A stretch of DNA of 64,000 nt. Source: Tubulanus polymorphus (lineage: Eukaryota; Nemertea; Palaeonemertea; Tubulaniformes; Tubulanidae). The notes beneath the pieces were generated by a model that worked only from the letters and a program-made list of their open reading frames with translations, did no database searches and had not been told where the DNA came from. This document shows positions 1-64,000 of this stretch, one piece after another. The position numbers and the translations under genes are program-made. Each line of letters opens with the position of its first letter. The first letter of the stretch is position 1. Where the stretch lies: positions 15,615,775-15,679,774 of the forward strand of contig NC_134032.1 in the NCBI RefSeq assembly GCF_964204645.1, in the 5' to 3' direction.

Positions 1-643
1 AACATTCAAACTACTTGTATGCAAATCACAAACGCGGAAGTAAGTGGACCGGAAGAAAGTGGCGAACGATTCTACGGATCAGTCTTCTGAACCGACGGCA
101 TCACATAAATCAGTTTTCACCTATTCTAAAACCAGTATTAGATTTTATCAGATTTACTATTAATACTTTGGTTAATATGGCTGTCAGTTTTATAAGATAA
201 ATCAAAATTCAAAGTAAAATGAATATCTCCGTTCATAATTTTTCAGAAATGATTTTTCATCGTAGACTGGTTGCCCGTTCATTCCCGCGCAATGAACATT
301 GACAGTTAGACTGGTTACCGGGCTCTATCAGGCTACTGAATTGACGACTTCGCACATGGTTGGTTTTCACTAATTCAAATTGTTGAGCTTTGGCAGATTT
401 ATCTTATTAAGATAATGAAAATTTTGTAGTCAATATGAGAAAATATTTCAGAATCTGATATAAAATGAATATTTCCGTCAACCATATTTCAGTAATGGTT
501 TTTCAATGTAGACTGGTCGCCTGTCCAATTCTGCGCCACCTGCATTCGCAGTCAGAATAGGACAGGTTTAACCCGTCCGCTATCTTCCGCGGAATATACG
601 GATCCAATCAGATTTCAGTATTTCATCACGTGAACAATGTAAC
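1..643. repeat. two-copy diverged direct repeat, no gene seen
   Basis: Bases about 215-290 and 460-530 are diverged copies of one segment. Both run from a GAATAT(C/T)TCCGT core through a TTTCAG(A/T)AATG stretch into a TAGACTGGT motif. The motif AGACTGGTTACCGG recurs near 325, 2340 and (reverse complement) 2310 and 8085, so this looks like a dispersed local repeat. I see no supported coding region here. Confidence 0.45.
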
Positions 644-880
644 ATGGCCGCCTCCAAAGGGTCTCGATTTACGTTCCATGGACCTCTTAAAAGTCGGTTT
701 TTACATCAATGGAAGAAAGAAACTCGACCAAAACTATCAGGTAACGCTTCTGTGAGAACCTGTACTGCGTGTGGCCTCGAACATATCGACATACAAGGCA
801 GTATGTCTCCGTTACAGCACCATCAAAATCTACCCTGCTCAAAGGAACGGTCGTCAATCGACAACAACCGACGAACTTGA
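644..880 (+). CDS. small ORF, possible first exon, unrecognised
   Basis: The ORF opens with an ATG in a good animal start context (AACATGGCC) and is 78 codons long. A CAG|GTAACG donor-like site lies about 33 codons in, so the real coding part could be only the first exon, beginning MAASKGSRFTFHGPLKS. The N-terminal part is basic. I recognise no family. No downstream exon could be matched with confidence, so it may be a chance ORF. Confidence 0.2.
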   Translation: MAASKGSRFTFHGPLKSRFLHQWKKETRPKLSGNASVRTCTACGLEHIDIQGSMSPLQHHQNLPCSKERSSIDNNRRT

Positions 881-1229
881 GATGGAATAACCAATTTCTA
901 CTGACTGACTTACTGCAGAACTGAACCTAGCCATGCAGCAGAGGCCACGACACTGGCAATTTGTTTGTTCACTTAAGATGGCTGATTGATTATGCTGAAT
1001 GTGACACTAGATATTAGGAGTCTATCAGTATGGTGAAAATATTAGCCTACGACAGGTAACTTCACTTACTTCACTTCAATGTCTTTTATTAAAACTTGTG
1101 AACAGTAAATGAATACTTATTTACAAATATTCTGTTGATTGTCTATTGTAGTGTGTGTGTTCTGATGTTGATTTTCTGAGATACAACTGAGGTTTTCTTA
1201 AGAATGAGAAGTTATACATATTAAATTGA
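881..1229. other. no gene seen
   Basis: AT-rich sequence without a supported ORF, repeat array or RNA gene. Confidence 0.5.
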
Positions 1230-2360
1230 ATGGGCTCAACATGCACAGAATGAATTGTTGTTGTATCACGGTAAGTTTGAAAAACGGATGAAACATGAAT
1301 TGAAAACTCAATCCAGGTTTAATTGTTAGTATATGTATATCGGTTTAATTTCAGAAAGTAACCTCAATCACGAATCAAAGAGATTACTACACGAGCGAGC
1401 ATGCAATTGGAATTGAGATTGGATTTAGGCCTACTTTCTGGTCAAGACTTGGTCTTTGTGATGCTAGTTAAGTTAGAGATATCAGTGTCATTCTGTTGTC
1501 ACACAATTTGCTGTCACAAAATACGTATGTCACCGTCTTGTCAGGCACTCTGTATATTGAATAAGATTTTGTACTAGATAGTGGACAATAAATATAGAAT
1601 TGCCAGTAAAAAAGAGTTTGTCGTGATGGATTTAATACTCAATTTCTAGCAAAAATCATGTATGGTCCATGAGGAGAGGAAAATATTGCAAATATCCAGT
1701 TGATCTGAATAACTGGTCTATCCCAACTTGCTGTCTGTATCATAAGGAATAAATGTAGAGATGCAGCGTTAGATCCAAATATCCGATATCAAAAAAACTG
1801 ACAAGGAGTTCAACTACTGTAAACTTTATTCAGACTTTAGTCATTTTCACATCATCAGAAACACAACAATTGAGTGAGTATATTTTACATATGGTTGACA
1901 AAGAAACCACGTCGCCCTTCAGCCAAGTTCCCTCAGAATGTCTTTCACAGCTGATCCCTTTTTCTTACCTACAAAATTAATAAGTATCAATTCATTAGTG
2001 GCTATTTGAATTCCGAGTAATATCAGCGGATTAATTCGATACTCACAGCAATTAATGCCTTTTCTTCGGTCTTTAAATTTCCGTTTGTTTGCTGATTACA
2101 TTTATGATTCATATATTATCAGCTGATTTACTGTAATCAATCATTCCAGTGCGATTTTGATATTACTCTTAGTTTCGCTTATTCGATGAGACTCCATTTT
2201 AACCCGGAACTAACTCGATACTGACATGTTTGACATGCGTCGAAAATGTAAAATGGAGGATGGGATCAACCGGTCTCTAACTGAAGGTAGAGACCGGCAA
2301 CCAGTCTATTTTCAGTGTAGACTGATCGTGAGGTGGCTAGACTGGTTACCGGTCTCTATG
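1230..2360. repeat. left copy of a ~1.1-kb diverged duplication
   Basis: This segment aligns in order with 6925-8100. Shared landmarks are a GTAAGTTTGAAAAA donor-like site (1271), a TTTAATTTCAG acceptor-like site (1348), a GACAATAAATAT polyadenylation-like motif (1584), and a minus-strand ATG region at 2195-2197. A TGTAAAATGGAGGATGGG block follows at 2247. The plus-strand landmarks read as the last intron and 3' UTR of one transcript; the minus-strand ATG reads as the 5' exon of another. In this copy the minus-strand frame hits a stop after about 18 codons, so it looks decayed. Confidence 0.55.
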
Positions 2361-2511
2361 GGACAGGCAACCAGTCTATGCTCAGACTCACCTACCAGTG
2401 TATGGAATACCTCCACTCCGGCGTTCGATTGCCAGGGCACGGAATCTTGCTCACATTTATACAATTCTTTTCATGCACGCCGCGCTTTATTATGCAGTGA
2501 ACTCTGAAGGT

Positions 2512-2820
2512 TTAGTTTGGGCTATTCACGCGATCACGCCCCGCCGAAGAGTTATCCCTGCAGACTAACCATCGTAAACCAGAGAAGCGTTCCGGAATCC
2601 ATTTTTGAGGATACATCTTCACGTGTCGGGGTTTGATTGCCTTCCACCGATTCAAGCCAACACGAATCCTGCGGCTAGTGCAGATCACTCTTTGGTCTTC
2701 TGTTCTTCGGCCTCGTCGAACTGAATTCAGTTTGTCCGGATTTCTAATAGTGACGAATGCAAAAAGTGAAGGAAAGGAGGCATCCGAAAACTCCATATAG
2801 ACTCCTGAAGTTAAAGACAT
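2512..2820 (-). other. 102-codon ORF, unrecognised
   Basis: An ATG-started frame (MSLTSGVYMEFSDASF...) in a locally GC-richer stretch. A second overlapping frame is also open and reads plausibly after a CCGCAG acceptor-like site near 2672. The two frames cannot both be right, no family is recognised, and I give it little weight. Confidence 0.12.
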
Positions 2821-2829
2821 AGGGTTCAG

Positions 2830-4311
2830 TTAATGCCTTTCTACTTGATGTTTCTAGAAGATACGGAAAGGACCAAACTCAATATCCCCACTAAAACAGG
2901 GATGTATTTAATATGGTTTCATCGTTTCATCATTTGAAGTGAACGTAAACAGCTTGAAAACAAAAACTACCACGAAAATATATCTTAAACTAAATTCAAT
3001 TTCAACGCGATTAATTGTTTACATCAATTTCACCCAGCGGCGTTTGTTATCGAACTGTGATTGAGTTTATATTCATTATCAGATCTGAAATAGCTCCCGT
3101 TATAGCTGCACAGAAAAACGAGTCTATCATGATGTTCCAACTACACAACTACTGTGGCATGCGAGTAATAAATTCACTTTTCCGATACATATCGATTAAG
3201 GGGCAGCACTAGACGGTTCAAGATTTTACACAGCGCGGTATGATTCTACTCTGGCAAGCGAGCTATAAGTTAGTTCACAGATTTGCCGCTATTGATTTGT
3301 TTCGGGGCAGCACCTGACGGTTAAGACATTGAAGAGCTCTGTATCTTGCTGTGGCACGCGAGATTCTGGTCTCTGGGTCCAGTTCTACAGTTCAGAGTCG
3401 ATTCATTTTCAATGGGTCGACAGAGAACTAGATCGCTCACAACTTGAAAAGAAGTATATACTAGTTATTGATGAAAAATTCGAAAATTCCCAAAAAATAA
3501 ATTATACAAATTAAGTAGTTCAATGAATTAATTATATATGCAAAATTTTCAATGAATCCCATCACATCTTCACTCTTATCTTTTTCTGATGATCTGGGCT
3601 CAATTGCACAGTGGTGACCTATATAATAATACTGTTCCATCCTATAGCTGTTGGAATCGCTAGTGAAACTTGCTTGTGAACTTATGGTCTCAGATAAGAC
3701 TGGTGATCTTAAATCGAAGACTTGGCACTGCGACCATTTACTGAGGATCTGGTTGTTATAAACTCTCGCATAAAAACAGTCTGAGGAGAAACTTGTATAG
3801 AAGAGGAATTCCACGAAGAAATTTCCACCAGAGAAAGCCGAGAAAACCAAAATATTTTTAAAAAAACTTGACAATGACCAAGTAATATATATATATGACA
3901 AACTAGTTTTATTAGAAGGCTTGTTGGCCTTTAAAGTTGAATCATATGTTTTTTTAGACAAACATCCATATACTAGAAAAATTTTTTTCTAACATGACAA
4001 AGTATAAAAAACATGATCTTTGAATTGTTCAACACTTGTTACAACACTTGTATGAACAGGCTCAAAGTTTTCTGAGCTAAAAACTCTCCATAACTGAATG
4101 TTTCAATAGCACACAAGTTATTCAATTTTTTACAATTTTTGATAAAAAAAAATGATAACATTTGAATTTTGATTTATCCCAGAAATCAAAAATTAACATA
4201 AATTTCTCAATAAAAGGACAATAATGTAGTCACTGTAATTACATTGATTATAATGTTGACGACTTGTGATTAAACCAAATTACGTTATCTGAAGTAAACT
4301 GAATACTAATT
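2830..4311. other. no gene seen; short two-copy repeat
   Basis: Mostly AT-rich. A roughly 110-bp segment occurs twice (about 3200 and 3305), each beginning GGGGCAGCAC(C/T) and running to a GC(A/G)AGCGAG or CACGCGAG end. The short ORFs here show no family features. Confidence 0.4.
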
Positions 4312-5709
4312 GAGACTAAAAAATAGAGATGACTTCAATAATGTGACAACTTATCCAAATGATGACTTACACACTTAGTGAATTGAATTAGAAATACAAA
4401 TTGAGACTCAAAAATAGAGATGACTTCAATAATGTGACGACTTATCCAAATGATGACTTACACACTTAGTGAATTGAATTAGAAATACAAATTGAGACTA
4501 AAAAATAGAGATGACTTCAATAATGTGACGACTTATCCAAATGATGACTTACACACTTAGTGAATTGAATTAGAAATACAAATTGAGACTCAAAAATAGA
4601 GATGACTTCAATAATGTGACGACTTATCCAAATGATGACTTACACACTTAGTGAATTGAATTAGAAATACAAATTGAGACTAAAAAATAGAGATGACTTC
4701 AATAATGTGACAACTTATCCAAATGATGACTTACACACTTAGTGAATTGAATTAGAAATACAAATTGAGACTCAAAAATAGAGATGACTTCAATAATGTG
4801 ACAACTTATCCAAATGATGACTTACACACTTAGTGAATTGAATTAGAAATACAAATTGAGACTCAAAAATAGAGATGACTTCAATAATGTGACAACTTAT
4901 CCAAATGATGACTTACACACTTAGTGAATTGAATTTGAAATACAAATTGAGACTCAAAAATAGAGATGACTTCAATAATGTGACAACTTATCCAAATGAT
5001 GACTTACACACTTAGTGAATTGAATTAGAAATACAAATTGAGACTAAAAAATAGAGATGACTTCAATAATGTGACAACTTATCCAAATGATGACTTACAC
5101 ACTTAGTGAATTGAATTAGAAATACAAATTGAGACTCAAAAATAGAGATGACTTCAATAATGTGACAACTTATCCAAATGATGACTTACACACTTAGTGA
5201 ATTGAATTAGAAATACAAATTGAGACTCAAAAATAGAGATGACTTCAATAATGTGACAACTTATCCAAATGATGACTTACACACTTAGTGAATTGAATTA
5301 GAAATACAAATTGAGACTCAAAAATAGAGATGACTTCAATAATGTGACAACTTATCCAAATGATGACTTACACACTTAGTGAATTGAATTAGAAATACAA
5401 ATTGAGACTCAAAAATAGAGATGACTTCAATAATGTGACAACTTATCCAAATGATGACTTACACACTTAGTGAATTGAATTAGAAATACAAATTGAGACT
5501 CAAAAATAGAGATGACTTCAATAATGTGACAACTTATCCAAATGATGACTTACACACTTAGTGAATTGAATTAGAAATACAAATTGAGACTCAAAAATAG
5601 AGATGACTTCAATAATGTGACAACTTATCCAAATGATGACTTACACACTTAGTGAATTGAATTAGAAATACAAATTGAGACTCAAAAATAGAGATGACTT
5701 CAATAATGT
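4312..5709. repeat. 91-bp satellite, about 15 copies
   Basis: Units start GAGACTCAAAAATAGAGATG and end AAATACAAATT. Copies differ by only a few substitutions (CTC/CTA, GACAAC/GACGAC), so the array is young. It ends abruptly in a T-tract at 5710. The period is not a multiple of three and no frame stays open. Confidence 0.95.
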
Positions 5710-6088
5710 TTTTTTTCTATATCTCGTTCGTATGATGATCACCTAGAGTCGAATACAGGAATTCGGAATGGAGAATAAGTGCGCATTAATCATCCAACTC
5801 TTTCTTCCCTTCTCTTTCTTCCCTTCCTTTCTCTTTGTTCCCTTCTCTTTCTTCCCTTCTCTTTCTTGTTTACGTTTCCCTGAAAATACGTTATATATTT
5901 CACATGTATGATTAAAATTGAAAATATAAATGCTGCAATGAAAGATAATGAGAATTGCATAAACATGAAGAATTCATTTCAATCTGAAATAATAAACCTC
6001 TAAAATTAATTTAGGAATTATTTTATGAAACTGATCACTGATTCATAAAAATGTTAATTCTTAATTCAATCTTTCATTATCATTTTTG
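5710..6088. repeat. pyrimidine-rich microsatellite and AT-rich spacer
   Basis: Bases 5795-5870 are an irregular CTTTCTTCCCTTCT tract. The remainder is AT-rich with nothing recognisable. Confidence 0.6.
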
Positions 6089-6892
6089 CCGGTGAGTAAG
6101 TACAAATTTACTGCGTCCATGCTAATTTATTCATACCATGATTAAGGATAGTTGTAAGGAAAGTACTGAACTCTATGACTGACTCATTATAAAATGTATT
6201 TTCAAATGATTTAATAGTTATACTTATTTTTCTAGATGCCAAAAGCAGGTTTCAAGCCAATACAATCACATTAAACCATTCAAGTATGCCAAAGGCAATG
6301 AAAAAAATGCGGGCGCCGGCCCATCCACATTTATGAATTATGCCCAAAGCTCAAAAGAAAACCCGGGGCACGTGCCCATCCACATCAAGCCCGTATGCTG
6401 CTGTAAGTACACATTTACTGCTTTCATGCTAATTGATTCATACCATGATTAAGGATAGTTGTAAGGAAAGTACTGAACTGTGACACGATATATGAAGGAT
6501 TTTCAATTTATTTGATATGATATTCTTTATTCTTAATCTAATAGTTTTTCTATTATTATCATTATATTATACTCCTATATCTATGAATTGGTTGTCATTG
6601 TATGAATATGTTTTTTCTTTTATAGCGAACACATTGTCTGAAAATATTGTATTTTAAAATGATTTAATAATTTCATTTATTTTTCTAGATGCCTAAAGCT
6701 AAAAAAAGACTTCAAGAAGAACCCCTTATGATAAGGAAAAGCTTCCGGGTGCTCCAAAAATTGTACCAACCAGGCCAGTAGTACATCAGGTGCTCCAGCA
6801 GTGGTACCAACCAGGCCGCTACACCAGGTGCTCCAGCAGTGGTACCACCCAGACCGGTACATCAGGTGATGATTTTGTGAGTCACAACTCGT
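6089..6892 (+). pseudogene. decayed exon cluster with MPKA-xKK repeats
   Basis: Two exon-like blocks follow TTATTTTTCTAG acceptors at 6235 and 6688, both beginning ATGCC(A/T)AAAGC. The first holds three imperfect internal repeats, each starting Met-Pro-Lys-Ala and then basic residues, and ends at GCTGCT|GTAAGTAC (about 6402). The second encodes a basic start, then imperfect GAPAVVPTRP repeats and a possible GDDF end. The intron after the first block repeats the sequence at 6095-6175, so the exon-intron unit was duplicated. Stops and frameshifts interrupt both blocks. A terminal exon with a similar ending lies at 31725. I recognise no family. Confidence 0.4.
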
Positions 6893-6924
6893 AGGATGTT
6901 TTAAGAAATTGAAGTAATGCGTAT

Positions 6925-8100
6925 CAAATTAGCTCAACATAAAAGAATAGATTGCAATGCATCAAGGTAAGTTTGAAAAATGGATTCTGAACCATTAATT
7001 TGTAAAGTCAATCCAGGTTTAATTATAAGTGTGATATGTATTTTAATTTCAGAATGATAACATCATGCAGTAATCAAAGAGAATAAAGAATCAGCACTAG
7101 CTGTCATGAAATGAGATTCCAAATAACAGGCGGTGAAACTCCTCGATTCTGATAAACTGATGAGGTTTAAAGAGCTGGATTCTGTGAATAACTGCACTAG
7201 CGAGCCTTCAATTTGAATTGTGATTGAATTATCTGTCTGGTCGAGACATGGTCTTTATGATTCTAAAGACACTATCATTCAAATCAGGGATATCAGGATC
7301 GTCCCAATTTGTCGATGAAAAAAAAACTACTGTTCTATGTCATGAAATACGTAGTGTCATTGCTTATTCTCTTGTCAATTGTTTATTCTCTTGTCAGGGG
7401 CTGAACAAGATTTTGTACCAGACGTGAACAATAAATATTGAATTCAGTGAAAAAGAATTGGTCGTGATGAATTTTATAATCGATTTCTAGCAAAGTCAAC
7501 ATTGACAATGTGTGGTCCATGAGGAGAGAGGATATTGCGAATTTCCAGTGTGATCTGAGTAACTTGTCTTGACCAAGTCTCTTAATTTGACTGTCCCAAC
7601 TTGCTGTCTGTATCAGGAAATCAGTAGGCTGAGGTGGATCCAAATATCTGATCTCACAAAGCACTAAGGAGTTCAGCAATTGTAAACTTTATTCAGATAC
7701 TAAATATAGTCATTTTACAACACTGTATTAAAACATCAATTCACTAAATACATCTCACAAAGGATGTCCTCTGTTCCTTCAGAATGTTCTGTATTCAGTG
7801 ACGGTCGCGGCAGAGCTCACCTCGCATTAGATTTCGATCCTTGTTAGTTTGTATTCCGAGTACCAGGTAAATTATCAGCGGATTTATCTGATACTTACAG
7901 CAATTAATGTCTTTCCGTCCATTGTAAAGGGCAATTTTGATATCGCTCGAAGCTAAGCAAATTCGAAGAGACGCCATCTTAACCAGGAAGTAACTTGCTA
8001 CTTTACATGTTTGACCTTATTTGACATGCATCGAAAATGTAAAATGGAGGATGGGCACAACCGGTCTCTAATTGAAGATAAAGACCGGTAACCAGTCTAA
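6925..8100. repeat. right copy of the ~1.1-kb diverged duplication
   Basis: Partner of 1230-2360. The plus strand shows a CAAG|GTAAGTTTG donor, a TTTTAATTTCAG acceptor (about 7053) and AACAATAAATATTG (about 7428), consistent with the 3' end of the decayed exon cluster just upstream. On the minus strand a short open first exon faces it, so the two transcripts would converge. Confidence 0.55.
7899..7977 (-). CDS. possible 5' coding exon, partial gene
   Basis: An ATG in context AAGATGGCG opens a frame of 26 codons plus one base, beginning MASLRICLASSDIKIAL and ending at GCT|GTAAGTATC. Its duplicate at 2195 is broken by an early stop, so this copy is the more intact. No in-phase second exon could be placed, so the product is unknown. 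It could be a relic of the duplicated gene. Confidence 0.3.
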
Positions 8101-8870
8101 AGATATAGCTGTTCAAGCAACTTCGGGAGCAGCGATACCGGGCCCCCGGCAACCTGGGCCAAATTCGGTTTTCGTATCTAGTCTGGTCGGAACTAATATC
8201 CGAATGCGCTTGATTTCCGGACTTTAATTCCGACTGACATTCGGTTTCACTAATTCGACTATAGTCGATCGACTTACTCCGAACCGAAGTTGGCCCTGGC
8301 AAGCGAGGATGGCCAATCATTGCGCGTTTATTGAAAATCCGACTCCGTAATTTAGATAACCTATAGTATATAACCTCAATTCCCCATTATTACTGGCGTC
8401 AATCACATTTTGTAATTCACATGAAAAGCGTCCGCTTCATCTGTCTAAGATATTGTGAAGAAAAGGCATGTCACGAGGGAATGAGTGTCGTCTTGCTTAA
8501 AAAAGTGAAGGGCCCAGGATTTTGGGCCAGGGACCAGTGGAGCTTGGATCTTGAACTGTGGAAGTTACTGCAGGGGTCCTGAAACCGTGTCCAAAGAACT
8601 GAGGAACTGTGTGCTGAAAGTGAAATTCTTAAAATCCGGAACCTGAAAAATCCCTTCATCGAAAACAAAACATTTAAGAAATTCAATAATCATTTATTCA
8701 AGAGCCTTTTACAACATTTTTTCACTGAGGTATTTTCACTCGAGTAAGAATTGAAAGTTATCAGAAATGACATTCTTTACAATGTTTTGAGTATTTAACA
8801 AATTCAACTTATGCACAGAAACATATTACTGCTCTGATCAATTGAACATGTCACCTAAAAACAGAAATCC
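8101..8870. other. no gene seen
   Basis: A GC-richer patch (8120-8300) followed by AT-rich sequence. ORFs at 8003-8320 and 8471-8686 lack recognisable features. Confidence 0.4.
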
Positions 8871-8874
8871 TACT

Positions 8875-10060
8875 AATTCATGAATTAAAACAATAGTAAC
8901 AACTTGTAACTTACCTAAACCCAAAGTGATTCAGAAGTTAAAACCTATTGATTCAATCTCTGAAACCCAGAGATTAAAACATCAGATTCACACTTCTGAA
9001 TCACCTTAAAAACAGTTCTCGAAAATCTCCAATCAAGTTCAACAATTATGAATTATAACTGTTGAACCTGATCGCAGATTATCATTGGAAAACTTGATTC
9101 AAATTATTAATTTGAATCAAGTTTTTCCACCTTTTAATCAGTTTTAACAGAACACAATAGGAACCACTTGTAACTTACCTAAACCTAAAATGATCCAGAA
9201 GTAAAAACCTATTGATTTAATCTCTGAAACCCAGAGATTAAAACATCAGATTTACACTTGTGAATCACCTTAAAACAGTTCTTAATAATCGTGGATTAAG
9301 TTCAACGGTTATGAATTATAACTGCCGAACTTGATCGCGGATTATCATTGGAAAACTTGATCCAGATTATTAATTTGAATCAAGTTTTTCCACCCTTTAA
9401 TCAGTTTAACAGATTACAATAGGAACCACTTAAACTTACCTAAACCCGAAGTGATTCAGAAGTAAAAACCTATTGATTTAATATCTGAAACCCAGAGATT
9501 AAAACATCAGATTTATACTTGTGAATCACCTTATAACAGTTCTTGTGGATCAAGTTCAACAGTTATGAATTATAACTGTTGAACCTGATCAGAGATTATC
9601 ATTGGAAAACTTGATCCAGATTATTAATTTGAATCAAGTTTTTCCACCTTTTAATCAGTCTTAACAACACAATAGGAACCACTTAAACTTACCTAAACCT
9701 AAAATGATCCAGAAGTAAAAACCTATTGATTCAATCTCTGAAACCCAGAGATTAAAACATCAGATTTATACTTGTGAATCACGACCTTAAAACAGTTCTT
9801 AATAATCGTGGATTAAGTTCAACAGTTATGAATTATAACTGCTGAACTTGATCGCGGATTATCATTGGAAAACTTGATCCAGATTATTAATCTGAATCAA
9901 GTTTTTCCACCCTTTAATCAGTCTTAACTGAACACAATAGGAACCACTTAAACTTACCTAAACCTAAAGTGATCCAGAAGTCAAACCTATTGATTTAAAA
10001 TCTGAAACCCAGAGATTAAAACATCAGATTTACACTTCTGAATCACCTTAAATTCTTAAA
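8875..10060. repeat. ~260-bp tandem repeat, about 4.5 copies
   Basis: Units begin near 8911, 9173, 9436, 9689 and 9954 with TTACCTAAACC and contain CTGAAACCCAGAGATTAAAA and TGGAAAACTTGAT(C/T)CA. Unit length varies slightly through small deletions. Each unit holds a minus-strand acceptor-like and donor-like pair about 45 nt apart, but the bases between have stops in all frames. Confidence 0.9.
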
Positions 10061-10404
10061 AATCTCTGACAGAGTTCAACATTTATGACTTAAATCTGAT
10101 TAGAGATTTTTCTCTAGACGAGTCTAAACACAACATAAAATCTTAAAAATTGAAATATTTGAAATCTCTTTCTTAACTTCAATGTTTTCTATTTTTCATC
10201 CATTAATCATATATTACATGCATCTCATTATTTTCTCATTACAAACTAAACTCAATTCATTTACATTCAATCATTTTTTTAGTCTTTTTGCGAAATAACG
10301 AAAGTCACCAATTATACTTAAACAGTTTCAACACCTTTAAACTCCTTCCACTTGATCCATTACGCGATTACACAACACTATTACAACTTCAGATCATTAT
10401 GAAA

Positions 10405-11318
10405 TTGCGGTTCTCGACACTGAATTACACTGGTCCGGTTCATCGTTTAATTGCGGTTCTCGACACTGAATTACACTGGTCCGGTTCGTCGTTTAATTGC
10501 GGTTCTGGACACTGAATTACACTGGTCCGGTTCATCGTTTAATTGTGATTCTCGACACTGAATTACACTGGTCCGGTTCATCGTTTAACTGCGGTTCTGG
10601 ACACTGAATTACACTGGTCTGGTTCATCGTTTAATTGTGATTCTCGACACTGAATTACACTGGTCCGGTTCATCGTTTAATTGCGGTTCTCAACACTGAA
10701 TTACACTGGTCCAGTACATCCTTTAATTGCGGTTCTCGACACTGAATTACACTGGTCCGGTTCATCGTTTAATTGCGGTTCTTGACACTGAATTACACTG
10801 GTCAGGTTCATCATTTAATTGCGGTTCTCGACACTGAATTACACTGGTCCGGTTCATCGTTTAATTGCGGTTCTCGGCACTGAATTACACTGGTCCGGTT
10901 CATCGTTTAATTGCGGTTCTCGACACTGAATTACACTGGTCAGGTTCATCGTTTAATTGTGGTTCTCGACACTGAATTAAACTGGTCCGGTTCATCGTTT
11001 AATTGCGGTTCTTGACACTGAATTACACTGGTCAGGTTCATCATTTAATTGCGGTTCTCGACACTGAATTACACTGGTCCGGTTCATCGTTTAATTGCGG
11101 TTCTCGGCACTGAATTACACTGGTCCGGTTCATCGTTTAATTGCGGTTCTCGACACTGAATTACACTGGTCAGGTTCATCGTTTAATTGTGGTTCTCGAC
11201 ACTGAATTAAACTGGTCCGGTTCATCGTTTAATTGTGGTTCTCGACACTGAATTAAACTGGTCCGGTTCATCGTTTAATTGCGGTTCTCGACACTGAATT
11301 ACACTGGTCCAGTTCATC
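10405..11318. repeat. 46-bp satellite, about 20 copies
   Basis: Consensus starts GCGGTTCTCGACACTGAATT and ends GGTTCATCGTTTAATT. A block of several units is repeated within the array (compare 10780-10990 with 11010-11220), showing higher-order duplication. Confidence 0.95.
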
Positions 11319-11449
11319 GTTCACCGAATTCTTCTGGTGTGAACAGAACTGTTTTCAAGGTTTCAATCACATTGGTTCGATCTCAATCGCTATCGTATAG
11401 ATGCAAAGTGTTGGTTCAATGAAATAGCAGACTCTTAATTTCTGCTGCA

Positions 11450-12185
11450 TGTGAATCTCAACAAACGAAAAACTGAAAAGACAAAAAATAAACAACAAAT
11501 AAATAAAGATGTCAAAGTCAACTCGCTTATTGTAAAAAGAAGATAGAATGTTAGAATTTCATAGAAAAACATGAGATAATTACCTGATTTGTTTGAGTGA
11601 TGATTTCTAAGCAGCAACTTGCGAACAATTCGTATCTGGTTATATCAGGAAGTCGCAATGAGATTTTCTTCAATCTACGCCGAATTAAGTCTTCAATATC
11701 TTAAGTAACATTGTAACAGTTTCTGACTATAACTGATCACAGCTAATTGAAAACTGAAAAGACAAAAAATAAACAACAAATCGATAAGATTTCAAAGTTA
11801 ACTCATTTAATCGGAAAAACAAACAGATAAATTATAGGTGATTTCATACAGAAATATAAGATAATTACCTGATTTGCTTGTCAGATGAATTCCATGTTGC
11901 CAGTTGTACGGACAATTTGTGAATAAATCTCTTTATAAACCTCTTTATATCAAGAAACCGCAATAAGATTTCTAACATCTACCGCCAAATAATGTCTTCG
12001 TTATCTTAACTACCGGTACCATTGTAACAGCAAATTGAAAACTGAAAAGACAAAAATAAATGACAAATGAACAAAGATTACAGAGTAAACTCATTAAATT
12101 TTAGGAACAAAAATTAGTAAAATTAGCATTTCATACAACATAAAATAATTACCTGATTTGCTTGTGAGATGAACTGCAAGTCACC
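11450..12185. repeat. ~285-bp tandem repeat, three copies, with splice-donor-like core
   Basis: Each unit has an A-rich AACTGAAAAGACAAAAATAAA stretch, then about 100 bp later TAATTACCTGATTTG (11579, 11866, 12142). On the minus strand the latter reads CAAATCAG|GTAATTA, a good 5' splice site. A fourth diverged unit lies at 15390-15515, where the same site borders the Asn/Ser-rich minisatellite. Confidence 0.75.
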
Positions 12186-12499
12186 AGATGTTCTAAGTCT
12201 GCTGAAGCTGAGTATGGTTGGTATGCGAGTATAGTGGATTTCATTCAGGAGCTGATTAATTACTGATTACTGCTTCCTCTGATGTTGTTGTTGTTGTCGC
12301 CGATTCTGTCGTCTTTCTGTCGTCTTGTTGATTTACAATACATTTTTTTCTTACAATATTTGTTTTTTTCTTACATCATTTTTCTTTTCTTTCAAACAAT
12401 AATTATTCTTCCTTTTGAATTTAAACAATACCTCTTTTGATCAAACAAGACATCAATATTTTGATTATTAAGAAACTAGGAATTACTGAATTGAGACAA

Positions 12500-13012
12500 T
12501 CAAATCTTCACAATTAACAGGTTTGATTCCTAATATTCAAATCAAAGATTTTCTAATCTTCATAATTAACAGGTTTGGTTCCTGATATTCAAATCAAAGA
12601 TTTTCTTATCTTCATAATTAACAGGTTTGGTTCCTGATATTCAAATCAAAGATTTTTTAATCTTCACAATTAACAGGTTTGGTTCCTGATATTCAAATCA
12701 AAGATTTTTTAATCTTCACAATTAACAGGTTTGGTTCCTGATATTCAAATCAAAGATTTTCTAATCTTCATAATTAACAGGTTTGGTTCCTGATATTCAA
12801 ATCAAAGATTTTTTAATCTTCACAATTAACAGGTTTGGTTCCTGATATTCAAATCAAAGATTTTTTAATCTTCACAATTAACAGGTTTGGTTCCTGATAT
12901 TCAAATCAAAGATTTTTTAATCTTCACAATTAACAGGTTTGGTTCCTGATATGCAAATCAAAGATTTTCTTATCTTCATAATTAACAGGTTTGATTCCAG
13001 ATATTCAAAACA
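12500..13012. repeat. 52-bp satellite, about 9.5 copies
   Basis: Unit begins TTAACAGGTTTGGTTCCTGA and ends AATCTTCACAA. It decays into diverged copies from about 13010 to 13110. Confidence 0.92.
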
Positions 13013-13119
13013 AGTCTTTTAATGTTCATAATTAGAAGTTTAGCTCCCGATTTTTTAATCAAGACATTTAAATCTTGACATAATCTTGACAGGTTTGATT
13101 CCTGATTTTTAACTGACAC

Positions 13120-13915
13120 ATATGTTTTTCAAATGTGTCTTCACACAAATTAGAGCTTTAAGAAGTTCTTTCAAATCCGCCTTGAGTCAAAGTGGATTTA
13201 ACTGCAACTCGGGTCAAATGGTGAACTTTGGTAAGTTCTTTCAAATACGTCTTATGATGAACAAAGAACTTTGAGAAGTTCTTTCAAATACGGCTCTAGT
13301 TGAAGTAGATTAAACTATGGTTTGAGTCATATCAAAAACTTCATACAAATATGTCTTATGACAAAAAACTTTGAGAAGTTCAGAAAAATATGTCTAATGA
13401 CAAACAAAGAACTTTGAGAAGTTTTTTCAAATCAGACTTGAGTCGAAGTAGATTTAAATGCAACGCGAATCAAATAATGAACTTAAGGAAGTTCATACAC
13501 ATACGTCTTATGACAAACAAAGAACTTTGAGAAGTTCTTTCATATCTGACTTTAGTCGAAGTAGATTTAAATGCGGCGCGAGTCAAATAATGAACTTAAG
13601 GAAGTTCATACACATACGTCTTATGACAAACAAAGAACTTTGAGAAGTTCTTTCATAACTGACTTTAGTCGAAGTAGATTTAAATGCGACGCATTCAAAT
13701 GCGATGCATTCAAATAATGAACTTAAGGAAGTTCATTCAACTCTATAATATGGCAACCTTCGGAAGTTCTTTCAAATCCAACTGCAGATCGACTTAAGTA
13801 ATAAACTTTGAGAAGTTCATTCAAGTATGTTGTGCGCGGCTCGAGTCAAATAAAGAACTTTGAGGTGTTCATCTTTTAAGAATTTCTTCCAAATGCATCA
13901 ATCAACGAACTAAGA
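13120..13915. repeat. irregular AAGTTC repeats
   Basis: Degenerate units built around the small palindrome GAACTTTGAGAAGTTC with spacers such as TACGTCTTATGACAAACAA. The same type of sequence reappears at 16400-16515. Confidence 0.75.
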
Positions 13916-14277
13916 ACTTATGCGAGAGTCAAATTTTGACTAAGTTCTTTCCAAATGTAGTCCGAGACAAATTTCTCCCAAGATTTTCAAACACTTGGTT
14001 AAATGACTTTTTTCCCTATATGTATGGCTTCAATTAAATGATCCAATAATTTATTTGTGATCAAATATTTCATCTTATATCATATCATCCTCAGGTGGAA
14101 TAACTGTTGCAAGGTTCCCAAAATCTCATCTACATCTAGATTTTTCAATAAGCAATAACATTTCAATCTACCTGAGAACTCATCTGGAAGTGGCTGACAT
14201 ATGCCAGAAAACACTTCTTAATCTGATAAACACAGCAAGTTAAGCAAAAACATACATGGCTTCCAATAAACTTTTGA
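13916..14277. other. no gene seen
   Basis: AT-rich spacer between two repeat arrays, without a supported ORF. Confidence 0.5.
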
Positions 14278-14675
14278 GTTTCAGATAAGTTTCAGATTCA
14301 AGAGATCGATGTTTAAGTTTCAGATTCAACAGCTCGATGTTTGAGTTTCAGATTCAACAGATCGATGTTTAAGTTTCAGATTCAACAGCTCGATGTTTGA
14401 GTTTCAGATTCAACAGATCGATGTTTAAGTTTCAGATTCAACAGATCGATGTTTAAGTTTCAGATTCAACAGATCGATGTTTAAGTTTCAGATTCAACAG
14501 CTCGATGTTTAAGTTTCAGATTCAACAGATCGATGTTTAAGTTTCAGATTCAACAGATCGATGTTTAAGTTTCAGATTTAACAGATCGATGTTTAAGTTT
14601 CAGATTCAACAGATCGATGTTTAAGTTTCAGATTCAACAGCTCGATGTTTAAGTTTCAGATTCAACAGCTCGATT
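14278..14675. repeat. 28-bp satellite, about 14 copies
   Basis: Unit GTTTCAGATTCAACAGATCG plus ATGTTTAA. Two subtypes (AGATCGATG and AGCTCGATG) alternate. It is related to the 28-bp array at 16548. Confidence 0.93.
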
Positions 14676-15184
14676 CAAAACTGATGTTTAATTAATTTTC
14701 AATTTTCAAACAGATGCCAGAATTAATTGATAAAGATGCAGAAGTGGTGAAGTGTGAATGGTGTAGTGCAGGTGCAAGTCGGCGCCTTGTGCAATAAATG
14801 TGCAAAGTGAAGATGTGCATGAATCAACTTTCTTCTGGCATCTTTCCAACAGCAGTATCTACCAAATTATAGATCACCTAATCAATAGTAAGAGGATGAG
14901 CAATTTTCAAGATGAGAGTCTCTAGTGAGACCGAGCGTCTTTCAAGATTTTTTGATTTTTTAAATTGCTTTTAAACTCTTGAAATTCATAATTAGTAATA
15001 ATCTCTTTATATCAAGGTAACGATAATGAATCCTAACTTTCCTTGCAACAGTTATATTCCTAGAATAATTGAATTGAATTTGATGTATATACCAATAGAT
15101 ATGCAATTGATTCAAGGTGGAAACAATTGATCTCGTTTAACACCAATGGGGTGTAGGTTTTCACCAGCTAAAAGCTGTTTTGTA
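14676..15184. other. no gene seen
   Basis: Unique AT-rich sequence. Nothing coding or structural is supported. Confidence 0.45.
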
Positions 15185-15300
15185 GCAGCATTTGAGAGTT
15201 GATATTTGGCAGTCTCGTAGCAGCATTTTGAGAGTTGATATTTGGCAGTCTCGTAGCAGCATTTTGAGAGTTGATATTTGGCAGTCTCTGAGCAGCATTA
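15185..15300. repeat. 36-bp tandem repeat, about 3 copies
   Basis: Unit begins AGCAGCATTTTGAGAGTTGA and ends GGCAGTCTCGT. Confidence 0.9.
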
Positions 15301-15506
15301 ACAAAACCGACCCTGCGCCACATGGTTATTCTTTGTTATATGTGAGATGTATTTCGATAGTTGCGATTACACACGACGATCTGCGTAAATATAAAACTGA
15401 AACGACAAAGAAAATGACAAATGAATAACAATGTCGAAGTAAATTCATTTAATCGTTATAACAAATATGTAAAATAAGCAATTTCATACAGTAACAGCAT
15501 AATTAC

Positions 15507-16290
15507 CTGATTTGCATTGATTTGATCCGATGAGGAGCTGTTTATGGAGCTGTTGAGTGACGAGGAGCTGTTGAGTGATGAGGAGCTGTTGTGTGACGAG
15601 GAGCTGTTGTGTGACGAGGAGCTGTTGATTTTCGATGCGGAGCTGTTGTGTGACGAGAAGCTGTTGATTTTCGATGAGGAGCTGTTGAGTGACGAGCTGT
15701 TGATTTCCGATGAGGAGCTGTTGATTTTCGATGCGGAGCTGTTGTGTGACGAGAAGCTGTTGATTTTCGATGAGGAGCTGTTGAGTGACGAGCTGTTGAT
15801 TTCCGATGAGGAGCTGTTGATTTTCGATGCGGAGCTGTTGTGTGACGAGGAGCTGTTGATTTCCGATGAGGAGCTGTTGTGTGACGAGAAGCTGTTGATT
15901 TTCGATGAGGAGCTGCTGATTTTCGATGCGGAGCTGTTGTGTGACGAGGAGCTGTTGATTTCCGATGAGGAGTTGTTGTGTGACGAGAAGCTGTTGATTT
16001 TCGATGAGGAGCTGCTGATTTTCGATGCGGAGCTGTTGTGTGACGAGGAGCTGTTGATTTCCGATGAGGAGCTGTTGTGCGACGAAGAGCTGTTGATTTC
16101 CGATGAGGAGCTGTTGATTTTCGATGAGGAACTGTTGATTTCCGATGAGGAGCTGTAGTGTGACGAGGAGCTGTTGATTTTCGATGAGGAACTGTTGATT
16201 TCCGATGAGGAGCTGTAGTGTGACGAGGAGCTGTTGTGTGACGAGGAGCTGTTGATTTCTGATGAGGAGCTGTTGTAGAGTTCTTCAAAA
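15507..16290 (-). CDS. Asn/Ser-rich minisatellite, possible exon
   Basis: On the minus strand the array encodes runs of four serines separated by Asn, Ile-Asn or His-Asn (units such as NSSSSEINSSSSHN) and ends DQINANQ at an ATCAG|GTAATTATG donor. An ATG near 16302 (MYVFEELYNSSSS) could be a start, but an acceptor-like TTTTTGAAG is also close. Because the 15- and 18-bp units are multiples of three, two other frames are open as well: one Ala-Pro-His-Arg-Lys-Ser-Thr rich, one Leu-Leu-Asp-Glu-Glu rich on the plus strand. The donor site and its repetition upstream favour the serine frame, but coding is unproven. Confidence 0.35.
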
Positions 16291-16384
16291 ACATACATAA
16301 CGGGCGACCAATATGTGACCAAAGTTCAATTTTTATTAATCATTATTTATCAATTATTTTATATTTCAATTTTGCAGTGCGTTA

Positions 16385-16515
16385 TAATCTTGCCAACTGC
16401 ATCTTACGACTGTTTGAGAACTTTAACAAGTTCTTTCAATAGCATTTTATGACAGATTGAGAACTTTAACAAGTACTTGCAATTGCATCTTATGATGGAT
16501 TGAGAACTTTAACTA
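16385..16515. repeat. short AAGTTC repeat block
   Basis: Three units with GAGAACTTTAACAAGTTCTT and TTATGA(C/T)(A/G)GATT, related to 13120-13915. Confidence 0.65.
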
Positions 16516-16547
16516 CTTTTCATTTTTTCTTTTTTTTTAAGATTCAA

Positions 16548-16958
16548 TACCTCGATTTTTCAGTTCGAGATTCAATACCTCGATTTTTCAGTTCGAGATT
16601 CAATACCTCGATGTTTTAGTTCGAGATTCAATACCTCGATGTTTTAGTTCGAGATTCAATACCTCGATGTTTCAGTTCGAGATTCAATACCTCGATGTTT
16701 CAGTTCGAGATTCAATACCTCGATGTTTCAGTTTGAGATTCAATACCGCGATGTTTCAGTTCGAGATTCAATACCTCGATATTTCAGTTCGAGATTCAAT
16801 ACCTCGATGTTTCAGTTCGAGATTCAATACCTCGATATTTCAGTTTGAGATTCAATACCTCGATGTTTCAGTTCAAGATTCAATACCTCGATATTTCAGT
16901 TCGAGATTCAATACCTCGATGTTTCAGTTCAAGATTCAATACCTCAATGTTTCAGTCG
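16548..16958. repeat. 28-bp satellite, about 15 copies
   Basis: Unit CGAGATTCAATACCTCGATG plus TTTCAGTT. It is alignable with the 28-bp array at 14278 (shared AGATTCAA, TCGATGTTT and CAG). A short interior palindrome CGAG...CTCG is kept in most units. Confidence 0.93.
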
Positions 16959-17350
16959 CACCCGCAAATAAATAAATTGGATGATAGATTTTATAATTTT
17001 TTTTTTCATTTTTGATTTTAAATTTTTTTGATGAATGACATGAATGGGTGCGATAGGAATCGCACCCGCAAATAAATTGGATGAAATGAGATGAGATTTT
17101 TTAAGATTTTATAATTTTTTTTTCATTTTTGATTTTTTAGATTTTTTTGATGAATGACATGAATGGGTGCGATAGGGATCGCACCCGCAAATAAATAAAT
17201 TGGATGAAATGAGATGAGATTTTTTAAGATTTTATTATTTTTTTTTTATTTTTGATTTTTTAGATTTTTTTGATGAATGACATGAATGGGTGCGATAGGG
17301 ATCGCACCCGCAAATAAATTGGATGAAATGAGATGAGATTTTTAATTTTT
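16959..17350. repeat. ~125-bp tandem repeat, about 3 copies
   Basis: Units contain GAATGGGTGCGATAGG(A/G)ATC, then CGCACCCGCAAATAAA, then TTGGATGAAATGAGATGAGA, followed by a T-rich half. GGGTGCGAT...ATCGCACCC forms a small hairpin. Confidence 0.88.
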
Positions 17351-17757
17351 TTTTAAAATGTAAAGTTAAATAAACCACCCCTGGGGTACACCGGCTAGGA
17401 AAGCAAGCGCCACCATACGGACGATGAGCTAAAAAAGGCAATCAAGGAGGAACCCTAAACTAACCCCAACCCCACCACCATCCCCCCGGCTTTGTACTGG
17501 TACAATTCCGGATTTAAGAAAATAAAAATCAAAAATAACATATACCACACTGAATAACACAACAACAAAGAAAATAAGCATGAGTCAACGCCCAGTATGC
17601 TGGGCGGGAAACATAAACAGAAGGAACCAGGCCCAATTCCCGGCCACCTTCATACTGGACGTTGACTCGAAAACGTCCTTTTTGGTTACCAAAAGAAAAT
17701 TTAAAATGAGGGCAGTTTAAAGTCATACCCAGGACAAATTTTAAAAGCGAAGTCGAA
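17351..17757. repeat. MITE-like remnant and unique sequence
   Basis: Bases 17583-17690 share the CCCAGTATGCTGGGCGGGAA palindrome and the following 60 bases with the interior of the TTAA element at 17762, so this is a partial copy. A block GGGCAGTTTAAAGTC(A/G)TACC occurs at 17710, 18013 and (slightly changed) 18412. Confidence 0.5.
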
Positions 17758-17983
17758 TTAACCCTTTAAAGCCCAGACACTCTAGGAAACTTATCAAAGG
17801 AGAGTGTGTGATGGCACCTTTCCCATCACCTGCCTTTGATAAGCTCCCAGAGCGAGCACCTTTAGGAGCCAACGCCCAGTATGCTGGGCGGGAAACAGAA
17901 ACGGGAAGGAAACAGGCCCAATTCCCGACCACCTTCATACTGGACGTTGAGTCAAAAAGGTGCTTTGGGCTTTAAAGAGTTAA
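17758..17983. mobile_element. piggyBac-like MITE with TTAA flanks
   Basis: TTAA (17758-17761) then CCCTTTAAAGCCCA at the left end; TGGGCTTTAAAGAG then TTAA (17980-17983) at the right. The termini are inverted repeats with one mismatch and the flanking TTAA fits the piggyBac target rule. The body is about 218 bp and has no ORF. No transposase is visible in the window. Confidence 0.6.
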
Positions 17984-18062
17984 ATCGACACGCCTTTAAA
18001 ATGAGTTAAAATCAGGGCAGTTTAAAGTCGTACCCAGGACGAATTCACCAGCCAAATCAAAC

Positions 18063-18410
18063 CCATACAACAATGTACAGTTACAACAATGTACAGCTAC
18101 AACAATGTACAGTTAAAACTATGTACAGTTAAAACTATATACAATTGTGAAACTATGTACTGTTAAGACTATGTACAATTATAACTATGTACAATTATAA
18201 CTATGTACAGTTAAAACTATGTACTATTAAAACTATATATAGTTAAAACTATGTACAGTTAAAACTATATACAATTGAAACTATGTACAGTTAAGACTAT
18301 ATACTGTACAGTTAAGACTATATACAATTAAAACTATGTACAATTAAACCTATGTACAATTAAACCTATGTACAGTTAAAACTATGTACAATTAAAACTA
18401 TGTACAAGTC
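18063..18410. repeat. 16-bp satellite, diverged
   Basis: Units of the form ACAGTTAAAACTATGT with frequent substitutions. The same family is at 20685. Confidence 0.85.
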
Positions 18411-18860
18411 AGGGCAGTTTAACGTCATACCCCAGGACAAATTCATCCGTAGAACTGGTCCCAGAGTCAAACCCAAACAACTGTGTGATTGGATCCAGAC
18501 TCAAATCGAAACCAGAGAGAGTTAGTCACAACCAGAAAACTGTGAAACTGAATCCCGACACGGCAGCCAGTAACAACAGAACCATCGCGTCCTGTAAGCT
18601 ACAAACTAATAAAAGTTTCCAATAAAAAATCACTCAAGTCGGTTAAAAGTTTACTCCAGACTAGATAAGCCTTCGAGATAGAAAGTGAAGACCAACTCAG
18701 AATTCATATCTGAGTTCAAAGAATGCCTCAAACAAATGCGATCAATTGATCTAACAAAAAGCCAGGGTTATACCATAGTTAACATAGACAGTAATATCAC
18801 CTCACCCATGTGCAGGATGATATCTGTCCACCTGTACAGTGTTCACCTGTACAGTGTTCT
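18411..18860. other. no gene seen
   Basis: Unique sequence between satellites. A 60-codon ORF at 18685-18867 runs into the next array and shows no family features. Confidence 0.4.
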
Positions 18861-19809
18861 ACAGTAATACCGGTCCGAACTAACAACTACGTTCAATCAT
18901 CTAGTAATACCGGTCCGAACTAACTACCACGTTCAATCATCTAGTAATACCGGTCCGAACTAACTACCACGTTCAATCATCTAGTAATACCGGTCCGAAC
19001 TAACTACTACGTTCAATCATCTAGTAATACCGGTCCGAACTAACTACCACGTTCAATCATCTAGTAATACCGGTCCGAACTAACTACCACGTTCAATCAT
19101 CCAGTTATACCGGTCCTAACTTACTACCACGTTTAATCATCTAGTAATACCGGTCTGAACTAACTACCACGTTCAATCATCTAGTAATACCGGTACGAAC
19201 TTACTACCACGTTCAATCATCTAGTAATACCGGTCCTAACTAACTACCACGTTCAATCATCTAGTAATACCGGTCCGAACTAACTACCACGTTCAATCAT
19301 CTAGTAATACCGGTACGAACTAACTACCACGTTCAATCATCTAGTAATACCGGTACGAACTAACTACCACGTTCAATCATCTAGTAATACCGGTACGAAC
19401 TTACTACCACGTTCAATCATCTAGTAATACCGGTCCGAACTAACTACCACGTTCAATCATCTAGTAATACCGGTCCGAACTAACTACCACGTTCAATCAT
19501 CTAGTAATACCGGTACGAACTAACTACCACGTTCAATCATCTAGTAATACCGGTCCGAACTAACTACCACGTTCAATCATCTAGTAATACCGGTCCGAAC
19601 TAACTACTACGTTCAATCATCTAGTAATACCGGTACGAACTAACTACCAGTAATACCGGTACGAACTAACTACTACGTTAAATCATCTAGTAATACCGGT
19701 CCGAACTAACTACCACGTTCAATCATCTAGTAATACCGGTACGAACCAACTACTACGTTCAATCATCTAGTAATACCGGTCCGAACTAACTACCACGTTC
19801 AATCATCTA
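18861..19809. repeat. 40-bp satellite, about 24 copies
   Basis: Unit starts CTAGTAATACCGGTCCGAAC and ends CACGTTCAATCAT. Subtypes with CGGTAC or CGGTCT are mixed through the array. One unit near 19645 is truncated. Confidence 0.95.
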
Positions 19810-20004
19810 TCAGCCATAGAAATACAACCAGACGAGCGGGTTAAACAAGCAGGCTTAACGAACAGCCTTCACGAGTGGGCTTAATGAGTGAGCATAACCA
19901 GCCAGCTTAATGAACGGGCTTAACGAGCGGGCTTAATGAGCTAGCTTAACAAGTGAGCTCAACCAGCCGGCTTAACGAACGGGTATCACGAGCGGGCCAA
20001 ATGA
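19810..20004. repeat. short GAGCGGGCTTAA-type repeats
   Basis: Several units of about 20-24 bp with (A/G)(C/A)GAGC(G/T)GGCTTAA between 19832 and 20003. Confidence 0.55.
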
Positions 20005-20600
<596 letters not shown>

Positions 20601-20684
20601 TATGTATATATATACATATATATGTTCTTCAAGATGGTCGCCATAGACACAAAGTGGAGGGAGAATTAAAAAGAACCTATATAC

Positions 20685-21452
20685 ACTATACAACTAAAAC
20701 TATATACAGTTGAAACTATATACAACTAAAATTATATACAACTAAAACTATATACAATTGAAACTATATACAACTAAAACTATATACAACTAAAACTATA
20801 TACAATTGAAACTATATACAACTAAAACTATATACAACTAAAACTATATACAGTTGAAACTATATACAACTAAAACTATATACAGTTGAAACCATATACA
20901 ACTAAAACTATGTACAGTTGAAACTATATACAACTAAAACTATGTACAGTTGAAACTATATACAACTAAAACTATATACAGTTAAAACTATATACAACTA
21001 AAACTATATACAGTTGAAACTATATACAACTAAAACTATATACAGTTGAAACTATATACAGTTGAAACTATATACAGTTAAAACTATATACAATATAAAC
21101 TATATACAACTAAAACTATATACAACTAAAACTATATACAACTAAAACTATATACAACTAAAACTATATACAACTAAAACTATATACAACTAAAACTATA
21201 TACAGTTAAAACTATATACAGTTGAAACTATATACAGTGAAAACTATATACAACTAAAACTATATACAGTTGAAACTATATACAATTAAAACTATATACA
21301 GTTAAAACTATATACAGTTGAAACTATATACAGTGAAAACTATATACAATTAAAACTATATACAATTGAAACTATATACAATTAAAACTATGTACAGTTA
21401 AAACTATATACAATTAAAACTATGTACAGTTAAAACTATATACAATCAAAAC
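20685..21452. repeat. 16-bp satellite, about 48 copies
   Basis: Unit TTGAAACTATATACAA with variants ACTAAAACTATATACA and GTTAAAACTATATACA. It belongs to the same family as 18063-18410; the 40-bp satellite lies between the two blocks. Confidence 0.95.
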
Positions 21453-21476
21453 TAAATACAAGTACATCTAAGTACA

Positions 21477-21925
21477 ATTAAACGCACCGAACTGTGGAAC
21501 TGAGTCCAGGTGTAATTAAACACACCGAACTGTGGAACTGAGTCCCGGTACAATTAAACACAGCGAACTGTGGAACTGAGTCCAGGTGTAATTAAACGCA
21601 CCGAACTGTGGAACTGAGTCCAGGTGTAATTAAACGCACCGAACTGTGGAACTGAGTCCAGGTATAATAAAACGCACCGAACTGTGGAACTGGATCCAGG
21701 TGTAATTAAACGCACCGAACTGTGGAACTGAGTCCAGGTGTAATTAAACATACCTAACTGTGGAACTGGATCCAGGTGTAATTAAACGCACCGAACTGTT
21801 GAACTGAGTCCAGGTGTAATTAAACGCACCGAACTGTGGAACTGAGTCCAGGTGTAATTAAACGCACCGAACTGTGGATCTGAGTCCAGGTGTAATTAAA
21901 CGCACCGAACTGTGGAACTGGGTTC
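21477..21925. repeat. 38-bp satellite, about 12 copies
   Basis: Unit ACGCACCGAACTGTGGAACT plus GAGTCCAGGTGTAATTAA. Diverged half-units continue to about 22050. Confidence 0.93.
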
Positions 21926-22480
21926 AGCATCTACCTAAACCCAGTGCTAAATCAAATCCACACAACTGTGGAATTGGATGCAGAATCGGATTTAATCCAC
22001 ACAACTGTGGAACTGTGTCCAGCATATAATTATACCAAAACGACTGTGGATCAGAGATAAAATGCCGATTCACCGATGAAAATATCTGGATTAAAAACTG
22101 TAGACTGTATATCTGCAACAGAGTCCAGAATGCCGACTTCATACGATGCGGCTGCGGTCGATTCATTTAAGACCGCTACTGTGCAAAGTGCCCGTTCACA
22201 CCAAGTGACGTAGTCGTCCGCGCGTTGATTCACGCTGTATGATATCGATAAAATCTCGTATAAAATCTCATATTCTATCATCATCCCACAAATATAACGT
22301 CATAGTTGCTGGATCTATTTTTGCAGCATATTTGACCTTATTTATCGATCTTTCGTTGAGTCAATCATCCGTTCGCGGTTACTATACACAACGCGATAGT
22401 AAAAGCTCTCTCACTACTCGAGAGCTAAAAAAGGAAACTGTTGTGTGTTATTCATTTGGGTATATGTTATAATTGATTTT
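21926..22480. other. no gene seen; flank of the terminal exon
   Basis: Diverged tail of the 38-bp satellite and then unique sequence. This should contain the 3' UTR of the minus-strand gene, but I find no canonical AATAAA on the minus strand close to its stop codon. Confidence 0.35.
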
Positions 22481-22481
22481 T

Positions 22482-22553
22482 TTTCAGTGAAGGCATATTA
22501 GGTGCACATGAACGTCTCATGCGTTCAAGGCACCTAATATCCCTTCACTGAAA
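22482..22553. repeat. hairpin spanning the stop codon of the micro-exon gene
   Basis: Two 33-nt arms (22482-22514 and 22521-22553) are inverted copies with about four mismatches, around a 6-base loop TCTCAT. The right arm contains the last codons and the TAG of the terminal exon; the left arm is its mirror image downstream in the 3' UTR. It could act as an RNA structure or mark an inverted duplication. Confidence 0.75.
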
Positions 22554-22926
22554 GAATATTTTTCAAATCAGTCAACAAATCCGGAATTGTCCCAGAACGC
22601 AGCCGCTCCTCCCACATTCCATCCGTATGCCGGGCCACCACCTCTACCTCTCGGGCCACTCGATCACTCGCCAGCTTTTTGGCGAGTGACCGAGTGACCG
22701 CCCGAGATACGGATGGAGGAGCAGGAGGAGCAGGACCCGCACCATCCCCAGCCCCACCACCATCCCTCCTCGGCCTCTTCCTATTTATTCTTACCCCTTC
22801 CTCCTGATTGCCTTGATCAGCCACATCATCCGCAGGGGCAACTCTTGCCTCCCCTCCCTGAGGAGCCACGACCACCGGAACTTTTCTTTTTCGTTTTGCT
22901 TTTGTTTTTTTAGGTGGCGGTCGTGT
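22534..22926 (-). CDS. terminal exon, basic disordered C-terminus
   Basis: Starts after TTTTTCTCTTTACAG in phase 0 and ends at TAG, giving 130 residues. It opens TRPPPKKTKAKRKRK, has a second basic cluster NRKRPRRDGGG, then a Gly/Ala/Pro stretch. The end is helix-like (VTRSLAKKLASDRVAREVEV, later TIPDLLTDLKNIL). The two basic clusters look like nuclear localisation signals, so a nuclear role is inferred. The previous exon ends exactly on a codon, matching phase 0 here. GC content is much higher than in the flanks, as expected for real coding sequence. Confidence 0.7.
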   Translation of the reverse strand, partial: TRPPPKKTKAKRKRKVPVVVAPQGGEARVAPADDVADQGNQEEGVRINRKRPRRDGGGAGDGAGPAPPAPPSVSRAVTRSLAKKLASDRVAREVEVVARHTDGMWEERLRSGTIPDLLTDLKNILSVKGY

Positions 22927-23708
22927 CTGTAAAGAGAAAAAATGAAAAAATTTGTTTAGTATAAAATTAAACACGAGTATAAAAAATCAGAATGAGAAAA
23001 CCAGCGATTCAACAAATAAAACACTTATACGTAGTTAGTATAGCGTGTCACAAGGTGGCGTTTAGGTATAGCTACGAGTGACACTCATAGAAATGGTTAC
23101 TTTCTACAGATTTGTAAAGCCATAGGCGTTCTTGTCACTTTTGGAAAAAGTACGCTTAGATTGATGAAAAAGTGATCGTGACAGCAACTGGCACTTCTGG
23201 GACCACTTGATCACAAGGTTTTCTGAGGACACTGGGAGTTTTTGGAGATTCGAAATGGCTGCCGTTTGACGAGATAAAACTCATCTTACATACAATTAAT
23301 GGTTATTAGGGGCGGCTCAATGCTTGGCTGTGTTGTCACGTGATATAAATATCAGTGCACCGGCCAATTTTTCTTATGTTACACGAGCCAATTCTTCGTT
23401 GAACAAGATTTCAACAGTTACTCAGCTCGTTTCAGCTCGTTGTTGAGTTTCCTGACGAGTTCAAACAAAATCGGGAAAATACTCGATATGAAAAATTTTA
23501 CCCAGATCGAAAGGGTTTTACAGGGAAATCTATAATTCCATTAATAGGTTTTTGTTAAATTTGTTGCTAACTAGACGTATAGGATTATAGAATATTTACT
23601 GAACAACTGAATTCTGAGTTGACTGATAACTGTGCAGACTCAAAACATTGAATTCAATTCATCTTTCAAACTCAAATAGAATAAGACAAAACAAATAAAG
23701 ATTCTTAC
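22927..23708 (-). other. intron of the micro-exon gene
   Basis: Bounded by GAG|GTAAGAATC (23708) and the acceptor at 22927. It holds no repeat array or ORF that I can support. Confidence 0.6.
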
Positions 23709-23941
23709 CTCCGCCAGATCTCCTTCAGACAGCCGTCCCCGGACTCTTTCCGACCATCTTTTGGCACCCGGGGGCGGCTGTCTGACAGGCCGCTGCTGAG
23801 GCGAATTTCCCTGAGGTTGTGGGGGAGGGGCAGCAGCGGGCGACAAAGGATTCACCGGTGGTGGGATCCTATCGGGAACCAAGTTTCGTTTCAATTCCTC
23901 GATCAGGTCCCTGTGTGGCGCCTCGTTGATAATATCGATTA
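23709..23941 (-). CDS. internal exon, helical segment and Pro-rich linker
   Basis: Lies between CTATTTCTATTTTACAG and GGCGGAG|GTAAGAA, 233 nt, entry phase 1 and exit phase 0. It encodes IDIINEAPHRDLIEELKRNL, then a proline/glutamine-rich stretch (PPPVNPLSPAAAPPPQPQ), then RWSERVRGRLSEGDLAE. The first 20 residues resemble in pattern the preceding exon (hydrophobic positions, then an Arg and a Leu-rich end), which suggests a repeated helical unit; this is my inference. Confidence 0.72.
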
Positions 23942-24369
23942 CTGTAAAATAGAAATAGAGAAATACATTAAACACAAAAATATACAAAGGCTTCGACGCT
24001 GCCGCTATGAATATTATCCCAACAGGGGGCGCTTGAGCCTATCTTAGTTTAATTAATGTAACCGTGTTGGCCCGGCAACTGATTGAACTGTTAAGTGTTT
24101 TTGGAATGGCCAGGAAAAAATAAGGGATAGCAATTTAACACGTTCGCTGCACCTAGCATTTACAGTCCGGTCGCCATTGCTGACGCTAGTTTTTGGCACG
24201 CTGCCAGCACTATTTATACACAGATCTTTTTTAGTATAGAAAAAAAGACGTATGATGTGATAACTCATCACTGGCAATGGTGAAGAGATTCTCTCTCATT
24301 TTTCCTGTCCCCATTGACAGTGAAAATTGTGAATAATCAAATAGAAATCTAAAAGAAATATAGCTGCAA
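23942..24369. other. intronic sequence, no gene seen
   Basis: AT-rich intron sequence just upstream of the 23709-23941 exon. The 24053-24277 ORF has no recognisable features. Confidence 0.45.
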
Positions 24370-24399
24370 AGCAGCGATAACGGGTTTTCTGCACAGTCT

Positions 24400-24665
24400 T
24401 ATAATCCTGTTCAACGGTGGATTTCGACAAAGCATTTGATAAGGCACAACATCAGGCATTACTAACTAAACAGGCTATTAGGAAACGGTATCAATGATAG
24501 GTCGCCCAAATGGCTCAGCAGTTATCGAAAACTTGTAGCCGAAATCAACGGAACGCCTCATTTTGGAATAAGTCGGTCTAAGTAGTGGAGTCACGCAAGG
24601 TAGTATCCTAAGTCGTCTTCTGTTTAATGTCCTGACAAATGACATACACAGTAATCCAAAATATA
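24400..24665 (+). pseudogene. LINE reverse-transcriptase relic
   Basis: Conceptual translation in shifting frames gives DFDKAFDKAQHQALLTKQA, then a WLSSYRK...NGTP piece, then SSGVTQGSILSRLLFNVL and TNDIH. These correspond to the conserved RT blocks usually written (D)xSKAFD, W..SYL..R and GVPQGS(I/V)LGPLLFxxxINDI. Frameshifts separate the blocks and no flanking ORF remains. It lies inside an intron of the minus-strand gene, in the opposite orientation. Confidence 0.75.
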
Positions 24666-24669
24666 CCAG

Positions 24670-25245
24670 ACCGAGTAAATTTCCAAAACGAACTTAACAC
24701 GCTGTTCGACCAAAAAACTGTTTCGACAAGAAAATCGTGTTCGAGTGAAAACAATTCGGTTTGGTTGAACAATACGCTTTTTTTGAACCAAAACTTTCTT
24801 CATTCTGACAAAAAAATGTGTTCGAATGAAAAGCTATGTTATTGTTGAAATGAAAAAAAACTTTTTGTCGCGGCAAAAAAATTTGGTTGAGCGAAAACAA
24901 TTATTTCGAACAAATGTTTGAATGAAAACAATTCTGTTCGATTGAACGAAATACTTTATACTTTTGGTTCGGAGAAAAAACTTTTTACAATATACTTGTT
25001 AGAAAAACTTAATGTTCTGACAAGAAAATTCTGTTCAAATTAAAACGATTCTGTTCAATTGAATGATTGTTCGAACGAAAAAGCATTCGTTTGGAAAAAA
25101 AAGTTTTTTCAACTTTGTTCTAACGATTTTTCAAATTGGTTCAATCGAACAGAATATTATTGGTTGGAACGAAATAAATTTTGTTCCGACGAAAGAATAT
25201 TCAAGCGAAAGGTCTTTTGAACGAAAAGAAAGATATTTCTGGGGC
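24670..25245. repeat. degenerate TTCGAACGAAA repeats
   Basis: Dozens of short imperfect units around (G)TTCGA(A/T)(C/T)GAAAA, often followed by CAATT(C/T)(G/T)GTT. The core is palindromic (TTCGAA), so both strands look alike. No fixed period is visible. Confidence 0.65.
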
Positions 25246-25734
25246 TCCGCAGTAACTTAAAGCCGGACGTAGGTCGGCCTTGAGACGCGATGCGAGCCTC
25301 GCGTTGCATCGCAAGTTTCGGTGCAAGTCGGTTGCGATATGATTGTGTGCAACTAGTTTCTGCCAGTCGTAAGAGCGCGTAGGTTGGTTGTGACAGTCGT
25401 GTCGCGTCGCAGAAAGTAGAACACGTGCGACTCCTTGTGACTGGCGTTGCTGAAAGTCGCAACCCGTCGAAAGGGAGCGTAGGTCGATGAGTCGTTGCGA
25501 CACAATTGTCTCTGGCGGTCGCAGTGAATGGCATCGCAGTGAGTCACAAGCCGTCGCAAGGTCGCGTAAAACTCGATAAACACTCCTGTCCCCCGCAGCG
25601 AACGCTTACTCCGAATGTCAAGTGTGAGTCCCGCATACGGAAAGGAGTGTGTTATATACTTGTATTTAGTAAATACCTTGTGCACGACAATGATCGGTAT
25701 GTACTGTAGGAAATATAGAGAATTGATGGTATTG
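25246..25734. other. CG-rich block with GTCGC repeats, no gene seen
   Basis: Bases 25265-25570 have many GTCGCA/TCGCGT/CGTAGGT motifs and are much more CpG-rich than their surroundings. ORFs on the minus strand overlap in three frames, so none stands out as coding. Confidence 0.45.
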
Positions 25735-26335
25735 ATATAGAGGTTGAAGCCCGCGGCCGAATAAAGTAATATATTCTTTTATTTTGATACCTCGTCGACA
25801 TAACAGCTTTTCTCCGCTATATCTCTTCGGCGTGTTTAGTTTAGGCCTACGACTCCCCGGTACACTAAAGATTTATCTAAGTAAATACACGAATTTGGTA
25901 AAGAAAAATAGGTATTGTTAAACTAACTCCTTGAAACCCGCAGCCAAATCACTGGTAGTAACAAATTAATTTGTACTCGGTTTGATTCTCATGATGAGGA
26001 GAAACTCGCAGCTGATCCCCGGAACGACGATGTAGTAACACACGTCGATTCGTCGATGTTTACAGCTCGACAGTGCTTTTAAAAGTTCTTTCTAAAGTAG
26101 TAAATTTCCAGTGTATATGATATGTAATATGATTTGATGAGGAAAATGGGCTATTGTTAAAATCAGTGTTTGAAGACCGCGGCTGAATGTGAAGTCTGCT
26201 GCAATAAATTAGTTCATTTATACTTGAATTGATAATCGAAGTGACAATCGGCCTGCGGGTTGATTTCCGGATGACGACTCGAAAAACATGTCGCCCCATT
26301 GAATGGGGCTAAATTTTCGATGTTTACGGCCCGAC
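25735..26335. repeat. diverged repeat, three units of about 200-240 bp
   Basis: Units near 25745, 25935 and 26168 each carry GAA(G/A)(C/A)CCGC(G/A)GC(C/T)(G/A)AA, and two share TCGATGTTTAC(A/G)GC(T/C)CGACAG further on. Confidence 0.45.
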
Positions 26336-26806
26336 AGCGCTTTTGTAACGATGATTCGTGAAAAAACACGCGGAGTATTTGTAGATCTCAGTGAGCTGAA
26401 CGATATCATACGGATTGTATGGACAACAGCGGCAAGGTAACAAAGCCTTAGTTCTTTTAGTGAAAATAGTGTGACATAAAATAATAATAAGAAACACGCG
26501 AATCTCAATAGGGTTTTCTGTGATGTAACAGAAAACCCTAATAAACATTTCATCGTAAAAATGATATATAATGATTTTTAGTCATTATATTCTCTCTAAA
26601 TATCGGCCAGAAAAGCTTGGCTAAAATTCTTTGCTTTCTGAAGATTTTAACAAAAGAATTTCAAGTGTTCACCAGACATCAGTGTCCCCCACAAATAGTA
26701 TCTTAGTCTCTCCATACTGCCAGATAATTCTTAGCTGGTTTCTCGCCTCTGCCAGGTTGTTCATATCGCTATGAAATGACATTGAATCAATGACAATATA
26801 ACTTGT
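26336..26806. other. no gene seen; small hairpin
   Basis: Bases 26510-26540 form a hairpin AGGGTTTTCTG...CAGAAAACCCT. The region 26669-26806 is the non-repeat end of a long minus-strand ORF that continues through the next minisatellite. Confidence 0.45.
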
Positions 26807-27726
26807 CATGGCAAACTGCGCTACACCAACCATGGCAAACTGCAGTACACCCAACATGGCAAACTGCGGTACACCCACCATGGCAAACTGCGGTACACCC
26901 ACCATGGCAAACTGCGGTACACCCACCATGGCAAACTGCGGTACACCCACCATGGCAAACTGCAGTACACCCAACATGGCAAACTGCAGTACACCCAACA
27001 TGGCAAACTGCAGTACACTCAACATGGCAAACTGCAGTACATCCACCATGGCAAACTGCGGTACACCCACCATGGCAAACTGCGGTACACCCACCATGGC
27101 AAACTGCGGTACACCCACCATGGCAAACTGCGGTACACCCACCATGGGAAACTGCGGTACACCCAACATGGCAAACTGCGCTACACCCACCATGGCAAAC
27201 TGCGCTACACCCAACATGGCAAACTGCAGTACACCCAACATGGCAAACTGCGCTACACCCACCATGGCAAACTGCGGTACACCCACCATGGCAAACTGCA
27301 GTACACCCACCATGGCAAACTGCGGTACACCCAACATGGCAAACTGCGGTACACCCAACATGGCAAACTGCAGTACACCCAACATGGCAAACTGCAGTAC
27401 ACTCAACATGGCAAACTGCAGTACATCCACCATGGCAAACTGCGGTACACCCACCATGGCAAACTGCGGTACACCCACCATGGCAAACTGCGGTACACCC
27501 ACCATGGCAAACTGCGCTACACCCAACATGGCAAACTGCAGTACACCCAACATGGCAAACTGCGCTACACCCACCATGGCAAACTGCGGTACACCCACCA
27601 TGGCAAACTGCAGTACACCCACCATGGCAAACTGCGGTACACCCAACATGGCAAACTGTGGTACACCCAACATGGCAAACTGCGGTACACCCACCATGGC
27701 AAACTGCGCTACACTAATCATGGCAA
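26807..27726. repeat. 24-bp minisatellite, about 38 copies, open in several frames
   Basis: Unit ATGGCAAACTGCGGTACACC plus CACC, with variants GCAG/GCGC and CAAC/CATC. As 24 is a multiple of three, there are ORFs of 304 and 320 codons on the plus strand and 350 codons on the minus strand. The minus frame reads VGVPQFAM repeats and ends in a non-repeat tail (NQLRIIWQYGETKILFVGDT). Blocks of about ten units recur in the same order, showing higher-order duplication. It lies inside a gene intron and I have no evidence that it is translated. Confidence 0.95.
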
Positions 27727-28025
27727 AGAATTTTTCTAATGAACCAATGCTTTTTCAACTGGTCGTTTAAGCAGCTGGAGTCATTTTTTTATAATTTTTG
27801 TGACTTTGTAATTTTCGTGACTTTGTAATTTTCGTAAAACAAAAATGTAGTTTTTCTAACTGAAACGTGAGTTGTTTGTCTCGCTATGCGTGATGTGAGT
27901 ATCTAAACTCTGTGGGGCTTATAACTGGTTGAATGTTTTTACTAGATTTTGAGATATCAGGTGACACACGTCAAACTCTGCATCAGTTAAAAGGATATTG
28001 TATGAAAATAGTTACTACTACTTAC
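27727..28025. other. intronic sequence, no gene seen
   Basis: A tandem GTGACTTTGTAATTTTC pair at 27800-27835; otherwise AT-rich intron downstream of the 28026 exon. Confidence 0.4.
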
Positions 28026-28091
28026 CATGCGGAATGATTAGTTTTAGCACAGCTCTTCTGTTAACTGCATCGATCAGTTTGAATAACACCT
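28026..28091 (-). CDS. internal exon, short helical segment
   Basis: Bounded by ATTTTGTTTTACAG and CCGCATG|GTAAGTAG, 66 nt, phase 1 in and 1 out. With one base from each neighbour it encodes EVLFKLIDAVNRRAVLKLII then PHV. The previous exon supplies the G of GAG (Glu) and this one supplies the G of GTA (Val) to the next, so both joins are consistent. An alternative acceptor two bases downstream would break the frame. Confidence 0.68.
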
Positions 28092-28229
28092 CTGTAAAAC
28101 AAAATACAATTCATTATAATCACACATTAATTACAGAACTAGTTTGAATTCTAAAGCAGTTTGTCAGAGTTTAACTGTGATCCTGAAACAGAACCCCGCC
28201 GGGTCCAGTGCCGGAACAACGATTCATGT

Positions 28230-28385
28230 TCTAACTCATTTATCCTTTTTTTCTCAAAGGGACTGAACTTCCTAGTGTTTGTACAGCCTTTAAGGCTCTG
28301 TTCAGGTCCCTATCATCACTCTACTTATATCCGTTATGCATTCTATTTGTAATTATGTTTAATTGATGATGAAATAATTATATTA
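28230..28385 (+). mobile_element. LINE 3'-end remnant
   Basis: The stretch TACAGCCTTTAAGGCTCTGT and the following GGTCCCTATC matches in arrangement the 3' UTR boxes of the LINEs at 36640 and 40640 (GATACAGCCTTGAGGCTTTG and GGCTACAGCCAATTTGGCTC). There is no coding part. Confidence 0.45.
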
Positions 28386-28899
28386 CATTACTCTAATAAG
28401 GTTGCGCCAAAACAGAGCAGATCACTGACGTTAATGCTGAATGTTTAAACCCGAGGAAATTTGAAAAAGATAATGGCATTAAATGGTATTTCAGCCCATC
28501 CTAATATAATTAATATTGCTCGCTTGCCAGTGGTGGTTCACCTGCCAGTTAGAATAAGTTTCATTTGAAGAAAAGTTGGTAAATATTTGACTGCTCCACT
28601 CCAGTGTCAGTCTAAATTTGCAACAACGAATACCGGTAAATAATAAAGGTTCAATGGCCCTGTGGCTTACCATCAAATCATTGAGTGCATATTGTCAAAA
28701 ACTTTTTCCTCATATAAATTAATTTGGATTACAATCTAATGCCCTGAAGAATAGTTTGCCGAATTAAAACTTGTCAACTGACAATGCTGAACAAACTCTC
28801 TGAATCTTATCACTGCAACTGCATTATTTAATAGCCACAATTTATGATTCATTAAGATACTGGTAATTTCAATATCTTATCCTTGAATTTTTGATTTAA
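28386..28899. other. no gene seen
   Basis: AT-rich intronic sequence with no array or coding signal. Confidence 0.4.
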
Positions 28900-30129
<1,230 letters not shown>

Positions 30130-30370
30130 GGCTGGCCGCATTACTGGTAGTTGTCATTGCGTGAAGAAAGTCCCTCACCCGCAGTGCTTTAAGAAATTAA
30201 TCCGGGCTCGCGACTGACGAACACAGCAGAGACCAACACCCTACCGATACTCTCTAGCTGTCAGTGAAAACCACGCACTCATCCTCCCCCGGCAGGGATT
30301 CGAACCTGATGGCATCGAGATTGCCACGGCACAAAACCCTGCCATAATCGACCGTGTGCGCAGATACATG
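30130..30370 (-). mobile_element. tRNA-derived SINE-like sequence
   Basis: On the minus strand 30294-30308 reads CAGGTTCGAATCCCTG, matching a Pol III B box and T-arm, with a GC-rich 3' part. The upstream part has only a weak A-box candidate and no full cloverleaf. A second locus with the same B box is at 40090-40210. It could also be an isolated tRNA pseudogene. Confidence 0.4.
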
Positions 30371-30529
30371 CGCAGTTTAGATGATGTGATTTTTAGCCAA
30401 TCAGAAATCCCGTTTTATTTCATCCCGGGTTTTCCCATTTATAGTTCTTCCTTGAAATTTGCCTCAACGATTATACAACGAGCAATCTGATTGGTGCCGC
30501 CAGTTTTCGTTCGGAAAGCTGCGCTACTA

Positions 30530-30611
30530 TGAATGTATTAGTACGTGAGGATAGTGATGGGGATAACATTTCATTGCTGAGTAAAACTGATATAGACAAT
30601 TCACTGATACG
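30530..30611 (+). CDS. possible first exon, unrecognised
   Basis: ATG opens a frame starting MNVLVREDSDGDNISLLSKT and reaches ATACG|GTGAGCCC. A CCAAT-type GATTGGT lies about 40 bp upstream. Joining it to the acceptor at 31725 keeps an open frame but not the one that looks natural for that exon, so the pairing is doubtful. It may be an unrelated fragment. Confidence 0.22.
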
Positions 30612-30892
30612 GTGAGCCCTTCGTGCTCCTCAAAACTTTCCATAATTCATCACGATTTTGAGACCTTAGGTACAACCTTGGAGTTATCATTTGACAAATG
30701 ATTACTACAACAGGCTATGATATCTATGACGCGTTACAGGTTACAGACACCTCAGTTCTATATCGATACAGCATTATGAGACTATATCCATGGCAGCAGT
30801 AAAGATACTACGGGTGTTGTTCGGTGAAACGGCAGAATTCTTACTAGGGATCCCTATATGGTCTTTGACCATAAAAATAGCTGCCCCAATTT

Positions 30893-31060
30893 ACGAATGA
30901 ATGAATGAATGATTTATTCACTTATAATATGTACAAGATTATAAATATAATGTCTTTAGATAAAACTAAGTGATAATTACAAATAAACGGACGGTCCCAT
31001 GACTAAAATCGACTAATTAGTCAATTGCTTATCACTGCTCAAAGAGTAATATTGAATAGA
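30893..31060 (-). mobile_element. LINE/SINE 3' tail fragment
   Basis: On the minus strand the segment ends GTGAATAAATCATTCATTCA, that is AATAAA followed by a CATT microsatellite tail, as in CR1/L2-like LINEs and their SINEs. The body is short and non-coding. Confidence 0.45.
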
Positions 31061-31085
31061 GAGTGACTGTACACAAAAATCCATT

Positions 31086-32066
31086 CCCAGGTTGCACATT
31101 AGCCTGAAGTTGTTGATTTAACGTTCTTATCAACGTGACATATTATAGGAATTAAAACATTTATGAAACATTCAGTGATTTAAGAGAAATTTATCTCGTC
31201 AATTATTAATTTCTAATTACTGAATCAGAAAATAGTAGAAAAATATTGAAATATTATTCTGTAAAACTGGGATTCGAAACGCATCATCGTGAATTTTAGT
31301 TTCAAGAGCAACAGCTACTGAGTAGTGCGAAATAGTGTTGACCGCGTATCTCTTTGGATACAATCAGCGTTATTACAAAAGCGAGTTTTCACGAAGTTTT
31401 AAAGTTCAAGATCCTATTGTGTTAGGCCTATCATCGTCGACGAACTTCATATTCTTTTGAGGTATTGTGTGTTCATTCACATATTGTTATTAACTGGGCC
31501 TTACGGTCATATCTAGGCTCATAACCGACCGACCGCCCGCCCAAACAATTCAATTTCTTCTTTATTGTAACTTTATTGTTTTACAGAATTATTTTCCCAA
31601 TGTTATTTGTAAAATACCAAATGAGTATGTCCATTCTCTAATTTTACCCTTGAGCCTGGTGAGCATGAAGCCCAGAGTTTATGCTAAAACGAACAACTAC
31701 TAATGAACAATTTTTATTTTACAGAAAGCAGCCCCAGCACCAGTCGAAACTGATGATGAATTTTGATACCGCCATTTTATGTACTTATTTCTTTAATTAA
31801 AGTATTTAATTTTTGAAATTTGAAATTTTTCCATTTTGGAAGAGCTTTTTGGTCTTTTTCCGACGTTGGTACAATGCTGGGAAATCGTTATTTCAGTGTA
31901 TTTATCAACGTTAGCCGAATGTTGGGAGAAAAAGTTGTGCCAACCAAAATACGACTGAACAGAATAACGTTGTCCTCACATTGTCGCGACATTGTCGCAA
32001 CGTTGTTTGAATGTTGAAAATATAACTTCGTCTCAACGTTTATTCAACGTGATTGTGCAACCTGGG
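31086..32066. mobile_element. candidate non-autonomous DNA element with 13-bp TIRs
   Basis: CCCAGGTTGCACA at 31086-31098 is the exact inverse of TGTGCAACCTGGG at 32054-32066. Inside both ends are AACGTT-type short repeats (TAACGTTCTTATCAACGTGA on the left, TCAACGTTTATTCAACGTGA on the right). No target duplication could be identified and there is no transposase. It encloses the exon candidate at 31725. Confidence 0.4.
31725..31766 (+). CDS. possible terminal exon, KAAPAPVETDDEF
   Basis: Follows an AATTTTTATTTTACAG acceptor and reads 13 codons then TGA. ATTAAAG lies about 30 bases downstream. The acidic DDEF end is similar to the end of the decayed exon at about 6870 (GDDF), so both may derive from one gene family. 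No upstream exon is firmly linked. Confidence 0.28.
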   Translation, partial: KAAPAPVETDDEF

Positions 32067-33069
32067 TTGGCACTATCACACTTGCCAGTTTGGATACTGT
32101 ATTCAATAGACATGTTGCAACATAGTTTGGTTTGCGCCTCAGTGTTGTAGACTTGCAATACATAACAACAATAGATAATATGGTCATTTACAAATTTTGG
32201 GGATCTGCTATGTAACTCTCTCATTGTATTGACCAGGGGTGTGGCCTCGGGCACGTGATGCACTGCATGGCTGCAACATGTTAATAGCCTACTCGATTTC
32301 ACTCTCGCCACAACTAACTATTAAACGAACCTACAGTGAAATCCTTGCCATTTTGTCTCATTTCCCTAAGAAAATTAAATGGATGACCATGAAATTTTTT
32401 TTGGGGTTCGAGAACTCATTAAAGGGTAACTGACACTGTTTTCTAAAGATTTCTATTTTTTAAATGAAATGATACGTAGATAATAGTAATATACATGATT
32501 TCAAAATTGGAAAAAAAATCTTTTCAATCTAGTCAGAATCGATGATTTAGATGTTCACGCACCTGTTCAGTGTGTACACAGCTTCTGCTGAACCACGAAA
32601 CTAAAAATCAACATGATTGGTTCAATAGCCAGTGTTTGTGGCTTGTTGATGGTATCAAGACAATTGCCCCTCCCCCCAAATTAAATCTTTTAAATCTCAA
32701 GTAACACGGATATTCATTTCTAATTAATCAGACAAAGCGAACCTTAAGTTTAATCCTATTTTGTATCCAATATCCAATATATATTTATCAATGCCCCTAC
32801 CTTAAAATTAAATTAGATTTTTTTTCAGGTTGATCTAATAGCCTAATGCAACAACAACCGGCCTCTTTTATTTCCGCCAATTGTTGACGCCGGTCTAACC
32901 GGACCATCACATGACATTATAGATAATATATGACTATGAAAGTTTTTCTCTGTATTTACATACAGGTTTATCGAATATTTTCTATGTATCATATCGATGT
33001 TTTTACAATACTTTTCATTTCAACTCATCTCATCACTCACTTATATCTGCTGGTTGAACTAATATTAAA
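32067..33069. other. no gene seen
   Basis: AT-rich sequence upstream of the LINE. Its 5' part (32830-33069) may be LINE 5' UTR, but nothing diagnostic is visible. Confidence 0.35.
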
Positions 33070-35667
33070 GTTCATCATTTTCAGATATGCGTTTAGGAAA
33101 CTTTGAACCAAAAGCACGCAATACACAAAATTATGACAGTCTCCATTTAAATGACCTAACGGATGAGCAGTTATTTCTAAATAATGATTCTCCATACAAT
33201 GAAATACAAAATGTGAAGCAAGTTGATAACAATAGTTTGAATATCCTACAATACAAAATACATAGCGTTCCAAGCAAACTTAATGAGCAAAAAACTTTGA
33301 TACATAAATTTAAAATGGCTAATATTGATATACATTTACTTCTCTGTGAAACCTTCATTAAAAAAGAGAATCTACCCCTATGTCATTTACCAGGATAGAA
33401 ACTTATAGAAAAACACAGAGACACTCGTAGTCGAGGAGGTGTTGCAATTTATCTAAATAAAAAACTCTCATTCAAACCTAGAGATGGTATTTTTAAAGAG
33501 GGTAAACTTGAAACCTGCTTTGTTGAAATCAGGTAAAGTCAGTGAAAATCTTATAGTCGGTGAGTTATACCGTGTCCCTGGTACAAACGAACTAGACTTT
33601 TTCCAGGATTATGAAACTATTTTGAATAAAGTGAAACTAGAAAGAAAGAATGTCATATTAGGTATGGACCAGAACTTAGATTATTTAAAACTAAATATTC
33701 ATAAAAATATAGCTAACTTCCTCGATATCAATATTTCTAATGATTTACTGCCAACAATATTTCGACCTACTAGAATCACCCATAAAACAGCAACCCTCAT
33801 TGATAACATCTACTTAAGCTCTAAATTACATAATAATTATAAATCTAATATAATCACTACATATATATCAGATCATCTTCCTTGTTTTGTTTCCATTGTT
33901 AATCAAAATTCAAATACCAAAAATGTACCTAAATTGTCAAGAAATTTAAATAAAGCTAATATTGAATTAATTAAACAGGAACTATCCAATGTGGATTGGA
34001 CCGAAACATCAAATATGACGTGACTTTATAATTAAAAAAATTCAAGCATCATTGAATCACTATGCTCCGCTTGAAAATGTGCAAAAACGACAATCTACAC
34101 CTGTGGAACCCTGGATGTCATCTGGTTTACTAAAGTGTTCTAGGAAATGTGAAAATTTGTTTAAGAAAACTTAAGTTCTTCCTAAAACCAACCCCAAATA
34201 TATAAATTTTATAAATTACAGAAATAATTTTAATTACATTAAGAGAAAAGCAAAACAGAATTTTTATGCAAATAAGATACTTAACTTCAAAAACGATAGT
34301 AGAAAATTGTGGAGTTTCATGAAACATTCTATTGGTAAGTTGAATAATAAATCTTCCATCGTTGAATATATAAAATCTCAAGGCAATAATATATCAGATC
34401 CGAAATCAGTCAGTGACACTTTTTCAACATTTTTCAGTAAAATTGGAGAAGAATATGCTAACAAAATACCAAATTCAAATAAACCCTTCACCCCCGATTA
34501 CCTAAAGACTCATAATGATAACAATATATTTCTGTATCCAACTGACCCAAATGAAATACTAACTCTGGTCAAATCCCTACCAAATAAAAACAGTTCAGGA
34601 CACGACGATATAAATAATACCCTGTTAAAAAATATTATTACTGCCATCAACCAACCATTAGTAAGCATTTTCGATAAATCGTTAAGTGAGGGAGTGGTGC
34701 CTGTAAATATGAAATTAGCTGAAGTTATTCCAATTTATAAGTCTAAGGATAAATGTCTAACAACCAACTACAGACCAATTTCCCTCCTCCCTGTACTTTC
34801 TAAAATCCTAGAAAAGATTGTTTTATAATAGATTATACAAATTTCTTTCAAAACATAAACTACTATATAAAAGTCAATACGGATTCAGATCTAACCACTC
34901 ATCAAGTCAAGCAATTATGGAATTATCAGGAAATATTTATATCATAGTAGATTGGTTTAGAGCGAACAATTTGACTCTGAATTTAAATAAATCAAATTTC
35001 ATCATTTTCCATCCGAGAAATTTTACATTGAATACTCGTAATTTTGAACTTAAAGTTAATGATCAAATTATCAAAACAACCAATTTCTGTAAATTTCTTG
35101 GTCTCTATATCGATGAAATACTTTTTTGGGATCAACATGCCAAGCATGTACGGGCAAAAATCAATAGTAATTTATATCTTTTAAGAAATCTGAAAAAGTT
35201 TCTGCCCTCATGGAGCAAGAAGCTACTCTATTTCAGTTTCATTCATCCCTATTTGACCGATGGAATTACATGATGGGGCCCATTACTCTCAAAGAAACAG
35301 TCAAAATCAATTTTCAAATTACAGAAAAACGCCATGCGTTACGTCGATAATGCGTCTTACAATTCTCCATCTACAAGTATTTTCAAAAAATATGAAATTC
35401 CAAAATTTGATGATATTATCCAAATTGAACTAGCAAAACTTGGTTACAGCTTCTCAAAACAGCTCCTGCCGGAACCCATTATGAATTTTTTTACAACTCA
35501 CTCCTCAAATCACAGGTATAATACAAGATCTCGCAATTTCCCTAAAACGATCCATCATAAAAGTAGAATTTTCAACAGCTCATTCTTAAACAAGATTCCT
35601 ACCATTTGGCAAAATTTAAATACTAATATCAGGAATTCAAAAACTATCAGCGCTTTCACTCGAGGTT

Positions 35668-35963
35668 TTAACCCTTTCAGTGCGTCTACACCGCAATGCG
35701 GTGTACGAATCAATGATAGATTTTGCTAGTACACCGCAGTGCGGTGTATTGATTTAATTAGTAATTACTAATTATCTCTCTTGAAAGATGGCAGCACCTG
35801 TCAAACATAGTGAAATATTAGTAACTAACGATACACTGCGCCGCGGTGTAGACGCACTATAGTGGTATTCCTGTTATTCAACACACTAGGGTGGAATTTT
35901 TAAAAATTTTCAAATTATCTCTAGCACTTTAGGGTATTAACTAGTCAGCACTGAAAGGGTTAA
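35668..35963. mobile_element. piggyBac-like MITE inserted in the LINE ORF
   Basis: TTAA (35668-35671), CCCTTTCAGTGCGTCTACAC, ... , CAGCACTGAAAGGG, TTAA (35960-35963). CCCTTT ends with TTAA duplication are typical of piggyBac-group elements. Taking out the 288-bp body and one TTAA joins the LINE frame smoothly (RGF to KQQLLKKY). A second copy in opposite orientation is at 42238. It holds CACCGC(A/G)(A/G)TGCGGTG small palindromes and no ORF. Confidence 0.85.
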
Positions 35964-35984
35964 ACAACAACTACTGAAAAAATA

Positions 35985-36490
35985 CTACTGTCTGTCACAC
36001 ATGCTCTTCGTGCGACGTTTTGGATCGTAATTTCGTTAATAATCGGTTTATCTACCTTTATTACTCATCAATTTGTTCAGTGAGGAATTTGCATTCAGAA
36101 ATAAACAACAATTTCTACTAAAGTTGTTTTTGTTTTCATTTATGAGCGATAGTTTACTCAGCATACGCTCGCGTAATGCTGAAAAATCAGCTCCGCGGAC
36201 GCTCGGAAACGTTACAGTGACGTCATCACCTGCTCATTAGCATATCAAAATACAGTAGGTGGCGCCACGTGACGGGCCATAAAAGCCGTTTTTCAGCATT
36301 ACGCGGGCATATGCTAGATAAACTATCGCTGATAGATGAAAACACAAACAAATTTCTGCCAGTTCATGATTTATTTCTGAATGCAAATTCCTTACTGAAC
36401 AAATTGATGCATAATATTTACAAATTAACTGATTATTAACGAAATAACGGACCAAAACGTCGCACGGAGAGCATGTGTGACAGACAGTAG
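35985..36490. mobile_element. ~506-bp foldback element
   Basis: Outer ends CTACTGTCTGTCACACATGC and its inverse at 36471-36490. Inverted similarity continues through about 200 bp per arm (for example CGCTCGCGTAATGCTGAAAA against TTTTCAGCATTACGCGGGCA). A GC-rich centre of about 90 bp separates them. It interrupts the 3' end of the LINE just after the MITE. The target duplication is unclear. Small ORFs on it are non-coding by-products. Confidence 0.75.
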
Positions 36491-36773
36491 AACAATCACG
36501 CTTCAACCAGCATAATGCTATACATGTACATATAATTCATCCAATTAATTTCCATATATCACTCCATCCATTCACCCATCCATCCATATCTTATCATCAT
36601 TATGATATCATCTTATCATAAAGGTATGGCCCTCGCATTTGCGATACAGCCTTGAGGCTTTGGGTCAGTCCTTCATAGAACCATCTCCTACTTAATGTAT
36701 TAAATTAGTATTTTCATCATGTATTTAATAATTCTTGTCTCTGTATTATTGTATATGTTCTATGTAAATAAAA

Positions 36774-36774
36774 T

Positions 36775-36824
<50 letters not shown>
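36774..36824 (+). repeat. (TCAA)n LINE tail
   Basis: About 12 tandem AATC units immediately after GTAAATAAAATA, which is the polyadenylation signal of the LINE transcript. Confidence 0.92.
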
Positions 36825-37856
36825 TCTAGCTAATTAGCGCAGCTAATTACTCTAGCACTGATTTAAAGTTTATGGTTGGCTAAAATAACACTTAAACTAA
36901 TTCCAATAAATTAGCCAACATTAACTAATGCACGAATAAGTGGACTAATTAAGTTTCCTTTAATTTGTAAGTGAATTATAATAACTCAAGGGCTGATTTA
37001 AAGTTTTTTATCTGCACACAACATCAGTAACTCTATATCTTATAAATCTATATTCAATAACTTACAAATGAATTAAGTTTAGTATTTAGGTGGTGTTAAT
37101 CCAAATCAAAAAGTATTTATTCGGGGGGGGGGGGGGAAATTGTCCTAGAATCCTTGTTGTTACATCGGTACTCTATTCATTTTCAATGAAAACTGCTTGC
37201 ACCAGACTGTTTGTATCGTCAAACAAATCTTAACAAAAATTCTTTTATTCAAACGACTCATTTTTAGTCAGTGTCAACAAAATTCGGTTTTTTTTATGGG
37301 AATTTAAGACTGAACAAATTTTTATGATTTTGATAAATCCCGAGCTAGTTAATAATAATGATACATCATTAATGATAATGTAATCAAACCGCATTAATCT
37401 GATCACCATTCCGCAGTTAACTAAAACTTCATACTGATAATCAGCCATCAGAGAAGACCGCTACCGTGATAGTCCAAAACAATTCATTCAATTAATCATG
37501 ATTAATCAGTTAGAAAATTTTCAGCGTTGCTCAGACTACAATTAACAATCTTCAAGTTGGCTGTAGTCGAACTGTTAAGAACTCCTAAACCAAGACGCGC
37601 ATCAACATGGGATTTTTAACACTGTAAAAGATCCTTATCGTTTTTCTCTTAAAGTTTAGTTGATGTTAATCGGATGATAATTTCTAATTTTATCTCGTTG
37701 ATAACTTTTAAAGTGGGCAAAAACCGCAGTTCGCGTAAGATGAACCGGTTTACTCAACTGAAAGGCGCTAGCTGCCTACGCGCATGAATAAGTGCCGGTC
37801 TTATGAAGCCTCGTATCATAACCAATTAGAAACGTAAGAAAGATAATTCTTATGGC
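36825..37856. other. no gene seen
   Basis: AT-rich, with CTAATTAGC(G/C) small palindromes at 36828-36870 and a G-homopolymer at 37121-37135. The 37245-37448 minus ORF has no family features. Confidence 0.4.
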
Positions 37857-38195
37857 TAAACAAAAATGATACCTTGTTTCTCCGCAGCGGCCGGGTCATT
37901 TGTGTAAAATATGTTAAAATTTGTAAACAGTTCATTTCTATAGCGGCCGGGTCTGTTATGGTGAAATTGATCACGATTTTAAAACAAGGAGTTAAGGCTA
38001 AACAAAAATGATACTTTGTTTCTCCGCAGCGGCCGGGTCATTTTTGTAAAATATGATAAAATTTATAAACAGTTCATTTCTATAGCGGCCGGGTCTGTTA
38101 TGGTGAAAGTAATGTATAGGGTAGATAGGCGGCCGGCCGCGTCAACATTTAAGCTCAGCAGAGCGGAGAAACAAGGTATCAATTTTTTTGGCCTA
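37855..38195. mobile_element. MITE-like element with internal duplication
   Basis: The left arm GATACCTTGTTTCTCCGC (37869-37886) is the inverse of GCGGAGAAACAAGGTATC (38163-38180). A 110-bp block with GCAGCGGCCGGGTCATTT and CTATAGCGGCCGGGTCTGTT occurs twice (37857 and 37999). The CGGCCG-rich interior contrasts with the AT-rich flanks. A one-arm relative is at 38980. Confidence 0.6.
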
Positions 38196-38979
38196 ATCAT
38201 ATCCACCATACTAAACCATACATTGGTTTAGTAAGGTGATCTATCAGCTTATACTTGATATTAAAGGAAATGCATGTTATAAAAGTATAAGGTAATTAGA
38301 TTTGAAATGACAAACAGTTGTTTATACAAGGAAGAGAAGGTAAATACATAACACATTTTAAGTAGGCCTTATAGATTTTGAAATGAAATACATATAATAA
38401 ATTATAAGCCTCCTAATAAATTATAAGGTTTTGTTAAATCAAAATCATCTCAGATGTCATATTCATATTTTTGTTGCTGAAGCTGAAATCAAATCTAGTT
38501 GTATCGGGAGAAGAGAAAGTATTCTAAGTTTCATACAAATTCTGTCCGGATTTTCAGGATTTTCAAAGCCAAGACCTAAAGCGATGACGCGATACTGCAA
38601 ACTACGCCGTGCATCGACATGCAATTTTCAGCACAGTAAATGAAAAATCATCGTCAATTTTGTTTGTAGTTTTTTCATTGAAGAATTTTATACGTTGTAT
38701 CAGTAATACATAAAAGCCTACTTGAAAATTTGACAGCACATGTTGTATAATTCTGCTCCTGTTGTTTACATTAGTAGATCAACATGACGTGACGCTACAT
38801 CACTAAAAATCCCCAAAAACGGCATGAAATTGCCAATTTACCCAATTTAGGCTTCATCAATAGCCTTCAACAGCAGTTGCCACTTAGCTGCTGTTAGCCG
38901 TGAATCATTTCACACTCGGTGGAGATAGCGGTCGACACAAACTCAGCACTGTTTTATACTAATAGTAATTTATAATAAA
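38196..38979. other. no gene seen
   Basis: AT-rich sequence. A short ORF at 38431-38643 contains a few biased residues but no recognisable domain. Confidence 0.4.
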
Positions 38980-39075
38980 AAGTAATGTATAGGGTAGATA
39001 GGCGGCCGGCCGGGTCAACTTTTAAGCTCAGCTGAGCGGACAAACAAGGTATCGATTTTTCTTAGCCTAATATGG
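38980..39075. mobile_element. partial copy of the GCGGCCGG MITE
   Basis: GTAATGTATAGGGTAGATAG, then GCGGCCGGCCG and AAACAAGGTATCGATTTTTC match the right arm of the element ending at 38195. Confidence 0.6.
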
Positions 39076-39329
39076 ACTTTCCTAAAGTTACATGATGGTG
39101 TATTTCTATCATGATTAAACGTCAGTAATATATACCCTATAGAGTTAATGAATTTGTAATTCATAAAGATTTCATTATAGGCTCACTGCTGAGAGTTAGA
39201 ATACACGCGCGCGCTTGTCACTAGTGTTAACCACAGTGAAGCATGGTTCAGGGTTCATTGTGCTACTGCTGACCCAGATTCAATGCCATTCAATGCCTGT
39301 GTTACGCCAAATTCACTGCCAAATTTCAA

Positions 39330-39880
39330 ATATTTTCCTGATTTCATGCTCCGTTCCGGAGGGCAGTGTTTTCGATAAGAGCCAGGTCCCAGACCAGTCT
39401 GTCGTTGTATTGGACCCACCTGTTATTTCAAACAAGCTTTCGTTTCAGGGACTGTGACGTATTACGGGACCCTCCTGTTTTTCAAAGGGACCTGGCTTGT
39501 TAATTTCTTATTGAAAACACTGGGAGGGGAAATGAAAACTTTCCGAGGCAAGTTTCATCCCATAATTGCGCATCCGACCGAGTCCCCTCTCTTGACACTG
39601 CGGGCCAGATCAGAGTCCGGGGCCCGATAAGCTTCCATGTTTTACATTAACTCATCTATCATTGTTCTTAAAGACATGTCTAACACTGGCTCTGTAAGAA
39701 CTGAAGGTGACGGTGAAACTAAACTGTGAACCATTTTATGAGCTTAGGTGGCCCCCTTTTTGTGGAGCAATCCGAAGCTAATTGCCTCAGAAACTTCGCC
39801 AGAAGTTGCAACAACTTCTGGGAATGATTCCACATTAAAATCAGACCTCCGGAATCCAGAACTTCACTATCTGACTTCTC
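39330..39880 (-). pseudogene. DIRS gag relic
   Basis: Bases 39338-39363 and 39523-39880 align with the gag region of the full DIRS at about 60165-60600. Landmarks are TTTCATGCTCCGTTCCGGAG, CCCATAATTGCGCATCCGAC, AGTCCGGGGCCCGATAAGCT and GGTGACGGTGAAACTAAACT. The frame is broken. It is closer to the relics at 48082 and 50660 than to the intact element, so these form an older subfamily. Confidence 0.75.
39364..39522. mobile_element. 159-bp MITE inside the DIRS relic
   Basis: Ends CAGTGTTTTCGATAAGAGCC and the inverse TTCTTATTGAAAACACTG, with an inner CCAGGTCCC/GGGACCTGG pair. GGAGGG flanks both sides (39358-39363 and 39523-39528) as a likely 6-bp target duplication, and the uninterrupted relic at 48090 shows the empty site. 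The superfamily is not assigned. Confidence 0.72.
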
Positions 39881-40089
39881 AATTATGCAGCGGTGTAGCT
39901 ACCGGTGCGGTTGGTCCGACATATGACGGACCAAAAATTACCAAGGTGGTTCTTCTGATTCGTTCAAATTTGCATTAAAAAATTTGGAGGGGGGGTTAAG
40001 GTAAGGATTTGATTTTTCTCAAAGTCACGGTTCCGTGAACTGCGCCGCATAGCCTGATCGCAACATTTCATCATTTATCGCATCTGGCA

Positions 40090-40215
40090 ATCGAATGCGC
40101 TCGAGCACGGTGAAGGTGGTTGTTTTCTAGGGATTCGAACCTTACTGATCTCACTATATGTATCTACGATTCGGATATTGTCGGAGCCATCCTTTTCATT
40201 GACATAAACAACAAA
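40090..40215 (-). mobile_element. tRNA-derived SINE-like fragment
   Basis: The minus strand has AAGGTTCGAATCCCTAG (about 40130-40146), a Pol III B box, downstream of GGATGGCTCCGACAATATCC, a weak A-box candidate. No clean acceptor stem is seen. Confidence 0.35.
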
Positions 40216-40254
40216 CGATCGACCGCGCATGGCAGCGGTCTAGTCTTATTTTGT

Positions 40255-40818
40255 CATTAGTCAATGCTGGAAAAACTAGGTTATCCATATACTAACTCTC
40301 ATTTGCCGGAGCCAATTATGTCTCTAGATATAATACCAGATCCACGAGCTTTCCCCAAACCATCCATGATCATAGATCCCAGATATTTAACGAATCATTT
40401 CTTAAGAAAGACCGCTCAAACTGGCAATCCTTGATCATTGAGCAATCAATTCGTAACTCAGCCTCAATTCAATTTTCTACTCGTTTATGTAAACTATTCT
40501 TTATAAGCAGCTACTAAATTTTTCATTTCATCAATAACAGCTTCGTTAACCAATATTACAACTACTGTATCATTTTATCATCTAATCTTAGAGGTACCTG
40601 ATAAAGCAAACTTGTTTATAGCCTCCTCCATTACGTGTGGTCCACCCTATGGGCTACAGCCAATTTGGCTCAGGACCATTCCTTTCTATAGAGTGCTATA
40701 TTGATGCTAATATCATTATGTTGGTTTAAAACGTATAACTTCTATAATATAACTATTAAGTATTGTGTAAAACTTGTATGAACATTTACTCTATGGATCA
40801 AATAAATTACAATTACAA
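40255..40818 (+). pseudogene. LINE 3' fragment
   Basis: The coding remnant MLEKLGYPYTNSHLPEPIMS resembles the C-terminal LPEPIM segment of the LINE at 33070. It continues through DPRYLTNHFLRK to a stop, then a 3' UTR with GGCTACAGCCAATTTGGCTC and GATCAAATAAATTACAATTA at the end. It is 5'-truncated, the usual fate of LINE copies. Confidence 0.65.
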
Positions 40819-41439
40819 TTCAATGCAACAAAGTTGGCCCTTCAAGAGAACCGGTGATAAAACACCACGAATATCAATGTGAAACTAGAAGTTCGAGTTG
40901 ACATGAATTCAATGTGAGGACCCTAGGATTAGGATTATGATTAGGATTTTATTTACACTCCAACCATTTCCATGGTACATTGAGCGAGACTTGTATACAA
41001 TATTAACTATTAACAGAAAATATAAACTTGTCTTAATTTATATATTGGAGGGATCTATATACATGTAAGCCTTTTTTAATGGATTTTGCTAATTTAAAAA
41101 TGCAAATTTTCGCGGATTTCATTTAGTTGGTTGCACTTAAAAATAAAATGTAATTCATCACCTAAAACATTACAAGCCAATCTATCATTTCAATCTATCG
41201 GAAGGTTTGATTATTATTTACAGGCAAGAGATAAGACCCAATTCTAAATTCAAATAAACTTATTACTAAATCCTCATCAAGTTCACTAATATACCTTTCT
41301 AATTCAATATCATTTTTGTATTGCCAATAATTAGTTTATGTTGGATTAGCATCTATTGTGGAAACGGTATTTTAAAGGTGTTGATCACGAAGAGTCTTGT
41401 TTTATTTCGCTTTGAGAAGCTCCAACTATTCGCCATCAA
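40819..41439. other. no gene seen
   Basis: AT-rich sequence. GGATTAGGATTATGATTAGG at 40925 is a short degenerate repeat; nothing coding is supported. Confidence 0.4.
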
Positions 41440-41516
41440 TTATTGTGTCCAAATATGAGATAAAACGCGATCATCAATGGATTTTTTTGATAAATAACAA
41501 CCAAGGACTTATAGCC

Positions 41517-42017
41517 GCGTTCACACTAGATTTGGCGCTTATGAAGTACCGTACTTCGCTGGTGCCGAATTCACCAAAATACGGCGCTTACAACAGCCAG
41601 TTACATTCACACAACGAGTCGGCAATTCGGCACTTAGTAAGCCCCGTATAGTAGTCACCCGGTGTGCCAATAGAGGGCAGTGTAACTAGTGTTTAGTACT
41701 ATGAGGATGTGAATACGCGGCTAGCTAAGCGTTGAATCTGCGTTCACACTACAGAAAATACGCGGCCAGCTCAGCGCCGTATTGAGATCGGGTTTTCTGC
41801 GCAGTACAGTACTAAGCGTTCACACTAGGATTTCAGTACGGTACTAAGCGTTCACACTAGGATTTCAGTCCGGTACTAAGCGTTCACACTAGGATTTCAG
41901 TACGGTACTAAGCGTTCACACTAGGAAATTATTCGAGGCCTATTCAGTTCCGTACTGAAATACGCGGCTTAATAAGTGTGAACGCTTAGTACCGGACTGA
42001 AATCCTAGTGTGAACGC
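41517..42017. mobile_element. GCGTTCACACTAG palindromic MITE
   Basis: Ends GCGTTCACACTAG (41517) and CTAGTGTGAACGC (42005-42017). The interior carries four 32-bp units ACTAAGCGTTCACACTAGGA plus TTTCAGTACGGT at 41810-41930 and an inverted unit near the right end. It separates two pieces of the LINE relic. Confidence 0.7.
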
Positions 42018-42237
42018 AGTTTATGTCTATCGTTTAGATACAGGTTCGAAGATATTTTATAAAGGATTGAGTTTAGTTTAGTTTCCTTTCCCGATACTGT
42101 CTTTATCCAAAAATTAATCATTTTACGTTTGACTTCTATACATAAAGGATATCGTCCTAGTTCTGATAACACTCGCAAATTACGAGAATATTTCGGCGCT
42201 TTCACTAAAATTTTACAGCACAACGAATGGAGATTCT

Positions 42238-42530
42238 TTAACCCTTTCAGTGCTGACTAATTAATACCCTATAGTGCTGAAGATAATTTGAAAATTCGGA
42301 AAAATTCCACCCTAGTGTGTTGAATAAAGTGAATACCACTATAGTGCGTCTACACCGCGGTGCGGTGTATCGTTAGTTACTAGTATTTCACTATGTTTGA
42401 CAGGTGCTGCAATCTTTCAATAGAGATAATTAGTAATTAGTAATTACTAATTAAATCAATACACCGCAGTGCGGTGTACTAGCAAAATCCATCACTGATT
42501 CTTGCGGTGTAGACGCACTGAAAGGGTTAA
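42238..42530. mobile_element. piggyBac-like MITE, second copy, in LINE relic
   Basis: TTAA, CCCTTTCAGTGCTGACTAAT, ... , GTAGACGCACTGAAAGGG, TTAA. It is the inverse-orientation relative of 35668. Removing it with one TTAA makes the LINE frame continuous (DLL to KNLHSLCC). Confidence 0.85.
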
Positions 42531-43145
42531 TAAATCAAGAATTTCAAACCCCCAAACCTCGCATCTATACAAAGCGATAGGAGCGACATAGTAATAGTAA
42601 TGTATTTCATCATCAATTAAATCGAAATATAAACACAAACAGAACGCATAACGAAACCAAATAATTACAGCTAATTTCTGGATCTCTTATTATATTTTCT
42701 ATGCACATTCCTTTTCTCTTTTAACGACGACGCGCACACTTAAAAAAAAATACTCGCCAATGCGAGTGTGCAGCGAATGCGAGTGTGCAGGAGTATATTA
42801 ATGAATGAAAGGTAGATTGATGAACAAAGCTTTTAAAGACTGTACAATCACTAGGATGTTCAGGCCCTTGAGAATAAAAGGGAAACCCGTTTTGAACGAT
42901 CGATCGACAACGTAGCTCTCATAGCTTTATCATAAAGGTATTTTCTTACTTAAGCAAAGCTACCATTCCAATTAAATTTCACTCCAAGATACATAATCCT
43001 CAACTAGCTCTAACTCTTGATCGCGAAACATGAATTTCGAAATCTGTTTTATCCTGATTTTACTTATAGCAAAGACAAATATTTTTTCGGCATTCACAGT
43101 GAGGCCATTAACAGCGCAATAATCAAATAAAGTATCTAACTGTTA

Positions 43146-44126
43146 TGAGGACTTCGTGCGTGCCACCAGCTATCCTACTAGATGGCGTGTGTGTAATAGT
43201 GCGACAACCCTGTCAAAATCTAGTTCATTTTCAATGAACTGTCATCTAGATTTTTAGCCTCCCTTATGAGAAATTAGGCAAATTCTCCTCAGATGATCTT
43301 TAGGTTCATATTTAAGGTGGTTTTTACTGATCACTGTTCAAAGAATTTGAGAAATTATGGAAAGATTTGAATTGAATCTGAGAAGAAATCCGGTAGTTGT
43401 TGTCTGAATGCACACTAGCGACACCTGGTGAGTCCTCATTGAAACGCTTTCTCACTTAGAATAATAAATAAATTCAATCCGTTCCAGTTCAGATTTTCAA
43501 TAAATGACAGTGTTGGTTATTATGTCATCATTAGCGCCATCTACACGGGTATCAGATGAACTACGCGATGTGAAAATATTCCTTCAAATTTACACTTTTC
43601 AATCATTTATATTTCAGTAATCCATCACTCATTACAAAATTTCTCAAGAATGATTATTATGTAACACATTATTATCTATTGTTAAAAACAAAAGCTATTT
43701 TAGGCAACACTTGATCGTTGAGAGATGAAAAATGATATCGTATTTTGCCTACAATTATCCTGTCAGAGGTATTATGATAATACATGTAATAATAATAATA
43801 ATAATAATGATATATTATAATAATATATATAATAATCTATTTTCAAAGCGCTTAACATTGAGGTCAATCTCGAAGTTCTTAACAATAATAAATGAAATTG
43901 ATACAATAAGTAAATATAGAATTTGAATTAAAATCGTGTTCTTTAAATAAGCATGTTTTAACCGATGAATCTCTCAAAAGACGATATCGCCCAAATGTGT
44001 TTTGGCGAACTATTCCACAGACAACAGGCAGAGACGGAAAATGATCTATGAAAATTGATCACGACTCTTAACAGTTTTAATCAGATAAGATAAATTGAAG
44101 AAATTGAATTTGAAGATGGAACTTAC
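43146..44126 (-). other. intron; dispersed 390-bp repeat, copy 1
   Basis: Bases 43340-43735 are nearly the same as 45298-45690 (GCACACTAGCGACACCTGGT and following). An (AAT)n tract lies at 43790-43810. No exon is supported. Confidence 0.6.
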
Positions 44127-44154
44127 CCATCGCTTGTTCGTTAGCAGGAATCCT
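44127..44154 (-). CDS. 28-nt micro-exon, phase 0 to 1
   Basis: Between TTGCTATTTACAG and GATGG|GTAAGTTCC. Encodes RIPANEQAM plus the first base of the Glu codon completed at 28091. It is the only micro-exon that shifts phase, so it marks the border between the repeated module region and the constant C-terminal exons. Confidence 0.62.
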
Positions 44155-44339
44155 CTGTAAATAGCAATAATATAAAACTCAATGCAACAGAAAATTACTA
44201 CAGCGGGCGCTAACTACAATAGTTCACAGTAGCACTGAACGCGGTCTGAGAAATAAATGGTGCATTCTAAGATGACCTCTTTATTTGCCCTTTGTAATCA
44301 CACAGTATTTATTACCAGACAAGAATTATTTTTTTTTAT

Positions 44340-44747
44340 TACTTGGAGTACAGATCCACATCCCGGAATTTTGCAAAAATCATCAATTCTTTTAGTCTTG
44401 CTTCCTGTTTTCATCACAATTTTCCCAATTAAAAAAAAAAAATTTTTCATGTCCGCCTTGATTTTCAATCCAGTTACTTGTAAAAGTTATGTACATCTCG
44501 ATTTTCAATCTCTTGATTCGCAAAAATTTTTTTTAAATTTTCCTTCATCATTTAAATCATATTCACTCGTTTTTTAAAATTTTTTTTTCTGCAGTCTTTC
44601 CGAGATTTTATGTGGAATATACTCAAGACAATACAAGAAATATTCATACTTTTTTCCTATTCCCTTCAATTTTAAAACGCCTAACAGATAATTTTTTCCC
44701 CTCGTCCTCCAAAAATTTTTCTTGAAAAAATCCGTACTCCAAGTACT
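44340..44747. mobile_element. candidate MITE with TACTTGGAGTAC ends
   Basis: TTACTTGGAGTACAGATCC at the left and ATCCGTACTCCAAGTAC at the right are inverted copies of about 16 bp. The interior is T/A-rich without ORFs that look real. It lies in an intron. Confidence 0.4.
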
Positions 44748-44902
44748 TAAAAAAAAGGCCTTAGAATCAGGGATCGCACGGATAGACGATATTGACAGCA
44801 CAGCGGTATTGATCGTGAACAGTGTAACATGTATTATCAGTTACTGATACTGGCTTAGACCCAACAAACACAGAAAAACATCAAATTAGAATTATAACTT
44901 AC

Positions 44903-44941
44903 CGGAGTATCCGGTAATGCCTCATCTTCCTCTGTAAGATT
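44903..44941 (-). CDS. 39-nt micro-exon (NLTEEDEALPDTP)
   Basis: Acceptor AATTTTTCTAG, donor ACTCCG|GTAAGTTATAATTC. 13 codons, acidic, ending DTP like the 46550 exon. The introns on both sides are close copies of those around 45973 and 46550. Confidence 0.68.
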
Positions 44942-44945
44942 CTAG

Positions 44946-45972
44946 AAAAATTAAAATGATTTCATATAAATGAAGAATATACAAATTCACAGAACACAAT
45001 TTCATGCTACACATTACACGCTGCATTATTAGTACGAGAAACTGAAACCAATATTGATCAGTTTAAAGGCTGGTTTATGTCGATAAGCGATGCGACGCCT
45101 ACCGACGCAACTGAGGGAAACCAACAGCCCACGACTTTTGTGACTGCGCTCAGATTCATAGCAACTGAGGCCGACTAGCTGGATATGACATCCGTCCAGT
45201 TGCTTCCCTGCTCATGTCGGTTATCAACTGCACCGGCTCAGATGGCCAAATGATGGACATTTTGAGAATAGACCTAAATTATTACGAACAAATATATTTT
45301 GAGAAATTATGGATAGACTTAAATTGAATATGAGAAGAAATCCGGGAGTTGTTGTCGGAATGCACACTAGCGACACCTGGTGAGTCCTCATTGAAACGCT
45401 TTCTCACTTAGAATAATAAATAAATTCAATCCGTTCCAGTTCAGATTTTCAATAAATGACAGTGTTGGTTATTATGTCATCATTAGCGCCATCTACACGG
45501 GTATCAGAAGAACTACGCAAGGTGAAAATTGCTTCAAATTTACACTTTTCAATCATTTATATTTCAGTAATCCATCACTCATTACAAAATTTCTCAAAAA
45601 TGATTATTATGTAACACATTATTATCTGTTGTTAAAAACAAAAGCTATTTTAGGCAACACTTGATCGTTGAGAGATGAAAAATAACTAGACCTAATTATA
45701 ACTAGACCTAATAACTAGACTATTAATTTTGAGAATAGACCTGAATTATTACAAACAAATATATTTCTTGTCGCTAGTCGGCTTATGTCGAACCGATAGA
45801 GCAGCAACTGGCGGCCTCTCGTAGGCCACTAGTTGCCACTAATCGGCGATTAACCCTGTTGCGTCAGTAGGCGTCAGTTGCTTGTCGAATCTATTATCAG
45901 TTAGATAATTCACTGAACCTGGCTTAGACCCATTGTACTTAAAAACATCAAACTAGAATTATTATAACTTAC
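44946..45972 (-). other. intron; dispersed 390-bp repeat, copy 2
   Basis: Contains 45298-45690, the second copy of the 43340 repeat, and a GTCGCTAGTCGGC-type block (45778-45880) repeated at 46790. A related stretch at 45070-45240 is partly repeated at 46650-46745. Confidence 0.55.
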
Positions 45973-46038
45973 TGGTGACAACCTTTCAAAGGGCGTTGGT
46001 GGCCGCGCGGCCAAATTCTGGGCCGGATCATTGGTGTT
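45973..46038 (-). CDS. 66-nt micro-exon (NTNDPAQN...PFERLSP), copy 1
   Basis: Acceptor TTTTTTCTAG, donor TCACCA|GTAAGTTATAAT. 22 codons, with a PPTP core. Identical in sequence to the exon 1019 bp upstream in the gene (46992-47057). Confidence 0.68.
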
Positions 46039-46549
46039 CTAGAAAAAATGAAATTATTTCATATAAATGAAAAATATACAAATTTACAGAACACAATTTC
46101 ATGCTACAATCAGGCCACAGAGTGAGTTATATTGAATATTCATATCAAATCTATCTAAACTTGTCAGTGAGATGAACTGTAAGCATTCATCTACTGTAAA
46201 GGCCCCCCACGGACACTAGGGGAATTGAGACGCTGAAAATTCATGTCTTAAGATTTGTCTGTTACTACAACTTAGTTGTTTGATTTAACGAGGGAATTCC
46301 ATAAACTAAAAAAAAAGGAATAATCAGCTTGAACCTGATTAATCCACAATTTTTGTATGATTTATTGCAACGACAGACCTTGGCTCAAAGAGTTAATATG
46401 AAAAATAGTACTTTATTACATCTATTGCAAATCTATTTCACTTTTCTACTGATTCAAAGCTCGTATTCATTGTGTATCGGTCTCGATATGCGACCAATGG
46501 CTTAGACCCAACAAACACAGAAAAACATCAAACTAGAATTATAACTTAC
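46039..46549 (-). other. intron within duplicated module
   Basis: Matches 47058-47560 closely, including an A-homopolymer near 46310 and GGCCCCCCACGGACACTAGG. Confidence 0.7.
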
Positions 46550-46582
46550 TGGTGTGTCCGACTCTTCATCGTCAGATGAATT
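46550..46582 (-). CDS. 33-nt micro-exon (NSSDDEESDTP)
   Basis: Acceptor TTTTTTCTAG, donor ACACCA|GTAAGTTATAATTC. 11 codons, the most acidic of the set. Aligns best with the 44903 exon at both ends. Confidence 0.68.
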
Positions 46583-46991
46583 CTAGAAAAAATAAAATGA
46601 TTTCATATAAATGAAGAATATACAAATTTACAGAACATAATTTTAAGCTACTGAGGCCGAGTAGCTGGATATGAGATCCGTCCAGTTGCTTCCCTGCTTA
46701 TGTCGGTTATCAACTGCACCGGCTCAGATGGCCAAATGATGGACATTTTGAGAATAGACCTAAATTATTACAAACAAATATATTTCTTGTCGCTAGTCGG
46801 CTTATGTCGAACCGATAGAGCAGCAACTGGCGGCCTCTCGTAGGCCACTAGTTGCCACTAATCAGCGATTAACCCTGTTGCGTCAGTAGGCGTCAGTTGC
46901 TTGTCGAATCTATTATCAGTTAGATAATTCACTGAACCTGGCTTAGACCCACTGTACTTAAAAACATCAAACTAGAATTATTATAACTTAC

Positions 46992-47057
46992 TGGTGACAA
47001 CCTTTCAAAGGGCGTTGGTGGCCGCGCGGCCAAATTCTGGGCCGGATCATTGGTGTT
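46992..47057 (-). CDS. 66-nt micro-exon (NTNDPAQN...PFERLSP), copy 2
   Basis: Same length, sequence and splice sites as 45973-46038. The surrounding ~780 bp (46746-47530) is a tandem duplicate of 45727-46510. Confidence 0.68.
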
Positions 47058-47639
47058 CTAGAAAAAATGAAATTATTTCATATAAATGAAAAATATACAA
47101 ATTTACAGAACACAATTTCATGCTACAATCAGGCCACAGAGTGAGTTATATTGAATATTCATATCAAATCTATCTAAACTTGTCAGTGAGATGAACTGTA
47201 AGCATTCATCTACTGTAAAGGCCCCCCACGGACACTAGGGGAATTGAGACGCTGAAAATTCATGTCTTAAGATTTGTCTGTTACCACAACTTAGTTGTTT
47301 GATTTTACGAGGGAATTCCATAAACTAAAAAAAAAAGGAATAATCAGCTTGAACCTGATTAATCCACAATTTTTGTATGATTTATTGCAACGACAGACCT
47401 TGGCTCAAAGAGTTAATATGAAAAATAGTACTTTATTACATTAATTGCAAATCAATTTCACTTTTCTACTGATTCAAAGCTCGTATTCATTGTATATTGG
47501 TCTCGATATGCGACCAATATTGAAGCACGGTCATTCGATATATTTTATCAAATAAATACATTAATGTATCGTTAAAATATTAACAGTAACTGAACAAAAT
47601 AGCCATAAGTCGGCCATCTTGAATCCAAATGGACCAAGT

Positions 47640-48530
47640 TACGTTCAGTACCAGTTCTATCGTTCCCTTATCGCCCAATTCTCAGAGCGCCTCCTGACCT
47701 GCTTTCAGACGCTCGTCAGGATTTCACCTCGCCAGGCGCGGATAGTAGCCACGTGATACGACTCGGGAGGGCAAAATAGATCAGACCAGTGGGTGGCTCC
47801 CATTGGCTCCGAGAATTCATTTTGAGTAGTTATGAAAGGAAGACCCGGAACTGGAATTATTCTGACCAGACGAGGCTTGATGCGACTGTTGAGTCAGGTG
47901 CTCGTTAGTAGCCGCTTGAGAAAGCACCGATGTCGGCACTGTCTGAGACCGGGCCGAACCTTGATCCACCGGAGCCGGACCAGATTTAAGTAGAGTCCGT
48001 ATCCAGACAGCTGTGACAATGATCTACAGCTCATAGTGTCGCATAATAGGACGATACTCTTATTGGAGGATCCGCCGTCCTGATTTCATGCTCCGTTCCG
48101 GAAGGGAAATGAAAACTTTCCGAGGCAAGTTTCATCCCATAATTGCGCATCCGACCGAGTCCCCTCTCTTGACACTGCGGGCGAGATCAGAGTCCGGGGC
48201 CAGATAAGCTTCCATGTTTTACATTAACTCATCTATCATTGTTCTTAAAGACATGTCTAACACTGGCTCTGTTAGAACTGAACGTGACGGTGAAACTAAA
48301 CTGTGAACCATTTTATGAGCTAAGGTGGCCCCCTTTTTGTGGAGCAATCCGAAGCTGATTGCCACAGAAACTTCGCCAGAAGTTGCAACAACTTCTGGGA
48401 ATCGTGATTCCTCATTAAAATGAGACCTCCGGAATCCAGAACTTCACTATCTGACTTCTCAATTATGGGCTTGAGAAACTGGACTAAGGAAGATACACCT
48501 ATTGGAGGTTCGTTCGAACTGAAATATTTT
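47640..48530 (-). pseudogene. DIRS relic (gag/RT junction and gag)
   Basis: Bases 47660-47960 align with about 59115-59560 of the complete element (for example CGGGAGGGC and GACCAGTGGGT, then GAATTCATTT). Bases 48082-48480 align with about 60165-60600. Bases 48490-48540 match 60128-60172. The order is rearranged and no long frame is left. The 47-bp satellite begins right where the relic ends. Confidence 0.75.
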
Positions 48531-48540
48531 CCTGATTAAG

Positions 48541-49732
48541 CTCATTTCAGTTCTATAACCAATCTAACAACTTAAGACCAGTCTAAACTCATTTTGGTTC
48601 TATAACCAATCTAACAACTTAAGACCAGTCTAAGCTCATTTTAGTTCTATAACCAATCTAACAACTAAAGACCAGTCTAAGCTCATTTTGGTTCTATAAC
48701 CAATCTAACAACTTAAGACCAGTCTAAGCTCATTTTAGTTCTATAACCAATCTAACAACTTAAGACCAGTCTAAGCTCATTTTAGTTCTATAACCAATCT
48801 AACAACTTAAGACCAGTCTAAGCTCATTTTGGTTCTAAAACCAATCTAACAACTTAAGATCAGTCTAAGCTCATTTTGGTTAAATAACCAATCTAACAAC
48901 TTTAGACCAGTCTAAACTCATTTTAGTTCTATAACCAATCTAACAACTAAAGACCAGTCTAAGCTCATTTTAGTTCTATAACCAATCTAACAACTTAAGA
49001 CCAGTCTAAGCTCATTTTGGTTCTAAAACCAATCTAACAACTTAAGATCAGTCTAAGCTCATTTTGGTTAAATAACCAATCTAACAACTTTAGACCAGTC
49101 TAAACTCATTTTAGTTCTATAACCAATCTAACAACTAAAGACCAGTCTAAGCTCATTTTGGTTCTATAACCAATCTAACAACTTAAGACCAGTCTAAGCT
49201 CATTTTAGTTCTATAACCAATCTAACAACTTAAGACCAGTCTAAGCTCATTTTAGTTCTATAACCAATCTAACAACTTAAGACCAGTCTAAGCTCATTTT
49301 AGTTCTATAACCAATCTAACAACTTAAGACCAGTCTAAGCTCATTTTGGTTCTATAACCAATCTAACAACTTAAGACCAGTCTAAGCTCATTTTAGTTCT
49401 ATAACCAATCTAACAACTTAAGACCAGTCTAAGCTCATTTTAGTTCTATAACCAATCTAACAACTTAAGACCAGTCTAAGCTCATTTTAGTTCTATAACC
49501 AATCTAACAACTTAAGACCTAGTGTCTAAACTCATTCTAGTTCTATAACCAATCTAACAACTTAAGACCAGTCTAAGCTCATTTTAGTTCTATAACCAAT
49601 CTAACAACTAAAGACCAGTCTAAGCTCATTTTAGTTCTATAACCAATTTAACAATCTAAGACCTAGTGTCTGAACTCATTCTAGTTCTATAACCAATCTA
49701 ACAACTTAAGACCAGTCTAAGCTCATTTTAAA
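48541..49732. repeat. 47-bp satellite, block 1, about 25 copies
   Basis: Unit CTCATTTTAGTTCTATAACC, AATCTAACAACTTAAGACCA, GTCTAAG. A 50-bp subtype has GACCTAGTGTCTAAACTCATT. Multi-unit blocks recur in the same order. Confidence 0.96.
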
Positions 49733-50942
49733 TTTGCATTCGAAACTACTTAAATTTAGATAGTTTGTGACATGATACTAACGATTGTAACGAGCAGTCA
49801 AAAGATTTTGCCGAAAGAAACGACCATAAGTCGACCATCTAAATTCCAATTGGGCAAATATTTTGGGCTGCAGCATTCGCAGTTTGAGTCCATGAACAAA
49901 TTATCAGAACCAAACATCAAAAACTATCAGATTTTGTCTACGGACAGATGGATTGATGGATGGACAAAAAGTGAACGTAATAATTTTAGTCCCAAAAAAG
50001 CATGAATTAGTTAGAACTCTAAAATGCATGATGAATGTTTAATCACTTACAGCTGACGGTCCTGGTATTGGTGATGGATTCTGTAAAGATAAAATAAAAC
50101 AAAATATTAGATGGATATTCATGAATGCATGTATCACTGATTCAGTTTTCAATAAAAACATTAAATCCAGTGCCTCAAAACCAATAATCTGTTTAAATCC
50201 AGATTATTGGTTTTGAGGCACTGGATTTAAACAGATTATTGGTTTTGAGGCACTGGATTTAAACAGATTATTGGTTTTGAGGCACTGGATTTAAACAGAT
50301 TAAGGGAATATGATACGATTTGTCGATTTGATACGCGCAAAATTATTTCAATGAAACGACCTTGAGATATTCGCAAAGCGAGAAAAATACCGCAAAATAC
50401 TGTCCGTACAGTGTCGACCCCTGTGTTATTTAGCCGCATTACACAATTTGACGTTACGCTTACACATTTTGTCAGAGTACAGACGAATAGACGAAATGCT
50501 GATTTTTGGCGGGAATGGCCACCCAATGTAATGCACATATATTCATTGTACTGTTTCATTTTGAACACAGAGATGAAGCTCAGGACAAAGTTAGAATTTT
50601 AAAATCATTCTCGAAATCTAGGCAAATTAGACAAATTTCTGCGGGCTCAATGCAGATTTGGGATAACACTGGCTCTGTGAGAACTGAACGTGACGGTGAA
50701 ACTAAACTGTGAACCATTTTATGAGCTAAGGTAGCCCCCTTTTTGTGGAGATATCCGAAGCCGATTGCCACAGAAACTTCACTAGAAGTTGCAACAACTT
50801 CTGGGAATCGTGATTCCTCATTAAAATGAGACCTCCGGAATCCAGAACTTCACTATCTGACTTCTCAATTATGGGCTTGAGAAACTGGACTAAGGAAGAT
50901 ACACCTATTGGAGGTTCGTTCGAACTGAAATATTTTCCTGAT
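49733..50942. repeat. long exon-bearing module, copy 1
   Basis: A unique segment between satellite blocks: a conserved start TTTGCATTCGAAACTACTTA, the 30-nt exon, a 30-bp repeat present once inverted and then three times direct (50164-50305, CAGTGCCTCAAAACC / GGTTTTGAGGCACTGG), and a DIRS gag relic (50655-50935). ORFs inside are identical in all copies only because the copies are recent. Confidence 0.9.
50051..50080 (-). CDS. 30-nt micro-exon NPSPIPGPSA, copy in long module 1
   Basis: Acceptor TTATCTTTACAG, donor TCAGCT|GTAAGTGATT. The last of six NPSP exons in transcription order and the one next to the 46992 exon. Confidence 0.66.
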
Positions 50943-51716
50943 TAAGCTCATTTCAGTTCTATAACCAATCTAACAACTTAAGACCAGTCTAAACTCATTT
51001 TAGTTCTATGACCAATCTAACAACTTAAGACCAGTCTAAACTCATTTCAGTTCTATAACCAATCTAACAACTTAAGACCAGTCTAAACTCATTTTGGTTC
51101 TATAACCAATCTAACAACTTAAGACCAGTCTAAACTCATTTCAGTTCTATAACCAATCTAACAACTTAAGACCAGTCTAAACTCATTTCAGTTCTATAAC
51201 CAATCTAACAACTTAAGACCAGTCTAAGCTCATTTTAGTTCTATAACCAATCTAACAACTTAAGACCTAGTGTCTAAACTCATTCTAGTTCTATAACCAA
51301 TCTAACAACTTAAGACCAGTCTAAGCTCATTTTAGTTCTATAACCAATCTAACAACTTAAGACCAGTCTAAGCTCATTTTAGTTCTATAACCAATCTAAC
51401 AACTTAAGACCAGTCTAAGCTCATTTTAGTTCTATAACCAATCTAACAACTTAAGACCTAGTGTCTAAACTCATTCTAGTTCTATAACCAATCTAACAAC
51501 TTAAGACCAGTCTAAGCTCATTTTAGTTCTATAACCAATCTAACAACTAAAGACCAGTCTAAGCTCATTTTAGTTCTATAACCAATTTAACAATCTAAGA
51601 CCTAGTGTCTGAACTCATTCTAGTTCTATAACCAATCTAACAACTTAAGACCAGTCTAAACTCATTTTAGTTCTATAACCAATCTAACAACTTAAGACCA
51701 GTCTAAGCTCATTTTA
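50943..51716. repeat. 47-bp satellite, block 2, about 16 copies
   Basis: Starts directly after the DIRS relic TATTTTCCTGATTAAG and carries the same unit types as block 1. It is reproduced with the module in block 3. Confidence 0.96.
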
Positions 51717-52928
51717 AATTTGCATTCGAAACTACTTAAATTTAGATAGTTTGTGACATGATACTAACGATTGTAACGAGCAGTCAAAAGATTTTGCCGA
51801 AAGAAACGACCATAAGTCGACCATCTAAATTCCAATTGGGCAAATATTTTGGGCTGCAGCATTCGCAGTTTGAGTCCATGAACAAATTATCAGAACCAAA
51901 CATCAAAAACTATCAGATTTTGTCTACGGACAGATGGATTGATGGATGGACAAAAAGTGAACGTAATAATTTTAGTCCCAAAAAAGCATGAATTAGTTAG
52001 AACTCTAAAATGCATGATGAATGTTTAATCACTTACAGCTGACGGTCCTGGTATTGGTGATGGATTCTGTAAAGATAAAATAAAACAAAATATTAGATGG
52101 ATATTCATGAATGCATGTATCACTGATTCAGTTTTCAATAAAAACATTAAATCCAGTGCCTCAAAACCAATAATCTGTTTAAATCCAGATTATTGGTTTT
52201 GAGGCACTGGATTTAAACAGATTATTGGTTTTGAGGCACTGGATTTAAACAGATTATTGGTTTTGAGGCACTGGATTTAAACAGATTAAGGGAATATGAT
52301 ACGATTTGTCGATTTGATACGCGCAAAATTATTTCAATGAAACGACCTTGAGATATTCGCAAAGCGAGAAAAATACCGCAAAATACTGTCCGTACAGTGT
52401 CGACCCCTGTGTTATTTAGCCGCATTACACAATTTGACGTTACGCTTACACATTTTGTCAGAGTACAGACGAATAGACGAAATGCTGATTTTTGGCGGGA
52501 ATGGCCACCCAATGTAATGCACATATATTCATTGTACTGTTTCATTTTGAACACAGAGATGAAGCTCAGGACAAAGTTAGAATTTTAAAATCATTCTCGA
52601 AATCTAGGCAAATTAGACAAATTTCTGCGGGCTCAATGCAGATTTGGGATAACACTGGCTCTGTGAGAACTGAACGTGACGGTGAAACTAAACTGTGAAC
52701 CATTTTATGAGCTAAGGTAGCCCCCTTTTTGTGGAGATATCCGAAGCCGATTGCCACAGAAACTTCACTAGAAGTTGCAACAACTTCTGGGAATCGTGAT
52801 TCCTCATTAAAATGAGACCTCCGGAATCCAGAACTTCACTATCTGACTTCTCAATTATGGGCTTGAGAAACTGGACTAAGGAAGATACACCTATTGGAGG
52901 TTCGTTCGAACTGAAATATTTTCCTGAT
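51717..52928. repeat. long exon-bearing module, copy 2
   Basis: Offset exactly 1986 bp from copy 1, with no difference seen in the parts compared. Confidence 0.9.
52037..52066 (-). CDS. 30-nt micro-exon NPSPIPGPSA, copy in long module 2
   Basis: Identical to 50051-50080, including both splice sites. Confidence 0.66.
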
Positions 52929-54228
52929 TAAGCTCATTTCAGTTCTATAACCAATCTAACAACTTAAGACCAGTCTAAACTCATTTTAGTTCTATGACCA
53001 ATCTAACAACTTAAGACCAGTCTAAACTCATTTCAGTTCTATAACCAATCTAACAACTTAAGACCAGTCTAAACTCATTTTGGTTCTATAACCAATCTAA
53101 CAACTTAAGACCAGTCTAAACTCATTTCAGTTCTATAACCAATCTAACAACTTAAGACCAGTCTAAACTCATTTCAGTTCTATAACCAATCTAACAACTT
53201 AAGACCAGTCTAAGCTCATTTTAGTTCTATAACCAATCTAACAACTTAAGACCTAGTGTCTAAACTCATTCTAGTTCTATAACCAATCTAACAACTTAAG
53301 ACCAGTCTAAGCTCATTTTAGTTCTATAACCAATCTAACAACTTAAGACCAGTCTAAGCTCATTTTAGTTCTATAACCAATCTAACAACTTAAGACCAGT
53401 CTAAGCTCATTTTAGTTCTATAACCAATCTAACAACTTAAGACCTAGTGTCTAAACTCATTCTAGTTCTATAACCAATCTAACAACTTAAGACCAGTCTA
53501 AGCTCATTTTAGTTCTATAACCAATCTAACAACTAAAGACCAGTCTAAGCTCATTTTAGTTCTATAACCAATTTAACAATCTAAGACCTAGTGTCTGAAC
53601 TCATTCTAGTTCTATAACCAATCTAACAACTTAAGACCAGTCTAAACTCATTTTAGTTCTATAACCAATCTAACAACTTAAGACCAGTCTAAACTCATTT
53701 CAGTTCTATAACCAATCTAACAACTTAAGACCAGTCTAAGCTCATTTTAGTTCTATAACCAATCTAACAACTTAAGACCTAGTGTCTAAACTCATTCTAG
53801 TTCTATAACCAATCTAACAACTTAAGACCAGTCTAAGCTCATTTTAGTTCTATAACCAATCTAACAACTTAAGACCAGTCTAAGCTCATTTTAGTTCTAT
53901 AACCAATCTAACAACTTAAGACCAGTCTAAGCTCATTTTAGTTCTATAACCAATCTAACAACTTAAGACCTAGTGTCTAAACTCATTCTAGTTCTATAAC
54001 CAATCTAACAACTTAAGACCAGTCTAAGCTCATTTTAGTTCTATAACCAATCTAACAACTAAAGACCAGTCTAAGCTCATTTTAGTTCTATAACCAATTT
54101 AACAATCTAAGACCTAGTGTCTGAACTCATTCTAGTTCTATAACCAATCTAACAACTTAAGACCAGTCTAAACTCATTTTAGTTCTATAACCAATCTAAC
54201 AACTTAAGACCAGTCTAAGCTCATTTTA
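52929..54228. repeat. 47-bp satellite, block 3, about 28 copies
   Basis: About 526 bp longer than block 2. The extra length is a repeat of a run of units (compare 53170-53640 with 53700-54170), so the satellite itself expands by multi-unit steps. Confidence 0.96.
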
Positions 54229-55440
54229 AATTTGCATTCGAAACTACTTAAATTTAGATAGTTTGTGACATGATACTAACGATTGTAACGAGCAGTCAAA
54301 AGATTTTGCCGAAAGAAACGACCATAAGTCGACCATCTAAATTCCAATTGGGCAAATATTTTGGGCTGCAGCATTCGCAGTTTGAGTCCATGAACAAATT
54401 ATCAGAACCAAACATCAAAAACTATCAGATTTTGTCTACGGACAGATGGATTGATGGATGGACAAAAAGTGAACGTAATAATTTTAGTCCCAAAAAAGCA
54501 TGAATTAGTTAGAACTCTAAAATGCATGATGAATGTTTAATCACTTACAGCTGACGGTCCTGGTATTGGTGATGGATTCTGTAAAGATAAAATAAAACAA
54601 AATATTAGATGGATATTCATGAATGCATGTATCACTGATTCAGTTTTCAATAAAAACATTAAATCCAGTGCCTCAAAACCAATAATCTGTTTAAATCCAG
54701 ATTATTGGTTTTGAGGCACTGGATTTAAACAGATTATTGGTTTTGAGGCACTGGATTTAAACAGATTATTGGTTTTGAGGCACTGGATTTAAACAGATTA
54801 AGGGAATATGATACGATTTGTCGATTTGATACGCGCAAAATTATTTCAATGAAACGACCTTGAGATATTCGCAAAGCGAGAAAAATACCGCAAAATACTG
54901 TCCGTACAGTGTCGACCCCTGTGTTATTTAGCCGCATTACACAATTTGACGTTACGCTTACACATTTTGTCAGAGTACAGACGAATAGACGAAATGCTGA
55001 TTTTTGGCGGGAATGGCCACCCAATGTAATGCACATATATTCATTGTACTGTTTCATTTTGAACACAGAGATGAAGCTCAGGACAAAGTTAGAATTTTAA
55101 AATCATTCTCGAAATCTAGGCAAATTAGACAAATTTCTGCGGGCTCAATGCAGATTTGGGATAACACTGGCTCTGTGAGAACTGAACGTGACGGTGAAAC
55201 TAAACTGTGAACCATTTTATGAGCTAAGGTAGCCCCCTTTTTGTGGAGATATCCGAAGCCGATTGCCACAGAAACTTCACTAGAAGTTGCAACAACTTCT
55301 GGGAATCGTGATTCCTCATTAAAATGAGACCTCCGGAATCCAGAACTTCACTATCTGACTTCTCAATTATGGGCTTGAGAAACTGGACTAAGGAAGATAC
55401 ACCTATTGGAGGTTCGTTCGAACTGAAATATTTTCCTGAT
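54229..55440. repeat. long exon-bearing module, copy 3
   Basis: Offset 2512 bp from copy 2. It ends into the satellite block that holds the DIRS element. Confidence 0.9.
54549..54578 (-). CDS. 30-nt micro-exon NPSPIPGPSA, copy in long module 3
   Basis: Identical to the other long-module copies. The intron upstream of it (towards 62323) contains the DIRS insertion. Confidence 0.66.
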
Positions 55441-55820
55441 TAAGCTCATTTCAGTTCTATAACCAATCTAACAACTTAAGACCAGTCTAAACTCATTTTG
55501 GTTCTATAACCAATCTAACAACTTAAGACCAGTCTAAACTCATTTTAGTTCTATGACCAATCTAACAACTTAAGACCAGTCTAAACTCATTTCAGTTCTA
55601 TAACCAATCTAACAACTTAAGACCAGTCTAAACTCATTTTGGTTCTATAACCAATCTAACAACTTAAGACCAGTCTAAACTCATTTCAGTTCTATAACCA
55701 ATCTAACAACTTAAGACCAGTCTAAACTCATTTCAGTTCTATAACCAATCTAACAACTTAAGACCAGTCTAAGCTCATTTCAGTTCTATAACCAATCTAA
55801 CAACTTAAGACCAGTCTAAA
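55441..55820. repeat. 47-bp satellite, block 4, interrupted by DIRS
   Basis: About eight units, the last cut at GACCAGTCTAAA. The same monomer resumes with CTCATTTTAGTTC at 61947 on the other side of the element. Confidence 0.95.
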
Positions 55821-55862
55821 TTACAATTTTTGGAACTAAAATTTGTATTTCCGAGTAGTACT

Positions 55863-55984
55863 TACCCTTTCCTATGGTTTTTGCCAATATTTTCTAAATT
55901 TGGATTTATCGCCAATGGTTTTTCTATACGACCCGGCCCTGCGGTATTGCATTTAGCCACCGGCGAAATCCGCCATCTTTTTTC
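55863..55984. repeat. DIRS inverted terminal repeat, left (3' end of element)
   Basis: TACCCTTTCCTATGGTTTTT through CCGCCATCTTTTTTC. It is the exact inverse of 61807-61928 as far as I can align. An outer 42-nt extension (55821-55862) is unique to this end. Confidence 0.92.
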
Positions 55985-56039
55985 GTCATAGCAGACCAAA
56001 AAAAAAAACAGCTATGCGGGGCAGGTGGGCGGGATTCCC

Positions 56040-56137
56040 ACCATAGGAAAGGGTAAGTACTACTCGGAAATACAAATTTTAGTTCCAAAAATTGTAATAT
56101 TTCCATCGAGTACTGTACCCTTTCCTATGGTTTTTGC
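56040..56137. repeat. DIRS internal complementary region
   Basis: 56040-56097 is the inverse of the left end (55821-55878). 56098-56137 is the inverse of the right end (61907-61946). The two parts abut, so the region equals the complement of a head-to-tail circle junction. In the DIRS1 model it serves as the template that joins the two ends during replication. Confidence 0.92.
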
Positions 56138-56396
56138 TAGACTAGCCTAGCACAAGGATGGTGGGAAAGGTAGATAGAAAAACCACCGCTCAAACGCAAG
56201 GTAAGAGGGAAAAAGAGAGCACTTACCCAAGCACGGAATGGAGCACTGTAGCACAGGGAAGACCGGTTGGCCACAGTGAGTCCGTCCAGCTCAGGGGCCC
56301 CCCCCAGAATTTTGCGAAATTAATACTTGCAGATATGAGCCCAAACTATGTACAAGGATACACCCCCTGTGATCCTGATAATGCTACATAAATATT

Positions 56397-57599
56397 CTAC
56401 ACTAAAGGGTCCGATCGGAAAGAACGGACACCTTGAGCCATGACAACAGGACCCAGTGAAGCTAATGAGCCTAACTGGCCTGAAACATCCCGTAAATAAA
56501 ATGACGTGAATGTCGACGGTGAATTCCAAAAGGCGGCCCGACAGACTTCCTCCAACGGAGCACCCGAAAAGGCTGCGCAGGAAGTAGCCATAGACCTCAC
56601 TTGATGAGAAGCGACTCCCTCCGAGGAAAGATTCTCCTTCAATAAAATGTCCTTGATCATTGAAGAGACCCATCGGGCTACTGTGTCCCGCGAAATATCA
56701 CCCTTTAGGTGATCCAGCAGCGGAATAAATAACCGCTCCCGTGAACCCCTCCGTGAAGCAGAGCGATCTAAATAGAAACACAACGCCCGCACAGGACATA
56801 AAGTCCTGTCCGGGATGCCCGGTTCCACTCGATGTTTTAGGGCTTCAATTCGCCATTGACGCCCAACCGAGCCTGGTCGTTGGTTCTTTGCCAAAAATTC
56901 CAAAGCAGGCCGCAGCGAAACAAATTCATTCGCTGGCCCAAAGACAATGTGACCTGGTCGGACTGAAAGCGCATGAATCTCAGAGCGACGGGCCGAGCAA
57001 GCCAAGAACAGCAAAAATACAGTCTTTTTTGACAAATTTGCAAAAGACGCTGCCGAAAGAGGTTCAAATGGAGCCTCCATTAACTTTTTCAAAATTACAG
57101 ACAGATCCCATGGTGGAACTGTCCTTGTTACCCGAGGCCGGGAAATAGAAAACCCAGCAACCAGCTGGGATATCCGATGATCCCCTGCTACATTTGGCCA
57201 TCCAGAAGCACGCAATGTATGAGAAATCGCGGAGCGGTAACCTTTAATAGTTATGACCTGTAAACCTTTTGCTACAAATAGGTGCAGTAAAAAATCTGCC
57301 AATTGAGCTACAGAGGGTGAGCATGGATCAATTTCCCCTGCAGCACACCAATCCGCAAAATGACTCCACTTGGCATCGTAAATGGTACTTGTTGATGGCC
57401 GCTTAGATCCTGCGATAAAGGAGGCAGCCTGTTCTGAAAAGCCTGAAGCTGACAAGGATCGCTGGACAATGGCCAGGCGAGCAGATTTAACCACTGGCTG
57501 TTTGGATGATGCCGAAAGATCCCCTGAGACAGAAGCGATGGGAAATTCGGAAGAATCCTGGGGTTGTCGCACAGTAGGTTGAGAAGTGGTAGGAACCAT
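56397..57599 (-). CDS. DIRS tyrosine recombinase
   Basis: The likely start is the ATG at 57599 (MVPTTSQPTVRQ), giving 400 residues; the frame is open much further upstream, but that part overlaps RT and looks like an out-of-frame shadow. The N-terminal SAM-like core-binding part begins near SKRPSTSTIYDAKWSHFADW. Catalytic motifs: Arg in ACSARRSEIHAL, His and Arg in SHQVRSMATS, Trp in AAFWNSPSTF and the nucleophile Tyr in FTSFYLRDV. This order (R...HxxR...W...Y) is that of tyrosine recombinases of DIRS elements and replaces the integrase of LTR elements. It overlaps the RT frame by about 290 nt. Confidence 0.92.
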   Translation of the reverse strand: MVPTTSQPTVRQPQDSSEFPIASVSGDLSASSKQPVVKSARLAIVQRSLSASGFSEQAASFIAGSKRPSTSTIYDAKWSHFADWCAAGEIDPCSPSVAQLADFLLHLFVAKGLQVITIKGYRSAISHTLRASGWPNVAGDHRISQLVAGFSISRPRVTRTVPPWDLSVILKKLMEAPFEPLSAASFANLSKKTVFLLFLACSARRSEIHALSVRPGHIVFGPANEFVSLRPALEFLAKNQRPGSVGRQWRIEALKHRVEPGIPDRTLCPVRALCFYLDRSASRRGSRERLFIPLLDHLKGDISRDTVARWVSSMIKDILLKENLSSEGVASHQVRSMATSCAAFSGAPLEEVCRAAFWNSPSTFTSFYLRDVSGQLGSLASLGPVVMAQGVRSFRSDPLV

Positions 57600-59479
57600 T
57601 TCTGAGCCGGCCAACACGGTGCTACCAGAACTATGTTGCAATTGACTGATCTCTCTATTTGATCCAGTAAGCGCGGCAGGACTGGTGTGGGCGGGAACGC
57701 ATACGCATGCATCCCCGACCAGTCCAGAGAGAAGGCATCGACCCCCCACGCTTCCGCGTCTGGAAACGGGGACACAAACAGAGGACACCTCCGATTGAAC
57801 CGGGTGGCAAACAGATCCAGCAGCGGATTGCCAAAAATGCCCCGAACCCGATCGGCTACTTCTTGGTGGAGAACCCATTCTGTCGCAATAGCCTGACCTC
57901 GACGAGACAGAGCATCGGCCATCACGTTCCTTTTCCCTGCTAAATGTGCCACAGTCAGGGACACGCCCTTTGTCTGGCACCAAAGAAGAATTTTGGCCGA
58001 CAGACCTGTGAGGGTTTCTGAGTGAGTGCCCCCTTGGTTCTGAAGGTAAGCCCTCACTGTTGAATTGTCTGTGGCTAACCAAACGTGGTGGCCCTCCACT
58101 CTCCTGTGAAAGAACTTCAGGGCCTTCCACACGGCCAGCATTTCTAGGAAATTTATGTGGTTGGTGGCCTCGTAGCGAGACCATTTCCCGGCTTTGACTC
58201 GGTTCTCCAGATGTGCCCCCCAACCTTGGTGACTGGCATCCGTGAATACACGAACTGGAGCCTCTAACGGGGCTAGTGACACCCCGAGCCGAAGATTCGT
58301 AGTGGCCGCCCACCACTGAAGATCCGGACTTAGATCGGTTGGAGGTACGGGAATCAAGGCCTCCCAGTTGCCCTTCGACTGAGACCAGAAGACCTTCCAA
58401 TATTGTTGCAAGCGCCTGCTTCTGAGGAGGCCTAAGGGCACCACCAGACCCATGGAGCTGATGGAGCCTAGAAGCCGTGACCAGTAACGAGCTGTTCTCG
58501 GGGTTGTGGACACTCCCGCTACAGCTTCTTGAAGTTTGGCCACTCGAACCATAGACGGAAAGACTTTGCCGATTCGGAGATCGAAGTCCATGCCGAGATA
58601 AGTGAACTGTTGGGCCGGCGTCAACTGAGATTTTTCCCTGTTTACGCGGAACCCTAGCTGATGGACTAAGTCCAAGACTGAGGTCATTGCCTCCCGACAT
58701 TCCTGAGCCGAATTCGCGACTATTAACCAGTCGTCGAGGTAAACGAACAGTCGAACACCCCTTGACTGAAGTACCTTCTGAACTGACTTGACCAACTTGG
58801 TGAAAACCCACGGGGCCGTACTGAGGCCAAATGGAAGAGACCTGAATTGGAACTGGCGGCCTTTCCACTTTATCCTGAGAAATCGCCGAGATTTTGGGTG
58901 AATTGGAACCTGAAAGTAAGCATCTTTCAGGTCCAATGAAGCCGCCCATTGACCCGGACGGAGCCCTTGAATCACGTCCTTGGGCTTGGTCATCCGGAAC
59001 CTTGGAATGTCTAGGTGCCGATTGAGGGATGACAGATCTATCACTGTCCGTTGACCCCCTGTGGCCTTTGGTACCATGAATATTCGAGAAAACCAGCCGG
59101 GAGAAGTTTCGTTGCAAACTGGTTCTATCGCTCCCTTCTCTGCCAGTTCCTTGAGAGCCGGAGAGATTAAGGCCTCCTGACCTGGTTTTGGCCGCATGTC
59201 GGGAGGTGACCTCATCAGGCGCGGTCGCCTTAGGAAACGGAGACGGTAGCCCCGAGAGACGACCCGGGAGGGCCAACCGTCTCCAAAGAGGTCGGACCAG
59301 TGGGTTGCTGCCTGCTGCAGACAACCTCCCACTGGTCCCAAGAATTCATTTCGAGTTTTTCCGAAAGGAAGAGCCCCTTTTTGGAGCCTTCCCCTTGCCT
59401 CGATACGAACCGGAACTGTTACGACCGGACGAGGCTTGACACGATTGTTGAAGTTGCGCGCTAGTTCTCCAACCGGCAT
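57308..59479 (-). CDS. DIRS reverse transcriptase / RNase H
   Basis: 723 residues from an ATG at 59479. The RT domain spans about 125-310: WFSRIFMVPKATGG, SLDLKDAYFQVP (catalytic Asp 183), LPFGLSTAPWVFTK and the active site YLDDW (247-251). RNase H spans about 408-530: FTDASHQGWG (Asp 414), Glu 446, ATDNS (Asp 471) and NVMADALSR (Asp 522), all four metal ligands present. The C-terminal part has LLDLFATRFNRRCPLFVSP and a LVAPCWPAQKWF block common in DIRS proteins. It overlaps the gag frame by 134 nt in another frame, so it needs frameshifting, reinitiation or a spliced message. Confidence 0.95.
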   Translation of the reverse strand: MPVGELARNFNNRVKPRPVVTVPVRIEARGRLQKGALPFGKTRNEFLGPVGGCLQQAATHWSDLFGDGWPSRVVSRGYRLRFLRRPRLMRSPPDMRPKPGQEALISPALKELAEKGAIEPVCNETSPGWFSRIFMVPKATGGQRTVIDLSSLNRHLDIPRFRMTKPKDVIQGLRPGQWAASLDLKDAYFQVPIHPKSRRFLRIKWKGRQFQFRSLPFGLSTAPWVFTKLVKSVQKVLQSRGVRLFVYLDDWLIVANSAQECREAMTSVLDLVHQLGFRVNREKSQLTPAQQFTYLGMDFDLRIGKVFPSMVRVAKLQEAVAGVSTTPRTARYWSRLLGSISSMGLVVPLGLLRSRRLQQYWKVFWSQSKGNWEALIPVPPTDLSPDLQWWAATTNLRLGVSLAPLEAPVRVFTDASHQGWGAHLENRVKAGKWSRYEATNHINFLEMLAVWKALKFFHRRVEGHHVWLATDNSTVRAYLQNQGGTHSETLTGLSAKILLWCQTKGVSLTVAHLAGKRNVMADALSRRGQAIATEWVLHQEVADRVRGIFGNPLLDLFATRFNRRCPLFVSPFPDAEAWGVDAFSLDWSGMHAYAFPPTPVLPRLLDQIERSVNCNIVLVAPCWPAQKWFLPLLNLLCDNPRILPNFPSLLSQGIFRHHPNSQWLNLLAWPLSSDPCQLQAFQNRLPPLSQDLSGHQQVPFTMPSGVILRIGVLQGKLIHAHPL

Positions 59480-61595
59480 CCGAAGCCGCCTGAGAAAGCG
59501 CTGAAGTTTGAGATGGTCCTGTTTGCGTCCGTGCCGAACCTTGCGCCGCCGGCGTCGGACCAGAACGCTTTTTCCACGGAGTTCGGGGGTTGGACTTGGC
59601 CTGAACCTCCCGAATCTTCCTCAGCTCTGCGGAAACCGGAGCGCACCAACCGGAGAAGAGACGTGAAGACGTCCCCAATGGGGCTCTCAGCAAAGCATTG
59701 GACACCATATCCGGTAGACGAGTTTTGGCACTGGAGTCCATCACTGACTGACGGGAGGCTAACACCAGATTAGCCTGACCCCGAACCGACAACGGAATTA
59801 CATGCGAAACAGACCGAGCCAAAGATTGGATAATCCGGTCCATTCCCTCCAGTTTTAGGGCAACTGACTCTGGGTCGGAGCCCGCATGAACGGCGGCGTG
59901 AGTCTCGCGAAGCTCACCCGTCAACACCTTAAGTGCCATATCTTGAAACGAACCAACCCTGGTAAGATTGTCCAGGATTGACGTCATGGCCACCAAACCG
60001 GACTTAGGCAAACGAATACCCGACTGTGCTGTAACAGTATCCGGGCTGATCAAAGTATAATCAGCATCCAGGCAGTTATGACTGTGATCCACAGCACCTG
60101 GAGTTGCGTAATACGCCGAGCGAAATGCGCCTATAGGTGGATCGGTTGAACTAAAATATTTCCCAGATTTCATACCCCGTTCTGGAGGGGGAAATGAAAA
60201 AGTTCCAGGCCGACATTCACCCCATAATTGCGTATCCAATCGAGCCCATTCTCTTGAAACCGCTGACGATTCCCGTAAAACGTTAAGATCGGAGTCCGGA
60301 GGGCGATAAGCTTCCATTGACTCACCGACCAGAGGAGCTGCTGTGGGCTTAGCGCGAGTTGCCCCGTGCTTGACAAAGAACTCACTTATCATCGCTCTAA
60401 ATGGCATGTCCCCCGCTGGTTCGGATAAAACTGAACGGGACGGAGATACATTGCGAGCCAGGGAAGCCCCCATCGTCTGGGGCAACCCACAATTGCTTGC
60501 GACAGAAACGACCCCAGAAGGAATTGCCGCCTCTGGGACCGGATCCTCATTGAAATCAGACCCTACCGCAGCATCCAGGAATTCAGAGTCAGAATTCCGA
60601 AAAACTGAGTGGGCTGGCGAACTTCTAACCGGACAATCAGGAATAGGCTTACCTGTTGTAGAAGTTGCAGCGACTTGTTGCGACGAAGATAACAAGTTTA
60701 AAATTTTCTCCTCAAATACATGGAAATCCTTCTGAGTCAGGTATTTTCCAGTATCCCGACGATCATGCCGACTTCGGTGACGGTCCCTCGAACGGGATCG
60801 TGACCTACTAGAAGAATCGCTTTCATCGCTAACCGACGTCGACGAACGATGAGAAGACCGACGGCGAAACTTCCGACAATAACGATCGTAGTCCCTCTCG
60901 CGATCAAACCTTGATCTGCGAGAAGGAGATCTTGCTCGTTTATTACGCTCCCGGCGTCTAAATCTAGTGGGAGAGCGAGCTCTATCCCCGGAGCGACGAT
61001 CAGAATCGGACGATGAACGTACCGGATGTTTTGTACCGGACGACGTCTGGACCGGACCGGTGGCCAAACCGGACCGAACCGGACCGATGCCCGACCCGGA
61101 CCGGACCGGTACCGACCGAACCGGTGCGGGCCGTTCGCGACTACCGCGGCGCGCGCTCGGTTCCGAACATGTAGTCTGAACCGGCCGAACCGGCCGAACC
61201 GGTGAACGACCAGAGACCGGTGAATGACCGGAGACCGGTGCCGGTGAACCAGCGTTCTTCCCCGGTGAACGGAGTTGGGAAGCCGATCGTACCTGAACGA
61301 CCGGCGACCGCTCCGCTTTACGATAAGAAACAGGATTAGAAACGTCGGTTGGCACATCGGCCGAAACCGACGAATCCCTGCTAACTCGACGACGATCTCT
61401 TAGTTTAAGAGCCTTATCGGCCCGAAGCCAAAGGTCCTCGGACCACACGACGCAAATATTGCAAGGATTGCTCCTTGCACATATTTGACCGGATTTGCGC
61501 CTGCACGACGCACATGAATCGTGGTTGTCCCAGGCGCCGAACAAATGCCCGCATCCCTCCCCGCCACGATGCTGACCCTTAGGAGGGGGTGGCAT
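59346..61595 (-). CDS. DIRS gag-like protein
   Basis: The ATG at 61595 gives MPPPPKGQHRGGEGCGHLFG and about 749 residues; a frame extending seven codons further has no ATG. The N-terminal 55 residues hold a Cys/His cluster (CGHLF, HDSCASC, CARSNPCNIC) that may bind metal or nucleic acid. Residues about 100-300 are Pro/Arg/Ser-rich with an RS-type run (SRSRSRSRDRHRSRHDRRD). A middle helical part (ILNLLSSSQQ) may support assembly. The end is Ser/Gly/Lys-rich. The N-terminal cluster is what I recognise as DIRS-type gag. Confidence 0.88.
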   Translation of the reverse strand: MPPPPKGQHRGGEGCGHLFGAWDNHDSCASCRRKSGQICARSNPCNICVVWSEDLWLRADKALKLRDRRRVSRDSSVSADVPTDVSNPVSYRKAERSPVVQVRSASQLRSPGKNAGSPAPVSGHSPVSGRSPVRPVRPVQTTCSEPSARRGSRERPAPVRSVPVRSGSGIGPVRSGLATGPVQTSSGTKHPVRSSSDSDRRSGDRARSPTRFRRRERNKRARSPSRRSRFDRERDYDRYCRKFRRRSSHRSSTSVSDESDSSSRSRSRSRDRHRSRHDRRDTGKYLTQKDFHVFEEKILNLLSSSQQVAATSTTGKPIPDCPVRSSPAHSVFRNSDSEFLDAAVGSDFNEDPVPEAAIPSGVVSVASNCGLPQTMGASLARNVSPSRSVLSEPAGDMPFRAMISEFFVKHGATRAKPTAAPLVGESMEAYRPPDSDLNVLRESSAVSREWARLDTQLWGECRPGTFSFPPPERGMKSGKYFSSTDPPIGAFRSAYYATPGAVDHSHNCLDADYTLISPDTVTAQSGIRLPKSGLVAMTSILDNLTRVGSFQDMALKVLTGELRETHAAVHAGSDPESVALKLEGMDRIIQSLARSVSHVIPLSVRGQANLVLASRQSVMDSSAKTRLPDMVSNALLRAPLGTSSRLFSGWCAPVSAELRKIREVQAKSNPRTPWKKRSGPTPAAQGSARTQTGPSQTSALSQAASDAGWRTSAQLQQSCQASSGRNSSGSYRGKGKAPKRGSSFRKNSK

Positions 61596-61806
61596 AATTA
61601 TCCTGTTACAAATCAAAACAATTCAATTCAATTCAATCAAATTATATTTGTAAATAAAATTCTTACGGAAAAAAAGAAATCAGGGATAACCCCCAAACCG
61701 AACGGACTCACCGTTACGAGAGTGAAAAACTCCCTAATATCCTAATTCCCAGATTTTTACGGCGAAAAAATCCAACGCGTTCTACTGCGAGAACGCCAAG
61801 AAAAAA

Positions 61807-61928
61807 GAAAAAAGATGGCGGATTTCGCCGGTGGCTAAATGCAATACCGCAGGGCCGGGTCGTATAGAAAAACCATTGGCGATAAATCCAAATTTAGAAA
61901 ATATTGGCAAAAACCATAGGAAAGGGTA
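61807..61928. repeat. DIRS inverted terminal repeat, right (5' end of element)
   Basis: Inverse of 55863-55984. Outside it are 18 bases (61929-61946) unique to this end, then satellite sequence. The 5' leader of the element runs from here to the gag ATG. Confidence 0.92.
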
Positions 61929-62322
61929 CAGTACTCGATGGAAATACTCATTTTAGTTCTATAACCAATCTAACAACTTAAGACCAGTCTAAACTCGATT
62001 TTAAGTTTGCATTCGAAACTATTTAAATTTAGATAGTTTGTGACATGATACTAACGATTGTAACGAGCAGTCAAAAGATTTTGCCGAAAGAAACGACCAT
62101 AAGTCGACCATCTAAATTCCAATTGGGCAAATATTTTGGGCTGCAGCATTCGCAGTTTGAGTCCATGAACAAATTATCAGAACCAAACATCAAAAACTAT
62201 CAGATTTTGTCTACGGACAGATGGATTGATGGATGGACAAAAAGTGAACGTAATAATTTTAGTCCCAAACAGCATGAATTAGTTAGAACTCTAAAATGAA
62301 AGATGTTTGTTTAATCACTTAC

Positions 62323-62352
62323 AGCTGACGGTCCTGGTGTTGGTGATGGATT
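62323..62352 (-). CDS. 30-nt micro-exon NPSPTPGPSA
   Basis: Differs from the other five copies by one base (Ile to Thr at position 5). Splice sites are unchanged. Confidence 0.66.
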
Positions 62353-63052
62353 CTGTAAAGATAAAATAAAACAAAATATTAGATGGATATTCATGAATGC
62401 ATGTATCACTGATTCGGGTTTTCAATAAAAACTGTTTAACTAAATTTTGTAGCAAATTCTGAAATTTAAACAGATGGAATGATGCGTTCAGCCGATCCAG
62501 GACAATTTCGCAAACGTAATTTTCAATATTTTTCTTTTTATCCATTTTAGATGTAATTCCGTTCAGAATTCAGGGATATGAAAGAGAGTAACTTTTACTT
62601 CAGACCAGTCAATTTAAGACCAGTTTAAACTCATTCTAGTTCTATAACCAATCTAACAATCTAAGACCAGTCTAAACTCATTTTAGTTCTACTACCAATC
62701 TAACAACTTAAGACCAGTCTAAACTCGATTTTAAGTTTGCATTCGAAACTATTTAAATTTAGATAGTTTGTGACATGATACTAACGATTGTAACGAGCAG
62801 TCAAAAGATTTTGCCGAAAGAAACGACCATAAGTCGACCATCTAAATTCCAATTGGGCAAATATTTTGGGCTGCAGCATTCGCAGTTTGAGTCCATGAAC
62901 AAATTATCAGAACCAAACATCAAAAACTATCAGATTTTGTCTACGGACAGATGGATTGATGGATGGACAAAAAGTGAACGTAATAATTTTAGTCCCAAAC
63001 AGCATGAATTAGTTAGAACTCTAAAATGCATGATGAATGTTTAATCACTTAC

Positions 63053-63082
63053 AGCTGACGGTCCTGGTATTGGTGATGGATT
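63053..63082 (-). CDS. 30-nt micro-exon NPSPIPGPSA, short module 2
   Basis: Exon and splice sites as in the long modules. The bases just downstream in the gene (TGCATGATGAATG) match the long modules rather than its two short-module neighbours, suggesting exchange between module types. Confidence 0.66.
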
Positions 63083-63733
63083 CTGTAAAGATAAAATAAA
63101 ACAAAATATTAGATGGATATTCATGAATGCATGTATCACTGATTCGGGTTTTCAATAAAAACTGTTTAACTAAATTTTGTAGCAAATTCTGAAATTTAAA
63201 CAGATGGAATATGCGTTCAGCCGATCTAGGACAATTTCGCAAACGTAATTTTCAATATTTTTCTTTTTATCCATTTTAAATGTAATTCCGTTCAGAATTC
63301 AGGGATATGAAAGAGAGTAACTTTTACTTCAGACCAGTCAATTTAAGACCAGTTTAAACTCATTTTAGTTCTATAACCAATCTAACAACTTAAGACCAGT
63401 CTAAGCTCATTTTAAATTTGCATTCGAAACTACTTAAATTTAGATAGTTTGTGACATGATACTAACGATTGTAACGAGCAGTCAAAAGATTTTGCCGAAA
63501 GAAACGACCATAAGTCGACCATCTAAATTCCAATTGGGCAAATATTTTGGGCTGCAGCATTCGCAGTTTGAGTCCATGAACAAATTATCAGAACCAAACA
63601 TCAAAAACTATCAGATTTTGTCTACGGACAGATGGATTGATGGATGGACAAAAAGTGAACGTAATAATTTTAGTCCCAAACAGCATGAATTAGTTAGAAC
63701 TCTAAAATGAAAGATGTTTGTTTAATCACTTAC

Positions 63734-63763
63734 AGCTGACGGTCCTGGTATTGGTGATGGATT
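63734..63763 (-). CDS. 30-nt micro-exon NPSPIPGPSA, short module 3
   Basis: The most upstream exon visible. The gene must continue beyond 64000, since phase 0 and the lack of an ATG require an earlier exon. Confidence 0.66.
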
Positions 63764-64000
63764 CTGTAAAGATAAAATAAAACAAAATATTAGATGGATA
63801 TTCATGAATGCATGTATCACTGATTCGGGTTTTCAATAAAAACTGTTTAACTAAATTTTGGAGCAAATTCTGAAATTTAAACAGATGGAATGATGCGTTC
63901 AGCCGATCCAGGACAATTTCGCAAACGTAAATTTCAATATTTTTCTTTTTATCCATTTTAAATGTAATTCCGTTCAGAATTCAGGGATATGAAAGAGAGT

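Follow-up and report, generated by a model that had tools for sequence, protein, structure and literature searches.

A duplicated micro-exon array in an orphan, probably nuclear gene family of the nemertean Tubulanus polymorphus

Introduction

The micro-exon genes (MEGs) of schistosomes and tapeworms are the described systems closest in layout to the locus analyzed here. A structural rule given in PMC7653826 reserves the term for genes with at least seven exons, of which half or more must be shorter than 70 nt and have a length that is a multiple of three. As portrayed in PMC10526429, PMC4350168, and PMC7653826, these genes share with the Tubulanus polymorphus array gene series of short exons, most of whose lengths are multiples of three, along with long introns, multiple and partly tandem copies, and transposon-rich surroundings. 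The likeness is one of gene layout, no MEG sequence having been compared. According to PMC10526429 and PMC5825161, a signal peptide is retained at the N-terminus of MEG proteins, whereas the array-gene protein has a basic, hydrophilic start. The ASSET process described for snake venom genes (PMC2711939), in which short exon sequences are radically changed into unrelated ones, resembles what is seen in the array family; however, ASSET affects parts of venom-protein exons, whereas here whole micro-exons of a protein lacking a secretion signal are involved, and the exon is conserved within one type. The PEVK region of titin, also a many-exon array encoding a repetitive proline-rich stretch, is reported in PMC6469411 to have grown by tandem and LINE-linked duplication, with splicing that varies isoform lengths. 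Titin, however, is a giant protein of muscle that differs in residue composition and whose splicing variation is documented. Fibrillar collagen genes contain many small phase-0 exons of 45 or 54 bp with a common first residue; the array-gene modules are alike in these respects but lack the Gly-X-Y repeat.

Results

Ten exons on one strand

The window, that is, the whole stretch of 64,000 nt of contig NC_134032.1 that was analyzed, was scanned for a pyrimidine tract followed by YAG/AAY ... GTRAGN, with frame 0 open and a length of 18-120 nt that is a multiple of three. This pattern picked out precisely the ten array exons, all on the minus strand, with no match on the plus strand, and the lengths, splice sites, phase 0, and first residue Asn claimed for these ten exons in the earlier note were all found. 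A relaxed scan (any length of 15-150 nt, donor GTAAGT) yielded 15 pairs on the minus strand and 0 on the plus strand, compared with a mean of 0.67 and a maximum of 4 in 60 Markov simulations of one strand. Besides the ten array exons, these pairs comprise three of 136 nt that share donors with 30-nt exons, one of 140 nt that shares its donor with the 28-nt exon, and one of 125 nt (28026-28150). By a generic splice-site score (cut of 17), the minus strand had 28 passing candidates and the plus strand 5; eight of the ten array exons scored above the cut, and both 66-nt exons scored below it.

The ten exons are real but cannot be counted as independent: all the 30-nt exons are copies of a single one, with three of them identical across 400 nt, and the 66-nt exons are the same sequence twice. 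An assembly duplication may be hidden among these three 400-nt blocks. The search for further exons beyond position 64000, which the earlier note had proposed, added a seventh 30-nt copy and exon 1. The position given there as the start of the array, 44127, is instead the end of a 28-nt exon that follows the array and is not a multiple of three.

Gene model

The features are as follows (positions above 64,000 lie outside the window).

67436-67483, minus strand: exon 1, 48 nt, MPKAKKKTSRKSPYKK (outside the window; gene model)
64464-64493, minus strand: 30-nt micro-exon, copy 1 of 7 (outside the window; scan and gene model)
63734-63763, minus strand: 30-nt micro-exon, copy 2, NPSPIPGPSA (scan and gene model)
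63053-63082, minus strand: 30-nt micro-exon, copy 3 (scan and gene model)
62323-62352, minus strand: 30-nt micro-exon, copy 4, NPSPTPGPSA (scan and gene model)
54549-54578, minus strand: 30-nt micro-exon, copy 5 (400-nt surroundings equal to those of copies 6 and 7)
52037-52066, minus strand: 30-nt micro-exon, copy 6 (scan, gene model, and 400-nt block comparison)
50051-50080, minus strand: 30-nt micro-exon, copy 7 (scan, gene model, and 400-nt block comparison)
46992-47057, minus strand: 66-nt cassette exon, NTNDPAQNLAARPPTPFERLSP (scan, flank comparison, and gene model)
46550-46582, minus strand: 33-nt cassette exon, NSSDDEESDTP (scan, flank comparison, and gene model)
45973-46038, minus strand: 66-nt cassette exon, identical second copy (scan, flank and exon comparison)
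44903-44941, minus strand: 39-nt cassette exon, NLTEEDEALPDTP (scan, flank comparison, and gene model)
44127-44154, minus strand: 28-nt exon, RIPANEQAM and one further base (exit in phase 1)
23709-23941, minus strand: penultimate exon, 233 nt (enters in phase 1; relatives found)
22534-22926, minus strand: last exon with stop, 130 aa (34 intact copies; pN/pS 0.15 over 8)
22482-22553, minus strand: stem-loop across the stop codon (z = -8.7 for a folded stretch of 161 nt)

The gene model joins 15 exons with matching phases into a stop-free open frame of 371 aa that starts 3.4 kb outside the window and stops at 22534. All exons from exon 1 through the 39-nt exon are symmetric, and six of the seven 30-nt copies encode the same ten residues; the array is followed by the non-symmetric 28-nt exon and two long exons. 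A paralogue on chromosome C6 consists of 5 exons with a 262-aa frame, in which the counterpart of the 28-nt exon measures 76 nt and has the same phases. Twelve of the 15 exons of the array gene, forming a run of 12, are shorter than 70 nt and divisible by three, which places it within the rule of PMC7653826; the C6 paralogue, with two short symmetric exons among its five, falls short of the seven exons required there.

A 78-nt exon at C8:15703342 was rejected as part of the array gene: read with the adjacent exon, it gives a match to phosphatidylinositol transfer protein (PF02121) and thus belongs to a neighbouring gene. A 27-nt candidate at C8:15681826, for which only partial matches held in paralogues, was kept out of the model.

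Gene family across the genome

The last exon has 116 matches in the genome, including intact copies at 34 places on C3, C6, and C8, the array gene among them; many are spaced at about 33 kb on C6; distant relatives are similarly copied on C9 and C11. Each of the 34 intact last exons has the stem-loop arms. Origin of this structure as a dispersed repeat was rejected because 68 of the 80 arm matches are 34 pairs at precisely these exons; the remaining 12 lie on C6 as single arms, and ten of these are next to last-exon fragments (the search used an exact pattern that diverged arms escape).

A genome-wide search for the 27/30-nt exon pattern, counting exact matches only, returned 37 matches, all multiples of three (control, 0), and by this count 30 of 31 genes contain a single such exon. 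Asn as the first residue, although universal in the ten array exons, is not a family rule, since 23 of these 37 matches start with GAT (Asp). The AAY cassette pattern matched 15 exons of 18-48 nt, all of them multiples of three (reversed control, 1) and all on C8 within the family of the array gene. Among 15 matches of 49-79 nt, seven are multiples of three; out of frame are seven representatives of one 68-nt version from a single array and an unrelated match on C3. In the array with the 68-nt exon (C8:15046-15069 kb), six of nine first-exon copies lack a donor, one has a stop, and one has an altered donor. In the scan that gave the seventh 30-nt copy, several groups of matches were set aside before counting: 12 of 27 or 102 nt with poor pyrimidine tracts, which come from a repeat at C8:15717-15736 kb, four of 81 nt (C8, C3, and C6), two of 45 nt within the 66-nt exons, and the 78-nt PF02121 exon.

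Coding signal and change of exons relative to their flanks

Comparison of copies gave pooled pN/pS values of 0.15 for the last exon (8 of the 34 intact copies), 0.29 for the 45-nt micro-exon of the NTT type, and 0.065/0.315 for the 27-nt exon. The range of 0.15-0.29 in the last exon and two micro-exon types fits translated sequence, and these exons look protein-coding.

Across the cassettes of the family, exons often change faster than the surrounding introns. The intron flanks are often nearly alike among cassettes over about 40-75 nt upstream and about 35 nt downstream, although in many pairs no more than 19-29 of 40 upstream bases agree. In 12 of 16 cassette pairs, which are not independent of one another, the exon is less similar than both 100-nt flanks; three of these 12 are marginal, one is based on 7 aligned columns, and gene conversion of flanks could imitate exon change. 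For a pair of 66 and 63 nt, identity was 196/200 in the flanks but 45/59, with 3 gaps, in the exon (Fisher P = 4e-7), whereas in a pair of 66 and 60 nt the exon-flank difference was not significant (P = 0.09). The four pairs without a faster exon are two with identical exons, a 45-nt pair, and a 33-nt pair (exon 31/33, upstream flank 68/78).

Protein features

The protein starts with MPKAKKKTSRKS, which is basic and hydrophilic, and no hydrophobic N-terminus was detected (judged by hydropathy only, with a best 15-residue mean of -0.37 in the first 40 residues). The C-terminal part is KRKRK-rich. Judged by composition, the product is probably nuclear and would be disordered. The S/T-P pair is the minimal site of proline-directed kinases. 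It is present in all eight unrelated module types, compared with 3.75 expected (fraction 0.0012 of 20,000 shuffles), in a post hoc test whose motif was picked after viewing the modules and whose first version used 17 partly related ones.

No homologues outside this genome were found for 217 aa of the C-terminal part, or with a three-sequence last-exon profile among the best 8000 candidates scored. PDB gave weak matches only (best E = 0.2), and Pfam, queried with the two long exons only, gave one sub-threshold match.

Discussion

We conclude that the array is real and that it represents a micro-exon-gene layout that grew as exons duplicated, in a family that is orphan and probably nuclear. The earlier comparison with schistosome MEGs is borne out for the short symmetric modules, the apparently real coding gene, and the published structural rule; it breaks down at the N-terminus, which is not hydrophobic as in schistosome MEG proteins. 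Going by the sequence comparisons, we give a probability of about two in three to a multi-copy coding family in which the N-terminal half is built from micro-exon cassettes and which evolves by duplication and change of exon content. In the picture that the sequence supports, a cassette consists of a short phase-0 exon and its intron flanks, which in many cases hardly differ among cassettes. Within a gene, cassettes multiply via segmental duplication of 0.7-2.5 kb, and the exon interior is replaced between cassettes with the frame preserved. Each cassette would supply a small linker with an S/T-P pair, and cassette number and type would set tail length and site content ahead of the conserved C-terminal domain. 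Cassette symmetry means that the gain or loss of copies in evolution can be harmless, and skipping of cassettes in splicing is possible.

Such skipping is central to a plausible, though somewhat doubtful, reading, put forward in the earlier note, that can coexist with the one above, namely, that the spliceosome picks subsets of symmetric cassettes in the manner of MEGs and so would make many proteins with differing disordered linkers. Uninterrupted symmetry from exon 1 to the 39-nt exon and conformity with the structural MEG rule agree with this reading, as does the often strong conservation of cassette intron flanks, a known trait of regulated alternative exons. Symmetric lengths, however, are equally expected from in-frame duplication with constant inclusion. 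Given that six of the seven 30-nt copies encode the same ten residues, skipping would alter mostly length, and nearly all family genes have a single 27/30-nt exon. Local RNA folding inside cassettes, considered as a splicing control and in view of the Dscam type of pairing that selects one exon, showed no clear excess in 12 cassettes (183-218 nt, each folded alone; z from -2.05 to 0.70).

Duplication itself could account for the array if minisatellite- and transposon-rich introns duplicate and functionless exon copies ride along, to be spliced or ignored. The location of 30-nt copies within duplicated blocks carrying 47-nt minisatellites and the decayed array with its frame-broken 68-nt exon are in line with such a by-product, which we nevertheless regard as unlikely: the frame is preserved in 15/15 and 37/37 matches, pN/pS is low for the tested micro-exons, and the exon is identical in six of the seven 30-nt copies, yet some of their 400-nt surroundings differ by 5-8%. 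It is similarly improbable that large tandem and dispersed units favour their own transmission in the germline, with conflict driving fast exon change. The intact last-exon copies on three chromosomes, the spacing of about 33 kb among many of them on C6, the copied relatives on C9 and C11, and copies with like flanks that differ in exon content would suit a selfish family; however, no transposase-like domain was found in the few frames scanned.

Returning to the duplicating coding family, we propose, as a rather doubtful extension, that a family without a secretion signal and probably nuclear switches micro-exon content between near-fixed flanks, each cassette being a slot for S/T-P linkers, and that its layout arose apart from secretion and antigenic variation. 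If true, the micro-exon-gene layout would be separable from both. It is unusual for intron flanks to outlast the exons between them, and this would permit a direct test of flank control over splicing. One could also trace how micro-exons arise, are copied, and change in content across a set of more than 30 gene copies whose forms range from 5 exons to 15.

The predicted gene and its micro-exons

The ten micro-exons described in the earlier note were recovered on the minus strand by a scan of the window, with matching lengths, splice sites and first residue (Asn), and the identical scan found no such exons on the plus strand of the window. At fixed stringency and free exon length, 15 acceptor-donor pairs, including the 10 noted exons, were obtained on the minus strand and 0 on the plus strand; simulated strands (n = 60) gave a mean of 0.67 pairs and a maximum of 4. 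Two further exons were found past position 64000 (window coordinates; positions above 64000 are beyond the window).

Exons added to the array in the gene model
67436-67483, minus strand: first coding exon (48 nt), beyond the window, ATG immediately 3' of the acceptor
64464-64493, minus strand: seventh 30-nt exon, beyond the window
44127-44154, minus strand: 28-nt exon downstream of the array, leaving in phase 1
23709-23941, minus strand: exon following the 28-nt exon, entering in phase 1
22534, minus strand: stop codon of the last exon

The predicted gene comprises 15 exons and 1116 nt encoding 371 residues, with no internal stop; this model is a prediction based on generic splice-site weights, not trained on T. 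polymorphus. The seven copies of the 30-nt exon are spaced by 730, 681, 730, 7774, 2512 and 1986 nt and represent a single exon multiplied by segmental duplication, not independent inventions. The 66-nt exon is present in two unchanged copies.

A multigene family

In the source genome (267.8 Mb, 77 contigs; the window lies on contig C8), the intact last exon, encoding 130 residues, occurs in 34 places, with 18 on C6 (many spaced by about 33 kb), 10 on C3 and 6 on C8, and at least 116 matches are found when fragments and distant relatives are included. More distant relatives on C9 and C11 have the last two exons in common with the family. A C6 paralogue has an open frame of 262 residues in 5 exons (63, 27, 76, 230 and 393 nt), in the same order as in the window gene; its 76-nt exon replaces the 28-nt exon, with which it shares the upstream flank and both phases, but not the sequence. 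A second family member adjoins the window gene downstream, running into the window start (window 1-6088 and C8:15595775-15615774); long aligned pieces of this member and a C6 unit are mostly 86-97% identical.

An exact pattern for the 27/30-nt exon matched 37 times genome-wide and 0 times in the control; 28 of the matched exons are 27 nt long and the other 9 are 30 nt long. The window gene accounts for seven of these matches, and 30 other places have one each. Cassettes (short phase-0 exons with their intron flanks) whose exon starts with AAY gave 15 matches at exon lengths of 33 to 45 nt, all multiples of three and all from this family on C8. A relative at C8:15812-15818 kb carries six cassettes of 45, 42, 45, 39, 45 and 42 nt with different contents, two being repeated. 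At 49-79 nt, 15 further matches included exons of 60, 60, 63, 51, 51, 66 and 66 nt, all in frame; the remainder were seven out-of-frame copies of one 68-nt version and one unrelated 76-nt hit.

First-exon copies and the frame-broken 68-nt cassette form an array whose period is about 2.7 kb (C8:15045001-15075000). This array looks decayed because most of its nine first-exon copies are broken (the donor is missing from six, one is interrupted by an in-frame stop and one carries a GC donor; one looks intact), and it therefore serves as an internal control, showing loss of frame in a broken gene. At C8:15154-15172 kb, 45-nt cassettes of the NTT type alternate with partial last exons, again at intervals of about 2.7 kb; these are either mini-genes or remnants.

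Constraint within and replacement between exon types

Pooled pN/pS was 0.15 for the last exon (8 of the 34 copies compared). The micro-exons offer few sites; their values were 0.29 for NTT exons of 45 nt (7 distinct among 8 sequences) and 0.065/0.315 across 6 variants of the 27-nt exon. We consider that the micro-exons are, or until recently were, translated in the frame expected.

Cassettes with different exons often have 34-40 of 40 upstream intron bases in common, other pairs only 19-29. The exon was less similar than both 100-nt flanks in 12 of 16 cassette pairs, among which three differed by few bases only and one had just 7 aligned exon columns; this was not so in the other four. The 66- and 63-nt exons agree at 45 of 59 positions (3 gaps), against 196 of 200 in their flanks (P = 4e-7); the corresponding difference gave P = 0.002 for the 63- and 60-nt exons and P = 0.09 for the 66- and 60-nt exons. 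Gene conversion homogenising the flanks is a possible source of this contrast. A micro-exon is conserved within a type and replaced between types, which resembles segment switching in snake venom genes as described in PMC2711939. Pairing-based exon choice left no clear sign in 12 cassettes folded singly (z from -2.05 to 0.70).

Associated features

Other features of the window and its surroundings
22482-22553, minus strand: strong stem-loop (z = -8.7) overlapping the stop codon
56.1-61.9 kb, minus strand: retroelement that splits the 30-nt exons into two groups and carries reverse transcriptase (PF00078, E = 7.5e-24) and RNase H domains
33069-35729, plus strand: broken frames
4302-5709, 10403-11321, 26807-27727 and 48537-54228: minisatellites, unit length 24 to 91 nt
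87.5-106.6 kb (C8:15703-15722 kb), minus strand, beyond the window: neighbouring genes, with exons matching phosphatidylinositol transfer protein and EF-hand

Both stem-loop arms, whose starts are 48 nt apart and one of which is partly coding, accompany each of the 34 intact last exons. In the C11 relative, a hairpin of different sequence lies at the equivalent place (z = -11.7); the position of the hairpin is kept and its sequence is not. The layout of the retroelement looks DIRS-like, but a Pfam scan of the frame downstream detected no recombinase. The broken frames, which we take to resemble a non-LTR retroelement, yielded no reverse transcriptase in 34175-34825, the sole frame scanned. Some minisatellites contain long open frames, from periodicity alone.

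Comparison with known systems and the putative product

By the structural rule in PMC7653826, the window gene as modeled (15 exons, 12 of them micro-exons in a run of 12) is a micro-exon gene, and the C6 paralogue is not. The earlier note had likened the array to schistosome micro-exon genes; in protein features, the window gene is not a member of that group, because the proteins of schistosome micro-exon genes retain a signal peptide, according to PMC10526429 and PMC5825161, unlike the product here, in which hydropathy revealed no signal-like start or membrane span. The titin PEVK array, as presented in PMC6469411, offers a formal parallel from outside parasites. A weak search of the open-access literature (titles and abstract starts among the matches listed, species name unused) found no description of such a family.

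The C-terminal part of the product had no relative in the protein collection searched and no Pfam family above the cut-off. Basic clusters are present at both ends of the predicted protein. The modules, short peptides each encoded by one micro-exon, contain many Pro, Ser, Thr, Asn and acidic residues. An S/T-P pair, a motif chosen post hoc once the modules had been seen, occurs in all 8 unrelated module types compared with 3.75 expected under within-module residue shuffling (fraction 0.0012 of 20,000), a lead that points to possible proline-directed phosphorylation.

The sequence comparisons support a coding gene in which in-frame cassettes were multiplied by duplication, with constraint inside module types and change between them. 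Its product may be a disordered nuclear protein carrying S/T-P modules.
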